A DNA stretch of 64,000 nucleotides. Source: Siphonodentalium dalli. Lineage: Eukaryota; Mollusca; Scaphopoda; Gadilida; Siphonodentaliidae. Below the pieces are notes generated by a model. It had not been told where the DNA came from. It did not search any database and was given only the letters and a program-made list of their open reading frames with translations. A program made the translations under genes and the position numbers. Below are positions 1 to 64,000 of the stretch, piece by piece (position 1 is the stretch's first letter; each line of letters starts with the position of its first letter). The DNA is taken from the NCBI GenBank assembly GCA_032622095.1, contig CP136066.1, positions 204,622,978-204,686,977 of the forward strand, read 5' to 3'.

Positions 1-67
1 ACATCAGAGAAATGGCGAGGTTACGGTAGTCTCCAGAAAGATCGGAGTGAAGGTCATCTATACAATT
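1..67 (-). CDS. Annexin module M5 exon b, cut by the window edge
   Basis: The first 67 nt of the exon read NCIDDLHSDLSGDYRNLAIS and then LM. The acceptor is ttcag. The rest of the exon, and whatever modules follow, lie to the left of the window. Confidence 0.87.
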
Positions 68-263
68 CTGAAATTTATCAAGCGATTTAGCACTACAAGC
101 TGTACAGGTACATAACAGTGTGGATCAAAAATCAGAATGTCATACAAAAAAAACTTAAATTTAAATTTCAATCTTTATCTGAGTTGATGACCCATTTAGA
201 TATTTCAAGGAGCATACATTTAAGTAGGAAATTAGAATATGCCCTTACACATTAAAGAACCTA

Positions 264-970
264 CCTGTTTGTATTTGTCTTGGTATTAAATAGAATGCTA
301 ACCTGTTTGTATTTGTCTTGGTATTAAATAGAATGCTAACCTGTTTGTATTTGTCTTGGTATTTAATAGAATGCTAACCTGTTTGTATTTGTCTTGGTAT
401 TAAATAGAATGCTAACCTGTTTGTATTTATCTTGGTAATAAATAGAATGCTAACCTGTTTGTATTTGTCTTGGTATTAAATAGAATGCAAACCTGTTTGT
501 ATTTGTCTTGGTATTAAATAGAATGCTAACCTGTTTGTATTTGTCTTGGTATTAAATAGAATGCTAACCTGTTTGTATTTGTCTTGGTATTTAATAGAAT
601 GCTAACCTGTTTGTATTTGTCTTGGTATTAAATAGAATGCTAACCTGTTTGTATTTGTCTTGGTATTAAATAGAATGCTAACCTGTTTGTATTTATCTTG
701 GTAATAAATAGAATGCTAACCTGTTTGTATTTGTCTTGGTATTAAATAGAATGCTAACCTGTTTGTATTTGTCTTGGTATTAAATAGAATGCTAACCTGT
801 TTGTATTTGTCTTGGTATTAAATAGAATGCTAACCTGTTTGTATTTGTCTTGGTATTAAATAGAATGCTAACCTGTTTGTATTTGTCTTGGTATTATATA
901 GAATGCTAACCTGTTTGTATTTGTCTTGGTATTAATAGAATGCTAACCTGTTTGTATTTGTCTTGGTATT
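264..970. repeat. 38-bp minisatellite across the M5 exon a donor (about 18 units)
   Basis: Units read cctgtttgtatttgtcttgg and then tattaaatagaatgctaa on the plus strand. On the coding strand each unit carries the last 23 bases of exon a (AATACCAAGACAAATACAAA then CAG) followed by donor GTTAGC. Single-base and one-base-deleted variants occur. Confidence 0.95.
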
Positions 971-1377
971 TCTCCCTGATGTTTTGTCTCTGAGAGTTAT
1001 TGTTCCTGGATATGACATCTATAATAGTATCCTCATCAGTTCCCAGCCCCTTCATAGCTTTATACAGCTTATCCCAGTCCTCATTAGAATCATCCGGCTT
1101 CTCATCCGCCTTCTCTTCTTCTTTCTTTTGTTCCTGGTTTTGTTCCTTCTCTTGTTTGTCCTTTTTATCATCCTTCTTTCCTTTTGGTGACTTTTCTCGT
1201 TTCTTGTCCTTTTCTTCATCTTTGTCCTTTTTCTTGTCTTTCTCTTTCGGCTCTTCCTTTTGTTGCTCAGCAGATATCGGCACGATGGCAGCAGCTGTTT
1301 GAGAATCATTTTTATCTTCCTTTTTGTCAGGAGATTTTTCTTTCTTTGGAGATTTCTTCACATCTCTTTCCGGTATT
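948..1377 (-). CDS. Annexin module M5 exon a (KE-rich linker and repeat 1 first half)
   Basis: The 430-nt exon encodes 143 residues. The linker starts IPERDVKKSPKKEKSPDKKE, has an uncharged patch (SQTAAAIVPISAEQQ) and then KE-rich sequence ending EKADEKPDDSNE. Repeat 1 then matches the other modules (DWDKLYKAMKGLGTDED). The acceptor is ctag. The donor CAG|gttagc is copied about 18 times in the following array. Confidence 0.88.
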
Positions 1378-1407
1378 CTAGAGAACAAATAAAAAAAAAT
1401 ATTTTAA

Positions 1408-1660
1408 CGCTTTCATGACACGAGCAGCGCTGGTGCAGCATTAAAGATCCTGTGCCAGTACATTCTCTTATATATGCAAATCTCCCATAGGAGCCTCACA
1501 TATATATGAGAATCCACTGGCTAATACAAGGTTAAGGTTAATATTGTTAGGCCAATGTATTCTCTTGTAGTCTCTCCCTATTGGAGACTCACATAAAAAA
1601 AGAGAATGCATTGGCACAGGGTTTTCACAAAATTGCAGGAAGCTCCAGTCATGGAAGGGT
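1408..1660. mobile_element. Decayed TTAA-2 MITE
   Basis: The left end is TTAA then CGCTTTCATGAC, and the right end is GTCATGGAAGGGT. Inside are two damaged copies of the inverted module starting GCCAATG(C/T)ATTCTCTT. It lies 30 bp upstream of the M5 exon a acceptor. Confidence 0.65.
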
Positions 1661-1977
1661 CAATCAGGGTCCAGTCTAGAGAATTCAAATTGGGAGAACT
1701 CTCTTCTCCCTATTAGATTAAATGGGAGAAATGGATCAGGGAGAAGTCATAAATGCTGAAGTTCAATTTACTCCTTAATATCTCCTTTATGTGATCCAAC
1801 AAGTATTATGCAATACAAGAGACCATTTATAATACCAATATAATGAGTAAGTACCCCAGTATAGTCAATAAATACACTTCAAATATGCTGTTTTGAAATA
1901 TGCAAATTGGTATATGAGAGAGGTCACTTTTCCTTAGGACAATAATAGGGAGAAGTGGCACAATTTAGTGAAAAGAT

Positions 1978-2352
1978 GTCTCCCAAGTCACCCTCTTGAC
2001 AGGTCCCTGTCTCCCAAGTCACCCTCTTGACAGGTCCCTGTCTCCCAAGTCGCCCTCTAGGCTAGTCCCTGTCTCCCAAGTCGCCCTCTAGGCTGGTCCC
2101 TGTCTCCCAAGTCGCCCTCTAGGCTGGTCCCTGTCTCCCAAGTCACCCTCTTGACAGGTCCCTGTCTCCCAAGTCGCCCTCTAGGCTGGTCCCTGTCTCC
2201 CAAGTCGCCCTCTAGGCTGGTCCCTGTCTCCCAAGTCACCCTCTAGGCTGGTCCCTGTCTCCCAAGTCACCCTCTAGACTGGTCCCTGTCTCCCAAGTCG
2301 CCCTCTAGGCTGGTCCCTGTCTCCCAAGTCGCCCTCTAGGCTGGTCCCTGTC
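1978..2352. repeat. 31-bp minisatellite (about 12 units)
   Basis: The unit begins GTCTCCCAAGTCGCCCTCTA and continues GGCTGGTCCCT, with a CACCCTCTTGACA variant. It is GC-rich compared with its surroundings and lies inside the intron between M4 exon h and M5 exon a. Confidence 0.93.
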
Positions 2353-2687
2353 TAGAACCCTTTCTATACTAAATGAATTCTCCAACTCAGTTATAAAAGT
2401 ATAAATTGAAATGGTCTATTATTTATCTGGATGGGTATTCAGGAAAGATCGGAAATTTACTTTTTAATTTTCTTTTAAACAGCCTGGTCAAACATTTTTG
2501 CAAAATTTTCTGTTAGAAATATTGGATTTGAATAACGAAAATGATTTGTTTTGGTTTCTAGACTATGTTTTCCAGATTTTGAAAAATAAAATAAAAAATT
2601 AGACTCCCTCTGTCACCTATAAATTGAGATCTAATTGCCTGATAATGCAGATATTTAAATTTAATGGCATTACAGAGTAACACTTAC

Positions 2688-2809
2688 TTGTCGCCAATAA
2701 CAGCCAGCAGTAGTTTCCTGTAATCTCCACTCGTTTCCGATTTTATTTCTTTTATCACATTCTTCTCATGGAGTTCCTCATATTTAGCACCAACTGCTGG
2801 AAGATCCTT
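2688..2809 (-). CDS. Annexin module M4 exon h (repeat 4 end, module border)
   Basis: The 122-nt exon reads KDLPAVGAKYEELHEKNV to LLLAVIGD and then AA|gtaagt. Tyr replaces the Phe of the other three copies; otherwise it is almost unchanged. Confidence 0.9.
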
Positions 2810-3005
2810 CTGGAAGACAGTGAAACAGTTACTTTTGTCAAACCGTCTGGATAACTTATAATTAGCGACTATGAGAGGGTGTCACCGCACTACCCTATGA
2901 ATCCTGAATACCAGGAGGGGTAAATCTTGTGTAACGGTTAAGAAAATATTGAATACAAGTCAGCTATTTCTGAAGTAGTGTCCATAACTTCAACACATCA
3001 AGATA

Positions 3006-3370
3006 GAGACTGAATTACAGTAATGTCCTAATTAATCAACTCCTTATGTAAGAGACTGAATTATAATAATGCCCTAATTAATCGACTCCTTACGTAAGAG
3101 ACTGAATTACAGCAATGCCCTAATTAATCGACTCCTTATGTAAGAGACTGAATTACAGTAATGCCCTAATTAATCGACTCCTTATGTAATGGACTGAATT
3201 ACAGTAATGCCCTAATTAATCGACTCCTTATGTAAGAGACTGAATTACAGTAATGCCCTAATTAATCGACTCCTTATGTAAGAGACTGAATTACAGTAAT
3301 GCCCTAATTAATCGACTCCTTATGTAAGAGACTGAATTACAGTAATGCCCTAATTAATCGACTCCTTAAC
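3006..3370. repeat. 46-bp minisatellite built from a MITE end (about 7.5 units)
   Basis: The unit starts CAGTAATGCCCTAATTAATC and continues GACTCCTTA, which is the terminal sequence of the TA-1 foldback MITE, plus about 17 bases (tgtaagagactgaatta). The array runs into a whole TA-1 element at 3,340. Confidence 0.9.
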
Positions 3371-3516
3371 CACAGCAGAATTATGGGTAACTTTTCAGGA
3401 TTTAGTCAGGGAGAGCTTTCCAATGAATGGCAATAAGCCATATTTCCGACTAAATCCTGAAAAAATTACCCATAATTCTGCTGTGGTTAAGGGGTCGATG
3501 ACTTAGGGCATTACTG
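3340..3516. mobile_element. TA-1 foldback MITE (mariner-like)
   Basis: The ends are CAGTAATGCCC and GGGCATTACTG, flanked by TA on both sides (3,338-3,339 and 3,517-3,518). The body is nearly a complete palindrome, with arms containing CCACAGCAGAATTATGGGTA. TA duplication and CAGT ends suggest the Tc1/mariner superfamily. Confidence 0.75.
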
Positions 3517-3589
3517 TACACTAAAATATGTCATTAATAAAATAATTAGCAACTTGATGCTATAAAAGCTGAGTACAAGCCTTGTTGCT

Positions 3590-4709
3590 GAATCCTAAGT
3601 ACCAGTTAACAGAGTGGTATGAATCCTGAGTACCAGTTAACAGAGGGGTATGAATCCTGAGTACCAGTTAACAGAGGGATATTAATCCTGAGTACCAGTT
3701 AACAGAGGGATATTAATCTTAAGTACCGGTTAAAATGGGCATATTAATCCTAAGTACCAGTTAACAGAGTGGTATGAATCCTGAGTACCAGTTAACAGAG
3801 TGGTATGAATCCTGAGTACCAGTTAACAGAGGGTTATGAATCCTAAGTACCAGTTAACAGAGTGGTATGAATCCTGAGTACCTGTTAACAGAGGGGTATG
3901 CATCCTAAGTACCAGTTAACAGAGGGGTATGAATCCTGAGTACCAGCTAACAGAGGGGTATGAATCCTGAGTACCAATTAACAGAGAGGTAAGAATCGCG
4001 AGTACCAGTTAACAGAGGGGTATGAATCCTGAGTACCAGCTAACAGAGGGATATTAATCCTGAGTACCAGTTAACAGAGGGGTATGAATCCTGAGTACCA
4101 GTTAACAGAGGGGTATGAATCCTGAGTACCAATTAACAGAGGGGTATGAATCCTGAGTACCAGCTAACAGAGGGGTATGAATCCTGAGTACCAATTAACA
4201 GAGAGGTATGAATCGCGAGTACCAGTTAACAGAGGGGTATGAATCCTGAGTACCAGCTAACAGAGGGATATTAATCCTGAGTACCAGTTAACAGAGGGGT
4301 ATGAATCCTGAGTACCAGCTGACAGAGGGGTATTAATCCTGCGTACCAGCTAACAGAGGGGTATGAATCCTGAGTACCAGTTAACAGAGGGGTATGAATC
4401 CTGAGTACCAGTTAACAGAGGGATATTAATCCTAAGTACCAGTTAACAGAGGGGTATGAATCCTGAGTACCAGTTAACAGAGGGATATTAATCCTGAGTA
4501 CCAGTTAACAGAGGGGCATGAATCCTGAGTACCAGTTAACAGAGGGGTATGAATCCTGAGTACCAGTTAACAGAGGGGTATGAATCCTGAGTACCAGTTA
4601 ACAGAGGGGCATGAATCCTGAGTACCAGTTAACAGAGGGGTATGAATCCTGAGTACCAGTTAACAGAGGGGTATGAATCCTGAGTACCAGTTAACAGAGG
4701 GGTATGAAT
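3590..4709. repeat. 31-bp minisatellite (about 36 units)
   Basis: The unit begins TATGAATCCTGAGTACCAGT and continues TAACAGAGGGG. It lies in the intron between M4 exons g and h. The same family recurs in another intron at 6,255-6,587. Confidence 0.95.
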
Positions 4710-4833
4710 GAGAGCTTTCCGATGAATTGCATGATTTCCGATGAATGGCAACAAGCCATATTTCCAACTAAATCCTGAAAAGTTACCCATAATTCTGCTT
4801 TGGTTAAGAGGTCGATTACTTAGAGCATTACTG
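4710..4833. mobile_element. TA-1 foldback MITE, right half only
   Basis: The sequence from gagagctttccgatgaa to GAGCATTACTG is one arm of TA-1. The left arm is replaced by the 31-bp minisatellite. Confidence 0.7.
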
Positions 4834-4846
4834 TATTGACACTTAC

Positions 4847-4959
4847 TTCCTCCCTTGAAACCACGACTCTTGACAGTAGGTCTTCTTTTGTACCCAGACC
4901 TTGGAAGGAATCTTGAAGCTTGTTAGCATAGTGAGCTGGCTTGTCATCATTAAGTTTTA
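4847..4959 (-). CDS. Annexin module M4 exon g (repeat 4 first half)
   Basis: The 113-nt exon starts LKLNDDKPAHYANKLQDSFQ and continues GLGTKEDLLSRVVVSREE. The GxGT loop is intact. It has a cag acceptor and a GAGGAA|gtaagt donor. A half-copy of a foldback MITE ends 14 bp past the donor. Confidence 0.9.
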
Positions 4960-5306
4960 CTGCAAAAAAAAAGACATGTAATTAATATGTGAGTCATGTC
5001 AGTTACCAAAGAATATATTTAAGAAAAAACAATCGGTCATCAATATTAGTTGACAACACAATCATTGTCTTATAGTCGTGATCATGTGATTAGAATGCAT
5101 GGTAATTTTCATTGACTGTATATAAGTCTATGTAACTATACCAGATATCAAGATGCCCCCAATAATGTGCAAAATCCAATGAAAAGAGACATTTTCATGA
5201 AATGTGACTTAACAGCAACATCGACTCGGCAATACAAACTATAAATCTCAATGCAAATCTAACACGCGATTTTAGAAAATGATGATCCTATCAAACAATC
5301 ATGCAT
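4960..5306. other. Intron stretch, nothing recognised
   Basis: This is ordinary AT-rich intron sequence between M4 exon g and the 37-bp array. No coding match, repeat or RNA gene is seen. Confidence 0.5.
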
Positions 5307-5787
5307 ATAGAATGCAATGGGAGGCTGCGGACACACGCACAATACAGAATGCAATGGGAGGCCATGGATACATGCACAATACAGAATGCAATGGGAGGCC
5401 ATGCACAATAAAGAATGCAATGGGAGGCTGTGGATACACGCACAATACAGAATGCATTGGGAGGCCATGGATACACGCACAATACAGAATGCATTGGGAG
5501 GCTGTGGATACACGCACAATACAGAATGCAATGGGAGGCCATGGATACACGCACAATACAGAATGCAATGGGAGGCCGTGGATACACGCACAATACAGAA
5601 TGCAATTGGAGGCTGTGGATACACGCACAATACAGAATGCAATGGGAGGCCGTGGATACACGCACAATACAGAATGCAATGGGAGGCCGTGGATACACGC
5701 ACAATACAGAATGCAATGGGAGGCCGTGGATACACACACAATACAGAATGCAATGGGAGGCCGTGGATACACGCACAATGCAGAATT
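5307..5787. repeat. 37-bp minisatellite (about 13 units)
   Basis: The unit begins TACAGAATGCAATGGGAGGC and continues CGTGGATACACGCACAA. It lies in the intron between M4 exons f and g, 128 bp from the exon f donor. Because 37 is not a multiple of three and the unit has few stops, several frames on both strands stay open; these are not genes. Confidence 0.95.
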
Positions 5788-5914
5788 AATACCTCACGTG
5801 TGTATAGCTTATGTATATATGCTGTCCATACAGGCATGAGTAAAATACACAAGCTTCATACATCTCGCGTCGTCTTTTAATGAAGACCTCCATAATTATC
5901 AAAACAATACTTAC

Positions 5915-5990
5915 ACAGTGATGAATACGCATCCTTTAATTCTCCTTTGTAACATAATGGTATATTATCTTCAATGGTAGCACCACTCAA
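5915..5990 (-). CDS. Annexin module M4 exon f (repeat 3 second half)
   Basis: The 76-nt exon encodes LSGATIEDNIPLCYKGELKD and continues AYSSL plus T. It has a cag acceptor and a CTGT|gtaagt donor. T plus TA of exon g makes Leu. Confidence 0.87.
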
Positions 5991-6254
5991 CTGAAAAACA
6001 TCAATTGGATATTCACTGAAGAGATACAGATAGAAAGCATAATTCAGGAGGGATACCCATTTTTTTTTTAGAAACGGCCATACTAAAATATGGAATACAT
6101 ACTTTTACACTATATATCATAGTTTTCACAAATTTCCTGAAGTAGTATCCATAATTTCAACAGATCAAGAGGTTTTTAGACTGAATTACATCCAAATATG
6201 TCATATCGGTTTGGAAAATAATCAAAATTTGTAACTTTGTGCTATAAGTTAAAT

Positions 6255-7014
6255 TGGGCATATGAATACTGGGTATCTGTTAACAGAGGGGTATGAATCC
6301 TGGGTACCTTTTAACAGAGGGGTATGAATCCTGGGTACCTTTTAACAGAGGGGTATGAATACTGGTTATCTGTTAACAGAGGGGTATGAATCCTGGGTAC
6401 TTTTTAACAGAGGGGTATGAATCCTGGGTTAACAGAGGGGTATGAATACTGGGTATCTGTTAACAGAGGAGTATGAATCCCGGGTACCTGTTAACAGAGG
6501 AGTATGAATCCCGGGTACCTGTTAACAGAGGGGTATGAATCCCGGATACCTGTTAACAGAGGAGTATGAATCCCAGGTACCTGTTAACCCTTTACCCAAC
6601 AAACCGGCCAAAACTGGCCAAATAAAGCTTCAACAGCCTAAAATATCTTCGGTCTGTCTCAATAAAACCATACAAATATGGATATCATTGGAATCGGCTC
6701 ATTGACCACATTGTGATGGTTACAGTTATACCCTGTGCCAATGCATTCTCTTATATATGCGAGTCAACCATAGGTCGCCTCGCATATATAAGAGAATGCA
6801 TTGGCCTAAAAAAAATCTTTTTTTAACACTTTTTACCATTTTTTCTTACATTCTTTAACAATTTTATAATTTTTAATGTGTTAAGCCAATGCATTCTCTT
6901 ATATATGCGAGGCGACCTATGGTCGACTCGCATTTATATAAGAGAATGCATTGGCCCAGGGCCCTTCTGTTGGGTAAAGGGTTAACAGAGGGGTATGAAT
7001 CCCGCGTACAGCCT
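6255..7014. repeat. 31-bp minisatellite split by a MITE
   Basis: About ten units of the TATGAATCC(T/C)GGGTACCTGT type lie at 6,255-6,587, with one more unit at 6,982-7,014 on the other side of the inserted TTAA-1 element. It is related to the 3,590-4,709 array. Confidence 0.9.
6588..6981. mobile_element. TTAA-1 MITE (piggyBac-like), inserted in a minisatellite unit
   Basis: The element is 394 bp with ends CCCTTTACCCAACA in inverted orientation, flanked by TTAA at 6,584-6,587 and 6,982-6,985. The uninterrupted neighbouring units read CTGTTAACAGAGG, so the TTAA duplication is directly visible. Two copies of the 68-bp palindromic module lie inside. There is no coding capacity. Confidence 0.88.
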
Positions 7015-7064
7015 GAAAATGGCCTGAATCCTGACACCTTCATGCAGAACCCATCGATGCTTAC

Positions 7065-7166
7065 CTCTTTGTATTTTTCAAACACCTGTTTTCGTTGTTC
7101 AGGATTATTCTTTGTGAGCACTTCTCTTAGAGCTTTATCCTTTGTATTGATTTGAGTTTTCTCGTC
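7065..7166 (-). CDS. Annexin module M4 exon e (repeat 3 first half)
   Basis: The 102-nt exon starts DEKTQINTKDKALREVLTKN and ends VFEKYKE, with a cag acceptor and an AAAGAG|gtaagc donor. INTKDK replaces the calcium loop of repeat 3. Confidence 0.89.
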
Positions 7167-7478
7167 CTGTAATGGAATTTAGTGAGACTAGTTTGCCTGT
7201 CATTTGCAGATTGAGGTTTCCAGAGGGTGAATTTAGTGACGCTATCCCACATAGCAGATATAATCACTATTCAAAATCGAAGGACTGGCTTCTGTTTGTG
7301 ACTTGCAGAGGTATACAGGTAATTCTTTGTAAAAATATTGATTGCAACAGTTTTACTATCAGATTGATCATTCTGTCCTTGGGGAATATACCTTGGATTC
7401 TGATCATGAATATAATGTCTGTAACAAGGTCCAGATCATAGAAATCACACCCAACCTAGACCTGATTATTGACAACTA

Positions 7479-7691
7479 CAGTAATACTGTAATTAATCGA
7501 CTCCTTAAACACAGCAGAATTATGGGTAACTTTTTAGGATTTAGTCGGAAATATGGCTTGTTGCCATTCATCGGAAAGCTCTCCCCGAGAGCTTTCCGAT
7601 GAATGGCAACAAGCCATATTTCCGACTAAATCCTGAAAAGTTACCCATAATTCTGCTGTGTTTAAGGAGTCGATTAATTACAGCATTACTG
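7479..7691. mobile_element. TA-1 foldback MITE
   Basis: This is a 213-bp near-perfect palindrome with ends CAGTAATACTGTAATTAATC and ...GCATTACTG, flanked by TA. The arms meet in CTCTCCCCGAGAG. Confidence 0.8.
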
Positions 7692-7794
7692 TATCTACTA
7701 AAATGATCATGTTAATTTCTTATCGTAGAAATATATTTTCCATGCAGCAAGTTTGTTAATTCCACTAATTTTTCTGCATAGCATCCACCACCTA

Positions 7795-8419
7795 CTTATA
7801 AATTCAGTGACCAATGCCTACCATATAAATTCAGTGACCAATGCCCCCTTATAAATTCAGCTATACCAACGCCTACCTTATAAATTCAGCTACCAATGCC
7901 TACCTTATCAATTCAGCTACCAACGCCTACCTTATCAATTCAGCTACCAATGCCTACCATATAAATTCAGTGACCAATGCCCCCTTATAAATTCAGCTAT
8001 ACCAACACCTACCTTATAAATTCAGCTACCAATGCCTACCTTATCAATTCAGCTACCAACGCCTACCTTATCAATTCAGCTACCAATGCCTACCATTTAA
8101 ATTCAGTGACCAATGCCCCCTTATAAATTCAGCTATACCAACGCCTACCTTATAAATTCAGCTACCAATGCCTACCTTATCAATTCAGCTACCAACGCCT
8201 ACCTTATCAATTCAGCTACCAATGCCTACCTTATAAATTCAGCTACCAACGTCTACCTTATAAATTCAGCTACCAATGCCCACCCTATAAATTCAGCTAC
8301 CAACGTCTACCTTATAAATTCAGCTATCAATGCCTACCTTATAAATTCAGCTACCAATGCCCACCCTATAAATTCAGCTACTAATGCCCACCTTATAATT
8401 TCAGCTACCAACGCCTACC
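7795..8419. repeat. 27-bp minisatellite ending on the M4 exon d donor (about 23 units)
   Basis: The unit is TACCAATGCCTACCTTATAA then ATTCAGC. On the coding strand it contains AATTTATAAG|GTAGGC, the last 10 bases of exon d and its donor. Variants include AACGCC and a GTGACCAATGCCCCC type that forms a higher-order block around 7,795-8,130. The unit length keeps a plus-strand frame open at 8,113-8,472; I do not call it a gene. Confidence 0.93.
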
Positions 8420-8564
8420 TTATAAATTTTCTTGGCGTCTTTCTCAGCCTGACCAGCATCCACTTTATCTGATAATTTCGGCTCATTGAGCACCGACATC
8501 AATATATCATTTAATTCTCCTTTCGTCTTCTTCTTGATATCACCAGTCATATCTTTCTTGTAAT
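8419..8564 (-). CDS. Annexin module M4 exon d (repeat 2 end, lead into repeat 3)
   Basis: The 146-nt exon starts DYKKDMTGDIKKKTKGELND and ends EKDAKKIYK, with a tag acceptor and a TATAAG|gtaggc donor. The final 10 exon bases and the donor recur in the adjoining 27-bp array. The intron reads GTA GGC GTT GGT AGC TGA in frame, so non-splicing would terminate the chain. Confidence 0.89.
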
Positions 8565-8719
8565 CTAATGAACATTGAAACAAAAATATTAGACATGGAT
8601 TGCAAAATATTTATTTATGGATACTGAGAGAATAAAACGAATCTCGAAATGATTTATATATATCTGCATTTCCTTAAGATTTGATTTATTCCTCTGAACC
8701 CTGAGGTTCAAGACGAAAG

Positions 8720-8907
8720 CTGTGCTATTGCAGCATTAAAGATCCTATGCCAGTGCATTCTCTTATATATTCGAGTCTCCCATAAGGAGCCTCGCATGTC
8801 TAAGAAAATGCACTGGCTTAAAATGTCAAGGTAAATATTGTTAGACCAATGTATTCTCTTATATATGCGAGGTTCCCTATGGGAAACTCACATATATAAG
8901 AGAATGG
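8720..8907. mobile_element. TTAA-2 MITE remnant
   Basis: It has the inner parts of the family (tattgcagcattaaagatc, and two damaged palindromic modules starting GCCAGTGCATTCTCTTATAT and GACCAATGTATTCTCTTATA) but no clear ends. Confidence 0.5.
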
Positions 8908-9024
8908 TCGTTTTGTTACAACAAAAATGCCATTATTAAAATATTTTACAATAAATATGTTTTTTAATGGCTTTTCTTCCATTTGTTCAGTCCAAGAATA
9001 ATCATGTGTCTGCCTCATTCAATC

Positions 9025-9479
9025 CAGCCTGATTATAGTGTGTCTGTCAATCGCAGAATGAGGTCCCCAAAGGGTGAATTTAGTGATGCTAGCGGGATAG
9101 CATCACTAAATTCACCCTCTGGGGACCTCATTGTGCTTAGGCCTCATCTTCTCTGGAAAGATTCTTTATTAACAAATTTTTATAGAAACTACTTCACTGA
9201 CTCTATTTATGTTTTAGTTTAGTTTCTCTATATCCTCAAATTGGCAGATGATACATGGCATAATCAAGTTCGCAATGGGTGTACATGTACATCACAATAT
9301 TCACCATTTGGGAACTTCAAATCTGAGTCAATATCTCCCATAGCAGATGAGGCCATAGGGAATGACGTCCTCAGAGGGTGAACTTGGTGATGCTATCACA
9401 CTATGAGGTCCCCAGATGGTGAAATTCACCCTCTGGGAACCTCATTTTGCAAATGACAGACACACTGTAATCAGGCTTG
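9025..9479. mobile_element. HAT-1 type MITE, long form
   Basis: The element is 455 bp with ends CAGCCTGATTATAGTGTGTC and CACACTGTAATCAGGCTTG. The inner inverted module is GAATGAGGTCCCC...AGGGTGAATTTAGTGATGC. Flanks (TTCAATC and TTCAAATC) are only roughly duplicated. Confidence 0.65.
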
Positions 9480-9573
9480 CTTCAAATCCAGTTGACTGGC
9501 AGTAAATTAATAACTGACTGGAAATGAAGAAGGGAAAGATTTGACTCGAAATACAAACTGAGTTATGTCATAC

Positions 9574-9607
9574 CTTCTTTGTACTTGTCTTTGACCTTTT
9601 CCAAATC
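9574..9607 (-). CDS. Annexin module M4 exon c (repeat 2 middle)
   Basis: The 34-nt exon encodes DLEKVKDKYKE plus one base. It has a cag acceptor and a GAAG|gtatga donor. Confidence 0.83.
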
Positions 9608-9811
9608 CTGGATAAAAAACAACATAAGATACAATTATGACACAAAATGCATACATCCAGATGCCATCAAAATACTCTCAATATGCGGCGAAACCTCAAA
9701 TAGATAGTTTAACATGGTTTAAGTTATAGAGCTTGTGCAATTCATCGTTGAGTATGTCATGAAAGAAAATATAGAACTATACAACTCTGTTCAAAACCAA
9801 ACATTGACGTA

Positions 9812-9925
9812 CAGTACTGCCCTAAGTAAACTAATCGACTCCATAACCACAGCAGAATTATGGGTAGGAAAGCTCTCGGCGAGAGCTTTCCAATGAATGC
9901 AACAAGCCATATTTCTGACATGAGG
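9812..9925. mobile_element. TA-1 foldback MITE, truncated
   Basis: The left arm is intact from TA then CAGTACTGCCCTAAG. The right arm stops inside and is joined to a separate small inverted repeat at 9,922-10,008 (GACATGAGGAATTATCAACC facing GGCTGACAATTCCTCATGTC). Confidence 0.6.
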
Positions 9926-10008
9926 AATTATCAACCCGAGGAAGTCAATTTCACCAAGGCCGTAGGCCGAGGTGAATATTTTCAAAGGCTGACAATTCCT
10001 CATGTCAA

Positions 10009-10759
10009 CCAAGAACAATGCGATAACTGTTTATTATATGAAATGCGCTTCGATTGGACAAGATATTGTGACGTTGAACGTCGCTGGGAAAACCTGATCT
10101 ATGTTGCAGGTCTGATAATAAATTATGTTAATCCCTGAAGTATTGAAACTGTTATTAAACTGCTGTTTCAGTAATGAGGTGAACATCGTCAAATATCTCG
10201 TTTTTTTGTTACGTTTTAACAAAGGAATTGGGGAAAGTAACTTATATATATATTTATTGCACACCCATTTGTTTATTTTTGCAAAATACAAAAGATTTCA
10301 AAACGTTTAATATAAAAAATTATGTTTTGTTCTCACCTGAGTTTCTATTTTATACGTAATTTATCAACCGAGTTCACAAAATTTGATTTGAGCCAAGGTT
10401 TATCGACGCTCAAATAGAATTTAGTGGATGAGGTTGATAAATTACATATAAAATAGAACGAGTTTGAGATACCTTTTATCACATGATCAAATGAACGCGA
10501 AGCAACACGAAGTATTCATCGAAAAGAACAATCATAAACTTCAGCAATCGCGCTAATATTACAAGTGCGTCTTACCAATAATTATGAAGCTGGTTTTGTG
10601 GGTTAATTAAGTGATAAAAAACAATTACATCAACGTCATTGGCGACATCATATCGTAATATATAGTCAACGCAATTATCTGTATTTTGGTCATGTATGCA
10701 TATTAGAATACTTTTGATTCAAACAACATATTTAAGACGACATATCAAGCAAAAGAGAA
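10009..10759. other. Intron stretch with one small foldback
   Basis: The only structure seen is an inverted repeat at 10,337-10,461, with arms containing TTTCTATTTTATACGTAATT facing AAATTACATATAAAATAGAA. The rest is unremarkable intron between M4 exons b and c. Confidence 0.45.
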
Positions 10760-13700
10760 AGGGCAGATGAGAGTATATCATGACAGCCTTTATACCTCTG
10801 GTTCATTCATCATGAATTAATGACAGATGAGAGTATATCGTGACAGCCTTTATACCTCTGGTTCATTCATCATGAATTAATGACAGATGAGAGTATATCA
10901 TGACAGCCTTTATACCTCTGGTTCATTCATCATGAATTAATGACAGATGAGAGTATATCGTGACAGCCTTTATACCTCTGGTTCATTCATCATGAATTAA
11001 TGACAGATGAGAGTATATAATGACAGCCTTTATACCTCTGGTTCATTCATCATGAATTAATGACAGATGAGAGTATATCATGACAGCCTTTATACCTCTG
11101 GTTCATTCATCATGAATTAATGACAGATGAGAGTATATCATGACAGCCTTTATACCTCTGGTTCATTCATCATGAATTAATGACAGATGAGAGTATATCG
11201 TGACAGCCTTTATACCTCTGGTTCATTCATCGTGAATTAATGACAGATGAGAGTATATCGTGACAGCCTTTATACCTCTGGTTCATTCATCGTGAATTAA
11301 TGACAGATGAGAGTATATCGTGACAGCCTTTATACCTCTGGTTCATTCATCATGAATTAATGACAGATGAGAGTATATCGCGACAGCCTTTATACCTCTG
11401 GTTCATTCATCATGAATTAATGACAGATGAGAGTATATCATGACAGCCTTTATACCTCTGGTTCATTCATCATGAATTAATGACAGATGAGAGTATATCA
11501 TGACAGCCTTTATACCTCTGGTTCATTCATCGTGAATTAATGACAGATGAGAGTATATCATGACAGCCTTTATACCTCTGGTTCATTCATCATGAATTAA
11601 TGACAGATGAGAGTATATCATGACAGCCTTTATACCTCTGGTTCATTCATCATGAATTAATGACAGATGAGAGTATATCATGACAGCCTTTATACCTCTG
11701 GTTCATTCATCGTGAATTAATGACAGATGAGAGTATATCATGACAGCCTTTATACCTCTGGTTCATTCATCATGAATTAATGACAGATGAGAGTATATCA
11801 TGACAGCCTTTATACCTCTGGTTCATTCATCATGAATTAATGACAGATGAGAGTATATCATGACAGCCTTTATACCTCTGGTTCATTCATCGTGAATTAA
11901 TGACAGATGAGAGTATATCATGACAGCCTTTATACCTCTGGTTCATTCATCATGAATTAATGACAGATGAGAGTATATCATGACAGCCTTTATACCTCTG
12001 GTTCATTCATCATGAATTAATGACAGATGAGAGTATATCATGACAGCCTTTATACCTCTGGTTCATTCATCATGAATTAATGACAGATGAGAGTATATCA
12101 TGACAGCCTTTATACCTCTGGTTCATTCATCATGAATTGATGACAGATGAGAGTATATCATGACAGCCTTTATACCTCTGGTTCATTCATCATGAATTAA
12201 TGACAGATGAGAGTATATCATGACAGCCTTTATACCTCTGGTTCATTCATCATGAATTAATGACAGATGAGAGTATATCATGACAGCCTTTATACCTCTG
12301 GTTCATTCATCATGAATTAATGACAGATGAGAGTATATCATGACAGCCTTTATACCTCTGGTTCATTCATCGTGAATTAATGACAGATGAGAGTATATCA
12401 TGACAGCCTTTATACCTCTGGTTCATTCATCGTGAATTAATGACAGATGAGAGTATATCATGACAGCCTTTATACCTCTGGTTCATTCATCGTGAATTAA
12501 TGACAGATGAGAGTATATCATGACAGCCTTTATACCTCTGGTTCATTCATCATGAATTAATGACAGATGAGAGTATATCGTGACAGCCTTTATACCTCTG
12601 GTTCATTCATCATAAATTAATGACAGATGAGAGTATATCATGACAGCCTTTATACCTCTGGTTCATTCATCATGAATTAATGACAGATGAGAGTATATCA
12701 TGACAGCCTTTATACCTCTGGTTCATTCATCATGAATTGATGACAGATGAGAGTATATCATGACAGCCTTTATACCTCTGGTTCATTCATCATGAATTAA
12801 TGACAGATGAGAGTATATCATGACAGCCTTAATACCTCTGGTTCATTCATCATGAATTAATGACAGATGAGAGTATATCGTCACAGCCTTTATACCTCTG
12901 GTTCATTCATCCTGAATTAATGACAGATGAGAGTATATCGTGACAGCCTTTATACCTCTGGTTCATTCATCGTGAATTAATGACAGATGAGAGTATATCA
13001 TGACAGCCTTTATACCTCTGGTTCATTCATCGTGAATTAATGACAGATGAGAGTATATTATGACAGCCTTTATACCTCTGGTTCATTCATCGTGAATTAA
13101 TGACAGATGAGAGTATATCGTGACAGCCTTTATACCTCTGGTTCATTCATCGTGAATTAATGACAGATGAGAGTATATCGTGACAGCCTTTATACCTCTG
13201 GTTCATTCATCATGAATTAATGACAGATGAGAGTATATCATGACAGCCTTTATACCTCTGGTTCATTCATCATGAATTAATGACAGATGAGAGTATATCG
13301 TGACAGCCTTTATACCTCTGGTTCATTCATCATGAATTAATGACAGATGAGAGTATATCATGACAGCCTTTATACCTCTGGTTCATTCATCATGAATTAA
13401 TGACAGATGAGAGTATATCATGACAGCCTTTATACCTCTGGTTCATTCATCATGAATTAATGACAGATGAGAGTATATCATGACAGCCTTTATACCTCTG
13501 GTTCATTCATCATGAATTAATGACAGATGAGAGTATATCATGACAGCCTTTATACCTCTGGTTCATTCATCATGAATTAATGACAGATGAGAGTATATCA
13601 TGACAGCCTTTATACCTCTGGTTCATTCATCATGAATTAATGACAGATGAGAGTATATCATGACAGCCTTTATACCTCTGGTTCATTCATCATGAATTAA

Positions 13701-14470
13701 CGACAGATGAGAGTATATCGTGACAGCCTTTATACCTCTGGTTCATTCATCATGAATTAATGACAGATGAGAGTATATCATGACAGCCTTTATACCTCTG
13801 GTTCATTCATCATGAATTAATGACAGATGAGAGTATATCGTGACAACCTTTATACCTCTGGTTCATTCATCATGAATTAATGACAGATGAGAGTATATCA
13901 TGACAGCCTTTATACCTCTGGTTCATTCATCATGAATTAATGACAGATGAGAGTATATCATGACAGCCTTTATACCTCTGGTTCATTCATCATGAATTAA
14001 TGACAGATGAGAGTATATCGTGACAGCCTTTATACCTCTGGTTCATTCATCATAAATTAATGACAGATGAGAGTATATCATGACAGCCTTTATACCTCTG
14101 GTTCATTCATCATGAATTAATGACAGATGAGAGTATATCATGACAGCCTTTATACCTCTGGTTCATTCATCATGAATTAATGACAGATGAGAGTATATCA
14201 TGACAGCCTTTATACCTCTGGTTCATTCATCATGAATTAATGACAGATGAGAGTATATCATGACAGCCTTTATACCTCTGGTTCATTCATCATGAATTAA
14301 TGACAGATGAGAGTATATCATGACAGCCTTTATACCTCTGGTTCATTCATCATGAATTAATGACAGATGAGAGTATATCGTGACAGCCTTTATACCTCTG
14401 GTTCATTCATCATGAATTAATGACAGATGAGAGTATATCGTGACAGCCTTTATACCTCTGGTTCATTCTT
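10760..14470. repeat. 60-bp minisatellite across the M4 exon b donor (about 61 units)
   Basis: The unit starts GTTCATTCATCATGAATTAA and continues TGACAGATGAGAGTATATCA, TGACAGCCTTTATACCTCTG. On the coding strand it contains ATGAATGAACCAGAG|GTATAAAG, which is the end of exon b plus its donor. The array is very regular: nearly all differences are A/G changes at two positions, and no unit changes length over 3.7 kb. It fills most of the intron between exons b and c. Confidence 0.97.
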
Positions 14471-14623
14471 CATAACAACATCCACGAGGATTTCCTCCCG
14501 GTTTTTTCCTGTAACGGCCTGATTAACACAGTAAGCATCATACTCGACTGGCTCCAACATCAGGGAAATGGCGAGGTTACGGAAGTCTCCAGAAAGGTCA
14601 GATTGAAGGTCATCTATACAGTT
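14456..14623 (-). CDS. Annexin module M4 exon b (repeat 1 end, repeat 2 start)
   Basis: The 168-nt exon (56 residues) starts NCIDDLQSDLSGDFRNLAIS and ends DVVMKNEPE. The acceptor is acag and the donor is CCAGAG|gtataa. Repeat 2 has VTGKNREEIL in place of the calcium loop. The last 17 exon bases, with one mismatch, plus the donor are repeated about 61 times in the 60-bp array downstream. Read-through would stop at once, because the intron starts GTA TAA in frame. Confidence 0.9.
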
Positions 14624-14710
14624 CTGTAAATGAGAAATATAGTAAAGTTATATATTGTAAAAGGCTTGGTATCAATATTCAGGTTCAGCCATTATGATTT
14701 GTTCATGAGT

Positions 14711-15135
14711 TCAGACCCCCAATAATATGGGAACATCCAGACCCCCAATAATATGGGAACATCCAGACCCCCAAAAATATGGGAACATCCAGACCCCCAA
14801 TAATATGGGAACATCCAGACCCCCAATAATATGGGAACATCCAGACCCCCAATAATATGGGAACATCCAGACCCCCAATAATATGGGAACATCCAGACCC
14901 CCAAAAATATGGGAACATCCAGACCCCCAATAATATGGGAACATCCAGACCCCCAATAATATGGGAACATCCAGACCCCCAAAAATACGGGAACATCCAG
15001 ACCCCCAATAATATGGGAACATCCAGACCCTCAATATAACATCCAGACCCCCAATAATATGGGAACATCCAGACCCCCAAAAATATGGGAACATCCAGAC
15101 CCCCAATAATATGGGAACATCCAGACCCCCAATAA
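14711..15135. repeat. 26-bp minisatellite (about 16 units)
   Basis: The unit is CAGACCCCCAATAATATGGG then AACATC. It lies in the intron between M4 exons a and b. The last unit is split by the insertion at 15,136-16,809, and its remainder continues at 16,811. Confidence 0.94.
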
Positions 15136-16809
15136 GTGTACCTTCAGACGACCATGATACAATCGTAAGTGGAGGAATCGGGCCCGACGAGATCATGGAT
15201 AGTTTGTTCAGACGATTGCGATGTCACGTGCATTATTATATCGTAGGTTGTTCTAAAGCATGTGATTGACTACCCTACCGTCAATTCCAGCTACAATTTT
15301 TACGTACACATGACTGCGATTACGTCGCAAGTGGAGGTAACCAAGGATACGCCACGATTTCGCATCTAATGTCAAACAGCGCTTGATATTAATTTATGAC
15401 CTACGATTTTGATGTGGGCATGCGCAGTCCATATTCCGGTTACTTCCTACGACGGAAATCTTTCCACTTACGATTGTATCCAGTGTTCGCGCTGTCGGTA
15501 GCCAAATTAGCCAATGGCTAATCTCTTTCGAATTTGGCTAATAAAAATTTCATTTGGCTAAACTTTTGGCTAATTTTGGTTTTACCCCAAATGGAGACGG
15601 AAAGCATAGAGTCAGAAAGCTAATTAATAAATGTGCTCAATAGATCGACATTCAAGACGAAGTTAGGTGACGAAAGTATTTCTATATTTTCGTAGGGAAC
15701 ATTACACAACTGTTTGACATCTGATCAGTATTTTTGTTTATATATATGCTTTGAAGAGAGTTGTTATCAGTGAGCGCAATTAATAGGTGAATACCTACTG
15801 GTGACGCTGTTGTTTTAAAGAGTGTTTTTTTAGTGTCCAAATAATATGCGGATTGTTTGTTTATACGCTGTCGATAACACCGACAATGTAAACAATACTA
15901 AACATGTATGCCTTGAAGAGAGTTGTCATCAGTGAGCACAATGAATAGGTGATGACCTAGTGATACCGCTGTTGTTTTAACTGACTAACTTTTCGGACAA
16001 AGACAGACATTGCCTTCTATACCACAGACTGAGTGTCCTCTAACGGACATACGAAATGACGATAGTAGATGTGAGGAAGTTACTGAACAGACATTAGTTT
16101 ACTGACGCCTAAAAAGACTTCTGATGTTCAGACATTGGGCTCTCCGTTGAGAGCCTAACCAGCATAATCGTCAAAACTTATAAGCTGTATACTGGTTATG
16201 TAATTTATTAAGCCGTCTGTAAGATAAAATACCTAAAATGATGCTTTGTTCGTTATAGAAGAGCAGTTCTTAACTCAATGATTACGTAATGGGTGTCATA
16301 AAGTGCATCCCGTCTATTAACCGGGCTTCACATCATAAAAGATTTGAATACAATAGATATTAATCAGTTAACACCTTACTAGAGTATAATAAGCCATAGT
16401 TAGTGGCTGTCATGGAATGGTGTCAATAGTGTCAACGGCATAGAGTTATTACAATTAGTTTAGCGGATTATAATTATATAGAATATTAGTTTCATGTTTG
16501 CGAATGCGAATGCCTGTGTGATATGTGATGATATGTTTGTATAATATTGTTTTTAAAGTAGTTTTTTGTGCTGTTTTAATTATGTTTTCATTATGAGTAT
16601 AACAAATAAAGTTTAAAACAAATATTTTAGTGATTAATTGTGAACTGACCAGAAAAACGATGATTTAATTTGGCCAAAGTTTTTTTTAATTTGGCCAAAA
16701 AATATTTGGCTAAAGTTTTTTTTATTTGGCTAATAAAATTTTCATTTGGCTAAACTTTTTTTTGGTCCAGCGCGAACACTGATTGTATCGTGGTCGTCTG
16801 AAGGTACAC
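15136..16809. mobile_element. Harbinger-like MITE carrying a hAT-like insertion
   Basis: The ends GTGTACCTTCAGACGACC are inverted and are followed by (A/C)(C/T)GATACAATCGTAAG on both sides. Flanks are TAA at 15,133-15,135 and 16,810-16,812, a 3-bp duplication as in the PIF/Harbinger superfamily. Removing the inner element (15,481 to the end of its duplication at 16,789) leaves about 365 bp with no coding capacity. Confidence 0.8.
15481..16781. mobile_element. Non-autonomous hAT-like element, 1.3 kb
   Basis: The ends CAGTGTTCGCGCTG are perfect 14-bp inverted repeats. They are flanked by an exact 8-bp duplication ATTGTATC (15,473-15,480 and 16,782-16,789), diagnostic of hAT. Next to both ends are several short ATTTGGCTAA motifs, probably subterminal binding repeats. 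No transposase frame is present. Confidence 0.88.
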
Positions 16810-16825
16810 TAATATGGGAACATTA

Positions 16826-17260
16826 TTTCTGTATTCTGCGGATGGTGAAGTGAACAGACGGTGATCAGCTTTTGGCTTTGATACATTCATTAAAGGCGAT
16901 TAATTGTGAGAGAAATTATCATGGGAAGTGGCCAATTTCTTTGGAAACGTGTATAATAAAAAGAATATCTGGTGATTTTGAGTGGATACCAAAAATTATG
17001 TCATTAGTGAACGAGAATTTTTTTTATTTTCGCCGCTCACGAAAAAACCTTTTGCCTTGCCAAAGCGCTCATGGCATAATTTTCGGTATCCACTCAATAA
17101 CACTAGATATCCTCTATTATATTCTATAACTCGCAAAGTCATATCATCTCAAATAGAACCAATGACATGCAACTGTATTTCTCCCATTCCTCCCCCTTGG
17201 CGATTGTTTTGATGTCCTATAATTCTTTCACAACCAAACATTTTTAAATTTGCAACCGAC
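16826..17260. other. Intron stretch with one foldback element
   Basis: An inverted repeat lies at 16,979-17,097: GAGTGGATACCAAAAATTAT faces CATAATTTTCGGTATCCACT. The remainder up to the M4 exon a donor shows nothing. Confidence 0.5.
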
Positions 17261-17693
17261 CTGTTTGTATTTGTCTTGGTATTTCTCCCGGATGTTTTGT
17301 CTCTGAGAGTTATTGTTCCTGGATATGACATCTATAATAGTATCCTCATCAGTTCCCAGCCCCTTCATTGCTTTATACAGCTTATCCCAGTCCTCATTAG
17401 AATCATCCGGCTTCTCATCCGGCTTCTCTTCTTCTTTCTTTTGTTCCTGTATTTCTTCTTTCTGTTGCTCTTGAACAAGTGATTTCTCTTTCTTATTTTT
17501 ATCTTTATCTTTTTTGTCTTTTTCGTTCTCTTTTTTGTCATCTTTCTCTTTTTTGTCTTTTTCCTTCTCTTTTTTGTCATCTTTCTCTTGTTGTACTTGT
17601 TGCTGCTGTACAGGTATTATTGTTTGAGCTGGTTCCTCCTTACTCTCCGTTTTTGCAGGTTTCTCCTTCTTTGGTGGATCTCGTTCCTCAATT
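17261..17693 (-). CDS. Annexin module M4 exon a (KE-rich linker and repeat 1 first half)
   Basis: The 433-nt exon encodes 144 residues. The linker starts IEERDPPKKEKPAKTESKEE, has a Gln-rich patch (VQQQQVQQEK) and then 11-residue DDKKEKEKDKK-type repeats. It ends EKPDEKPDDSNE. Repeat 1 with intact GLGTDED follows and ends DKYKQ. The acceptor is acag and the donor is CAG|gtcggt. This is the only exon a whose donor is not followed by the 38-bp array. Confidence 0.89.
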
Positions 17694-17747
17694 CTGTAAT
17701 TATTAAAGACATATTCAGGGTTTCAGACCTTCAGTTACAACAATTAA

Positions 17748-18051
17748 CCCTTTCATGACGGGTATTGTGCTGGTTCAGCATTAACCCTTTCAGTGCCAAG
17801 TCCGATTTTTGTATCAACCAGTATTTCCTTGATCATTTTTCAAATTTATTGATTATATGTGATAAATTGAGGGAAAGAGCTCTAACAGTACAGTCCCATA
17901 GGGACCCCCACATATATAAGAGAATGAACTGGCTTACAAAGACAAGGTAAATATTGTTAGGCTAATGTATTCTCTTATATATGTGAGGCTCCTATGGGAG
18001 ACTCGCATATATAGGAGAATGCATTGGCACAAGAGTTTTTGCAAAAAAGGG
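17748..18051. mobile_element. TTAA-2 MITE with TTAA-3 sequence inside
   Basis: The left end is TTAACCCTTTCATGACGGG at 17,744. A second TTAACCCTTTCAGTGCCAAG starts 38 bp further in, and the right end is ...AAAAAGGGTTAA at 18,055. Two palindromic modules, one damaged, lie between. Confidence 0.65.
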
Positions 18052-18070
18052 TTAACACAGTTCTAATTAA

Positions 18071-18437
18071 AGGCACGGATGGCCTTCACGGTGGGTATGC
18101 TGTTAAAATAGTCACACCCGTTAAAACTGACATAAACAGAAAGAATATTAATATATAGAAATATCATGTTCTAATACCAATCATATATATTGCGCAAATA
18201 GTATGTCATTGTCAAGTTTGTATTCTGTGTTATGTAAACAAACGCCAGGTTGTATAACATTTTTGGCTTTTGTTTACATAACAAAGAGTACAAACTGGAC
18301 AATAACATACTATTTATCCGATATTTTTCATTGGTACAAGAACAAAGTTTGTGTATATTTTATTATTCTTTCCATTTATATCAGTTTTTATGTGTCTATT
18401 TTAACAGGAATATCCACCATGAAGGCCATCTGTTCCT
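18071..18437. mobile_element. TTAA-5 MITE
   Basis: The ends are AGGCACGGATGGCCTTCACG and CATGAAGGCCATCTGTTCCT, flanked by TTAA (18,067 and 18,438). It is related to 36,926-37,419. Both contain an inner foldback around TGTTATGTAAACAAA. Confidence 0.7.
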
Positions 18438-18441
18438 TTAA

Positions 18442-18909
18442 ATCTTATTTTCACATCACAATTGGCTTTTTCTCACTTGAAACAGCTTTTTATTATACGC
18501 TCAACTGTAATTTATTGTCAAAATCACAGTTAAATAAATTTTGGTATCCCACCAGAAGTTATGACTTCCGTGTACCAATGCACTAAGGGAATATAAGTAC
18601 TCATGAATGAGTAGAGTTATTCTTTACTGTTCTTATAATGGTTATAATAAAAAATAATTTTATGCTGAACTTCGACATAATTATGGGAGAATTAAATGGA
18701 AGAACACAGGAACTATATTTCTCTATTCTTCGAATGGTGAAGTATTTGTTCTAATTGAGCGACGCTTTCAGAGCATTTTCAGTTTCAATGACGGAAATAG
18801 ACGAAGTCACCAGATGTGGAATCCATCAACATTCCCAAGTTCATTCACAGTAAACAGAATGGCTGCTTCAAATCCAATATCTATAGCGGAAATTATAAAG
18901 CATGAAGTA
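18442..18909. other. Intron stretch, nothing recognised
   Basis: This is intron between M3 exon h and M4 exon a. No coding match or repeat is seen. Confidence 0.5.
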
Positions 18910-18913
18910 TTAA

Positions 18914-19379
18914 CTCTTTCAGTGCCAGGGGCCGATCTCACCGGCCCTAATTTACAGTCTGTAAAATCGGCCCAAAAAAAATAAAAAAAAAGTTTTTTTT
19001 TTTTTTTTTTATAGATTTTTTTGGGTTGAATTTTTTTTGGGTATGTTTAAGCATGCTATAGCAAATTTAAAAACAAACTGGATAAAACCTTAGGGGCATG
19101 TTATAACTCAAAACTATCACCAAGTATTCATAGTAATAATTTTGATGCCAATGAAAAACGTAAGATTCCCTGGCACTAAACCTACAAAATAAGTCTGTTA
19201 AAGAATATAAGAAAAAATTATTAAAATTGTAAAAAATAATAACAAATGATGAAAAATTGTTAGGCCAATGCATTCTCTTATATATGCGAGGCGACCTATG
19301 GTCGACTCGCATATATAAGAGAATGCATTGGCACAGGGTATATGGGTTGATAAAAAAATCAGACCTAGCACTCAAAGGG
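18914..19379. mobile_element. TTAA-3 MITE
   Basis: The left end is TTAA then CTCTTTCAGTGCCAGG, and the right end is CTAGCACTCAAAGGGTTAA. One complete 68-bp palindromic module lies at 19,262-19,332. Confidence 0.75.
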
Positions 19380-19573
19380 TTAAATAACAAGATTGCATCA
19401 TACAAATCACCCAAAGAGAACATATGGAATATGGATAGACATTGCATCCTGTCTACAAGTGAATGGTATAATTAAATTGGCATTTTTATTATAAGGACTA
19501 TTTTAGTGCTATGGACTCATGTGCATGTTGGACCAATGAGTCCACAGGCCCTTGTGGGGAAAACTATGAGATA

Positions 19574-19775
19574 CAGTAATGCTCTAATTAATCGACCTCT
19601 TAACCACAGCAGAATTATGGGTAACTTTTCAGGATTTAGTTGGAAATATGGCTTGTTGCCATTCATCGGAAAGCTCTCACTGATGAATGGCAACAAGCCA
19701 TATTTCCGACTAAATCCTGAAAAGTTACCCATAATTCTGCTGTGGTTAAGAGGTCGATTAATTAGAGCATTACTG
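19574..19775. mobile_element. TA-1 foldback MITE
   Basis: This is a 202-bp palindrome with ends CAGTAATGCTCTAATTAATC and ...GAGCATTACTG, flanked by TA on both sides. Confidence 0.82.
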
Positions 19776-19940
19776 TATATACCATATGTGATGACTGCCA
19801 AGTTGCCATTTGAAAACGCAAAATAAACGAAAAGAACCCCCAACTTATGATGACGGAGTTTCCATGAGACTATTTTGCCACAAACTGATGCATAAATCGC
19901 GATTCTCACATCGCCGTCTGTAAGAGCCTTTATCACTCAC

Positions 19941-20062
19941 TTGTCCTTGAGTATAGCCAGCAGTAGTTTCCGGTAATCTCCACTCGTTTCTGATTTTATT
20001 TCTTTTATCACGTTCTTCTCATGAAGTTCCTCAAACTTAGCACCAACTGCTGGAAGATCCTT
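19941..20062 (-). CDS. Annexin module M3 exon h (repeat 4 end, module border)
   Basis: The 122-nt exon matches the other h exons until its end, LLLAILKD instead of LLLAVIGD, and then AA|gtgagt. The Lys codon is completed by A from the M4 linker exon. Confidence 0.9.
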
Positions 20063-20540
20063 CTGGAAAAATCAAATGTAAATTTGTTTGAGATATAAAC
20101 AATTCTATTGCACGACAATGATATTATCCTTATTCCTGCCACAATTACAACAACAACATATTTTTTATTAATCCTAATTTTAAGACTGAAATTAATAATA
20201 ATAATAATAAAAACAGATAAAACTGAAGACGGTATGGGAATATTATTTGTCTATAAATGCATATAATATGGTTTATTTCGATTTGAAGATCGTGGTAAAT
20301 CTATAGTTTAAATACATTTTGCTGTTGACGCTGGTAACAAGATAGGGTCATCCTTTTTTTGGTACACTTATGGTATAATCTGAACGTTTTCGCATGGACT
20401 TCTGTTCTAAAATTAGCCTCTTAAATTGTCCCGCAGATGTGATAGAAATTCTAAATAGAGTTGATATTAATTGACATCAACTTTTATGTACATATGTCAT
20501 ATCCATTATTTTAAATCCCAAAATCTATATAAATATGCTA
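20063..20540. other. Intron stretch, nothing beyond a short (AAT)n run
   Basis: An AAT microsatellite of about 5 units lies near 20,193-20,209. There is no other recognisable feature upstream of M3 exon h. Confidence 0.5.
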
Positions 20541-20805
20541 TCCAATGATAATTGTGTAGGTCATTTTGATCTAAACCCTCCAATGATAATTGTGTAGGTC
20601 ATTTTGATCTAAACCCTCCAATGATAATTGTGTAGATCATTTTGATCTAAACCCTCCAATGATAATTGTGTAGGTCATTTTGATCTAAACCCTCCAATGA
20701 TAATTGTGTAGGTCATTTTGATCTAAACCCTCCAATGATAATTGTGTAGGTCATTTTGATCTAAACCCTCCAATGATAATTGTGTAGGTCATTTTGATCT
20801 AAAGC
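20541..20805. repeat. 37-bp minisatellite (about 7 units)
   Basis: The unit is CCAATGATAATTGTGTAGGT then CATTTTGATCTAAACCC. A TTAA-1 MITE follows directly. Confidence 0.93.
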
Positions 20806-20811
20806 CTTTAA

Positions 20812-21193
20812 CCCTTTACCCCACAAACCGGCCAAATAAAGCTTTAACAGCCTAAAATATCTTCGGTCTGTCTCAATAGAACCATACAAATATGGATATC
20901 ATTGGAACCGGCTCCTTGACCACATTGTGATAGTTACAGTTATGCCCTGTGCCAATGCATTCTCTTATATATGCGAGTCGACCATAGGTCGCCTCGCATT
21001 TATAAGAGAATGCATTGGCCTAAAACAAATCTTTTTTTAACACTTTTTACCATTTTTTCTTACATTCTTTAACAATTTTATAATTTTTAATGTGTTAAGC
21101 CAATGCATTCTCTTATATATGCGAGGCGACCTATGGTCGACTCGCATATATAAGAGAATGCATTGGCACAGGGCCCTTCTGTTGGGTAAAGGG
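20812..21193. mobile_element. TTAA-1 MITE (piggyBac-like)
   Basis: The element is 382 bp with ends CCCTTTACCCCACA and TGTTGGGTAAAGGG, TTAA on both sides and two palindromic modules. It ends 25 bp past the M3 exon g donor. Confidence 0.85.
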
Positions 21194-21221
21194 TTAAAAA
21201 ATAATCAGGCTTGGAACATAC

Positions 21222-21334
21222 CTCTTCTCTAGAAACAACAACCCTGGACAGCATATTCTCCTTCGTGCCTAAACCTTGGAAGGAATCTTGAAGCTTGTTT
21301 GCATAATGAGCGGGTTCATCGTCGGACAGATTCA
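21222..21334 (-). CDS. Annexin module M3 exon g (repeat 4 first half)
   Basis: The 113-nt exon starts LNLSDDEPAHYANKLQDSFQ and continues GLGTKENMLSRVVVSREE. The GxGT loop is intact. It has a cag acceptor and a GAAGAG|gtatgt donor. Confidence 0.9.
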
Positions 21335-21490
21335 CTGTAATATGAAACATACCATATATTATTATTATTATTATTATTATAAAATACATTTCAAACGCAT
21401 TCCACAATCAATTAGTTCCAATGAGCATACAAAATAGAAACATCCGACATGAAATAAAAATATAATTTTGTCCTTGCATATTGTAGTATG

Positions 21491-21851
21491 CAGGGGCGCC
21501 GGAAGAGGGGGGCAGAGGGAGCAGCTGACCCCCCTGCCCTTGACCAAGGGGGGAGCGGGGGCAGGACTTGCCCCTTTTCTGGAGACAGAAAATGCTTTTT
21601 GTGTGTTTAATCTCGTGTTTTTATAGCAAAATGTGACTTTTTTGGTCCAATTTCACAAGGAATATTAATTTTTTGTCAATTTGATCACAAAACGGCCATA
21701 AAAACCGACAAATACCATTAAAATAGGGATTTTTGCCACAATGAATTTATGGTTATTTTCCCGAGTTTGCGGAGAAAATGCCCTTTTTGCGGAAAAGTGC
21801 CCTTTTTGTAGGCTCTGTCCGCCCTGCCCTTGGATGCTTCCGGCGCCCCTG
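21491..21851. mobile_element. hAT-like MITE, 361 bp
   Basis: The ends are CAGGGGCGCCGGAAG and CTTCCGGCGCCCCTG. They are flanked by an exact 8-bp duplication GTAGTATG (21,483-21,490 and 21,852-21,859). The left part is G-rich. There is no coding capacity. Confidence 0.9.
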
Positions 21852-21859
21852 GTAGTATG

Positions 21860-23046
21860 TACAAAATAGAAAATCCAACACAAAAAACATATTAATAGAA
21901 CACTTAAAGTCTATGATTGTCACCACACCATATAAAGCTAGCTATATCTCGAAATATAATTTGAAGAGATGAGTCTTCTACGACCATATTGAGGATGCAT
22001 TGTGTGTTCAGTGTAATCAAGATCCACGATGAGTTTTCGATTGTTTCACGGTGTCAACTATAATGTAATCAAATTGTTACCATCGACATCTCTAATTGTG
22101 TCATTCTGGGTCATATCTCACTGGAAATTATTACATCTATATTCTGAAATTTTTCAGGAACTTTGCTGACACGAGGAGAATGTTGTACTTGTATAAATTA
22201 TCTCCGCGATTTTCACACCCACCGAATGCAATTGTTTTTGGTCCCAAATAACTATAAGTGAGCTTAATCGAGGATAATGCCATAATGTTTTTTGAATAGT
22301 AGGTAAAGCATTGCGATTGTCACAAGTTAGTATAAAAGTGCGGTCTAAGTATTTCTTTTTATTAAACAAAATAAAAATTATAATCCAACATAAAACAGAG
22401 ATGCCAAAGCATAGCTGGCAGCAAATCATTTATCCCACCAGGTTGCATTGGATCAATAAACTAGTGATAACTATAAATATATCTTACAGTACAGAACAGT
22501 ACATGTCTGATCAGTTCAGTACACGCGGAGCGATATGGAAATCAGTCACTCAATTTTACAGCTTCTATTCCTCACGGTTCACCAATTGTCAACTAAGATA
22601 ATGCCTTTGTTTGCCCTAAAGCGACGAGTATATGCTAAAGCATTGAACAAAGTATGTCGATATTCAGAGAGGAACTATTTCTTCTGGTGTCAGATAACGG
22701 GGTAATTACAACATATGGCATCTTTTCAGGTAAAACTACTGTCTGAATTGGTCGACAATTATTTAGTGTGTTTCAGGTCTACATTTGGGATCATAGACCA
22801 GGATCTCATGGTTGGTACTTTGGTGGTAACAAAAAAGGGGTTTCACCAATAACAAGAAAGCTGAAGGTCCATAAACACGTTTTCGACTACCTGTTGCTTC
22901 AATGATTAATAAAAGGTAGTCATTAAGGCAAACCTGTCTTGTTATTAATAACAACCCAGTGGGATAAATAACATGTATTTGATGACCAAATGACTGACCC
23001 AACAATATGAAGCCAAACAGAATAAGAATAAATTATAATAACTGAA
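21860..23046. other. Intron stretch, nothing recognised
   Basis: This is part of the 7.2-kb intron between M3 exons f and g. Open frames are short and lack any family match. Confidence 0.5.
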
Positions 23047-23050
23047 TTAA

Positions 23051-23284
23051 CCCTTCCATGACAGGAGCTGCGCTGATGTAGCAATAAAGACCCTGTGCCA
23101 GTACATTATCTTATATATGTGAGTCTCCAATAGGAATGCACTGGCTTACAAAATCAAGGTAAATATTGTTAGGCCAATGGATTCTCTTATATTAGCGAGG
23201 CACCCTACCGGCGACTCGCATATATAAGAGAATGCATTGGCACAGGGTTTTCGCAAAAAATCAGGAAGCTCAGTCATGAAAGGG
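23051..23284. mobile_element. TTAA-2 MITE
   Basis: The ends are CCCTTCCATGACAGGAGC and GCTCAGTCATGAAAGGG, with TTAA on both sides. Two palindromic modules are present, the first lacking its right arm. Confidence 0.8.
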
Positions 23285-23361
23285 TTAAAAATGAAAGAAT
23301 CTTGAGCTTGTTTGCATAATGAGAGGGTTTGTCACCTGACAGATTTACTGTAGTATGAATA

Positions 23362-23923
23362 ATATATAGAGGATCTACAACGAGTCCACAGTTTATAGCG
23401 GAATTTACAAAACGAGTCCAATATATTAGGTCTGGATCGAGCCTTTGGCGAGGTCCAGACCTAATTTACTGGACGAGTTTTGTAAATTCCGCTATAAAAT
23501 GCGGACAAGTTGTAGATTCTATTTATTACATGATCCAAAACCTCGACAAAATATATTTAAATCAACAAATGGGACACGAAACTAACAACGGCTTCTATAA
23601 GGCATGTGATGACGTTTCACGTAACTATGTGTTGTTTGCCCGTGGAAAGAAATAGTCCCAGATAAATAAAGACTCTTTGACGTATTTAATGCCATATATT
23701 TAATGAAATAACTTTTCAAACTCTTCATTCATTATAGTTTGTTGGAAAATATTTGAAGCCATAGTATTTTGAGACGTAGCGTACGCAATGTAAACAAACG
23801 ACAAACCAGAAGTCAAAGGTCACCTGGCACTATTTCCTGTTATTAAACGAACGTTTAATATCACAATTTATAGAATGGGTTTATTGAATGGAATAAAAGT
23901 AGGATCATGTAATAAATATAGGT
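23362..23923. repeat. Dispersed element, copy A of an inverted pair
   Basis: An inner palindrome (arms near ATCTACAACGAGTCC and TATAGCGGAATTTACAAAA) is followed by unique sequence ending GGATCATGTAATAAATATA. The same sequence recurs in reverse at 24,724-25,472. Confidence 0.75.
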
Positions 23924-23926
23924 GAA

Positions 23927-24723
23927 CGTGTATGTATTACAATTCTAAGGAAATCAAGGTGCTGGCATATATACCCCCACAGTGCCAAATTCAGGACAGA
24001 ACCCAAATTGTAAATAAATAAAGAAGGATAACTCTAGAACAGAGAATGCAAACAGTGTCGTTGGACACTATTTTGAAAGCTCTCCCAATGGCGAACATCC
24101 TTACCAATTTACATTGTGATCTGATGAACTGGCCATGTCTGCGGTGTTGAAAACAAAACAAAGATTTCCAAATACACAAAAAAGCACAACTCGAAAACAA
24201 ATACATGTGGAGATATAAGACAGGTTGTTCCGGATTCAGCATGAAGGCATCAGTGATGCAAGTGAGTTTTGGAGCGACTCCTCTTATTCTGAGCAACCGT
24301 GAGTTAACTGCGAAGTGACATACATTACTTCAAATTTAAATTCAATATAATTTATTTGATAATAAAGAATATATATTATAAACACGACAACAGGACCCCA
24401 CCAAGCATAACTTGTAGTGCAGGGCCCTTATGGTAATATATAATAATAACAATGTTATACTTATAGTCTGCTGTTACAACAAATAGGGACAAGTGTACCT
24501 GTACAGAATGATGTGCGGAGGTGGATGGGGAGTGGGGGTGGAGGAGGGGGTAAGAGTATATGATATTCAGATCTTTTGTGTTGCAATTTGATACTATAAT
24601 AATCACTGGGAAACTCCAAGTATGACGTTGTACATTGACCTGTTTGATTGTGTGCTAAATATTGTAATGATTGAATAAATCAGGGTTAATCTCTTGCAAT
24701 TGTGGAGATACATGTATAATATT
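23927..24723. other. Intron stretch, nothing recognised
   Basis: This spacer lies between the two inverted copies. No coding or repeat match is seen. Confidence 0.45.
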
Positions 24724-25472
24724 GTTTATTACACGATCCTACCATTATTCCATTTAACCCTTTGAGTGCCAGGGGGCGATCTCATCGGCCCTAAACCTAC
24801 AAAATAAGTCTGTTAAAGAATATAAGAATAAATTATTAAAATTGTAAAAAAATTGTTAAAAAAAATAATAAAAAAAATAATTGTTAGGCCAATGCATTCT
24901 CTTATATATGCGAGGCGACCTATGGTCGACTCGCATATATAAGAGAATGCATTGGCACAGGGTATATGGGTTGATACAAAAATCGACCTGGCACTCAAAG
25001 GGTTAATAAACCCATTCTATAAATTGTGATATGAAACGTTCGTTGCATAACAGGAAATAGTGCCAGGTGACCTTTGACATCCGGTTTGTCGTCTGCTTCC
25101 AATATTTTTCCAACAAACTCTAATGAATGAAAAGCTTGAAAAATTATTGCTTTAAATACACACCATTAAATATTTCAAAGAGTCTCTGTTTATCTGGGAC
25201 TATTTCTTTACGCAGGCAAACAACGCATAGTTACATGAAACGTCATCGCATGCCTTATAGAAGCCATTGTTAGTTTCACGTCCCATTTGTTGATTTAAGT
25301 ACGGTATGTTTTATCAAGGTTTTGGATCATGTAATAAATAGAATCTACAACTCGTCCCCATTTTATAGCGGAGTTACAAAACTCGTCCAGTAAATTATGT
25401 CTGGACCTAATTTACTGGACTCGTTTTGTAAATTCCACTATAAACTTGGGACTCATTGTAGATCATCTATGG
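24724..25472. repeat. Dispersed element, copy B, interrupted by a TTAA-3 MITE
   Basis: This is the reverse complement of 23,362-23,923, split at TTAA by the element at 24,758-25,002. Copy A reads TTATTCCATTCAATAAACCC at the matching point and so shows the empty site. Confidence 0.8.
24758..25002. mobile_element. TTAA-3 MITE
   Basis: The element is 245 bp with ends CCCTTTGAGTGCCAGG and CCTGGCACTCAAAGGG, TTAA on both sides, and one palindromic module. Confidence 0.87.
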
Positions 25473-25619
25473 AATTATTGTACTAAGACTATTACCGTAT
25501 TACTGATATATTACTAGAACTTTCAATTTTATAATTTTTATTTTTTTGGAGTCATTATTTATATGGATATCATGGACATTGTATAGGTATTTAATAATAG
25601 GCATATGTTCAGCATGGTT

Positions 25620-27162
25620 AGTAGTAGTAGATGGTATGCTGTTACAAAGAGGCATAAGTAACCAGAGAGGAGAGCGAGTTGGGTTCAGAATTATATATCT
25701 GATAAGTGTACAATATTATTGCCTGTCCTACCTGGTAGTGGTAGCTGGTATGCTGTTACACAGAGGCATAAGTAACCAGAGAGGCAAGCCTTGAAATAAG
25801 TGGTCGGTCACGGTCAATGACAGCCACCAAACCAGCTTTGACCGATACAATTTGCATCTGGTCGGACATTTTGTCCGACAGAATATTTCTACTCCCATCA
25901 GAAAAAATATTACTGGATAAGACATTTCTGACAAATTATTTTTGCTTCTTTGCAAATCTGGATCAAAGAAAACTATTAGATACATGAATTTATTGCATAG
26001 TTTCGTACGGCTATATCAGATAACGGCATAACGCGTTGTACTTTAATCGCGTCATCAACTCGAAAGTTTCGTTTCGGTTCGTTTAAAGTGCGGTTCGTTA
26101 TTATTGGCTTACCGGTAACCTTTTAGCACTTCCGTTTTAAATCAAGGTCATGCATACGATATTTAAAATAAGAATTAAGAAATAAAAAATGCTTATACTA
26201 CTAGTCCACTAGTCCAGCAGTACGATAGATGTACGGCAGTTTGAAGCAGAATTTAATGACATGAATAATGAAACGGGGGATCACTGGTCTAACAGTAAAA
26301 GTGACCACAGTACACAAATGGATTTCCGAATTGCCGGAGCACAATCTTGACATACTTGTTCCGATGTTCGGTGGTTGTAATTCGAGGCAGAGAAGAAGGG
26401 GGTTGTTACCCACTTAAAATTCAGATACTGCATCTCACCATATTTCAATATCCTATATCCAAGTCCAACTAGAAATGTTGTATCTTGTCAAGAATTTTGA
26501 AGAAAATGATCATAAACATGTAAGATGTAACAAAATATTTTAACCAGTTCCAGATTATGGAGCCAGAATTATGCTAACAGCAGTAATGCTATCGCCTAAT
26601 GCCATGATTTTGCATTTTATTTCTTATTAAGGGAGGGGGGGTTACCGGAGGGGATGATAGCCTGATAGGATACTACTAAATTCTGGCTTAGTTGTATAAT
26701 GCTGTTAGGCGGTCATGGATGAAGCAATGTTTCTAATAAAAACAAAGCATGATGGCAGCAGTAGCACTGAGAGTAACTTTTTAAGCTCACATGAGATTAT
26801 TTTACATGGTATTCATTATTCAAGCATTATTTATCACATAAAATAAGATATGAGAACAAATGACAGCACATAATTTTGACAGACATCGCCCAGAAAATGA
26901 CAGCCACCATCCATTTGGTGTCTGTCATTTTGACAGGCACTGTGACAATAATTATTTCAAGGCTTGCAGAGAGGAGAGCGAGTTGGGTTCAGAATTATAT
27001 ATCTGATAAGTGTACAATATTATTGCCTGTCCTACCTGGTAGTGGTAGCTGGTATGCTGTTACACAGAGGCATAAGTAACCAGAGAGGAGAGCGAGTTGG
27101 GTTCAGAATTATATATTTGATAAGTGTACAATATTATTCCCGGTCCTACCTGGTAGATTACC
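25620..27162. repeat. 114-bp tandem repeat, about 3 units, split by an insertion
   Basis: The unit includes CATAAGTAACCAGAGAGGAG and TCTGATAAGTGTACAATATT. One and a half units lie left of the 25,785-26,966 element and the rest lie to its right. Confidence 0.85.
25785..26966. mobile_element. HAT-1 related element, 1.18 kb
   Basis: The ends CAAGCCTTGAAATAA and TTATTTCAAGGCTTG are flanked by an exact 8-bp duplication CAGAGAGG (25,777-25,784 and 26,967-26,974). The ends match the small HAT-1 MITEs. The longest frames inside are about 70 codons and resemble nothing, so it is non-autonomous or decayed. Confidence 0.85.
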
Positions 27163-28490
27163 CATTGGTCCCATTGTTGACAGCAGTGACTATTCAGATC
27201 AAAATTAAATCATCAGTACTTATTTATCAGGTTGTTTTTCAGATATTTGGGGTAATTCTTATCAATGTTTATCTATAGTTAGCAATCACATGGCAGTTGA
27301 TTCCATAAAACGTTTGCTCTGATTAATATAGCATTCTTTGCTTTAGATGTTCTTCTGAATTCACATTATAGATTTGAATTTGATTTGAAACGATTATCAT
27401 GATTATGAATTGAAATGACTTCAGTAAATGGAGAGGATGAGGATTTTGGAAGTCTCTTTTGGTGAAATTCATGGAGGATTTTAATCATTGCATGTTACCA
27501 ATGTCCTTTATTAATAAGAGGTTATTATCTTCACATATGTTTTGCACTTATGTGCGATCATTTGTTAAAGATGCAATGGCTTTATTCTGTATTTTTTCAA
27601 TGGTCTCACGATTCTTATTCATTGTTGCCCTCCAAATGGCATTGCATAATATGTCAGATGTGGAAGAACGAGTGTAGAATAAAGATTTTTCATGGTGTTC
27701 CCAGGAAGAAATTAACTTACTCTTCTCATGATTCAAGGTTTATGGATAGCTTAGATTTGATAATACAAATACTATATGATGGGCTGATGTACTAATGGTA
27801 CATTGTGGACTGACATTTGCCCTCAGTAGCTCTAGGGATCCCGATCCCAACCCCTAGGTAGCAATACCAGAAATTTTAGCCAAACTGGGAGGGGGTACTG
27901 TACTATGCTGAGCCATTATCTTAGGCATAGGTCCCATCAAGCATGTTTTAATTTCGACAAAAATTGTAGGTGTAATCACATGTCTATAAAGCTTCTTTGT
28001 AAAATATTTCATTGAGTTATGCCCCTTGGTTTGCATATACAAAATGCTCATTTTACCCATTTATTAACTCAAATTGAGAGAGCGAATGTCAGTAAATAAG
28101 CTTCTTCCACCTGATAGAGCTATGTTAGAGCTGAGAAATATTTGAAATGGAAATAATATTATTGTAGCAATGTGAAAAAAAATTATTGCAATTGCCGATG
28201 ACAGAATTTAGGGGAGAGAAATCGGGCTATTTTCCTGTAACCAATAACACAGTTGGCCTTTACTGAATACGAAAATCCTGCTGGGTATCAAAATTTTTCA
28301 CTTTTTGGTGAACTTTTCCAGTTTGTATAATCATTATACCTTCAAACCAGTAATGCCACATTCAACACAGGCTACACTGACAATTATGCCCTCCAGATTC
28401 TTATTTTTATATTTTTCAGACCTCCTATAATCAGATAAATCATATACTGCTACTCTAGCGGAAACCCTGGTGTATGATAAATTAACTCAC
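27163..28490. other. Intron stretch, nothing recognised
   Basis: This is the 5' part of the large intron after M3 exon f. I see no repeat unit, inverted ends or coding match. Confidence 0.5.
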
Positions 28491-28566
28491 GCAGTGTCAT
28501 GTAAGCATCTTTCAGTTCTCCTTTATAGCTTTTTGGGACTTCCTCTTCAATTGTTGTTTCACTCAG
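28491..28566 (-). CDS. Annexin module M3 exon f (repeat 3 second half)
   Basis: The 76-nt exon encodes LSETTIEEEVPKSYKGELKD and continues AYMTL plus C. It has a cag acceptor and a CTGC|gtgagt donor. The overhanging C is completed by TG at the start of exon g to give Leu. The next intron, 7.2 kb, is the longest in the window. Confidence 0.87.
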
Positions 28567-29026
28567 CTGAATAAAAATATAAACCATCCATATTATTGTA
28601 ATACGACTTTGCCTAAACATGCATACAAGTCTTGTCCTGATTGGTCCATAAACTGCGTTGCCATGGATAAATTCTAGATTTTTTGAATTGAATCACAAAA
28701 AAGTGGTACAATCCATTCAGTGTTGCCAACACCTCAAACTTTCAGAACGCATATAATTCAAACCACAGGCGAAGTGGTTAATATCATGCAAGACTGAAGA
28801 AAGAAACAGAATATGGCTACCTGATAATACTGATAATACTGATCGTGGGATGGCAGGATGACAGCCTGGCAGGGCTATGTTATCCCTGAGCAATATACAA
28901 CATACCTGTATTTATTGTTGATAATATGTTTTCTATACATGTGTGTGTATATTGTAAATAAAGTTATCCTATACTGATTTGTATTTGAGATAGAACAAAC
29001 AAGTATAGAACCAAAGACAACGCTTT
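28567..29026. other. Intron stretch, nothing recognised
   Basis: This is intron sequence between M3 exons e and f before the TTAA-3 element. Confidence 0.45.
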
Positions 29027-29030
29027 TTAA

Positions 29031-29262
29031 CCCTTTGAGTGCCAGGTCGATTTTTGTATCATCCCATATACCCTGTGCCAATGCATTCTCTTATATATGC
29101 GAGTCGACCATAGGTCGCCTCGCATATATAAGAGAATGCATTGGCCTAACAATTTTTTTGTTTTTGTTTTTGTTTTAATTTTAATAACTTATTCTTATAT
29201 TCTTTAACAGACTTATTTTGTAGGTTTAGGGCCGATGAGATCGGCCCCTGGCACTCAAAGGG
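29031..29262. mobile_element. TTAA-3 MITE
   Basis: The element is 232 bp with ends CCCTTTGAGTGCCAGG and CCTGGCACTCAAAGGG, flanked by TTAA, with one palindromic module. Confidence 0.86.
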
Positions 29263-29648
29263 TTAAATATAAATAATTCCTTGTGTAAAACCTTTACCCA
29301 CAGTGAGAATTGGTGTGGTATGATTCAATTTCTTTGTGTGACCCACATATGTGAGTAAATGAATGGTATTTACAATACAACAAAAATGAAACAACCTCAT
29401 TTTGCTCAATGCGGCAATCGGGCCACTTAAAATCATGGAGAATCGCGCCGACATCGGATTTGCCAAAATGTCGCCGAGATATTGAGTGGAGAAGATTAGT
29501 GTTCAACACACATAACTACTGTTTATCACAGAAAATTGCCACGTTTCACTGCGAATCACATAGTTTTGCGGGCGAAAAATGGATGTCATCAAATTTTGAT
29601 GTATTGAGCAAAATGAGATTGTTTCGTCTTTGATATATTGTATATCTT

Positions 29649-30009
29649 CAAGCCTGCAAATATTGTGTCTGTCATTTGCAGAATGAGGTCCACAGTGGGC
29701 TAGCATCACCAAATTCACCCTATGTGGACCTCATTCTGCTTAGGCCTCATCTTCTAGGAAGTATTTTAAAGTCTCAAATTAGCATTGTCTTTCGTTACTT
29801 TTTCCCTTCTGGGAAGTTTCTATATCCCCTAATTTGCCGAAGATAAAACACATAATCGAGGTGACTAATGGGTGAACATCACCAACTTCAAATGGGGAAA
29901 TTCCTCAAGGACTCCCATAGCAGTTAAGGCCTACGGCGGGCTAGCATCACTATATTCACCCTCTGGGGACCTCATTTTGCAAATGACAGATACAATATTT
30001 GCAGGCTTG
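29649..30009. mobile_element. HAT-1 MITE
   Basis: The element is 361 bp with ends CAAGCCTGCAAATATTGTGT and ACAATATTTGCAGGCTTG. It is flanked by an exact 8-bp duplication TATATCTT (29,641-29,648 and 30,010-30,017). Confidence 0.88.
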
Positions 30010-30054
30010 TATATCTTCGGGACAATAGATATTAATTTAGTATAAAAGCAGTAC

Positions 30055-30156
30055 CTCTTCATACTTCTTGAAAACCAGTTTTCTCTGTTCTTCATTGTTT
30101 TTGGTTAAAACCTCTCGGAACGTCTTATCTTTCATGTTGATTGGTGTTTTCTTATC
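30055..30156 (-). CDS. Annexin module M3 exon e (repeat 3 first half)
   Basis: The 102-nt exon starts DKKTPINMKDKTFREVLTKN and ends VFKKYEE, with a cag acceptor and a GAAGAG|gtactg donor. The repeat 3 calcium loop is replaced by INMKDK. Confidence 0.88.
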
Positions 30157-30313
30157 CTGTAGGGAAAGATAACAATTAGACATGTTTACTTCTGGAGTGC
30201 CGATTTCCGGAAATAGATTTTCCAAATTCCGGAGATCTGGTTCAATTCGGCAGATATAGTTCCTGTTTTACTCAAATTATTACCAAATAATGCCATGTGG
30301 GTAATCTAAATAA

Positions 30314-30471
30314 CCCTTCCATGACTGTATCTTCCTGAAATTTCCCAAAAACCCTGTGCCAATGCATTCTCTTATATATGCGAGTCACCCATGGGAGACT
30401 CACATATATAAGAGAATACACTGGCACAGGGTCTTTAATGCTGCACCAGTGCAGCTCCCATCATGAAAGGG
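30314..30471. mobile_element. TTAA-2 MITE, short form
   Basis: The left end CCCTTCCATGACTG sits in TAAATAA (mutated target). The right end is ATCATGAAAGGGTTAA. It has one palindromic module. Confidence 0.75.
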
Positions 30472-30475
30472 TTAA

Positions 30476-31187
30476 CAAGACTTTAACATATCAGTTGAAC
30501 TTGAACAATAAAATAACTGTTGAACATCAGGTAAGAAATTGTCTTTGACACCACTGTATTCGTGACGAAAGCAAGTGCAGGTAATCCCACTGTGATGACA
30601 TCATCATCAAGCTGGTCATTCTGTTATTACATGAAATGAGATGTCATGACTTCTTTTTATAACTCTGGGTAAACATCATGATTATGTTTCTTGTTCGATG
30701 AATAAAAAATTATGATGCTGCGCAGTCAGTAAAACCTGGTGGTTTCTTTATATCCACATTTAATTTAAATGAATGAGAGGTGTCATGAGTTAAGCTTTGG
30801 ATAGTCTGATGGAGATTAATTACCCTGGCTAATTACGCAGCCCGTTTTCTTTGCATTTCTGTCAATGTTTTGTGACTGCTATTGTATATTAGTTAGCTGC
30901 ATGTGTTGCACATATATTTGTCTTTCAATTTTACTGAATTTGGGAAAAACTGTGCGGGAGATGGGGCTGGATTCCGTGAAGTTACTGCCTATATCGGGAA
31001 GGTGAACAAGTCTGATCAGAATTCACAATTCTAGATTATTATGCAAGTTGTATTCTGTATTTATTCCACACCATTATGGATAAGTTTAGTGACTGGGATG
31101 ACATTGAATACATATACCTCGCGTCAATGTGTGTGGAAACAAACTTGGTTCATTGACTAATATGATTTGGATTTTGGCACAGGATCT
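30476..31187. other. Intron stretch, nothing recognised
   Basis: This is intron between M3 exons d and e. No feature is seen. Confidence 0.5.
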
Positions 31188-31191
31188 TTAA

Positions 31192-31419
31192 CCCTTTCAT
31201 GATGGCCCGGGAGCTGCATTGGTTCACCATTACCTGTGCCATCTCATTCTCTTATATATAAGAGAGTGCACTGGCTTACAAGGTAAAGGTAAATATTGCT
31301 AGGCCAATGTATTTTCTTATATTCAATGTATTCTCTCCCTATTGGAGAATCGCATATATAAGAGAATGCATTGGCACAGTGTTTTCGCAAAATTTCAGGA
31401 AGCTCCAGTCATGAAAGGG
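31192..31419. mobile_element. TTAA-2 MITE at a splice donor
   Basis: The element is 228 bp with ends CCCTTTCATGATGG and CAGTCATGAAAGGG, TTAA on both sides (31,188-31,191 and 31,420-31,423). Only five intron bases (gtaag) separate its target duplication from M3 exon d. Confidence 0.87.
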
Positions 31420-31428
31420 TTAACTTAC

Positions 31429-31574
31429 TTTGAATATTTTCTTAGCATCCTTCTCAGCTTGACCCTCGTTGACCTTATCTGAGGGTTTCTGGTCATTTAG
31501 CACCACCATCAAAATGTCGTTTATTTCTCCTTTAGTTTTCTTCTTCACGTCAGAAACCATATCTTTTTTGTAAT
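31429..31574 (-). CDS. Annexin module M3 exon d (repeat 2 end, lead into repeat 3)
   Basis: The 146-nt exon starts DYKKDMVSDVKKKTKGEIND and ends EKDAKKIFK. It has a tag acceptor and a TTCAAA|gtaag donor. A TTAA-flanked MITE has inserted directly behind the donor: the intron begins gtaag followed by the TTAA target copy at 31,423-31,420. Confidence 0.88.
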
Positions 31575-32592
31575 CTAAAAATATTTGAGGTTTCCAATAA
31601 AGGTATAATACAAATTTTATATTACCAAAGTGTCATTGTCCCAATAATAATTTCAAAAGGACAAAAGGTAATTCAGGTATTTATCGACCTATTTCGATAC
31701 AGGGAAAAATTCAAAAGCGAATACTATTAGGCGTAATTTGGGGCGCAAACCGCCAAGTGGCTTTAAACCCAAACTGATTGGATAATTTGTCGGTCTGATG
31801 CACTATGTACCTAACAAACTGAGCTGTCTGGCACCCTAAACAGCATTGATCGCACAACATGTAAGTATATTTACATACTAAGTGTTGTCATCACTAAATC
31901 CGGCATTCTGATTGGTCGGCGCCCACGTGGCTAGTTGCAGTTATTACTCGGTGAATGCGCAATGGCTCATAACACCAAGCTCATAACACCATCGATACGT
32001 CATTGGGTTTGGAAAGACGAACGCGTAATGTTTTGGGCGCATTTGGACTCGCGCAGGATTGACTTAATACATCATCGGGTTTCAATATGAAGAGAAATTG
32101 TTCCTATTAACTTTTGCCAAGGGTGCTATTGGGTATTTTGGGCTGTTTTTGTCACGATACACTTTTTGTATGTAAAACCCGAAGTTATGTCCACTTACCT
32201 CACAGTTACATCTCCATAAAAACAGTCCACATGACAGTTAATCCTTATTTAAAAAAACAACTAGAAGTAAGTGTGGATTGATATGGCCCAATTATGGGAC
32301 AATCACAGATAATATTTTTTATGAAAGAAATTTGTCAGCTGTCTACCAATCAGTATTTGAGTTTGTGGGGAAAAATGCTGATCTATTTACAAAGTCTAGC
32401 TTACATTTCCATTGAACAAAAACTTCTGCTGCAGAAGTATGTTATTTTCTCTGTACCTAAAGATGAAGTAAATGGTTGAAAGAAATTCCTTTCTTCTTGA
32501 AAAATTAACTTGACAACATAATTATTTCCAAAGCAAGTTGAAATATTCAATGTATGAGAAAACAGATTGATATTTGGTAGATCTATACATAC
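31575..32592. other. Intron stretch with one dispersed fragment
   Basis: Positions 31,672-31,749 (AATTCAGGTATTTATCGACC onward) recur at about 58,028-58,104, so this is a dispersed repeat fragment. Nothing else is recognised. Confidence 0.5.
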
Positions 32593-32626
32593 CTGCTTGA
32601 TATTTTTCTTTAATTTTGTCAACTTC
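32593..32626 (-). CDS. Annexin module M3 exon c (repeat 2 middle)
   Basis: The 34-nt exon encodes EVDKIKEKYQA plus one base, with a cag acceptor and a GCAG|gtatgt donor. It joins exon d in phase. Confidence 0.82.
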
Positions 32627-32693
32627 CTGAAAGTGGAAAAGTGAGTAAGCAATGAAAAACCAACAGTTAATGCAAATTGAGTCTTTATATTAA

Positions 32694-32975
32694 AGGTACA
32701 CAATCCGATTTGATGGTCCCGTATCATCAGATTCCAACAACAACAACATTTCTTCAAAAGAAATCAGAATCGATTAATTACCAAAACATAATGCTAACCA
32801 CTGTCAACTCTAGTATAAATTTTCCAAACCATATTATATGCCAACATTTTGTTCAATGGAATTTGGTATAAAGGGTATGTCGGTTGGCTCATCGAATATT
32901 TGCTAGGCAGCCAAATATTCCAGGTGGTGAAAAATAACAGATTTAAAAAATTGATATCTGATAACTCTGCATGAC
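32694..32975. mobile_element. TTAA-6 MITE, truncated
   Basis: The left end is TTAA then AGGTACACAATCCGATTTGA. The body is the reverse complement of 40,809-41,189 (TTTTTCACCACCTGGAATAT type sequence). The other end is missing. Confidence 0.65.
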
Positions 32976-32989
32976 CTTTGATGTTAGTG

Positions 32990-33362
32990 ACGCTGTCCTG
33001 CACATCACCAAATTCATCCTCTGAGAACCTCATTCTGCTCAGGCCTCAACTGCTATGGGAGACCTAAGATCAGATTGAAGTTCCCCATGTTGAAGTTGGT
33101 GATATTTACCCAACAGTCGCCTCGATTATGCAATTTATCTTCTGCAAATTATGGGATATAGAAACTGAACAGAATGGAAAAAGTCACTAAAAACAATATT
33201 AAATTGAGACTATAGATACTTCCCAGAAGATGAGGCCAAGGCAGAATGATGTCCCCAGAGGGTGAATTTGGTGATGCTAGCCAGCTGTACGAGATAGCGT
33301 CACTAAATTCACCCTCTGGAGACCTCATTCTGCAAATGTAAGACACACTATATCCAGGCTTG
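32990..33362. mobile_element. HAT-1 MITE, left end unclear
   Basis: It contains the family modules (GGGTGAATTTGGTGATGC and its inverse) and the right end ACACTATATCCAGGCTTG. The left end is lost against the neighbouring element. Confidence 0.6.
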
Positions 33363-33420
33363 ACTGAGGGTCAGTCGTCATGTGTAAGTTCCTCGAACAT
33401 GTCTAGTATTCAGTCAATAC

Positions 33421-33588
33421 CTCAGGTTTCTTTTTAAGTAAGACATCAACTAGGATCTCCTCATTATTCTTCTCTGTAACGGCCTGATTAACGCAGTATG
33501 CATCATATTCTACCGGCTCCAACATCAGAGAAATGGCGAGGTTACGGAAGTCTCCAGAAAGGTCTGAGTGAAGGTCATCTATACAGTT
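33421..33588 (-). CDS. Annexin module M3 exon b (repeat 1 end, repeat 2 start)
   Basis: The 168-nt exon (56 residues) starts NCIDDLHSDLSGDFRNLAIS and ends DVLLKKKPE, with a cag acceptor and a CTGAG|gtattg donor. Repeat 2 carries VTEKNNEEIL where a calcium-binding repeat would have KGxGTDE. No array is present at this donor, unlike in M2 and M4. Confidence 0.9.
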
Positions 33589-34161
33589 CTGGAAAAATAA
33601 ATAAGACGATCAATGAAAAAGTTATAAATATGCGACATATCAGAGAGCACCACTGTTTTACAGTCTGATCTATATTTGAATCGTAATCTGATAACATACA
33701 TCAATTTTTCACCTCTTTAAAGGGAATTCTATTTAAAGACATATTATGGACTTGTTTGGGGGCGTGAATTTGATAAGATAGTAATCGGGTGCTATGGAAA
33801 ATCATTCTACTAACATTTCCGAAAGTTTCAAAGAAATCGAACAAACCACTCCATAGAAAACATTGTCTGAACTACGCACAATTGTAAATATTTACATCTC
33901 GATTCATTAATCTAACACAAATGATTTTTCTATCAAGAGTCATCATCTTTAATTAATATATAAGAATGTTTCACATCACTTTAATCTGACCACACACAAC
34001 TGTGCAAATATGCTGGTTTTGATCATAGCTTAATGAATCCTTCAGTACTGGTATTATTTTATAGTCTGACTGTCAGACCTATTGTCCTTTGTTGAACTTA
34101 TTTTCTGAACATTTCATGAGCAATAACTACTCCTCAACGAGCATTTAGTACAGAAAGGTTT
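33589..34161. other. Intron stretch, nothing recognised
   Basis: This is the 3' part of the intron between M3 exons a and b, outside the 38-bp array. Confidence 0.5.
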
Positions 34162-35264
34162 GAAATAGAATGCTAACCTGTTTGTATTTGTCTTGGTATT
34201 AAATAGAATGCTAACCTGTTTGTATTTATCTTGGTATTAAATAGAATGCTAACCTGTTTGTATTTATCTTGGTATTAAATAGAATGCTAACCTGTTTGTA
34301 TTTATCTTGGTATTAAATAGAATGCTAACCTGTTTGTATTTGTCTTGGTATTAAATAGAATGCTAACCTGTTTGTATTTGTCTTGGTATTAAATAGAATG
34401 CTAACCTGTTTATATTTGTCTTGGTATTAAATAGAATGCTAACCTGTTTATATTTGTCTTGGTATTAAATAGAATGCTAACCTGTTTGTATTTGTCTTGG
34501 TATTAAATAGAATGCTAACCTGTTTGTATTTGTCTTGGTATTAAATAGAATGCTAACCTGTTTGTATTTGTCTTGGTATTAAATAGAATGCTAACCTGTT
34601 TATATTTGTCTTGGTATTAAATAGAATGCTATCCTGTTTATATTTGTCTTGGTATTAAATAGAATGCTAACCTGTTTGTATTTGTCTTGGTATTAAATAG
34701 AATGCTAACCTGTTTGTATTTGTCTTGGTATTAAATAGAATGCTAATCTGTTTGTATTTGTCTTGGTATTAAATAGAATGCTAACCTGTTTGTATTTGTC
34801 TTGGTATTAAATAGAATGCTAACCTGTTTGTATTTGTCTTGGTGTTAAATAGAATGCTAACCTGTTTGTATTTGTCTTGGTATTAAATAGAATGCTAACC
34901 TGTTTGTATTTGTCTTGGTATTAAATAGAATGCTAACCTGTTTGTATTTGTCTTGGTATTAAATAGAATGCTAACCTGTTTATATTTGTCTTGGTATTAA
35001 ATAGAATGCTAACCTGTTTGTATCTGTCTTGGTATTAAATAGAATGCTAACCTGTTTATATTTGTCTTGGTATTAAATAGAATGCTAACCTGTTTGTATT
35101 TGTCTTGGTATTAAATAGAATGCTAACCTGTTTGTATTTGTCTTGGTATTAAATAGAATGCTAACCTGTTTGTATTTGTCTTGGTATTAAATAGAATGCT
35201 AACCTGTTTGTATTTGTCTTGGTATTAAATAGAATGCTAACCTGTTTATATTTGTCTTGGTATT
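34162..35264. repeat. 38-bp minisatellite across the M3 exon a donor (about 28 units)
   Basis: This is the same unit as at 264-970 and 50,503-54,014. A frequent variant here is tttatatttg for tttgtatttg. The exon end itself has that variant (TATAAACAG), still coding Tyr-Lys-Gln. Confidence 0.96.
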
Positions 35265-35638
35265 TCTCCCGGATGTTTTGTCTCTGAGAGTTATTGTTCC
35301 TGGATATGACATCTATAATAGTATCCTCATCAGTTCCCAGCCCCTTCATTGCTTTATACAGCTTATCCCAGTCCTCATTAGAATCATCCGGCTTCTCATC
35401 CTTTTTATCTTCTTCCTTCTTTTGTTCCTGTTTTTCTTCTTTCTCTTGTTTGTCATCTTTCTTTCCCTTTGGCGATATTTCTCTCTTCTTTTTGTCCTTC
35501 CCTTCATCTTTTTCTTTCTTTTGATCACTGGGTCCGGGAGAATCAGAACGAGCAGCAGCCACGGTAACAGCTGCCGTCTCCACCTTCGGTTTCTCCTCAG
35601 GTGATTTATCTTTTTTTGCAACCTCCTTTTCTTCAATC
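35242..35638 (-). CDS. Annexin module M3 exon a (KE-rich linker and repeat 1 first half)
   Basis: The 397-nt exon encodes 132 residues, with the shortest linker (about 84). The linker starts IEEKEVAKKDKSPEEKPKVE, then has an Ala/Val/Ser-rich patch (TVAAARSDSPGPS) and a KE-rich tail ending DEKPDDSNE. Repeat 1 follows from DWDKLYK with intact GLGTDED. The acceptor is caaag|G, weaker than in the other modules but in the right phase. The donor CAG|gttagc is the first of about 28 copies in the adjoining array. Confidence 0.85.
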
Positions 35639-36165
35639 CTTTGAATAACAAAAATATGACATTCTGTAGTGTTGTACAGGGGAGATAAATTTTGTGATAT
35701 ATGACACACCACATAATGAAACTAACTGTCATTAATTTCATATGGACTAACTTGCTATAGAGATGCACATGGTGGGAAAAGTCCGATGATTATTTGTACT
35801 TATTATCTGAACAATTTCCTAAGGAAATACTCATGAATGAGCATTTGGTATAGAAAGTGTTAAACACATAAATTATATACAGAATCTGTGCATGGCTCAC
35901 TCATGGTCCTCTTATCAATCACATTAAAATTACCACTCTGGGGATAGCAAGACAGTCTAGACATGACAGAATTTGTAAATGATATTTTCAACTAATATTA
36001 TTAAGTAATGTATACATATCTGTGTATATTGGAAATAAACTAACCTATTTTATCCTACAAATAGTCTGGGCTGTTTGTTAAACTTTCAAGTTGAACTTCC
36101 ATATAAATGTATCAACGGGATAGTATTCAGTTATTAAAGCAATTAGCACTGCATTAAATTCTTAC
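35639..36165. other. Intron stretch, nothing recognised
   Basis: This is the intron between M2 exon h and M3 exon a. No repeat or coding match is seen. Confidence 0.5.
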
Positions 36166-36287
36166 TTGTCTCCAATAACAGCTAGCAGTAGTTTCCGGTA
36201 ATCTCCACTCGTTTCTGATTTTATTTCTTTTATCACGTTCTTCTCATGAAGCTCCTCAAACTTAGCACCCACTGCTGGAAGATCCTT
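36166..36287 (-). CDS. Annexin module M2 exon h (repeat 4 end, module border)
   Basis: The 122-nt exon has the same 40-residue reading as M1 exon h (KDLPAVGAKFEELHEKN to LLLAVIGD) and ends AA|gtaag. G at the start of the M3 linker exon completes the Lys codon. Confidence 0.9.
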
Positions 36288-36406
36288 CTGTAATACACAA
36301 AGTGGTTAATGAACGTGCATACCGGCAAAAGGTATGTATTCTCATAAATTGTTGACCAAGGTCGAAGTAGACTGTTCTATCTCCAAAAAAATTGTAGTAC
36401 TGCAGT

Positions 36407-36842
36407 CAGGCCTGAGAATGAGGTCCCCAGAGGGTAAATTTAGTGACGCTACTCTGTATAGTGGGCTAGCATCACTAAATTCACCCACTGGGGACCTCAC
36501 TCTGCTTAGGCCTCATCTTCTTTGGAAAGTTTCTTTATTATCAAATTTCAATAGAAACTTCTTCACATAGATTCCATTTCTTTTTTAGTTTAGTTTATCT
36601 GTATCCCCAAATTGGCAGACGACACAATGCATGATCGAGGTTCCCAATGGGTGTACATCACAATATTCACCATTTAGGAACTTCAATCTGATCCTAGCTC
36701 TCCAATAGCATTTGAGGCCTAAGCAGAATGAGGTCCCCAGAGGGTGAATTTGGTGTGATAGCCTGCTGTGTGGGATAGCGTCACAAAATTCACCCCTGGG
36801 AACCTCATTCTGCAAATGAAAGACACACTAAACTCAGGCTTG
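36407..36842. mobile_element. HAT-1 MITE, long form
   Basis: The element is 436 bp with ends CAGGCCTGAG and CTCAGGCTTG. Flanks ACTGCAGT and ACTGCAGG match at 7 of 8 bases. Inner modules resemble those at 9,025 and 55,060. Confidence 0.75.
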
Positions 36843-36925
36843 ACTGCAGGAGGAGAAAATACCAATTGCAATTTTGAGGTTTTGAAAACTCATTTTTATT
36901 TTTATCTGTGCAACTTAACTGTTAA

Positions 36926-37419
36926 AGGTACGGTTGGCCTTAATTGTCGAAAATATTCATATTTGTTCCAAACACCGTAAACAGAAAAACATTAAAACGC
37001 ATATAGTTACGTTCATATATACCATGACCATCGCGTAAACAACATGTCATCATAAAGATCTACTATATTTTACCTAAGCAAGAGCCTGATTGTGTTACAG
37101 AAGACAGCACAATGCTACTGGTTAATCACACACAAATTGTATAAACGCTCTTTATTAGTTCCATATCAGGAATTCACCTACAAAGAACGCTCTTTATGTT
37201 TACCATCATAATATAAACACACACCAGAAAAGTAACTTTTTGTGCTTTTGTTTACATAACAATGGTCAAAATTATGACAATAACATACTGTTTATGCGAT
37301 ATTTCTTATTTGTATACGGACAAAGTCTGTCTACATTTTGATGTTCTTTCTGTTTGTGGCCGTTTTTGACGGGTGGAAATATTTTCACAGCATACCCACC
37401 GCCAAGGCCAACCGTACCT
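36926..37419. mobile_element. TTAA-5 MITE
   Basis: The element is 494 bp with ends AGGTACGGTTGGCCTT and AAGGCCAACCGTACCT, flanked by TTAA (36,922-36,925 and 37,420-37,423). Confidence 0.82.
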
Positions 37420-37592
37420 TTAAATGACCATATTTAACGTCGACTGAATGTTATATTATTCTATGTCCATTTTGGCGGAAAAATGAAATATTGGTATCAT
37501 TGGATTCATCTCAGAAAGCCCAATCCAACTGGAGATCCTTGAACAAAGTATTGAAAATTCAAATGAAACACCATGTAAATTTTAAAACTCAC

Positions 37593-37705
37593 CTCTTCCC
37601 GAGACACAACAACCCTGTTGAGCAGATCTTCTTTAGTGCCAAGACCTGAGAAGGATTTCTGTAAACTGTTTGCGTTAGTTGCAGGTGGATCATCTTCACC
37701 TTTCA
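37593..37705 (-). CDS. Annexin module M2 exon g (repeat 4 first half)
   Basis: The 113-nt exon starts LKGEDDPPATNANSLQKSFS and continues GLGTKEDLLNRVVVSREE. The GxGT loop is intact. It has a tag acceptor and a GAAGAG|gtgagt donor. Confidence 0.9.
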
Positions 37706-37776
37706 CTAAAAACAACCACAGCGATATAACTCAATGTTTGTATGCTCTCTATCCTTATAGTAAAATTATAGATGTG

Positions 37777-37876
37777 ACAGGGTCCGTGCTGGACCAAAAT
37801 TTACTTTTGCCAAATGAAATTTTGTTGTGCCAAATTCTTTTAGAAATTGCCAAATGCTATCAGTTTCTGCAACATT
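37777..37876. mobile_element. Fragment of a hAT-like terminus
   Basis: GTGCTGGACCAAAATTTACT followed by TTTGCCAAATGAAATTTTGT resembles the inverted right end of the 15,481-16,781 element. There is no second end. Confidence 0.45.
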
Positions 37877-38239
37877 GAGTCTTATATTTCGACAATCGCT
37901 GTTTGAATGACATCTGATATCTATAAGAAATCAGTTAGTTATTAGTTATAATTCTCGCCTCTCTATACTGTGGTTTAATTATCATACAATAATAAACCAA
38001 TAACTGAAAAAAAATTAACAGCATCTTAACTCATACCTTATAAAACACCACTATTACAATTATCATACCTATTTCATGAGGTGTTCAACTATTAGGTGTT
38101 AGACAGAAATTATTATCAGACGACTTAAGTGCTGCCGCTGCTGTTGCAATTAATCCAATAAGGAAATATGCACCACACCACAACATTATTTGTGTTTTAG
38201 AGTTGTTGTTAATTGTGGAAAACACACTACCAGCTTCCC

Positions 38240-38400
38240 TGTTACAGTAATGTGTGTAAACACTGGCTTCCCTGTTACAGTAATGTGTGTAAACACTGGC
38301 TTCCCTGTTAGAGTAATGTGTGTAAACACTGGCTTCCCTGTTACAGTAATGTGTGTAACAATGGCTTCCCTGTTACAGTAATGTGTGTAAACAATGGCTT
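38240..38400. repeat. 33-bp minisatellite (about 5 units)
   Basis: The unit is CTTCCCTGTTACAGTAATGT then GTGTAAACACTGG. It lies between M2 exons f and g. Confidence 0.9.
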
Positions 38401-38615
38401 CAACATGCGCAATCTCATCACTGGAGGGTTATTGATAATGAAAATAAGATAAAATTTCTTCTATTTTTTCATGTTCTTCTTCAAGTTTAAAGATAGATTT
38501 GTATAAGCTTTATCCATTACTTCCCTCAAATTCAAATAATGCTCAAATATATTTGATTTTTAGGTAACATATAACATGTTGCACTAGATGGAAACTAACG
38601 TAACAATTAACTCAC

Positions 38616-38691
38616 ATAGAGCCAGGTAGGCTGTTTTCACTTCATCTTTGTAGCTTTGATCTATTGCTTCCTCCAGACTCATGCCACTTAT
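38616..38691 (-). CDS. Annexin module M2 exon f (repeat 3 second half)
   Basis: The 76-nt exon encodes ISGMSLEEAIDQSYKDEVKT and continues AYLAL plus one base. Borders are a tag acceptor and a TCTAT|gtgagt donor. Its size and phase match the other f exons, but only about a third of the residues are shared with M3 and M4. Confidence 0.86.
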
Positions 38692-38718
38692 CTAAAAAGA
38701 TCAAAAGACACCAGTGAC

Positions 38719-39101
38719 CCCTTTCGTTCAGTTGGGTACCCATCTTTTTAAAACTTTCAGTTGAGTACCCAGCTTTTATAAAATTTACAGTTTGGTATAC
38801 CCAGCTTTATGAGCAGTCAATCTGCAGTACCCATGTCCTATGCATACAATTCTTCTCCGCTATTATTTTCAAGCATCGTGATGAATAGACATCATAATTC
38901 ATATGTAAACAAGAATTCACAAATTTACCAGGTTCATTTCGCAATCAACTGAGGGCAATCACTAATTAAATCAACCTCTGTGTGAGATTTCATAAAGCTG
39001 GGTACCCAAATGTAAATTTTACAAAAGCTCAGGGTACCCAACTGAAAATAAAAAAAAGCTGGGTACCCAACTGAACGAAAGGGGGCGACCATTTCAGCAC
39101 C
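38719..39101. mobile_element. Foldback element with GGGTACCC arms
   Basis: The arms contain CCCCTTTCGTTCAGTTGGGT facing AACTGAACGAAAGGGGGC, with further AGCTGGGTACCC copies inside. ACACCAGTGAC (11 bp) occurs on both sides (38,708 and 39,102), but about 20 bp on the right lie outside the inverted arm, so the true border is uncertain. Confidence 0.6.
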
Positions 39102-39307
39102 ACACCAGTGACACCACAGTGAAACATGTTTGGACAGTCTCGATGGCTCGGCATGAAAATAACCTCTCACATAAATGGACACCATAAATAGACAGGCTAC
39201 AATACGTTGTCTTGGTAATAAGCCGATGACCTTGACTCATTATTATTATATAGCGCAATTTGGGATAACCCATATGTTTACAACCGATAAATAAACAAAT
39301 AGCAATA

Positions 39308-39846
39308 CAGTAATGCCCTAAATAATCGATTCCTTAACCCTTCGGCGAGTAGAACGACATATATGTTGACTTACGGTTCGCGAGTGGAACGACATATATG
39401 TCATTTCAGGAAGTGTCATTTTTATGTAGACATAACTTCAATTAATCATCTGATTTATTAATGAATTGTATAGGAGATATTTTGGTTAATATAATGTCCC
39501 AATGTATAAGTGCAATAGATTATGATAGCACACGTAAACAGAAAATACACATCAATTAAAATGAATTATTGGACCTTTTTGACCCGAATTTGTTAATAAT
39601 TATTGGTATGACGTTGGCGTTAAACTCACGCATGACGTCATGTATATGATGTTATAAATACTCTCCAAAGGGTTAAACACAGCAGAATTAAGGGTAACTT
39701 TTCAGGATTTAGTCAGAAATATGGCTTGTTGCCATTCATTGGAGAGCTTTCCGATGAATGGCAACAAGCCATATTTCCAACTAAATCCTGAAAAATTACC
39801 CATAATTCTGCTGTGGTTAAGGAGTCGTTTATTTAGGGCATTACTG
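39308..39846. mobile_element. TA-1 foldback MITE with a nested TTAA element
   Basis: The ends CAGTAATGCCCTAAATAATC and GGGCATTACTG are flanked by TA. The left arm is split at CCTTAACC by the element at 39,338-39,672. Confidence 0.82.
39338..39672. mobile_element. TTAA-4 element nested in TA-1
   Basis: The element is 335 bp with left end CCCTTCGGCGAGTAG and right end CTCCAAAGGG. It is flanked by TTAA (39,334-39,337 and 39,673-39,676). Other TA-1 copies read CTCCTTAACCACAGC and show the empty site. Its inner sequence (ACGACATATATGTTGACTTA) has no palindromic module. Confidence 0.8.
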
Positions 39847-39924
39847 TAAATAGTGATAATTGGCAATAATTAGTTTAAGTTCAGCAGACAGTTTCCCAGG
39901 AAACAGACAAAATTCCTTGTTGTA

Positions 39925-40199
39925 CAATAATGCTCTAAGTAATCGACTTCTTAACCACAGCAGAATTATGGTTAACTTTTCAGGATTTAGTCGGAAATAT
40001 GGCTTGCTGCCATTCATCGGAAAGCTCTCCCCGAGAGCTTTCCGATGAATGGCAACAAATATGGCTTGCTGCCATTCATCAGAAAGCTCTCCCCAAGAGC
40101 TTTCCGATGAATGGCAACAAGCCATATTTCCGACTAAATCGTGAAAAGTTACCCATAATTCTTATGTGGTTAAGAAGTCGATTACTTAGAGCATTACTG
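39925..40199. mobile_element. TA-1 foldback MITE with duplicated centre
   Basis: The ends CAATAATGCTCTAAG and GAGCATTACTG are flanked by TA. The hairpin tip (GGCTTGCTGCCATTCATC... GAATGGCAACA) is present twice. Confidence 0.78.
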
Positions 40200-40316
40200 T
40201 ATGCACATGATCGATCATGATATTGAAATAGTCCAGCAATGATTTTTCTTCAATGAACAAAGAATCAAGTGTTTTTTTTTTTTAAACATTGAAGGAGCTT
40301 ATCAAATCAAGTTTAA

Positions 40317-40553
40317 CCCTTTGAGTGCCAGGTCCGATTTTTGTATCAACCCATATACCCTGTGCCAATGCATTCTCTTATATATGCGAGTCGACCATAG
40401 GTCGCCTCGCATATATAAGAGAATGCATTGGCTTAATAATTTTTTATTTTTTTTTTACAATTTTTTACAATTTTAATATATTTTATTATATTCTTTAACA
40501 GACTTATTGTGTAGGTTTAGGGCCGATAATATCGGCCCCTGGCACTCAAAGGG
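40317..40553. mobile_element. TTAA-3 MITE
   Basis: The element is 237 bp with ends CCCTTTGAGTGCCAGG and CCTGGCACTCAAAGGG, flanked by TTAA, with one palindromic module. Confidence 0.86.
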
Positions 40554-40580
40554 TTAATTCCAACAGAAGCAACGACATAC

Positions 40581-40682
40581 CTTTTGATATTTTTCGTCAA
40601 CACATTTGATCTGCTTTTGATGGTTCTTTGTCATTACATCTCTGAATGTTTTATCTTTGGTGTTTATTGGTGTCTTTTCATC
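40581..40682 (-). CDS. Annexin module M2 exon e (repeat 3 first half)
   Basis: The 102-nt exon (34 residues) starts DEKTPINTKDKTFRDVMTKN and ends VDEKYQK, with a cag acceptor and a CAAAAG|gtatgt donor. INTKDK replaces the calcium loop. A TTAA-flanked MITE ends 24 bp past the donor. Confidence 0.88.
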
Positions 40683-40808
40683 CTGAAATTTTAAAATAAA
40701 TATTTCACAATTCTGATATAAAAGAGTATTCATATTCAAGGGATTCAAAACTTTTTTCAGCCTGATATTCAATCAAGCATCTTCATGGAAAAAGAGTTAT
40801 TATGTTAA

Positions 40809-41189
40809 AGATACATAATCCAAATTAACGCTTCTAAATTACTATTTCTTTGGCTTCGGGAGTAAAGAATATTTGATTAGAGTCGAGGAACCTAGCTACC
40901 ATCAAAGCTCAGCATTATCAGATATAAATTTTTGAAATCAGTTATTTTTCACCACCTGGAATATTAGGAGGTCTAACAAATATTCGACAAGTCGACTGAC
41001 ATACTCTTGATACCAAATTGCATTGAACAAAATGTTGATATATTACATGTTTTGGAAAATTTTACACTAGATTTGACAGTGGTTAGCATTATTTTTTGGT
41101 AATTAATCGATTCTGATAACTAAAGCCCCTTGAAGAAATGTTGCTGTTGTTGTTGGAATCTTGGGACCATCAAATCAGATTGTGTACCT
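40809..41189. mobile_element. TTAA-6 MITE
   Basis: The element is 381 bp with ends AGATACATAATCC and GATTGTGTACCT, flanked by TTAA (40,805 and 41,190). A truncated inverse copy is at 32,694. Confidence 0.75.
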
Positions 41190-41394
41190 TTAATTGTGCT
41201 GGCAAAAGTAAATTTAATTGATACATAAGTTCAAAACAAGATTTCATGACGAGATTGACTTTAAAATTGTATTGGAGACTTTTATGCATAACATAATTCC
41301 ATATTCAATTTAATAGTTTAATATTGATCTTCACCAATAAAAGTGGAAACATTCCAATACACTTTTGACTGATTTGGACACTGGTCTTCACATG

Positions 41395-41646
41395 CAAGCC
41401 TTGAAATAGTGTGTCTGTCATTTGCAGAACGAGGTTCCCAGAGGGTGAATTTAGTGATGCTACCCCGCATAGCGGGCTAGCATCACCAAATTCACCCTCT
41501 GGGAACCTCATTCTGCTGAGGTGTAAGCAGAATGAGGTCCCCAGAGGGTGAATTTGGTGATGCTAGCCCGCTATGCGGGATAGCATCACTAAATTCACCC
41601 TCTGGGGACCTCATTCTGCAAATGACAGGCACACTATTTCAAGCTT
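41395..41646. mobile_element. HAT-1 MITE, tandem double hairpin
   Basis: The ends are CAAGCCTTGAAATAGTGTGT and CACTATTTCAAGCTT. Flanks TTCACATG and ATTCACAT give an approximate target duplication. Two palindromes of the GAATGAGGTCCCCAGAGGG type stand side by side. Confidence 0.78.
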
Positions 41647-42412
41647 ATTCACATACTTTCAATTGGCTGGGATAATACGTTTGCATGATTCAGAATTTCT
41701 ATCAGCCCATATCAATAATTTTGACATTGCATAATAGATCAAATTCATTTGGTAATATAAACATGAAATGCCAAAATATTTTCCTCAGCATATAGAGGAC
41801 CTCAAATGAGTCGCAAAGTCAGCGTATAAAAGGAAAAAAACACACGAATAGCAAAAACATCTCATAAGGTGAATATATATAAATAACATAATTTTTACTT
41901 AACTTACCAAAGTATATCTTATGTTTCTCCATTATACCTATGACATAATACACTTCCATAGAAATAAACAGCAAGATGTGAACATATTCATTCAAACAGT
42001 TCATATCCAGAATATATACTCAGGCCAAAAAAAAATACTGGTGTAAAAATCATGGATTTTAGACCCTTGAGAAATGCAAGCATTGTTATTGTAAATATAA
42101 GGCAAAAAAGAAGTTTTTATCTGTGGGTATATGTTCTGGATATGAGGGCAGTATGATAGTATCGCTATTATGTACTACAACATATTTTCTATATTATTTT
42201 ATAGTGATGTGTCTTGAAAGCAGTGATAATATATAACATATAACATATAATCCCATACTGAGTGATATTAAAATAATAACACTTTGATAAATGTATCAAT
42301 ATGTTATGTCCTCGAGAAATTTGAGTTGGAATATAAATTGGAATGGTCCATCCTCATCACTTCAAAGCTAAATTGCTTTCATCGGTGGTAGATGAATATA
42401 TATAGTAATGCC
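41647..42412. other. Intron stretch, nothing recognised
   Basis: This is intron between M2 exons d and e. Confidence 0.45.
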
Positions 42413-42587
42413 CTAAATAATCAACTCCCTAACCACAGCAGAAATATGGGTAATTTTTTAGGAATTAGTTAAGCTCTCAGTGAGAGCTTTCCGATGAATA
42501 GCAACAAGCCATATTTCCGACTAAATCCTGAAAAGTTACCCATAATTCTGCTGTGGTTAAGGAGTCGATTATTTAGGGCATTACTGC
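42413..42587. mobile_element. TA-1 foldback MITE
   Basis: The left end TAGTAATGCCCTAAATAATC has its first C mutated. The right end is GGGCATTACTG. The right arm is intact and the left arm is shortened. Confidence 0.72.
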
Positions 42588-42812
42588 AGTTGAATGTTCA
42601 TTAATTGATCATTGCCATTGCCATCAGTGTTGAATGAAACATAAATGAGCAATTTTTAGTAATGGTGGACACACCACAATCAGTCGTATTAAATGGTGCA
42701 CATATGATAGACTGAGTCGTAAAAGCTAGCAAAGTTACCGTGTGCATTCAGCTGCTTCCAAATAAACTACCCAGTTTATAAAATATACCCTGTTAGTGAA
42801 TACAAGCCCTAG

Positions 42813-42963
42813 CAAGCCTTGAAATAGTGTGTCTGTCATTTGCAGAATGAGGTCCCCAGAGGGTGAATTTGGTGATGCTACCCCGCATAGCGGGCTAGCA
42901 TCACAAAATTCACCCTCTGGGGACCTCATTCTGCAAATGACAGACACACTATTTCAAGGCTTG
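42813..42963. mobile_element. HAT-1 MITE, minimal form, 151 bp
   Basis: It is a near-perfect palindrome with ends CAAGCCTTGAAATAGTGTGT. An exact 8-bp duplication AGCCCTAG flanks it (42,805-42,812 and 42,964-42,971). Confidence 0.92.
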
Positions 42964-43307
42964 AGCCCTAGTAATAGTGAATGACATCAGTGCTAGATGA
43001 TATATACATATATGAACACTTAGCAAGTGATCTTTACCACTGCCACGGTGGTAAATGACATATAACATGTTGAGAGACACTTAGTGATACATGTAGTGAG
43101 AATCACCACTGCCATTGGTGTTAAATGATTTGGACATTCAGTGTTCATAAATGATTTGAACATTCAGTGTTCGTAAACGATTTGGACATTCAGTTTTGTA
43201 AATGCCGCCGTCATGAGTGATGGACAATAAGTCGTGAAACAGCTGATCACTCACATTCATTAATGGACGCCAATCCCAACAAGCGAGTTCAGGATCATCC
43301 TGTGCCA

Positions 43308-43828
43308 CCTGCCCAATATATATACCAATATCATACTATGATTACCGGCTCAATGTATACACCAATATCATACTATGATTACCTGCTCAATATATACACT
43401 GATGACATACTCAATGTATATACCAATATCATACTATGATTACCTGCTCAATATATACACTGATGACATACTCAATATATATACCAATATCATACTATGA
43501 TTACCTGCTCAATATATACACTGATGACATACTCAATGTATATACCAATATCATACTATGATTACCTGCTCAATATATACACTGATGACATACTCAATGT
43601 ATATACCAATATCATACTATGATTACCTGCTCAATATATACACTGATGACATACTCAATGTATATACCAATATCATACTATGATTACCTGCTCAATATAT
43701 ACACTGATGACATACTCAATGTATATACCAATATCATACTATGATTACCTGCTCAATATATACACTGATGACATACTCAATGTATATACCAATATCATAC
43801 TGTGATTACCTGCTCAATGTATATACTA
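43308..43828. repeat. 61-bp minisatellite (about 8 units)
   Basis: The unit starts ATACTATGATTACCTGCTCA and continues ATATATACACTGATGACATA, CTCAATGTATATACCAATAT, C. It ends beside a run of 14 to 15 C at 43,836-43,850. Confidence 0.94.
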
Positions 43829-43850
43829 GTATTACCCCCCCCCCCCCCCC

Positions 43851-44808
43851 CAGATTGATACAAAAGTAAAAACAAATCTTTTTCCCAACCTACCATGAAA
43901 TAAAATTTCAATGATTATTTATGCTGAAGGGCCTACCTTTAAGATAATGATGTTACATGGGGATCATAGTATTTTATTTTAACATATTTCATTTGTGTAA
44001 TAATATAGATGTTGAGGGATTGGAGGATAGGTTCTTGAAACTTACACAAAAAAAACCTCCAAAGACTTATTACAAGAATAGATAATTACAAACAATTTGG
44101 TATTACGGATAGATGAATACAATATAATGAATCCTGAACTGGCATATGATATGCTATCACTTGGTATGTGTGGATGTTGAAAAAGAATGGGGTGTAATTA
44201 GGGTGATATATCGTATATTCAGCTGTATTTGGCAGAAGATTTAAAACAAAATATTTTTAGTGTCCCTCTAAAATATTGAAACTGTATGAAATGTATGCAT
44301 ATAAAATTCACTATCGAACAAAATAGCATCTTCTTGTTCCAAACATGTTATTTCTTGCAGTAGAATCCAAATAAAAAGTAATACATGTTTAAGCTCTTCG
44401 CTGCTAAATGATGTTATGATGTCGTGTGCTGGGCTGTTGATGTTATTGCCATTTTCCAGTGGAAAAATTTAATGGGAATATCACAAGAACAATAAAACTG
44501 ACTCAGGTGAAAGACTATAATCATTCACAATTGTGGAACATCATACAATGTTTAAAACTTCGAGATACAGTTATTCTGATGCACCAATCTGTGATTTCCA
44601 GTTATGAATACTAGCCTAATGCTAGTGTGCTGAAGTAGGTCGATAGGTAATACAGACCATAGGTATTACGGACCATATATACCACACAATGTGCGCTTTT
44701 ATGTCCGTAATAGTTATGGACGTCACAGCAGCAAAGAGGTTAAGCTTTGCTGTATCATATACATGTATGCTGATGGTGCAATTCCTGTAAATGTACGATT
44801 TACGTTAC
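43851..44808. other. Intron stretch, nothing recognised
   Basis: This is the first kilobase of the intron downstream of M2 exon d. No array reaches this donor. Confidence 0.45.
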
Positions 44809-44957
44809 CTTGTATATCTTGATAGCATCCTTCTCCGCCTGTTCCTCATCAGTCTCGTCGCCATCGCTCTTATGTTTGTTCAGTGCACTCATAAGGATAT
44901 CATTCACCTCTCCCTTCGTGCCCTTCTTTACGTCTTTATCCATGTCCTTCTTGTATG
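44809..44957 (-). CDS. Annexin module M2 exon d (repeat 2 end, lead into repeat 3)
   Basis: The 149-nt exon encodes AYKKDMDKDVKKGTKGEVND and ends AEKDAIKIYK. It has a tag acceptor and an AAG|gtaacg donor. It is one codon longer than d in M1, M3 and M4, with the extra residue in the acidic KSDGDETDEE segment between repeats 2 and 3. It is the most divergent d exon. Confidence 0.88.
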
Positions 44958-45698
44958 CTAGATATAAAAATTACAATTCACAAAAATTTATATGGTTGGA
45001 ATTTTAAATGGCAAATAAGCAAATCAACACATGTACCTGCATCAATAAACTTTTATGAACAGAATTGCAAATGGCATAAATATAGAATACACCCACAGTA
45101 TAACCAAGAGTACCATATTTTCACCACGAGTGAAACCACAGTAACACGAGTTGTGAAAATTTGGTACTCTCGACTACTATAGGTGTATTTCATTTATGCC
45201 ATAATTATTTGTTTTGAATTGTTCCGTGACTTCTACTACTCCGTTGTTTACTTTTAAACTGTATCCTCACCGAGAGACAAAAACACGATGCTATAAGGAA
45301 TTCGCGTCATGCATAGTGATGCATACTTTTAAGTAATATGACATCAGCTTGTTTCTGTCATTCTAATTCGTCAGTCACTTGATATTACCATTCATATTTC
45401 CAAGTTCATATAACACTATAGCAAGCTACATTTGATTGAAATACAGACAATTTTCATCATATTTAATTGATATTATTTTCAGATAATAAGTTAAACAAAC
45501 TGTGCTACAAGTTGGGCCGATATATCAAAACACGTAGCTTTGGTGCTGTAACATGACTTTTCCCTTCAAGTGCATATCCATAGAAATACCATAGTAACAC
45601 ATGTTACAAGTTACACGTACATGTTGCTGAACATGGCTAATGACTGAGATTCCATTTGGTAAAGAATAAAAACTGTTTATTTAGTGAGCTATATCTAC
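44958..45698. other. Intron with one imperfect foldback
   Basis: An inverted repeat spans about 45,070-45,200 (AAATGGCATAAAT...GAGTACCATATTTTCACCAC facing TTGTGAAAATTTGGTACTC...ATTTATGCCAT). No other feature is seen. Confidence 0.5.
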
Positions 45699-45732
45699 CT
45701 TCATGGTACTTCACTCCAATCTTGTCCAAATC
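45699..45732 (-). CDS. Annexin module M2 exon c (repeat 2 middle)
   Basis: The 34-nt exon encodes DLDKIGVKYHE plus one base, with a gcag acceptor and a GAAG|gtagat donor. It is separated from exon b by an intron that is almost wholly minisatellite. Size and phase are identical to the other c exons. Confidence 0.83.
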
Positions 45733-45739
45733 CTGCAAT

Positions 45740-48700
45740 GAAGTAATTTATGCAAATGATTCAGGCAGATGAAAAATATAACCCACATCTTTAATGATTC
45801 AGGCAGATGAAAAATATAACCCACATCTTTAATGATTCAGGCAGATGATAAATATAACCCACATCTTTAATGATTGAGGCAGATGATAAATATAACCCAC
45901 ATCTTTAATTATTCAGGCATATGATAAATATAACCCACATCTTTAATGATTCAGGCAGATGATAAATGTAACCCACATCTTTAATTATTAAGGCAGATGA
46001 TAAATATAACCCACATCTTTAATTATTCAGGCAGATGATAAAAATAACCCACATCTTTAATGATTTAGGCAGTTGATAAATATAACCCACATCTTTAATG
46101 ATTCAGGCAGATGATAAATGTATCCCACATCTTTAATGATTCAGGCAGATGATAAATATAACCCACATCTTTAATTATTCAGGCAGATGATAAAAATAAC
46201 CCACATCTTTAATTATTCAGGCATATGATAAATATATCCCACATCTTTAATGATTTAGGCAGTTGATAAATATAACCCATATCTTTAATTATTCAGACAG
46301 ATGAAGATAAATATAACCCACATCTTTAATTATTCAGGCATATGATAAATATAACCCACATCTTTAATGATTCAGTCAGTTGATAAATGTAACCCACATC
46401 TTTAATTATTCAGGCAGATGATAAATGTAACCCACATCTTTAATTATTCAGGCAGATGATAAATATAACCCACATCTTTAATTATTCAGGCATATGATAA
46501 ATATAACCCACATCTTTAATTATTCAGGCAGTTGATAAATGTAACCCACATCTTTAATTATTCAGGCAGTTGATAAATGTAACCCACATATTTAATGATT
46601 TAGGCAGTTGATAAATGTAACCGACATCTTTAATGATTTAGGCAGTTGATAAATGTAACACACATCTTTAATGATTTAGGCAGTTGATAAATGTAACCCA
46701 CATCTTTAATGATTTAGGCAGTTGATAAATGTAACACACATCTTTAATGATTCAGGCAGATGATAAATATAACCCACATCTTTAATGATTGAGGCAGATG
46801 ATAAATATAACCCACATCTTTAATTATTCAGGCATATGATAAATATAACCCACATCTTTAATGATTCAGGCAGATGATAAATGTAACCCACATCTTTAAT
46901 TATTCAGGCAGATGATAAATATAACCCACATCTTTAATGATTCAGGCAGATGATAAATATAACCCACATCTGTAATGATTTAGGCAGTTGATAAATATAA
47001 CCCACATCTTTAATGATTTAGGCAGTTGATAAATATAACCCACATCTTTAATTATTCAGGCAGATGATAAAAATAACCCACATCTTTAATGATTTAGGCA
47101 GTTGATAAATATAACCCACATCTTTAATGATTCAGGCAGATGATAAATGTATCCCACATCTTTAATGATTCAGGCAGATGATAAATATAACCCACATCTT
47201 TAATTATTCAGGCAGATGATAAAAATAACCCACATCTTTAATTATTCAGGCATATGATAAATATATCCCACATCTTTAATGATTTAGGCAGTTGATAAAT
47301 ATAACCCATATCTTTAATTATTCAGACAGATGAAGATAAATATAACCCACATCTTTAATTATTCAGGCATATGATAAATATAACCCACATCTTTAATGAT
47401 TCAGTCAGTTGATAAATGTAACCCACATCTTTAATTATTCAGGCAGATGATAAATGTAAGCCACATCTTTAATTATTCAGGCAGATGATAAATATAACCC
47501 ACATCTTTAATTATTCAGGCATATGATAAATATAACCCACATCTTTAATTATTCAGGCAGTTGATAAATGTAACCCACATCTTTAATTATTCAGGCAGTT
47601 GATAAATGTAACCCACATATTTAATGATTTAGGCAGTTGATAAATGTAACCGACATCTTTAATGATTTAGGCAGTTGATAAATGTAACACACATCTTTAA
47701 TGATTTAGGCAGTTGATAAATGTAACCCACATCTTTAATGATTTAGGCAGTTGATAAATGTAACACACATCTTTAATGATTTAGGCAGTTGATAAATGTA
47801 ACCGACATCTTTAATGATTTAGGCAGTTGATAAATGTAACACACATCTTTAATGATTTAGGCAGTTGATAAATGTAACACACATCTTTAATGATTTAGGC
47901 AGTTGATAAATGTAACCCACATATTTAATGATTTAGGCAGTTGATAAATGTAACCGACATCTTTAATGATTTAGGCAGTTGATAAATGTAACACACATCT
48001 TTAATGATTTAGGCAGTTGATAAATGTAACCCACATCTTTAATGATTTAGGCAGTTGATAAATGTAACACACATCTTTAATGATTTAGGCAGTTGATAAA
48101 TGTAACACACATCTTTAATGATTCAGGCAGTTGATAAATGTAACACACATCTTTAATGATTTAGGCAGTTGATAAATGTAACACACATCTTTAATGATTT
48201 AGGCAGTTGATAAATGTAACACACATCTTTAATGATTTAGGCAGTTGATAAATGTAACCCACATCTTTAATGATTTAGGCAGTTGATAAATGTAACACAC
48301 ATCTTTAATGATTTAGGCAGTTGATAAATGTAACACACATCTTTAATGATTTAGGCAGTTGATAAATGTAACACACATCTTTAATGATTCAGGCAGTTGA
48401 TAAATGTAACACGCATCTTTAATGATTGAGGCAGTTGATAAATGTAACACACATCTTTAATGATTCAGGCAGTTGATAAATGTAACACACATCTTTAATG
48501 ATTGAGGCAGTTGATAAATGTAACACACATCTTTAATGATTCAGGCAGTTGATAAATGTAACACACATCTTTAATGATTGAGGCAGTTGATAAATGTAAC
48601 ACACATCTTTAATGATTCAGGCAGTTGATAAATGTAACACACATCTTTAATGATTGAGGCAGTTGATAAATGTAACACACATCTTTAATGATTTAGGCAG

Positions 48701-49895
48701 TTGATAAATGTAACACACATCTTTAATGATTTAGGCAGTTGATAAATGTAACCCACATCTTTAATTATTCAGGCAGATGATAAATGTAACCCACATCTTT
48801 AATTATTCAGGCAGATGATAAATATAACCCACATCTTTAATTATTCAGGCATATGATAAATATAACCCACATCTTTAATTATTCAGGCAGTTGATAAATG
48901 TAACCCACATCTTTAATTATTCAGGCAGTTGATAAATGTAACCCACATATTTAATGATTTAGGCAGTTGATAAATGTAACCGACATCTTTAATGATTTAG
49001 GCAGTTGATAAATGTAACACACATCTTTAATGATTTAGGCAGTTGATAAATGTAACCCACATCTTTAATGATTTAGGCAGTTGATAAATGTAACACACAT
49101 CTTTAATGATTTAGGCAGTTGATAAATGTAACACACATCTTTAATGATTCAGGCAGTTGATAAATGTAACACACATCTTTAATGATTTAGGCAGTTGATA
49201 AATGTAACACACATCTTTAATGATTTAGGCAGTTGATAAATGTAACACACATCTTTAATGATTTAGGCAGTTGATAAATGTAACCCACATCTTTAATGAT
49301 TTAGGCAGTTGATAAATGTAACACACATCTTTAATGATTTAGGCAGTTGATAAATGTAACACACATCTTTAATGATTTAGGCAGTTGATAAATGTAACAC
49401 ACATCTTTAATGATTCAGGCAGTTGATAAATGTAACACACATCTTTAATGATTCAGGCAGTTGATAAATGTAATACACATCTTTAATGATTCAGGCAGTT
49501 GATAAATGTAACACACATCTTTAATGATTCAGGCAGTTGATAAATGTAACACACATCTTTAATGATTTAGGCAGTTGATAAATGTAACACACATCTTTAA
49601 TGATTCAGGCAGTTGATAAATGTAACACACATCTTTAATGATTCAGGCAGTTGATAAATGTAACACACATCTTTAATGATTTAGGCAGTTGATAAATGTA
49701 ACACACATCTTTAATGATTCAGGCAGTTGATAAATGTAACACACATCTTTAATGATTTAGGCAGTTGATAAATGTAACACACATCTTTAATGATTCAGGC
49801 AGTTGATAAATGTAACACACATCTTTAATGATTCAGGCAGTTGATAAATGTAACACACATCTTTAATGATTCAGGCAGTTGATAAATGTAACACA
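45740..49895. repeat. 38-bp minisatellite abutting the M2 exon b donor (about 109 units)
   Basis: The unit is AACACACATCTTTAATGATT then CAGGCAGTTGATAAATGT, unrelated to the exon a 38-bp unit. The coding-strand unit starts GTGTGTTA exactly at the exon b donor. The array shows higher-order structure: rare variants such as a GAAG insertion (46,301 and 47,330) and ACCCACATATTT (46,582 and 47,611) recur 1,029 bp apart. It fills all but a few bases of the intron to exon c. Confidence 0.97.
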
Positions 49896-49896
49896 C

Positions 49897-50061
49897 CTCT
49901 GGTGACTTATTCAGCAGCACATCAATGAGGACATCGTAATCTTTGCCTTTTGCAGCTTTGTTTACACAGAAGGCATCAAACTCCACTGGTTCAAGCATCA
50001 GACCAATCGCTAGATTACGGAAATCTCCTGATAAGTCAGAGTCAAGGTCATCAATACAGTT
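49897..50061 (-). CDS. Annexin module M2 exon b (repeat 1 end, repeat 2 start)
   Basis: The 165-nt exon (55 residues) starts NCIDDLDSDLSGDFRNLAIG and ends DVLLNKSPE, with donor CCAGAG|gtgtgt. The Asp in DSDLSG is the acidic ligand partnering GLGT of exon a. Repeat 2 has AKGKDYDVL instead of a GxGT loop, so its calcium site looks lost. It is one codon shorter than the b exons of M3 and M4. The donor directly abuts a 4.1-kb minisatellite. Confidence 0.89.
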
Positions 50062-50502
50062 CTGAAAAATATATATATTGATGGGTTAGTTGATGTCATC
50101 ATGATATATATATGTCCTCTGCGTGAAGTTAAGATGGTTATATTTCAAAGCACCAAATGCCACTTCAATGCTCTATGTTAGCAAATTGGTGCTAAGATAA
50201 GATACAATTTGTCTTGTAGCCATTATCAACAAAGTCAATGTGATGGATATGAAATAACACAAGGAATTAATGGCTGATTTAATGAATTTGGGTGCTTTTA
50301 AAGTGTTTTTAATATGATATTAATGTTTTCCCCTTTCAGTAGAGTTTTGCTATGTGATTCTGTTTTTTCTCATTTACCATCCTATGTTTCATAGAGTTAT
50401 TGCCATGGGTCCAATATACAAGTCAAAGAGCTATGATGATGTTAAAATGCTCACAGTTCACAAATGAGACTAATTATTCTTAATGAAATTTAAGATAATC
50501 TA
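50062..50502. other. Intron stretch, nothing recognised
   Basis: This is the 3' end of the intron between M2 exons a and b, outside the array. Confidence 0.45.
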
Positions 50503-53500
50503 CCTGTTTGTATTTGTCTTGGTATTAAATAGAATGCTAACCTGTTTGTATTTGTCTTGGTATTAAATAGAATGCTAACCTGTTTGTATTTATCTTGGTA
50601 TTAAATAGAATGCTAACCTGTTTGTATTTGTCTTGGTATTAAATAGAATGCTAACCTGTTTGTATTTGTCTTGGCATTTAATAGAATGCTAACATGTTTG
50701 TATTTGTCTTGGTATTAAATAGAATGCTAACCTGTCTGTATTTGTCTTGGTATTAAATAGAATGCTAACCTGTTTGTATTTATCTTGGTATTATATAGAA
50801 TGCTAACCTGTTTGTATTTGTCTTGGTATTAATAGAATGCTAACCTGTTTGTATTTGTCTTGGTATTAATAGAATGCTAACCTGTTTGTATTTGTCTTGG
50901 TATTAATAGAATGCTAACCTGTTTGTATTTGTCTTGGCATTAAATAGAATGCTAACCTGTTTGTATTTGTCTTGGTATTAAATAGAATGCTAACCTGTTT
51001 GTATTTATCTTGGTATTATATAGAATGCTAACCTGTTTGTATTTGTCTTGGTATTAAATAGAATGCTAATCTGTTTGTATTTGTCTTGGTATTAAATAGA
51101 ATGCTAACCTGTTTGTATTTGTCTTGGTATTAATAGAATGCTAACCTGTTTGTATTTATCTTGGTATTATATAGAATGCTAACCTGTTTGTATTTGTCTT
51201 GGTATTATATAGAATGCTAACCTGTTTGTATTTGTCTTGGTATTAAATAGAATGCTAACCTGTTTGTATTTATCTTGGTATTAAATAGAATGCTAACCTG
51301 TTTGTATTTGTCTTGGTATTAAATAGAATGCTAACCTGTTTGTATTTGTCTTGGTATTAAATAGAATGCTGACCTGTTTATATTTGTCTTGGTATTAATA
51401 GAATGCTAACCTGTTTGTATTTGTCTTGGTATTAAATAGAATGCTAACCTGTTTGTATTTGTGTTGGTATTAAATAGAATGCTAACCTGTTTGTATTGTC
51501 TTGGTATTAAATAGAATGCTAACCTGTTTGTATTTGTCTTGGTATTAATAGAATGCTAACCTGTTTGTATTTGTCTTGGTGTTAAATAGAATGCTAACCT
51601 GTTTGTATTTGTCTTGGTATTAAATAGAATGCTAACCTGTTTGTATTTGTCTTGGTATTAAATAGAATGCTAGCATGTTTGTATTTGTCTTGGTATTAAA
51701 TAGAATGCTAACCTGTTTGTATTTATCTTGGTATTAAATAGAATGCTAACCTGTTTGTATTTGTCTTGGTATTAAATAGAATGCTAACATGTTTGTATTT
51801 GTCTTGGTATTAAATAGAATGCTAACCTGTTTGGATTTGTCTTGGTATTAAATAGAATGCTAACATGTTTGTATTTGTCTTGGTATTAAATAGAATGCTA
51901 ACCTGTTTGTATTTGTCTTGGTATTAAATAGAATGCTAACCTGTTTGTATTTGTCTTGGTATTAAATAGAATGCTAACCTGTTTGTATTTGTCTTGGTAT
52001 TAAATAGAATGCTAACATGTTTGTATTTGTCTTGGTATTAAATAGAATGCTAACCTGTTTGTATTTGTCTTGGTATTAAATAGAATGCTAACCTGTTTGT
52101 ATTTGTCTTGGTATTAAATAGAATGCTAACCTGTTTGTATTTATCTTGGTATTAAATAGAATGCTAACCTGTTTGTATTTGTCTTGGTATTAAATAGAAT
52201 GCTAACCTGTTTGTATTTGTCTTGGTATTAAATAGAATGCTAACCTGTTTGTATTTGTCTTGGTATTAAATAGAATGCTAACCTGTTTGTATTTGTCTTG
52301 GTATTAAATAGAATGCTAACATGTTTGTATTTGTCTTGGTATTAAATAGAATGCTAACCTGTTTGTATTTGTCTTGGTATTAAATAGAATGCTAACATGT
52401 TTGTATTTGTCTTGGTATTAAATAGAATGCTAACCTGTTTGTATTTGTCTTGGTATTAAATAGAATGCTAACCTGTTTGTATTTATCTTGGTATTAAATA
52501 GAATGCTAACCTGTTTGTATTTGTCTTGGTATTAAATAGAATGCTAACCTGTTTGTATTTGTCTTGGTATTAAATAGAATGCTAACATGTTTGTATTTGT
52601 CTTGGTATTAAATAGAATGCTAACCTGTTTGTATTTGTCTTGGTATTAAATAGAATGCTAACATGTTTGTATTTGTCTTGGTATTAAATAGAATGCTAAC
52701 CTGTTTGTATTTGTCTTGGTATTAAATAGAATGCTAACCTGTTTGTATTTGTCTTGGTATTAAATAGAATGCTAACCTGTTTGTATTTGTCTTGGTATTA
52801 AATAGAATGCTAACCTGTTTGTATTTGTCTTGGTATTAAATAGAATGCTAACCTGTTTGTATTTGTCTTGGTATTAAATAGAATGCTAACCTGTTTGTAT
52901 TTGTCTTGGTATTAAATAGAATGCTAACCTGTTTGTATTTGTCTTGGTATTAAATAGAATGCTAACCTGTTTGTATTTGTCTTGGTATTAAATAGAATGC
53001 TAACCTGTTTGTATTTGTCTTGGTATTAAATAGAATGCTAACCTGTTTGTATTTGTCTTGGTATTAAATAGAATGCTAACATGTTTATATTTGTCTTGGT
53101 ATTAAATAGAATGCTAACCTGTTTGTATTTGTCTTGGTATTAAATAGAATGCTAACATGTTTGTATTTGTCTTGGTATTAAATAGAATGCTAACCTGTTT
53201 GTATTTGTCTTGGTATTAAATAGAATGCTAACCTGTTTGTATTTATCTTGGTATTAAATAGAATGCTAACCTGTTTGTATTTGTCTTGGTATTAAATAGA
53301 ATGCTAACCTGTTTGTATTTGTCTTGGTATTAAATAGAATGCTAACATGTTTGTATTTGTCTTGGTATTAAATAGAATGCTAAACTGTTTGTATTTGTCT
53401 TGGTATTAAATAGAATGCTAACATGTTTGTATTTGTCTTGGTATTAAATAGAATGCTAACCTGTTTGTATTTGTCTTGGTATTAATAGAATGCTAACCTG

Positions 53501-54014
53501 TTTGTATTTGTCTTGGTGTTAAATAGAATGCTAACCTGTTTGTATTTGTCTTGGTATTAAATAGAATGCTAACCTGTTTGTATTTGTCTTGGTATTAAAT
53601 AGAATGCTAGCATGTTTGTATTTGTCTTGGTATTAAATAGAATGCTAACCTGTTTGTATTTGTCTTGGTATTAAATAGAATGCTAACCTGTTTGTATTTG
53701 TCTTGGTATTAAATAGAATGCTAACATGTTTGTATTTGTCTTGGTATTAAATAGAATGCTAACCTGTTTGTATTTGTCTTGGTATTAAATAGAATGCTAA
53801 CATGTTTGTATTTGTCTTGGTATTAAATAGAATGCTAACCTGTTTGTATTTGTCTTGGTATTAAATAGAATGCTAACCTGTTTGTATTTGTCTTGGTATT
53901 AAATAGAATGCTAACCTGTTTGTATTTGTCTTGGTATTAAATAGAATGCTAACCTGTTTGTATTTGTCTTGGTATTTAATAGAATGCTAACCTGTTTGTA
54001 TTTGTCTTGGTATT
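50503..54014. repeat. 38-bp minisatellite across the M2 exon a donor (about 92 units)
   Basis: This is the same donor-containing unit as at 264 and 34,162. A CATG variant (ACATGTTAGC on the coding strand) is scattered through the array. A block marked by ggtgttaaat followed by tagcatg recurs about 1,937 bp apart (51,581 and 53,518), roughly 51 units. Confidence 0.97.
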
Positions 54015-54457
54015 TCTCCCTGATGTTTTGTCTCTGAGAGTTATTGTTCCTGGATATGACATCTATAATAGTATCCTCATCAGTTCCCAGCCCCTTCATT
54101 GCTTTATACAGCTTATCCCAGTCCTCATTAGAATCATCCGGCTTCTCATCCGGCTTCTCATCCGGCTTCTCTTCTTCTTTCTTTTGTTCCTGTATTTCTT
54201 CCTCCCTTTCTTGAACAATCGCTTTCTCTTTCTTCTTTTTGTCCTTTTTATCTTTTTCCTTCTCCTTTTTGTCATCCTTTTCTTCTTCTTTCTTCTCCTT
54301 TTTGTCATCCTTTTCTTCTTCTTTCTTCTGTTGTTGCTGTTTCTCTTGCTGTACAGGAACAATGATCTGTGCTTCCTTCTGTTGTTCCTTATTTGGTGAC
54401 GCCTCCTTTTCTTTCTTTGGTGATTTTTCCTTCTTCTTGACATCCTTCTCTTTGATT
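53992..54457 (-). CDS. Annexin module M2 exon a (KE-rich linker and repeat 1 first half)
   Basis: The 466-nt exon encodes 155 residues. The first 107 or so are a low-complexity linker (IKEKDVKKKEKSPKKEKEAS, then a Gln-rich patch and KKEEEKDDKKEK repeats) ending in three EKPD units. Repeat 1 then starts at DWDKLYKAMKGLGTDEDTII, with an intact GxGT loop. The acceptor is tag. The donor CAG|gttagc is copied about 90 times in the array just downstream (53,991 to 50,503). I chose the proximal donor because any distal one adds a frameshift or a TAG stop. Confidence 0.87.
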
Positions 54458-54787
54458 CTATAATATTTCAGAATGTTATAACTCCACTAAACATGTCACA
54501 CCGAGCTCATAATAGCAGGTGTTCAGGTTCGCATGGCGGTAAATATCTGTCAAGTTTCAAAAATTTCTATGTCAAAAAAGGGGTTTATAAAAAATTTACT
54601 GAAAAATGTAGGAATACAAACTCAGACAAAGTTGCATTCATGAATTACGAACAGATGGAAAAGCTGATTCCTATATACCCCATAACTTCATTACGGGAGG
54701 CGATGGGTTGGAAATGCACAAAAATCTTATAAACTTTCCGTATTTTTCAGATCAACAAGCGGAAAGTAATTATTGTTAGATGCTTAC
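54458..54787. other. Intron between modules M1 and M2, nothing recognised
   Basis: This is a 330-bp intron, the shortest module-joining intron. It has no stop-and-restart structure: no poly(A) signal plus promoter pair is evident, which supports one continuous gene. Confidence 0.5.
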
Positions 54788-54909
54788 TTGTCTCCGATAA
54801 CTGCCAGCAGTAGTTTCCTGTAATCTCCACTCGTTTCTGATTTTATTTCTTTTATCACATTCTTCTCATGAAGCTCCTCAAACTTAGCACCAACTGCTGG
54901 TAGATCCTT
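54788..54909 (-). CDS. Annexin module M1 exon h (repeat 4 end, module border)
   Basis: The 122-nt exon starts KDLPAVGAKFEELHEKNV and ends LLLAVIGD plus AA, with donor gtaagca. The acidic residue of the repeat 4 calcium site (KSETSGDY) is present at the usual distance from GLGT. The AA overhang is completed by A at the start of the M2 linker exon, giving Lys. The chain therefore continues where a single-core annexin would stop. Confidence 0.9.
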
Positions 54910-55059
54910 CTGGAAATAAAAAGTATTATAAAACTTGTTACTCAAGTGAGCTTTCTTCAAACAATTTCGGCCGAATTTTTTTGACAACAGCTACTTTTGA
55001 AACTTGTTCAGATTTCCGGAAAATACAGACGCAATCATCTATATGGTTACTAATATTAT

Positions 55060-55472
55060 CAGGCATGAGAATAAGGTGCCTGACATTTGCAGAATAAGGT
55101 CCCCAGTGGGCTAGCATCACTAAATTCACCCTCTGTGACCTCATTCTGCTTTCGCCTCATCCTCTCTGGAAAGTATCTTTATTATCAAATTAACAAGTGT
55201 TTTAGTTCCTATAGAAACTTCTTCACAAAGATTCCTTTTCCTTTTCTTTTTTAGTTTAGTTTCTCTATATCCCTAGATTGGCAGATGACACATTGCATAA
55301 TCGAGGTTCCCAATGGGGGTACATCATAATATTCTGGGAACTTCAGTTTATGTCTCCCATAGTACATGAGAGTGAATATAGTGATGTTAACCCACTGTGC
55401 AGGGTAGCATCACTAAATTCACCCTCTGGGGACCTCATTCTGCAAATGTCAGGCACCTTATTCTCAGGCCTG
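55060..55472. mobile_element. HAT-1 MITE, long form
   Basis: The ends are CAGGCATGAGAATAAGGTGC and GCACCTTATTCTCAGGCCTG. Flanks AATATTAT and TATATTAT match at 7 of 8 bases. Confidence 0.8.
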
Positions 55473-55532
55473 TATATTATAAAAGAAAAGCCGTATTTCT
55501 TTACTGCTGAAAAACGTTCATAATACTATTAA

Positions 55533-55924
55533 CCCTTTACCCGACAGAAGGGCCCTGTGCCAATGCATTCTCTTATATATGCGAGTCGACCATAGGTCGC
55601 CTCGCATATATAAGAGAATGCATTGGCTTAACACATTAAAAATTATAAAATTGTTAAAGAATGTAAGAAAAAATGGTAAAAAGTGTTAAAAAAAGATTTT
55701 TTTTAGGCCAATGCATTCTCTTATATATGCGAGGCGACCTATGGTCGACTCGCATATATAAGAAAATGCATTGGCACAGGGCATAACTGTAACCATCACA
55801 ATGTGGTCAATGAGCCGGTTCCAATGATATCCATATGTGTATGGTTCTATTGAGACAGACCGAAGATAGTTTAGGCTGTTGAAGCTTTATTTGGCCGGTT
55901 TTGGCCGGTTTGTTGGGTAAAGGG
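55533..55924. mobile_element. TTAA-1 MITE, abutting a TTAA-2 MITE
   Basis: The element is 392 bp with ends CCCTTTACCCGACA and TGTTGGGTAAAGGG. It has two palindromic modules. Its right TTAA (55,925-55,928) is also the left TTAA of the next element. Confidence 0.87.
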
Positions 55925-55928
55925 TTAA

Positions 55929-56186
55929 CCATTTCCTGACGGGAGCTAGCTGCTCTGGTGCAGCATTAATGATAATGTGCCATTCCATTCTCTTATATAT
56001 GCGAATCTCCGATAGGGAGCCTCGCATATATAAGAGAAACACTGGCTTACAAGGTCAAGCTAAATATTGTTAAGCTAATGTATTCTTTTATATATGCGAG
56101 GCTCCCTATGGGAGACTCCCATATATAAGAGAATGCATTGGCACATGATTTTCGAAAAATTTCAGGAAGCTCCAGTCATGGAAGGG
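55929..56186. mobile_element. TTAA-2 MITE
   Basis: The ends are CCATTTCCTGACGGGAGC and GCTCCAGTCATGGAAGGG, flanked by TTAA. It has two palindromic modules, the first damaged. Confidence 0.8.
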
Positions 56187-56275
56187 TTAAATGGTAATCA
56201 GAATCATGAATATAATTTTTTTAAAGGTGACTTAAGTGATATTTCAGTACGCTTATCTGCTAGAATGGATAAACA

Positions 56276-56680
56276 CAGGCCTTAAAATATGGTGCCGGAC
56301 ATTTGCATAATGAGGTCTTCAGAGGGTGAATTTATTGACGCTACCCCAAACAGCAGGCTGCCACCATTAAATTCACCCCCTGGTGACCTCATTCTGCTTA
56401 GGAACGTATCTTTATTTTCAAATTAACAAGTTTTTTCTTTAGAAGGTTTCTTTTTTTGTTTAGTTTCACTATATCCCCAAATTGGCAGATGTCAAAATGA
56501 ATAATCGAGATGCCTAATGGTTGCACGTCACCATCTTCACCATCTGGGAACTTAAATCTGTGTCTAGGTCTCCATAGCAGAGGAGGCCATGCAGAATGAG
56601 GTCCTCAGAGGATGAATTTAGTTATGCTAGCCTGCTGTGCGGGGTAGCATCACTAAATTCACCTTTTGGGAACCTGCTAT
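56276..56680. mobile_element. HAT-1 MITE, right end lost
   Basis: The left end is CAGGCCTTAAAATATGGTGC. Inner modules follow, then the copy stops in GGGAACCTGCT without the terminal arm. Confidence 0.65.
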
Positions 56681-56758
56681 TGCTATACAAATATGATGAC
56701 CACCATACAGTGTTTTATATCATTTTAAAATTCAGACTGGGGAAATCAAAAGATTTAA

Positions 56759-57150
56759 CCCTTTACCCAACAAACCGGCCAAAACCGGCCAAATAAAGCT
56801 TCAACAGCCTAAAATATCTTCGGTCTGTCTCAATAAAACCATACAAATATGGATATCATTGGAACCGGCTCATTGACCACATTGTGATGGTTATAGTTAT
56901 GCCCTGTGCCAATGCATTCTCTTATATATGCGAGTCGACCATAGGTCGCCTCGCATATATAAGAGAATGCATTGGCCTAAAAAAAATCTTTTTTTAACAC
57001 TTTTTACCATTTTTTCTTACATTCCTTAACAATTTTATAATTTTTAATGTGTTAAGCCAATGCATTCTCTTATATATGCGAGGCGACCTATGGTCGACTC
57101 GCATATATAAGAGAATGCATTGGCACAGGGCCGTTCTGTTGGGTAAAGGG
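56759..57150. mobile_element. TTAA-1 MITE
   Basis: The element is 392 bp with ends CCCTTTACCCAACA and TGTTGGGTAAAGGG, TTAA on both sides and two palindromic modules. It lies 92 bp past the M1 exon g donor, in opposite orientation to the 55,533 copy. Confidence 0.88.
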
Positions 57151-57241
57151 TTAAACTGAGGTTAGACATGGTGATGTTCTGAAAACAGCTTCACTAAGTT
57201 TACATTGGTTCCAAACCAATACAGACACATAAATAACTTAC

Positions 57242-57354
57242 TTCTTCTCTGGACACGACGACCCGACTGAGCAAATCTTCGTTGGTTCCCAGACCACTGC
57301 ATGAGTCAGCAAAATTATCAGCACAGTGAGCAGGAGGGTCTTCACTGGACTTCA
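57242..57354 (-). CDS. Annexin module M1 exon g (repeat 4 first half)
   Basis: The 113-nt exon runs from LKSSEDPPAH to RVVVSREE. It contains CSGLGTNEDLLSR, an intact GxGT calcium loop of annexin repeat 4. Borders are a tag acceptor and a GAAGAA|gtaagt donor. It has Cys residues (HCADNFADSC) where M3 and M4 have HYANKLQDSF, so it is one of the more divergent g exons. Confidence 0.88.
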
Positions 57355-58127
57355 CTACAATAAAATCAAATTTGTTTCAATATCTATTTCTTAAATGGAA
57401 CCCAAGGAAAAATATATGGTCGTTTGTTGAACTTATTATCTGAATATTTCCTGATGGAATTACTCGTCAATGAGTATTTAGTAAATAAAGGTTAAAGCTT
57501 TTGTCTTTTGAGTGAGCTGAGTAAGTATAATTCACAAATTAATTAAACAGACATGGCTCATTCAAACCCCAAAATTATCTATACATGATTCGGTATTAAA
57601 GAAGTATCTCAAAACATACAGATGCGGAAGATTTCCGATCAAATTAGTGCTGAAAATAGATGTTTTGTTTCTTATATTTTTTGATAAATTTGAGATAGTT
57701 TTGTTTGTGTCAGTTTAAATGTTTTAATTAGTGTTAGCCTAAAACATTGCACATGTAGACCATGGGAAGAATATTTACAGCTGCCTTCACTCTGAAATGT
57801 ACTACATAATTTTGACAAATAAAACACAGAGAAAGCAGTGCGTGAAGTTGTTTAATTATTTCATGTTAATATAACGTAATATACCTTTTCCGGAAGTCGA
57901 GTGATATTCCGTTTCTGATTCCAAAATTGCCATGTCGCATTATTTGATTGGGATCAATTCATGTTCAAAGATGTTTTTTTTAAGACTTCAATGCATCTTT
58001 CTGGGACATATAATGCTCGTAGAAAAGTTATTCAGGTATTTATCAACCTATTTCAATACCGGGAAAAATTCAAAAATGAATATTATTAGGTGTATTTTGG
58101 AGCTCTGCCCTTTGGCTTTAAAGGCCC
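57355..58127. other. Intron stretch with one dispersed fragment
   Basis: Positions 58,028-58,104 match 31,672-31,749. The rest of the stretch shows nothing. Confidence 0.45.
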
Positions 58128-58131
58128 ACTT

Positions 58132-58554
58132 AATTTTCGAATCACCAGATCACATTATATACAACATATTCCATATTATATACCAATTGAAAGAGGAAAA
58201 TCCAAACCATTGTATAAAATATCAGCTGATCTGGTCGAATAATCTGGGAACATGTTGTTTTTGTCGAGGTACTGAGGCATGTTCTGTGCTTAATTTTGAT
58301 CCTGACTGTACTGTAAAGTCATTTATTTTCAATGGAAGGGAATAATTCTATATCTTAGTTTGAATTCTGATGCATTCTGGGTTGACAATGGGGGGAAGTC
58401 TTTGAATGTGCCTGAGAATCTCTATCACTCCTAGGTCACAGCTGTTCCGTATTCTGGTCGAATATATATATTTTTGGCTCCTCTTCCAAATGGTATATAA
58501 TATGGATTATGTTGTGTATAACGTTATCTGGTCATTTGTAAATTAAGTGGGCCT
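58132..58554. mobile_element. TTAA-7 MITE
   Basis: The element is 423 bp with ends AGGCCCACTTAATTTTCGAA and ATTTGTAAATTAAGTGGGCC. The left flank is TTAA and the right flank TTAT. The arms extend through ATATACAACATATTCCATAT. It ends about 30 bp from M1 exon f. Confidence 0.72.
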
Positions 58555-58585
58555 TTATCTCCTGTATAGAAATTCATCAACTCAC

Positions 58586-58661
58586 ATAGAGCCATATAGG
58601 CTTGTTTCTCCGATCCCGAGTAAGTCTGTTTGATAGCTTCCTCAATCGGGACACCACTCAT
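58586..58661 (-). CDS. Annexin module M1 exon f (repeat 3 second half)
   Basis: The 76-nt exon encodes MSGVPIEEAIKQTYSGSEKQ and continues AYMAL plus one base. It has a cag acceptor and a TCTAT|gtgagt donor. It corresponds to the helix C/D-E part of repeat 3. The initial ATG is not a start codon: exon f of M3 and M4 begins with Leu and that of M2 with Ile at the same place. Confidence 0.86.
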
Positions 58662-59602
58662 CTGAAATGAAAATCGACAACAGTTAGAACAATGCTGACT
58701 GTTTTCCCTCTCATTCCTATAATTCAACAGCGAAATTAAAAAGAATATTATCAGAAATTCCAAAATAGTTCATTTCTCAGGGAATATTTATTTCAAAGTA
58801 ATGACTCCTGTATTACGATAGGGAAAGCCTCAAAAACACGGAAGACATGCCACTTCTCCCACATGTGCAGATGCACTGTTGGTAACGTCAACCCCGTGCC
58901 GTAAGCAACACTGTTAAAAATATAAATTGTTGGTAACATCAAGAGTAATTTCATATTCATCATCATTCGGTACTAATCAGCAGTATTAATTGAGACTAAT
59001 TAATTTTTCACACACTTCGTAGCCCTGCAAGATGTCGTAAAAGTATAGACAATAGATTTAATAACACGATTTAGGATTACGTAATGACAATGTCTGGGTA
59101 CAGGGCAAATAGAATACAATAGAGGGGAGAAAACTCTATGTTTTAACACGAATTAGAACAGGAAGTTAGCAGGTGTCCTGACCTTCGCATACTGGCGATT
59201 TCGAATTGTATTATTTTATATAAACATGCATGTGTCTCACACTCACAGTGGCTGTATAAAACATTGTTTTCATTACTGTGTTATTTAGGTATATATATTT
59301 ATAAAATAAATGCAAATAGAAGCGCATGAAACTATGTAATCTTCATCATAAAAATGATAAACAAAAAGATGGAAATCAATTAAAAACATTTTTTGGAACA
59401 TGAGCATATTTGGGCATATCTCCCGCAAAAATCTCCTGGATTACCATTTTAAAAACTTAACTTGTCTGATGTGGTTTCAATTGTATTTCGCAAGATAGAT
59501 AAGCAATTTGTGGTGCTAAGATGTGTTATATAACATTTGTGGTTGTTGTAATCCTACCCAGAATACAACTTTATGATAATATGAGGAATATACTTCACTC
59601 AC
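58662..59602. other. Intron stretch, nothing recognised
   Basis: This is intron between M1 exons e and f. No repeat or coding match is seen. Confidence 0.5.
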
Positions 59603-59701
59603 TTCTTTGTGGTTGTTAAAGATTTTCTGCCGCTGATCAGGGTTAGACATCACAGCTTCTCGGAATGACTTGTCCTTCTTGTTTATTGGAGTTTTTTCAT
59701 C
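59603..59701 (-). CDS. Annexin module M1 exon e (repeat 3 first half)
   Basis: The 99-nt exon encodes 33 residues (DEKTPINKKDKSFREAV... NNHKE). The donor is AAGAA|gtgagt and the acceptor is cag. It is one codon shorter than exon e of M2, M3 and M4 (34 residues), with one Asn missing before PDQRQ. INKKDK stands where calcium-binding annexin repeats carry GxGTDE, so the type II calcium site of repeat 3 is absent. Confidence 0.86.
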
Positions 59702-59789
59702 CTGAATAAATGTTTTTTAACCGTTACAATATTAAATGGTTAAATAGTGTACATCTGAATGGTCTATTGTTCATTTGGAGAGATGTTAA

Positions 59790-60181
59790 CCCTTTACCCA
59801 ACAGAAGGGCCCTGTGCCAATGCATTCTCTTATATATGCGAGTCGACCATAGGTCGCCTCGCATATATAAGAGAATGCATTGGCTTAACACATTAAAAAT
59901 TATAAAATTGTTAAAGAATGTAAGAAAAAATGGTAAAAAGTGTTAAAAAAAGATTTTTTTTAGGCCAATGCATTCTCTTATATATGCGAGGCGACCTATG
60001 GTCGACTCGCATATATAAGAGAATGCATTGGCACAGGGCATAACTGTAACTATCACAATGTGGTCAAGGAGCCGATTCCAATGATATCCATATTTGTATG
60101 GTTCTATTGAGACAGACCAAAGATATTTTAGGCTGTTGAAGCTTTATTTGGCCGGTTTTGGCCGGTTTGTTGGGTAAAGGG
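59790..60181. mobile_element. TTAA-1 MITE
   Basis: The element is 392 bp with ends CCCTTTACCCAACA and TGTTGGGTAAAGGG, TTAA on both sides and two palindromic modules. Confidence 0.88.
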
Positions 60182-60359
60182 TTAAGGTGATAAAAGCAAA
60201 CGACATTTAAATACAGAAGGAGTCTGATTTATTGAGCGAAAATACTTAGATACTAAGTTCAACAAATGACCTATGGTCATTTGTTGAACTTATTATCTAA
60301 ACTTTTCCTATGGGATAACTACTCATCAATGATGCTTACGTATAGAAAGGGTAAAAACT

Positions 60360-60568
60360 TATTATCTGAACATTTCCTATGCCAATGTATTGTCTTATGT
60401 ATGTGAGTTTCCCTTAGGGAGGCTTGCATATATAAGAGAATACATTGGCCTAACATTTACCTAGACCTTGTAAGCCAGTGCATTCTATTATATATGTGAG
60501 GCTCACTATGGGAGACTCGCATATATAAGAGAATGCACTGGTCTGTGATCTTTAATCTCATGGAAGGG
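60360..60568. mobile_element. TTAA-2 MITE, decayed
   Basis: Two damaged palindromic modules (GCCAATGTATTGTCTTATGT and GCCAGTGCATTCTATTATAT) are followed by right end CTCATGGAAGGGTTAA. The left end is unclear. Confidence 0.6.
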
Positions 60569-60919
60569 TTAAACACATTTTGCAATTAGCTTATATCTAT
60601 ATTACTCCAAAAAATTTAAATCTAACAATTTCAGGCATACAATATGGAAGAATACTCGGGCATGAGCCCCCAAATAGGTGAAATGTTGGGAAACATTTTA
60701 ATTTTCTAAATAGAAGCAACAGAATTAAACTTTATATACTACATTCATTGATGAGTAGTTCTCATAGGAAATGTTCAGATAATAAGTTATTATCTGAACA
60801 TTTCCCTTCAAAGATAATAAATCCTTCTGCACATGTATTTATAGCTTTTCATCTGTCTGTTGTCTGCTTTTATTAGGTGAACATCCCTCAAAATAAATAA
60901 TAGACCATTCCAATATTTA

Positions 60920-61128
60920 CCTTAATAACTTGGTGGGAGAATTTAGTAAATAAAGGGAGGCTAGCATATATAATAGAATACATTATGCAAAAATATTTAC
61001 CTTGACCTTGTAAGCCAGTGCATTCTCTTATATATGTGAGGCTGACTATGGGAGACTCGCAAATATAAGAGAATGCACTGGCACAGGATCTTAAATACTG
61101 CACCAGCGCGGCTCCTGTCATCAAACGG
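60920..61128. mobile_element. TTAA-2 MITE, partial, sharing TTAA with the next element
   Basis: The right end is GCTCCTGTCATCAAACGG then TTAA at 61,129-61,132. One and a half palindromic modules are present and the left end is missing. Confidence 0.6.
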
Positions 61129-61132
61129 TTAA

Positions 61133-61587
61133 CCCTTTACCCAACAGAACGGCCCTGTGCCAATGCATTCTCTTATATATGCGAGTCGACTATAGGTCGC
61201 CTCGCATATATAAGAGAATGCATTGGCTTAACATATTAAAAATGATAAAATTGTCAAAGAATGTAGAAAAATATTATAAAAATTGTTAAAAAATGTAAGA
61301 AAAAATTATAAAATTGTTAAAGAATGTAAGAAAAAATGGTAAAAAGTGTTAAAAAAAAGATTTTTTTAGGCCAATGCATTCTCTTATATATGCGAGGCGA
61401 CCTATGGTAGACTCGCATATATAAGAGAATGCATTGGCACAGGGCATAACTGTAACTATCACAATGTGGTCAATGAACCGGTTCCAATGATATCCATATT
61501 TGTATGGTTCTATTGAGACAGACCGAAGATATTTTAGGCTGTTGAAGCTTTATTTGGCCGGTTTTGGCCGGTTTGTTGGGTAAAGGG
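61133..61587. mobile_element. TTAA-1 MITE, enlarged
   Basis: The element is 455 bp with ends CCCTTTACCCAACA and TGTTGGGTAAAGGG, flanked by TTAA. It is longer than the 392-bp type because the AT-rich spacer between the two palindromic modules (TTGTTAAAGAATGTAAG) is partly duplicated. Confidence 0.85.
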
Positions 61588-61754
61588 TTAACCCAGGTTC
61601 AAACATTGCCTTTATGCTCAAGTGAGTACTTTTACCAAAATATAATCTGATTGGACACATTTCTAATGAAAGTCTACAATACAGCTATATCTAAGTATCT
61701 AAGGCCAAAGGTTCCATTCCTGGCTCTGATGCTTTGTCTTGGTTGGGTCATGTA

Positions 61755-62172
61755 TGAGGGTATCACCCCCCCCCCCCCCCCCTTTTCGGTACGCGGGATT
61801 CAGGGTGTTTTGAAGCCGTACGCGGGATTCATACCCCCGAATTAACTGGTATTCAGGTTCAAGCAAAACATCTTGGGCACAGGTTTTGATGGCGCAAAAT
61901 AATATTTTTGTGCTAGTTATCTGTATGAATGAGTGGGTAGAATAGCTTCTTGGGCATATTTGACCACTATGCCATCATAAAGTATCATTAATCGTATCAT
62001 AACGGCTTCATAACGCCCATAACATGACCGGCATCAATTTGTATGTCATTTATCGCATATTATTTCTTAACATGTATTCAGGATTCACCCCCCCAAAATT
62101 AACTGGTATTCAGGATTCAACCCCAAAATTAACTGGTATTCAGGATTCAGGGGGGAGGGGGTGATACCCTCA
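61755..62172. mobile_element. C-rich ended foldback element
   Basis: The ends TGAGGGTATCACCCCC and GGGGGTGATACCCTCA are flanked by TGTA on both sides. A run of 17 to 18 C lies at the left. Inside are repeated GGTATTCAGGATTCA units. Confidence 0.7.
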
Positions 62173-62322
62173 TGTATACTAAATACAACATTATAAACAT
62201 ATATATAGAGTTTCATGACAAATTTCCTATCTGATGTTGATTTAATACAAAATGAAACATTTGGGAATTATCAATATACCAAATCTTGTATATTATCTTG
62301 ACTTTTTATTTAAGAAACTTAC

Positions 62323-62468
62323 CTTGTATATTTTCTTGGCTGTTTTTTCAGCCGCACCCTCATCAACCTTATCAGACGGCTTCTTGCCACTGAGAACTCC
62401 CATCAGTATATCATTCAATTCTCCTTTGGTTTTCTTTTTTACATCAGATGCCATGTCTTTCTTGTAAT
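62323..62468 (-). CDS. Annexin module M1 exon d (repeat 2 end, lead into repeat 3)
   Basis: The 146-nt exon starts DYKKDMASDVKKKTKGELND and ends KKIYK, with a tag acceptor and an AAG|gtaagt donor. The KTKGELNDILM stretch is the helix D/E end of annexin repeat 2. The following Asp/Glu/Lys-rich segment (EGAAEKTAKKIYK) matches the usual start of repeat 3. It is close in sequence to exons d of M3 and M4. Confidence 0.88.
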
Positions 62469-62758
62469 CTAGAAACATATTTCACTTTCTTATGAAAATA
62501 AACACAGACCATGCAAAGGATAAGTTGAAATGATAAAAGTTATTACATTAGGTATATATAACTACAGTTCATTTTGCAATAAAACATAAATCTCTCTAAC
62601 TCAATTAATGCCACGTCTGACCTGATCAATCCAATTATAACGTACATATTGTTAATACGCGTACATATGTATTGTAGTGACTTTCTAGATGGATGATTGA
62701 AGATGGAAGAGTTTTGAAGTGGCAAACTCATTTTAGAGTCTGAAATTGGTCAAAACTA

Positions 62759-62948
62759 TAGTAATGCCCTAAATAATCAACTTCTTAACCACAGCAGAAT
62801 TAAGGGTAATTTTTCAGGATTTAGTCGGAAATATGGCTTGTTGCCATTCATCGGCAAGCTCTCACTGAGCCTTATTTCCTTTCTAAATCCTGAAAAATTA
62901 CCCATAATTCTGCTGTGGTTAAGGAGTCGTTTATTTAGGGCATTACTG
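62759..62948. mobile_element. TA-1 foldback MITE
   Basis: The ends TAGTAATGCCCTAAATAATC and GGGCATTACTG form a palindrome around CTCTCACTGAG, with TA at the right. Confidence 0.76.
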
Positions 62949-62950
62949 TA

Positions 62951-63456
62951 GTATTATTGGTAATGACATGCATGCAAAGTCAATTTCTCATCTCTCAGGC
63001 CAAACATTTTGAAAAAGCGGTTATTAATAAATTATTTTTACTTTGGGGCTCACACCAACTAATCATTCCACCCCTGGATCTGCTAGATCTGCGTTTAATA
63101 TCAGTTACCCATGGTCATTATTACCCAAACAAATGTCCTCAAAAGTTAGTTGATCGACTCCATATGGTTTATTTCACCCAATAAAGTATTGTTGACACAT
63201 TTTTTAATTAGTTCGCAGATGCAACTCATCACGACAGTCATATATTTAATCAGAAATTTGAATCAGGAAACAGTTATATTTTATCTCAGTTCACGTTCTC
63301 GGTAGTTTCAATAAACATACGACAATTATTTCATACTGATTATAATTTTTTCCGACATATAAGTCCTCCCTCCATCACTGATTCAGAAAAAAATTGTCTG
63401 AGATTAAAATAAATTTGCTTGGAACAAGGATTGTGCAAGGCTAACTAATGACATAC
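62951..63456. other. Intron stretch, nothing recognised
   Basis: This is intron between M1 exons c and d. The short open frames have no family match. Confidence 0.45.
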
Positions 63457-63490
63457 CTTCTTTGTATTTGTCCTTAATTGGTTCCAACTC
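63457..63490 (-). CDS. Annexin module M1 exon c (repeat 2 middle)
   Basis: This 34-nt exon reads ELEPIKDKYKE plus one base. It is bounded by a cag acceptor and a GAAG|gtatgt donor. It covers helix C of annexin repeat 2 and joins in phase to exon d, where G+AT makes Asp. It is the most 5' exon in the window. M1 exons a and b must lie beyond the right edge, because no match to them is seen between 63,491 and 64,000. Confidence 0.8.
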
Positions 63491-64000
63491 CTGAAATACA
63501 AGGGAAATAATTTTGAGAATATTCAGGTTGCTTACCGTACTGACCCGGCTCAAGGCCCATGCCCGTGTTTAAGCCCACCCATATCAGCCACAATTTTCTG
63601 ACATTTTTTAATTATCTGAACATTGATATAAACTATAGATAATAACTATAGATATAGACTATAGATAGTGGATTTACCCAACTGTCTGAAATGGCAGAAA
63701 AATCCGATGACCCATGATGCTTACAAACTGTCATTTATGGGAATTTTGGGCAATAAAACAAGACAACAAGTAATATTTTAATATACACATAAAAATGAAA
63801 CAAATACTTTCTCAAAGTAACTTATACTTAACTTTATTTAATCTGGAAGACGTGTATATTTCACCGAAACTCTGCTGGATCGACTTTATTTTTTCTTCAG
63901 TTTTACTGTCCCGATTTCTTGGGATTTTTGGTTTGCAAAGGGTCATATTCGGGTTTAAGCCCACTTGGATTTTTGAGCTCAAATAAAACAAAGGCCCCCT
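63491..64000. other. Intron upstream of M1 exon c, nothing recognised
   Basis: There is no trace of an exon b. Compared with M2 and M4, whose b-c introns exceed 4 kb, the missing exon can easily lie outside the window. Confidence 0.5.

What the first reader, a model, noticed from the sequence alone, without database searches (positions are those of the whole stretch)
1..63490. A single gene encoding at least five annexin cores in tandem
Seen: 32 exons with consistent phases join in one frame. Each complete module is a multiple of three (1,227, 1,158 and 1,194 nt). Each exon h ends GAC AA with a donor and each linker exon restores the Lys codon. Known: most annexins have four repeats and annexin A6 has eight. 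Inference: this gene encodes a chain of at least 18 to 20 annexin repeats, extending past both window edges. That would be an unusual, perhaps new, membrane-bridging or multivalent phospholipid-binding architecture.
Basis: partly seen in the sequence, partly recalled or inferred. Interest (0 to 1): 0.9.

Follow-up and report, generated by a model that had tools for sequence, protein, structure and literature searches.

The report
One gene chaining many annexin cores
An animal gene about 240,000 bases long appears to string some fourteen or fifteen copies of a membrane-binding protein (annexin) into one giant chain, where known annexins have one copy or, in annexin A6, two; no transcript has been seen yet.

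Summary
In the same genome (9 contigs, 2.23 Gb) the array runs on: 15 annexin cores over 239 kb. Modules 6-15 join into one open frame of about 3,880 codons with a terminal stop. The stop that follows exon h in 13 of 14 junctions is what a phase-2 GTRA donor spells; the best open donor is that phase-2 site in 14 of 14, +5 G is kept in 9 of 10 independent introns, one donor (GTATGT) carries no stop, 13 of 14 junction introns are 330-2,247 bp, and no linker has a Met. Separate genes are therefore unlikely. Cores are old, under purifying selection, and 12 of 13 complete ones keep Ca2+ sites in repeats 1 and 4. Best reading: one gene for a poly-annexin of about 6,100 residues, a multivalent Ca2+-dependent membrane binder. 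Not shown: any transcript, the start exon, whether module 1 belongs, the species. A 2024 review calls eight repeats (annexin A6) unique (PMC10882027, passages).

The parts
63457..63490 (-). module 8 exon c (repeat 2)
   Evidence: spliced alignment
62323..62468 (-). module 8 exon d (repeat 2-3)
59603..59701 (-). module 8 exon e (repeat 3)
58586..58661 (-). module 8 exon f (repeat 3)
57242..57354 (-). module 8 exon g (repeat 4, Ca2+ site GLGT)
54788..54909 (-). module 8 exon h (repeat 4 end, ...GDK, phase-2 donor GTAAGC)
54458..54787 (-). core-to-core intron 8-9, 330 bp, no AATAAA or ATTAAA
53992..54457 (-). module 9 exon a (charged linker 107 aa + repeat 1 start)
50502..54014 (.). 38-bp minisatellite, 93 copies, spanning the 5' splice site of module 9 exon a
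49897..50061 (-). module 9 exon b (repeat 1-2)
45755..49900 (.). 38-bp minisatellite, 109 copies, starting at the 3' end of module 9 exon b
45699..45732 (-). module 9 exon c
44809..44957 (-). module 9 exon d
40581..40682 (-). module 9 exon e
38616..38691 (-). module 9 exon f
37593..37705 (-). module 9 exon g
36166..36287 (-). module 9 exon h
35639..36165 (-). core-to-core intron 9-10, 527 bp, no AATAAA or ATTAAA
35242..35638 (-). module 10 exon a (linker 84 aa + repeat 1 start)
34163..35264 (.). 38-bp minisatellite, 29 copies, spanning the 5' splice site of module 10 exon a
33421..33588 (-). module 10 exon b
32593..32626 (-). module 10 exon c
31429..31574 (-). module 10 exon d
30055..30156 (-). 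module 10 exon e
28491..28566 (-). module 10 exon f
21222..21334 (-). module 10 exon g
19941..20062 (-). module 10 exon h
17694..19940 (-). core-to-core intron 10-11, 2,247 bp
17261..17693 (-). module 11 exon a (linker 96 aa + repeat 1 start)
14456..14623 (-). module 11 exon b
10764..14473 (.). 60-bp minisatellite, 62 copies, spanning the 5' splice site of module 11 exon b
9574..9607 (-). module 11 exon c
8419..8564 (-). module 11 exon d
7065..7166 (-). module 11 exon e
5915..5990 (-). module 11 exon f
4847..4959 (-). module 11 exon g
2688..2809 (-). module 11 exon h
1378..2687 (-). core-to-core intron 11-12, 1,310 bp
948..1377 (-). module 12 exon a (linker 95 aa + repeat 1 start)
263..970 (.). 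38-bp minisatellite, 19 copies, spanning the 5' splice site of module 12 exon a
1..67 (-). module 12 exon b, continues 101 bases beyond the window (C6:204,622,877-204,623,044)

Best explanation
One very large animal gene on the minus strand of contig C6 encodes a poly-annexin: fourteen or fifteen four-repeat annexin cores in one chain of about 6,100 residues, joined by highly charged Lys/Glu-rich linkers of 84-205 residues (9 and 11 residues before the last two cores). A complete module is eight exons and, inside the chain, symmetric (phase 2 at both ends), so tandem duplication added cores without breaking the frame, and skipping a module would keep it too. Shown from sequence: exon structure, frame, splice-site signals, purifying selection, Ca2+-site motifs. 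Inferred: one transcript and one polypeptide. Inferred mechanism: at raised Ca2+ each core docks on acidic phospholipid through the type II sites of repeats 1 and 4 while the linkers act as spacers, so that one molecule binds a membrane at many points or bridges membranes with high avidity, like annexin A6 extended several-fold. The confidence is for one transcription unit with at least twelve cores.
For: Modules 6-15 (80 exons) join into one frame of about 3,880 codons whose only stop is the terminal one (the aligner penalises stops). At every one of 14 exon h ends the best open donor is the phase-2 site. In 10 independent junction introns GT is 10/10, +3 purine 10/10, +4 A 9/10, +5 G 9/10, then random; 9/10 G has P about 2e-6. 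The stop after exon h is what any phase-2 GTRA donor spells; module 13 has GTATGT and no stop there. 13 of 14 junction introns are 330-2,247 bp; the median of all 14 is 1,015 bp against 1,252 bp for 98 introns inside modules. The phase-2 linker acceptor is the best-scoring of all phases in 9 of 14, and 11 of 14 linkers then begin K-I-x-E. No Met in any of 15 linkers. The last core ends in LLEIMKNL-stop without a donor. dN/dS 0.00-0.12 per exon group. PF00191 repeats; annexin VI is the best PDB match, residues 5-294 of 296. GxGT-38-D/E in repeats 1 and 4 of 12 of 13 complete modules.
Against: No transcript was available. The start exon was not found; module 1's linker has a phase-0 acceptor, and 11.6 kb of the 23.2-kb intron after module 1 was not read, so module 1 could be a separate gene. 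I first picked linker acceptors among phase-2 sites only; over all phases the chosen site ranks 1st in 9, 2nd in 3, 3rd in 1 and only 10th in module 2. Donors of module 2 (GTAAAA) and module 14 (GTAATA) are weak. In 13 of 14 junctions the unspliced reading stops where annexins usually end, which separate genes would also give. AATAAA occurs in 8 of 14 junction introns. In the 9-10 intron three ATGs share a phase-2 donor of score 2.4, within the range of the h donors (0.3-3.7). Exons e and f of module 2 and c of module 5 were not fetched.
Confidence: 0.83

Rival explanations
1. A tandem array of separate four-repeat annexin genes, each ending at the stop after exon h and each with its own first exon in the short gap before the linker exon.
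For: In 13 of 14 junctions the codon after exon h is TAA or TGA, at the usual annexin C-terminus. AATAAA lies in 8 of 14 gaps. In the 9-10 gap a possible ATG exon has a donor of score 2.4. Tandem annexin gene families are common (recalled).
Against: Gaps of 330 and 527 bp without AATAAA or ATTAAA. No ATG exon of up to 240 nt with a phase-2 donor of score 3 or more in any of 14 gaps, the first being half read; without threshold, in the five gaps checked, the best was 2.4 in the 9-10 gap and 0.3 or less in the other four. +5 G is kept in 9 of 10 independent donors, although a stop codon does not need it. Module 13 has no stop at that place. No Met in linkers.
Confidence: 0.09
2. An operon of annexin cistrons, resolved by spliced-leader trans-splicing at the linker acceptors.
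For: Short intercistronic gaps and acceptors before the linkers; trans-splicing occurs in several animal phyla (recalled).
Against: No Met in 15 of 15 linkers, so a trans-spliced cistron would start inside repeat 1. A leader-borne AUG would be out of frame with the phase-2 acceptors (inference). Donor signals persist after exon h in modules 1-14.
Confidence: 0.03
3. A single locus used as an ensemble: cores are joined in variable number by module skipping, and some transcripts stop in a retained h intron, giving annexins of one to fifteen cores. (Compatible with the best explanation.)
For: Every complete module from 3 to 14 is a multiple of three. Intron retention at h would give an annexin-like C-terminus in 13 of 14 junctions.
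Against: No direct evidence; both features also follow from simple phase-2 tandem duplication.
Confidence: 0.25
4. Only modules 2-15 form the gene; module 1 is a neighbouring annexin gene.
For: Module 1 is 36-38% identical to the others, has a phase-0 linker acceptor and a 23-kb gap after it; the acceptor chosen for the next linker ranks only 10th.
Against: Its last exon has a phase-2 donor GTAAGG of score 2.9, the best open one there; it has the same Lys/Glu-rich linker type.
Confidence: 0.4

Closest known systems
Annexin A6 (annexin VI)
   Same: Best PDB match over residues 5-294 of a 296-residue core (1m9i, 1avc); more than one four-repeat core in a chain.
   Different: Two cores (eight repeats) against fourteen or fifteen here; the long Lys/Glu-rich linkers and the near-identical edge exons are not described for A6 in the passages I read.
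Four-repeat animal annexins (A4, A5, A7, annexin XII; the last from Hydra, recalled)
   Same: Same repeats and type II Ca2+ motif (motif recalled); full-length sequence match.
   Different: One core per protein; here repeats 2 and 3 of the complete cores have lost the GxGT loop, except repeat 2 of module 1.
Multi-domain bacterial annexins (PMC3894181, passages read)
   Same: Varying numbers of annexin domains per protein.
   Different: Remotely similar domains, such as three or five per protein in the passages; not an array of complete cores.

Membership tests
Annexin family | four repeats of about 70 residues (PF00191) per core | tested here: met
   4 stretches in each of 3 cores; 8 in modules 9+10, 7 in modules 14+15
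Annexin family | type II Ca2+ site GxGT-(38)-D/E (motif recalled) | tested here: met
   repeats 1 and 4 in 12 of 13 complete modules (1, 3, 4, 6-13, 15; module 1 also repeat 2); module 14 repeat 1 only; modules 2 and 5 not fully read
Annexin family | Ca2+-dependent binding to acidic phospholipid | not testable with these tools
   needs protein
Annexin family | core fold (curved disc of helical repeats) | not testable with these tools
Annexin A6 type (two cores, eight repeats) | exactly eight repeats in one chain | tested here: not met
   14-15 cores in the gene model
Tandem array of separate annexin genes | own start exon and terminator per core | tested here: inconclusive
   no strong ATG exon found in the gaps, but one candidate of score 2.4 in the 9-10 gap; no polyadenylation hexamer in 2 of 14 gaps, AATAAA in 8; donors kept; cDNA needed

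The most novel reading that the evidence does not exclude
The full-length product is really made: one polypeptide of about 6,100 residues with 15 annexin cores and 60 annexin repeats on charged spacers, a giant membrane tape or tether with dozens of Ca2+-triggered contacts, whose first and last core exons are kept near-identical by gene conversion as interchangeable connectors.
Probability: 0.45. Interest if true: 0.82.

Novelty: new variant of a known kind. Interest (0 to 1): 0.72.

Why it matters
A 2024 review calls annexin A6, with eight repeats, unique among annexins of four (PMC10882027, passages). A gene with 56-60 repeats would show that annexin cores can be polymerised genetically, as repeats are in titin or spectrin (recalled), and offers a natural test of what multivalency does for Ca2+-triggered membrane binding, bridging and repair. 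It also shows old cores whose edge exons are homogenised, and minisatellites that begin at 5' splice sites.

Tried and rejected
Species: the genome (2,226,750,531 bases, 9 contigs) fits by size and chromosome number the scorpion Hadrurus arizonensis (PMC11126328, abstract and passages), but PF00379 and PF00372, which an arthropod should have (recalled), gave no match; PF14830, PF16915 and PF01353 also gave none. For all five the control genomes gave none either, so absence is not proven. A muscle myosin exon pair matches best, in the PDB, entries that I recall as scallop and squid myosins (one search prints no species), which hints at a spiralian. A chiton was considered from recall only.

Literature: searches showed no annexin with more than eight repeats in the titles and abstract starts they listed; one search was a mixed search on minisatellites and concerted evolution. 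Passages seen: PMC2805694, PMC3894181, PMC10882027, PMC12162462. Most subscription journals are not held, and no database of animal proteins other than the PDB could be searched.

Stiff single-helix linkers: E-to-K (i,i+4) pairs clearly exceed shuffles only in linkers 4-8 (19-22 against 13-16), so a stiff rod is not claimed.

Other Pfam matches, taken as chance: PF14766 in modules 9+10 (17.5 bits, cut-off 28.8) and PF15963 in modules 14+15 (31.4 bits, cut-off 31), which lies on repeat 1 of module 15.

The exon-wise dN/dS used the corrected table.

The bacterial promoter scan of a junction says nothing about an animal gene.
Full report
Where it lies. The window is C6:204,622,978-204,686,977 of an unnamed eukaryote genome of 2,226,750,531 bases in nine contigs. 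A Pfam annexin search of that genome listed 50 matches, 21 of them in one minus-strand cluster on C6. A search with one core protein (E up to 1) listed 93 matches, 89 of them in that cluster (one, an inverted exon copy, on the plus strand), between C6:204,579,006 and 204,817,822. I fetched the region in pieces; about 61.5 kb between 204,716,901 and 204,796,900 was not read.

Anatomy. A spliced-alignment script, refined, gave 15 modules. A complete module has exons a to h: a (linker plus start of repeat 1), b, c (34 nt), d, e, f, g, h, with donor phases 0,0,1,0,0,1,0 and 2. Module lengths are 1,386 (3), 1,287 (4), 1,254 (6, 7, 8), 1,227 (9), 1,158 (10), 1,194 (11), 1,191 (12), 1,242 (13), 933 (14) and 937 nt with the stop (15); module 1 has 1,286 nt from a phase-0 acceptor. 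In module 2 exons b and c are fused and e and f were not fetched; in module 5 c was not fetched. The 116 located exons have AG before and, except the last, GT after them; the script allows only AG and GT (or GC) and penalises stops, so this is partly by construction. Modules 6-15 join into one frame of about 3,880 codons whose only stop is the terminal one, after KTLLEIMKNL. Coding sequence located: 18,163 nt, about 6,050 residues, or about 6,125 with the unread exons. The model spans C6:204,578,991-204,818,206 (239 kb).

One gene or many. The serious rival is a row of ordinary annexin genes, because in 13 of 14 junctions the codon after exon h is TAA or TGA, where annexins usually end. But a donor GTRA used in phase 2 always reads as a stop when it is not spliced. 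Four tests separate the readings. First, the donors: within 40 bases of the end of exon h the best open GT is the phase-2 site in 14 of 14 modules. Of 12 junction introns (modules 3-14) two near-duplicates (after modules 7 and 12) were set aside; in the other ten GT is 10/10, +3 purine 10/10, +4 A 9/10, +5 G 9/10, and from +6 on the columns are mixed; nine G of ten has P about 2e-6 at the local G frequency. Module 13 has GTATGT, a donor without an in-frame stop. Second, the acceptors: I first searched phase-2 sites only. Scoring all phases, the chosen site ranks 1st in 9 of 14 linkers, 2nd in three, 3rd in one and 10th in module 2. With these sites 11 of 14 linkers begin K-I-x-E after splicing. 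Third, 13 of 14 junction introns are 330-2,247 bp and fully read; those after modules 8 and 9 hold neither AATAAA nor ATTAAA, while AATAAA occurs in 8 of 14. An ATG-exon scan found no candidate with donor score 3 or more in any of the 14, the first being half read; as the h donors themselves score 0.3-3.7, I repeated it without threshold in five gaps: the best candidate scored 2.4, in the 9-10 gap, and 0.3 or less in the other four. Fourth, none of the 15 linkers has a Met, which excludes starts inside linkers and speaks against trans-spliced cistrons. The terminal exon h (module 15) has a stop and no donor. I put one transcription unit with at least 12 cores at 0.83. Module 1, and the splice into module 2, are less sure.

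Age and selection. Among ten complete modules (3, 4, 6-13; 45 pairs) mean synonymous divergence is near saturation in exons c-g (dS 2.3-2.5, single values capped at 3) and 1.3 in b, but 0.065 in exon a and 0.39 in h; dN/dS is 0.00-0.12. The last 144 nt of exon a are at least 97.2% identical in 55 pairs of modules 3-13, and identity falls towards background past the intron borders. The cores are therefore old, and the exons that flank each core-to-core joint are homogenised, most simply by gene conversion confined to exons because the introns no longer match (inference). A core tree puts 3, 4, 6, 7 and 8 together (support 0.999) and 1, 14 and 15 apart (0.987).

Function. A core aligns with annexin VI over residues 5-294 of 296. 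Repeats 1 and 4 keep GxGT followed after 38 residues by D or E in 12 of 13 complete modules; module 1 keeps it in repeat 2 as well, module 14 in repeat 1 only; modules 2 and 5 were not fully read. Linkers 1-13 are 84-205 residues, 54-71% charged. Inference: a chain of Ca2+-triggered phospholipid binders on charged spacers, giving avidity and bridging that a single annexin lacks. The modules' symmetric phases would also allow frame-neutral skipping; whether that is used is unknown.

Comparison. Annexin A6 has eight repeats, called unique in a 2024 review (PMC10882027, passages). The listings of my searches showed nothing longer. The cores are ordinary annexin; the architecture is the novelty.

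In passing. Minisatellites in this gene start at exon 3' ends and include the 5' splice site: 21 of 115 exon 3' ends carry such an array, 0 of 116 exon 5' ends do. Many of the exon-a cases share descent. In ten exon ends of other loci (five myosin, five annexin) none did (three more loci in that call were not oriented, two of them from this gene, and are left out), so whether this is general is open.

Noticed in passing
window 263-970, 10764-14473, 34163-35264, 45755-49900, 50502-54014; C6:204,583,111-204,817,714: Minisatellites (27-136 bp units) begin at exon 3' ends and repeat the end of the exon together with its 5' splice site: 21 of 115 exon 3' ends, 0 of 116 exon 5' ends; 0 of 10 exon ends at other loci.
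   Followed up: partly
exons a and h of modules 3, 4, 6-13: Synonymous divergence 0.065 in exon a and 0.39 in h against 1.3-2.5 elsewhere: homogenisation limited to the two exons flanking each joint.
   Followed up: partly
C6:204,705,590-204,705,888: In module 6 the end of exon h is repeated as a 78-bp unit with 3.8 copies; the intron after module 12 starts with a similar, decayed sequence.
   Followed up: no
C6:204,718,899-204,719,069 (+): An inverted copy of exon d, 70% identical, inside module 5.
   Followed up: no
window, many places, e.g. 55511-55636 and 56797-57190: A short interspersed repeat recurs on both strands (six-frame self-comparison, output cut).
   Followed up: no
C4:274.2-275.5 Mb, also 158, 172, 221, 223, 289 and 292 Mb: Many myosin head exon matches; some lie in open frames of 850-1,550 codons.
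   Followed up: no
C6:204,473,560-204,495,733 (-): Other annexin exons 80-100 kb beyond the array's end, probably a separate gene with its own stop.
   Followed up: no
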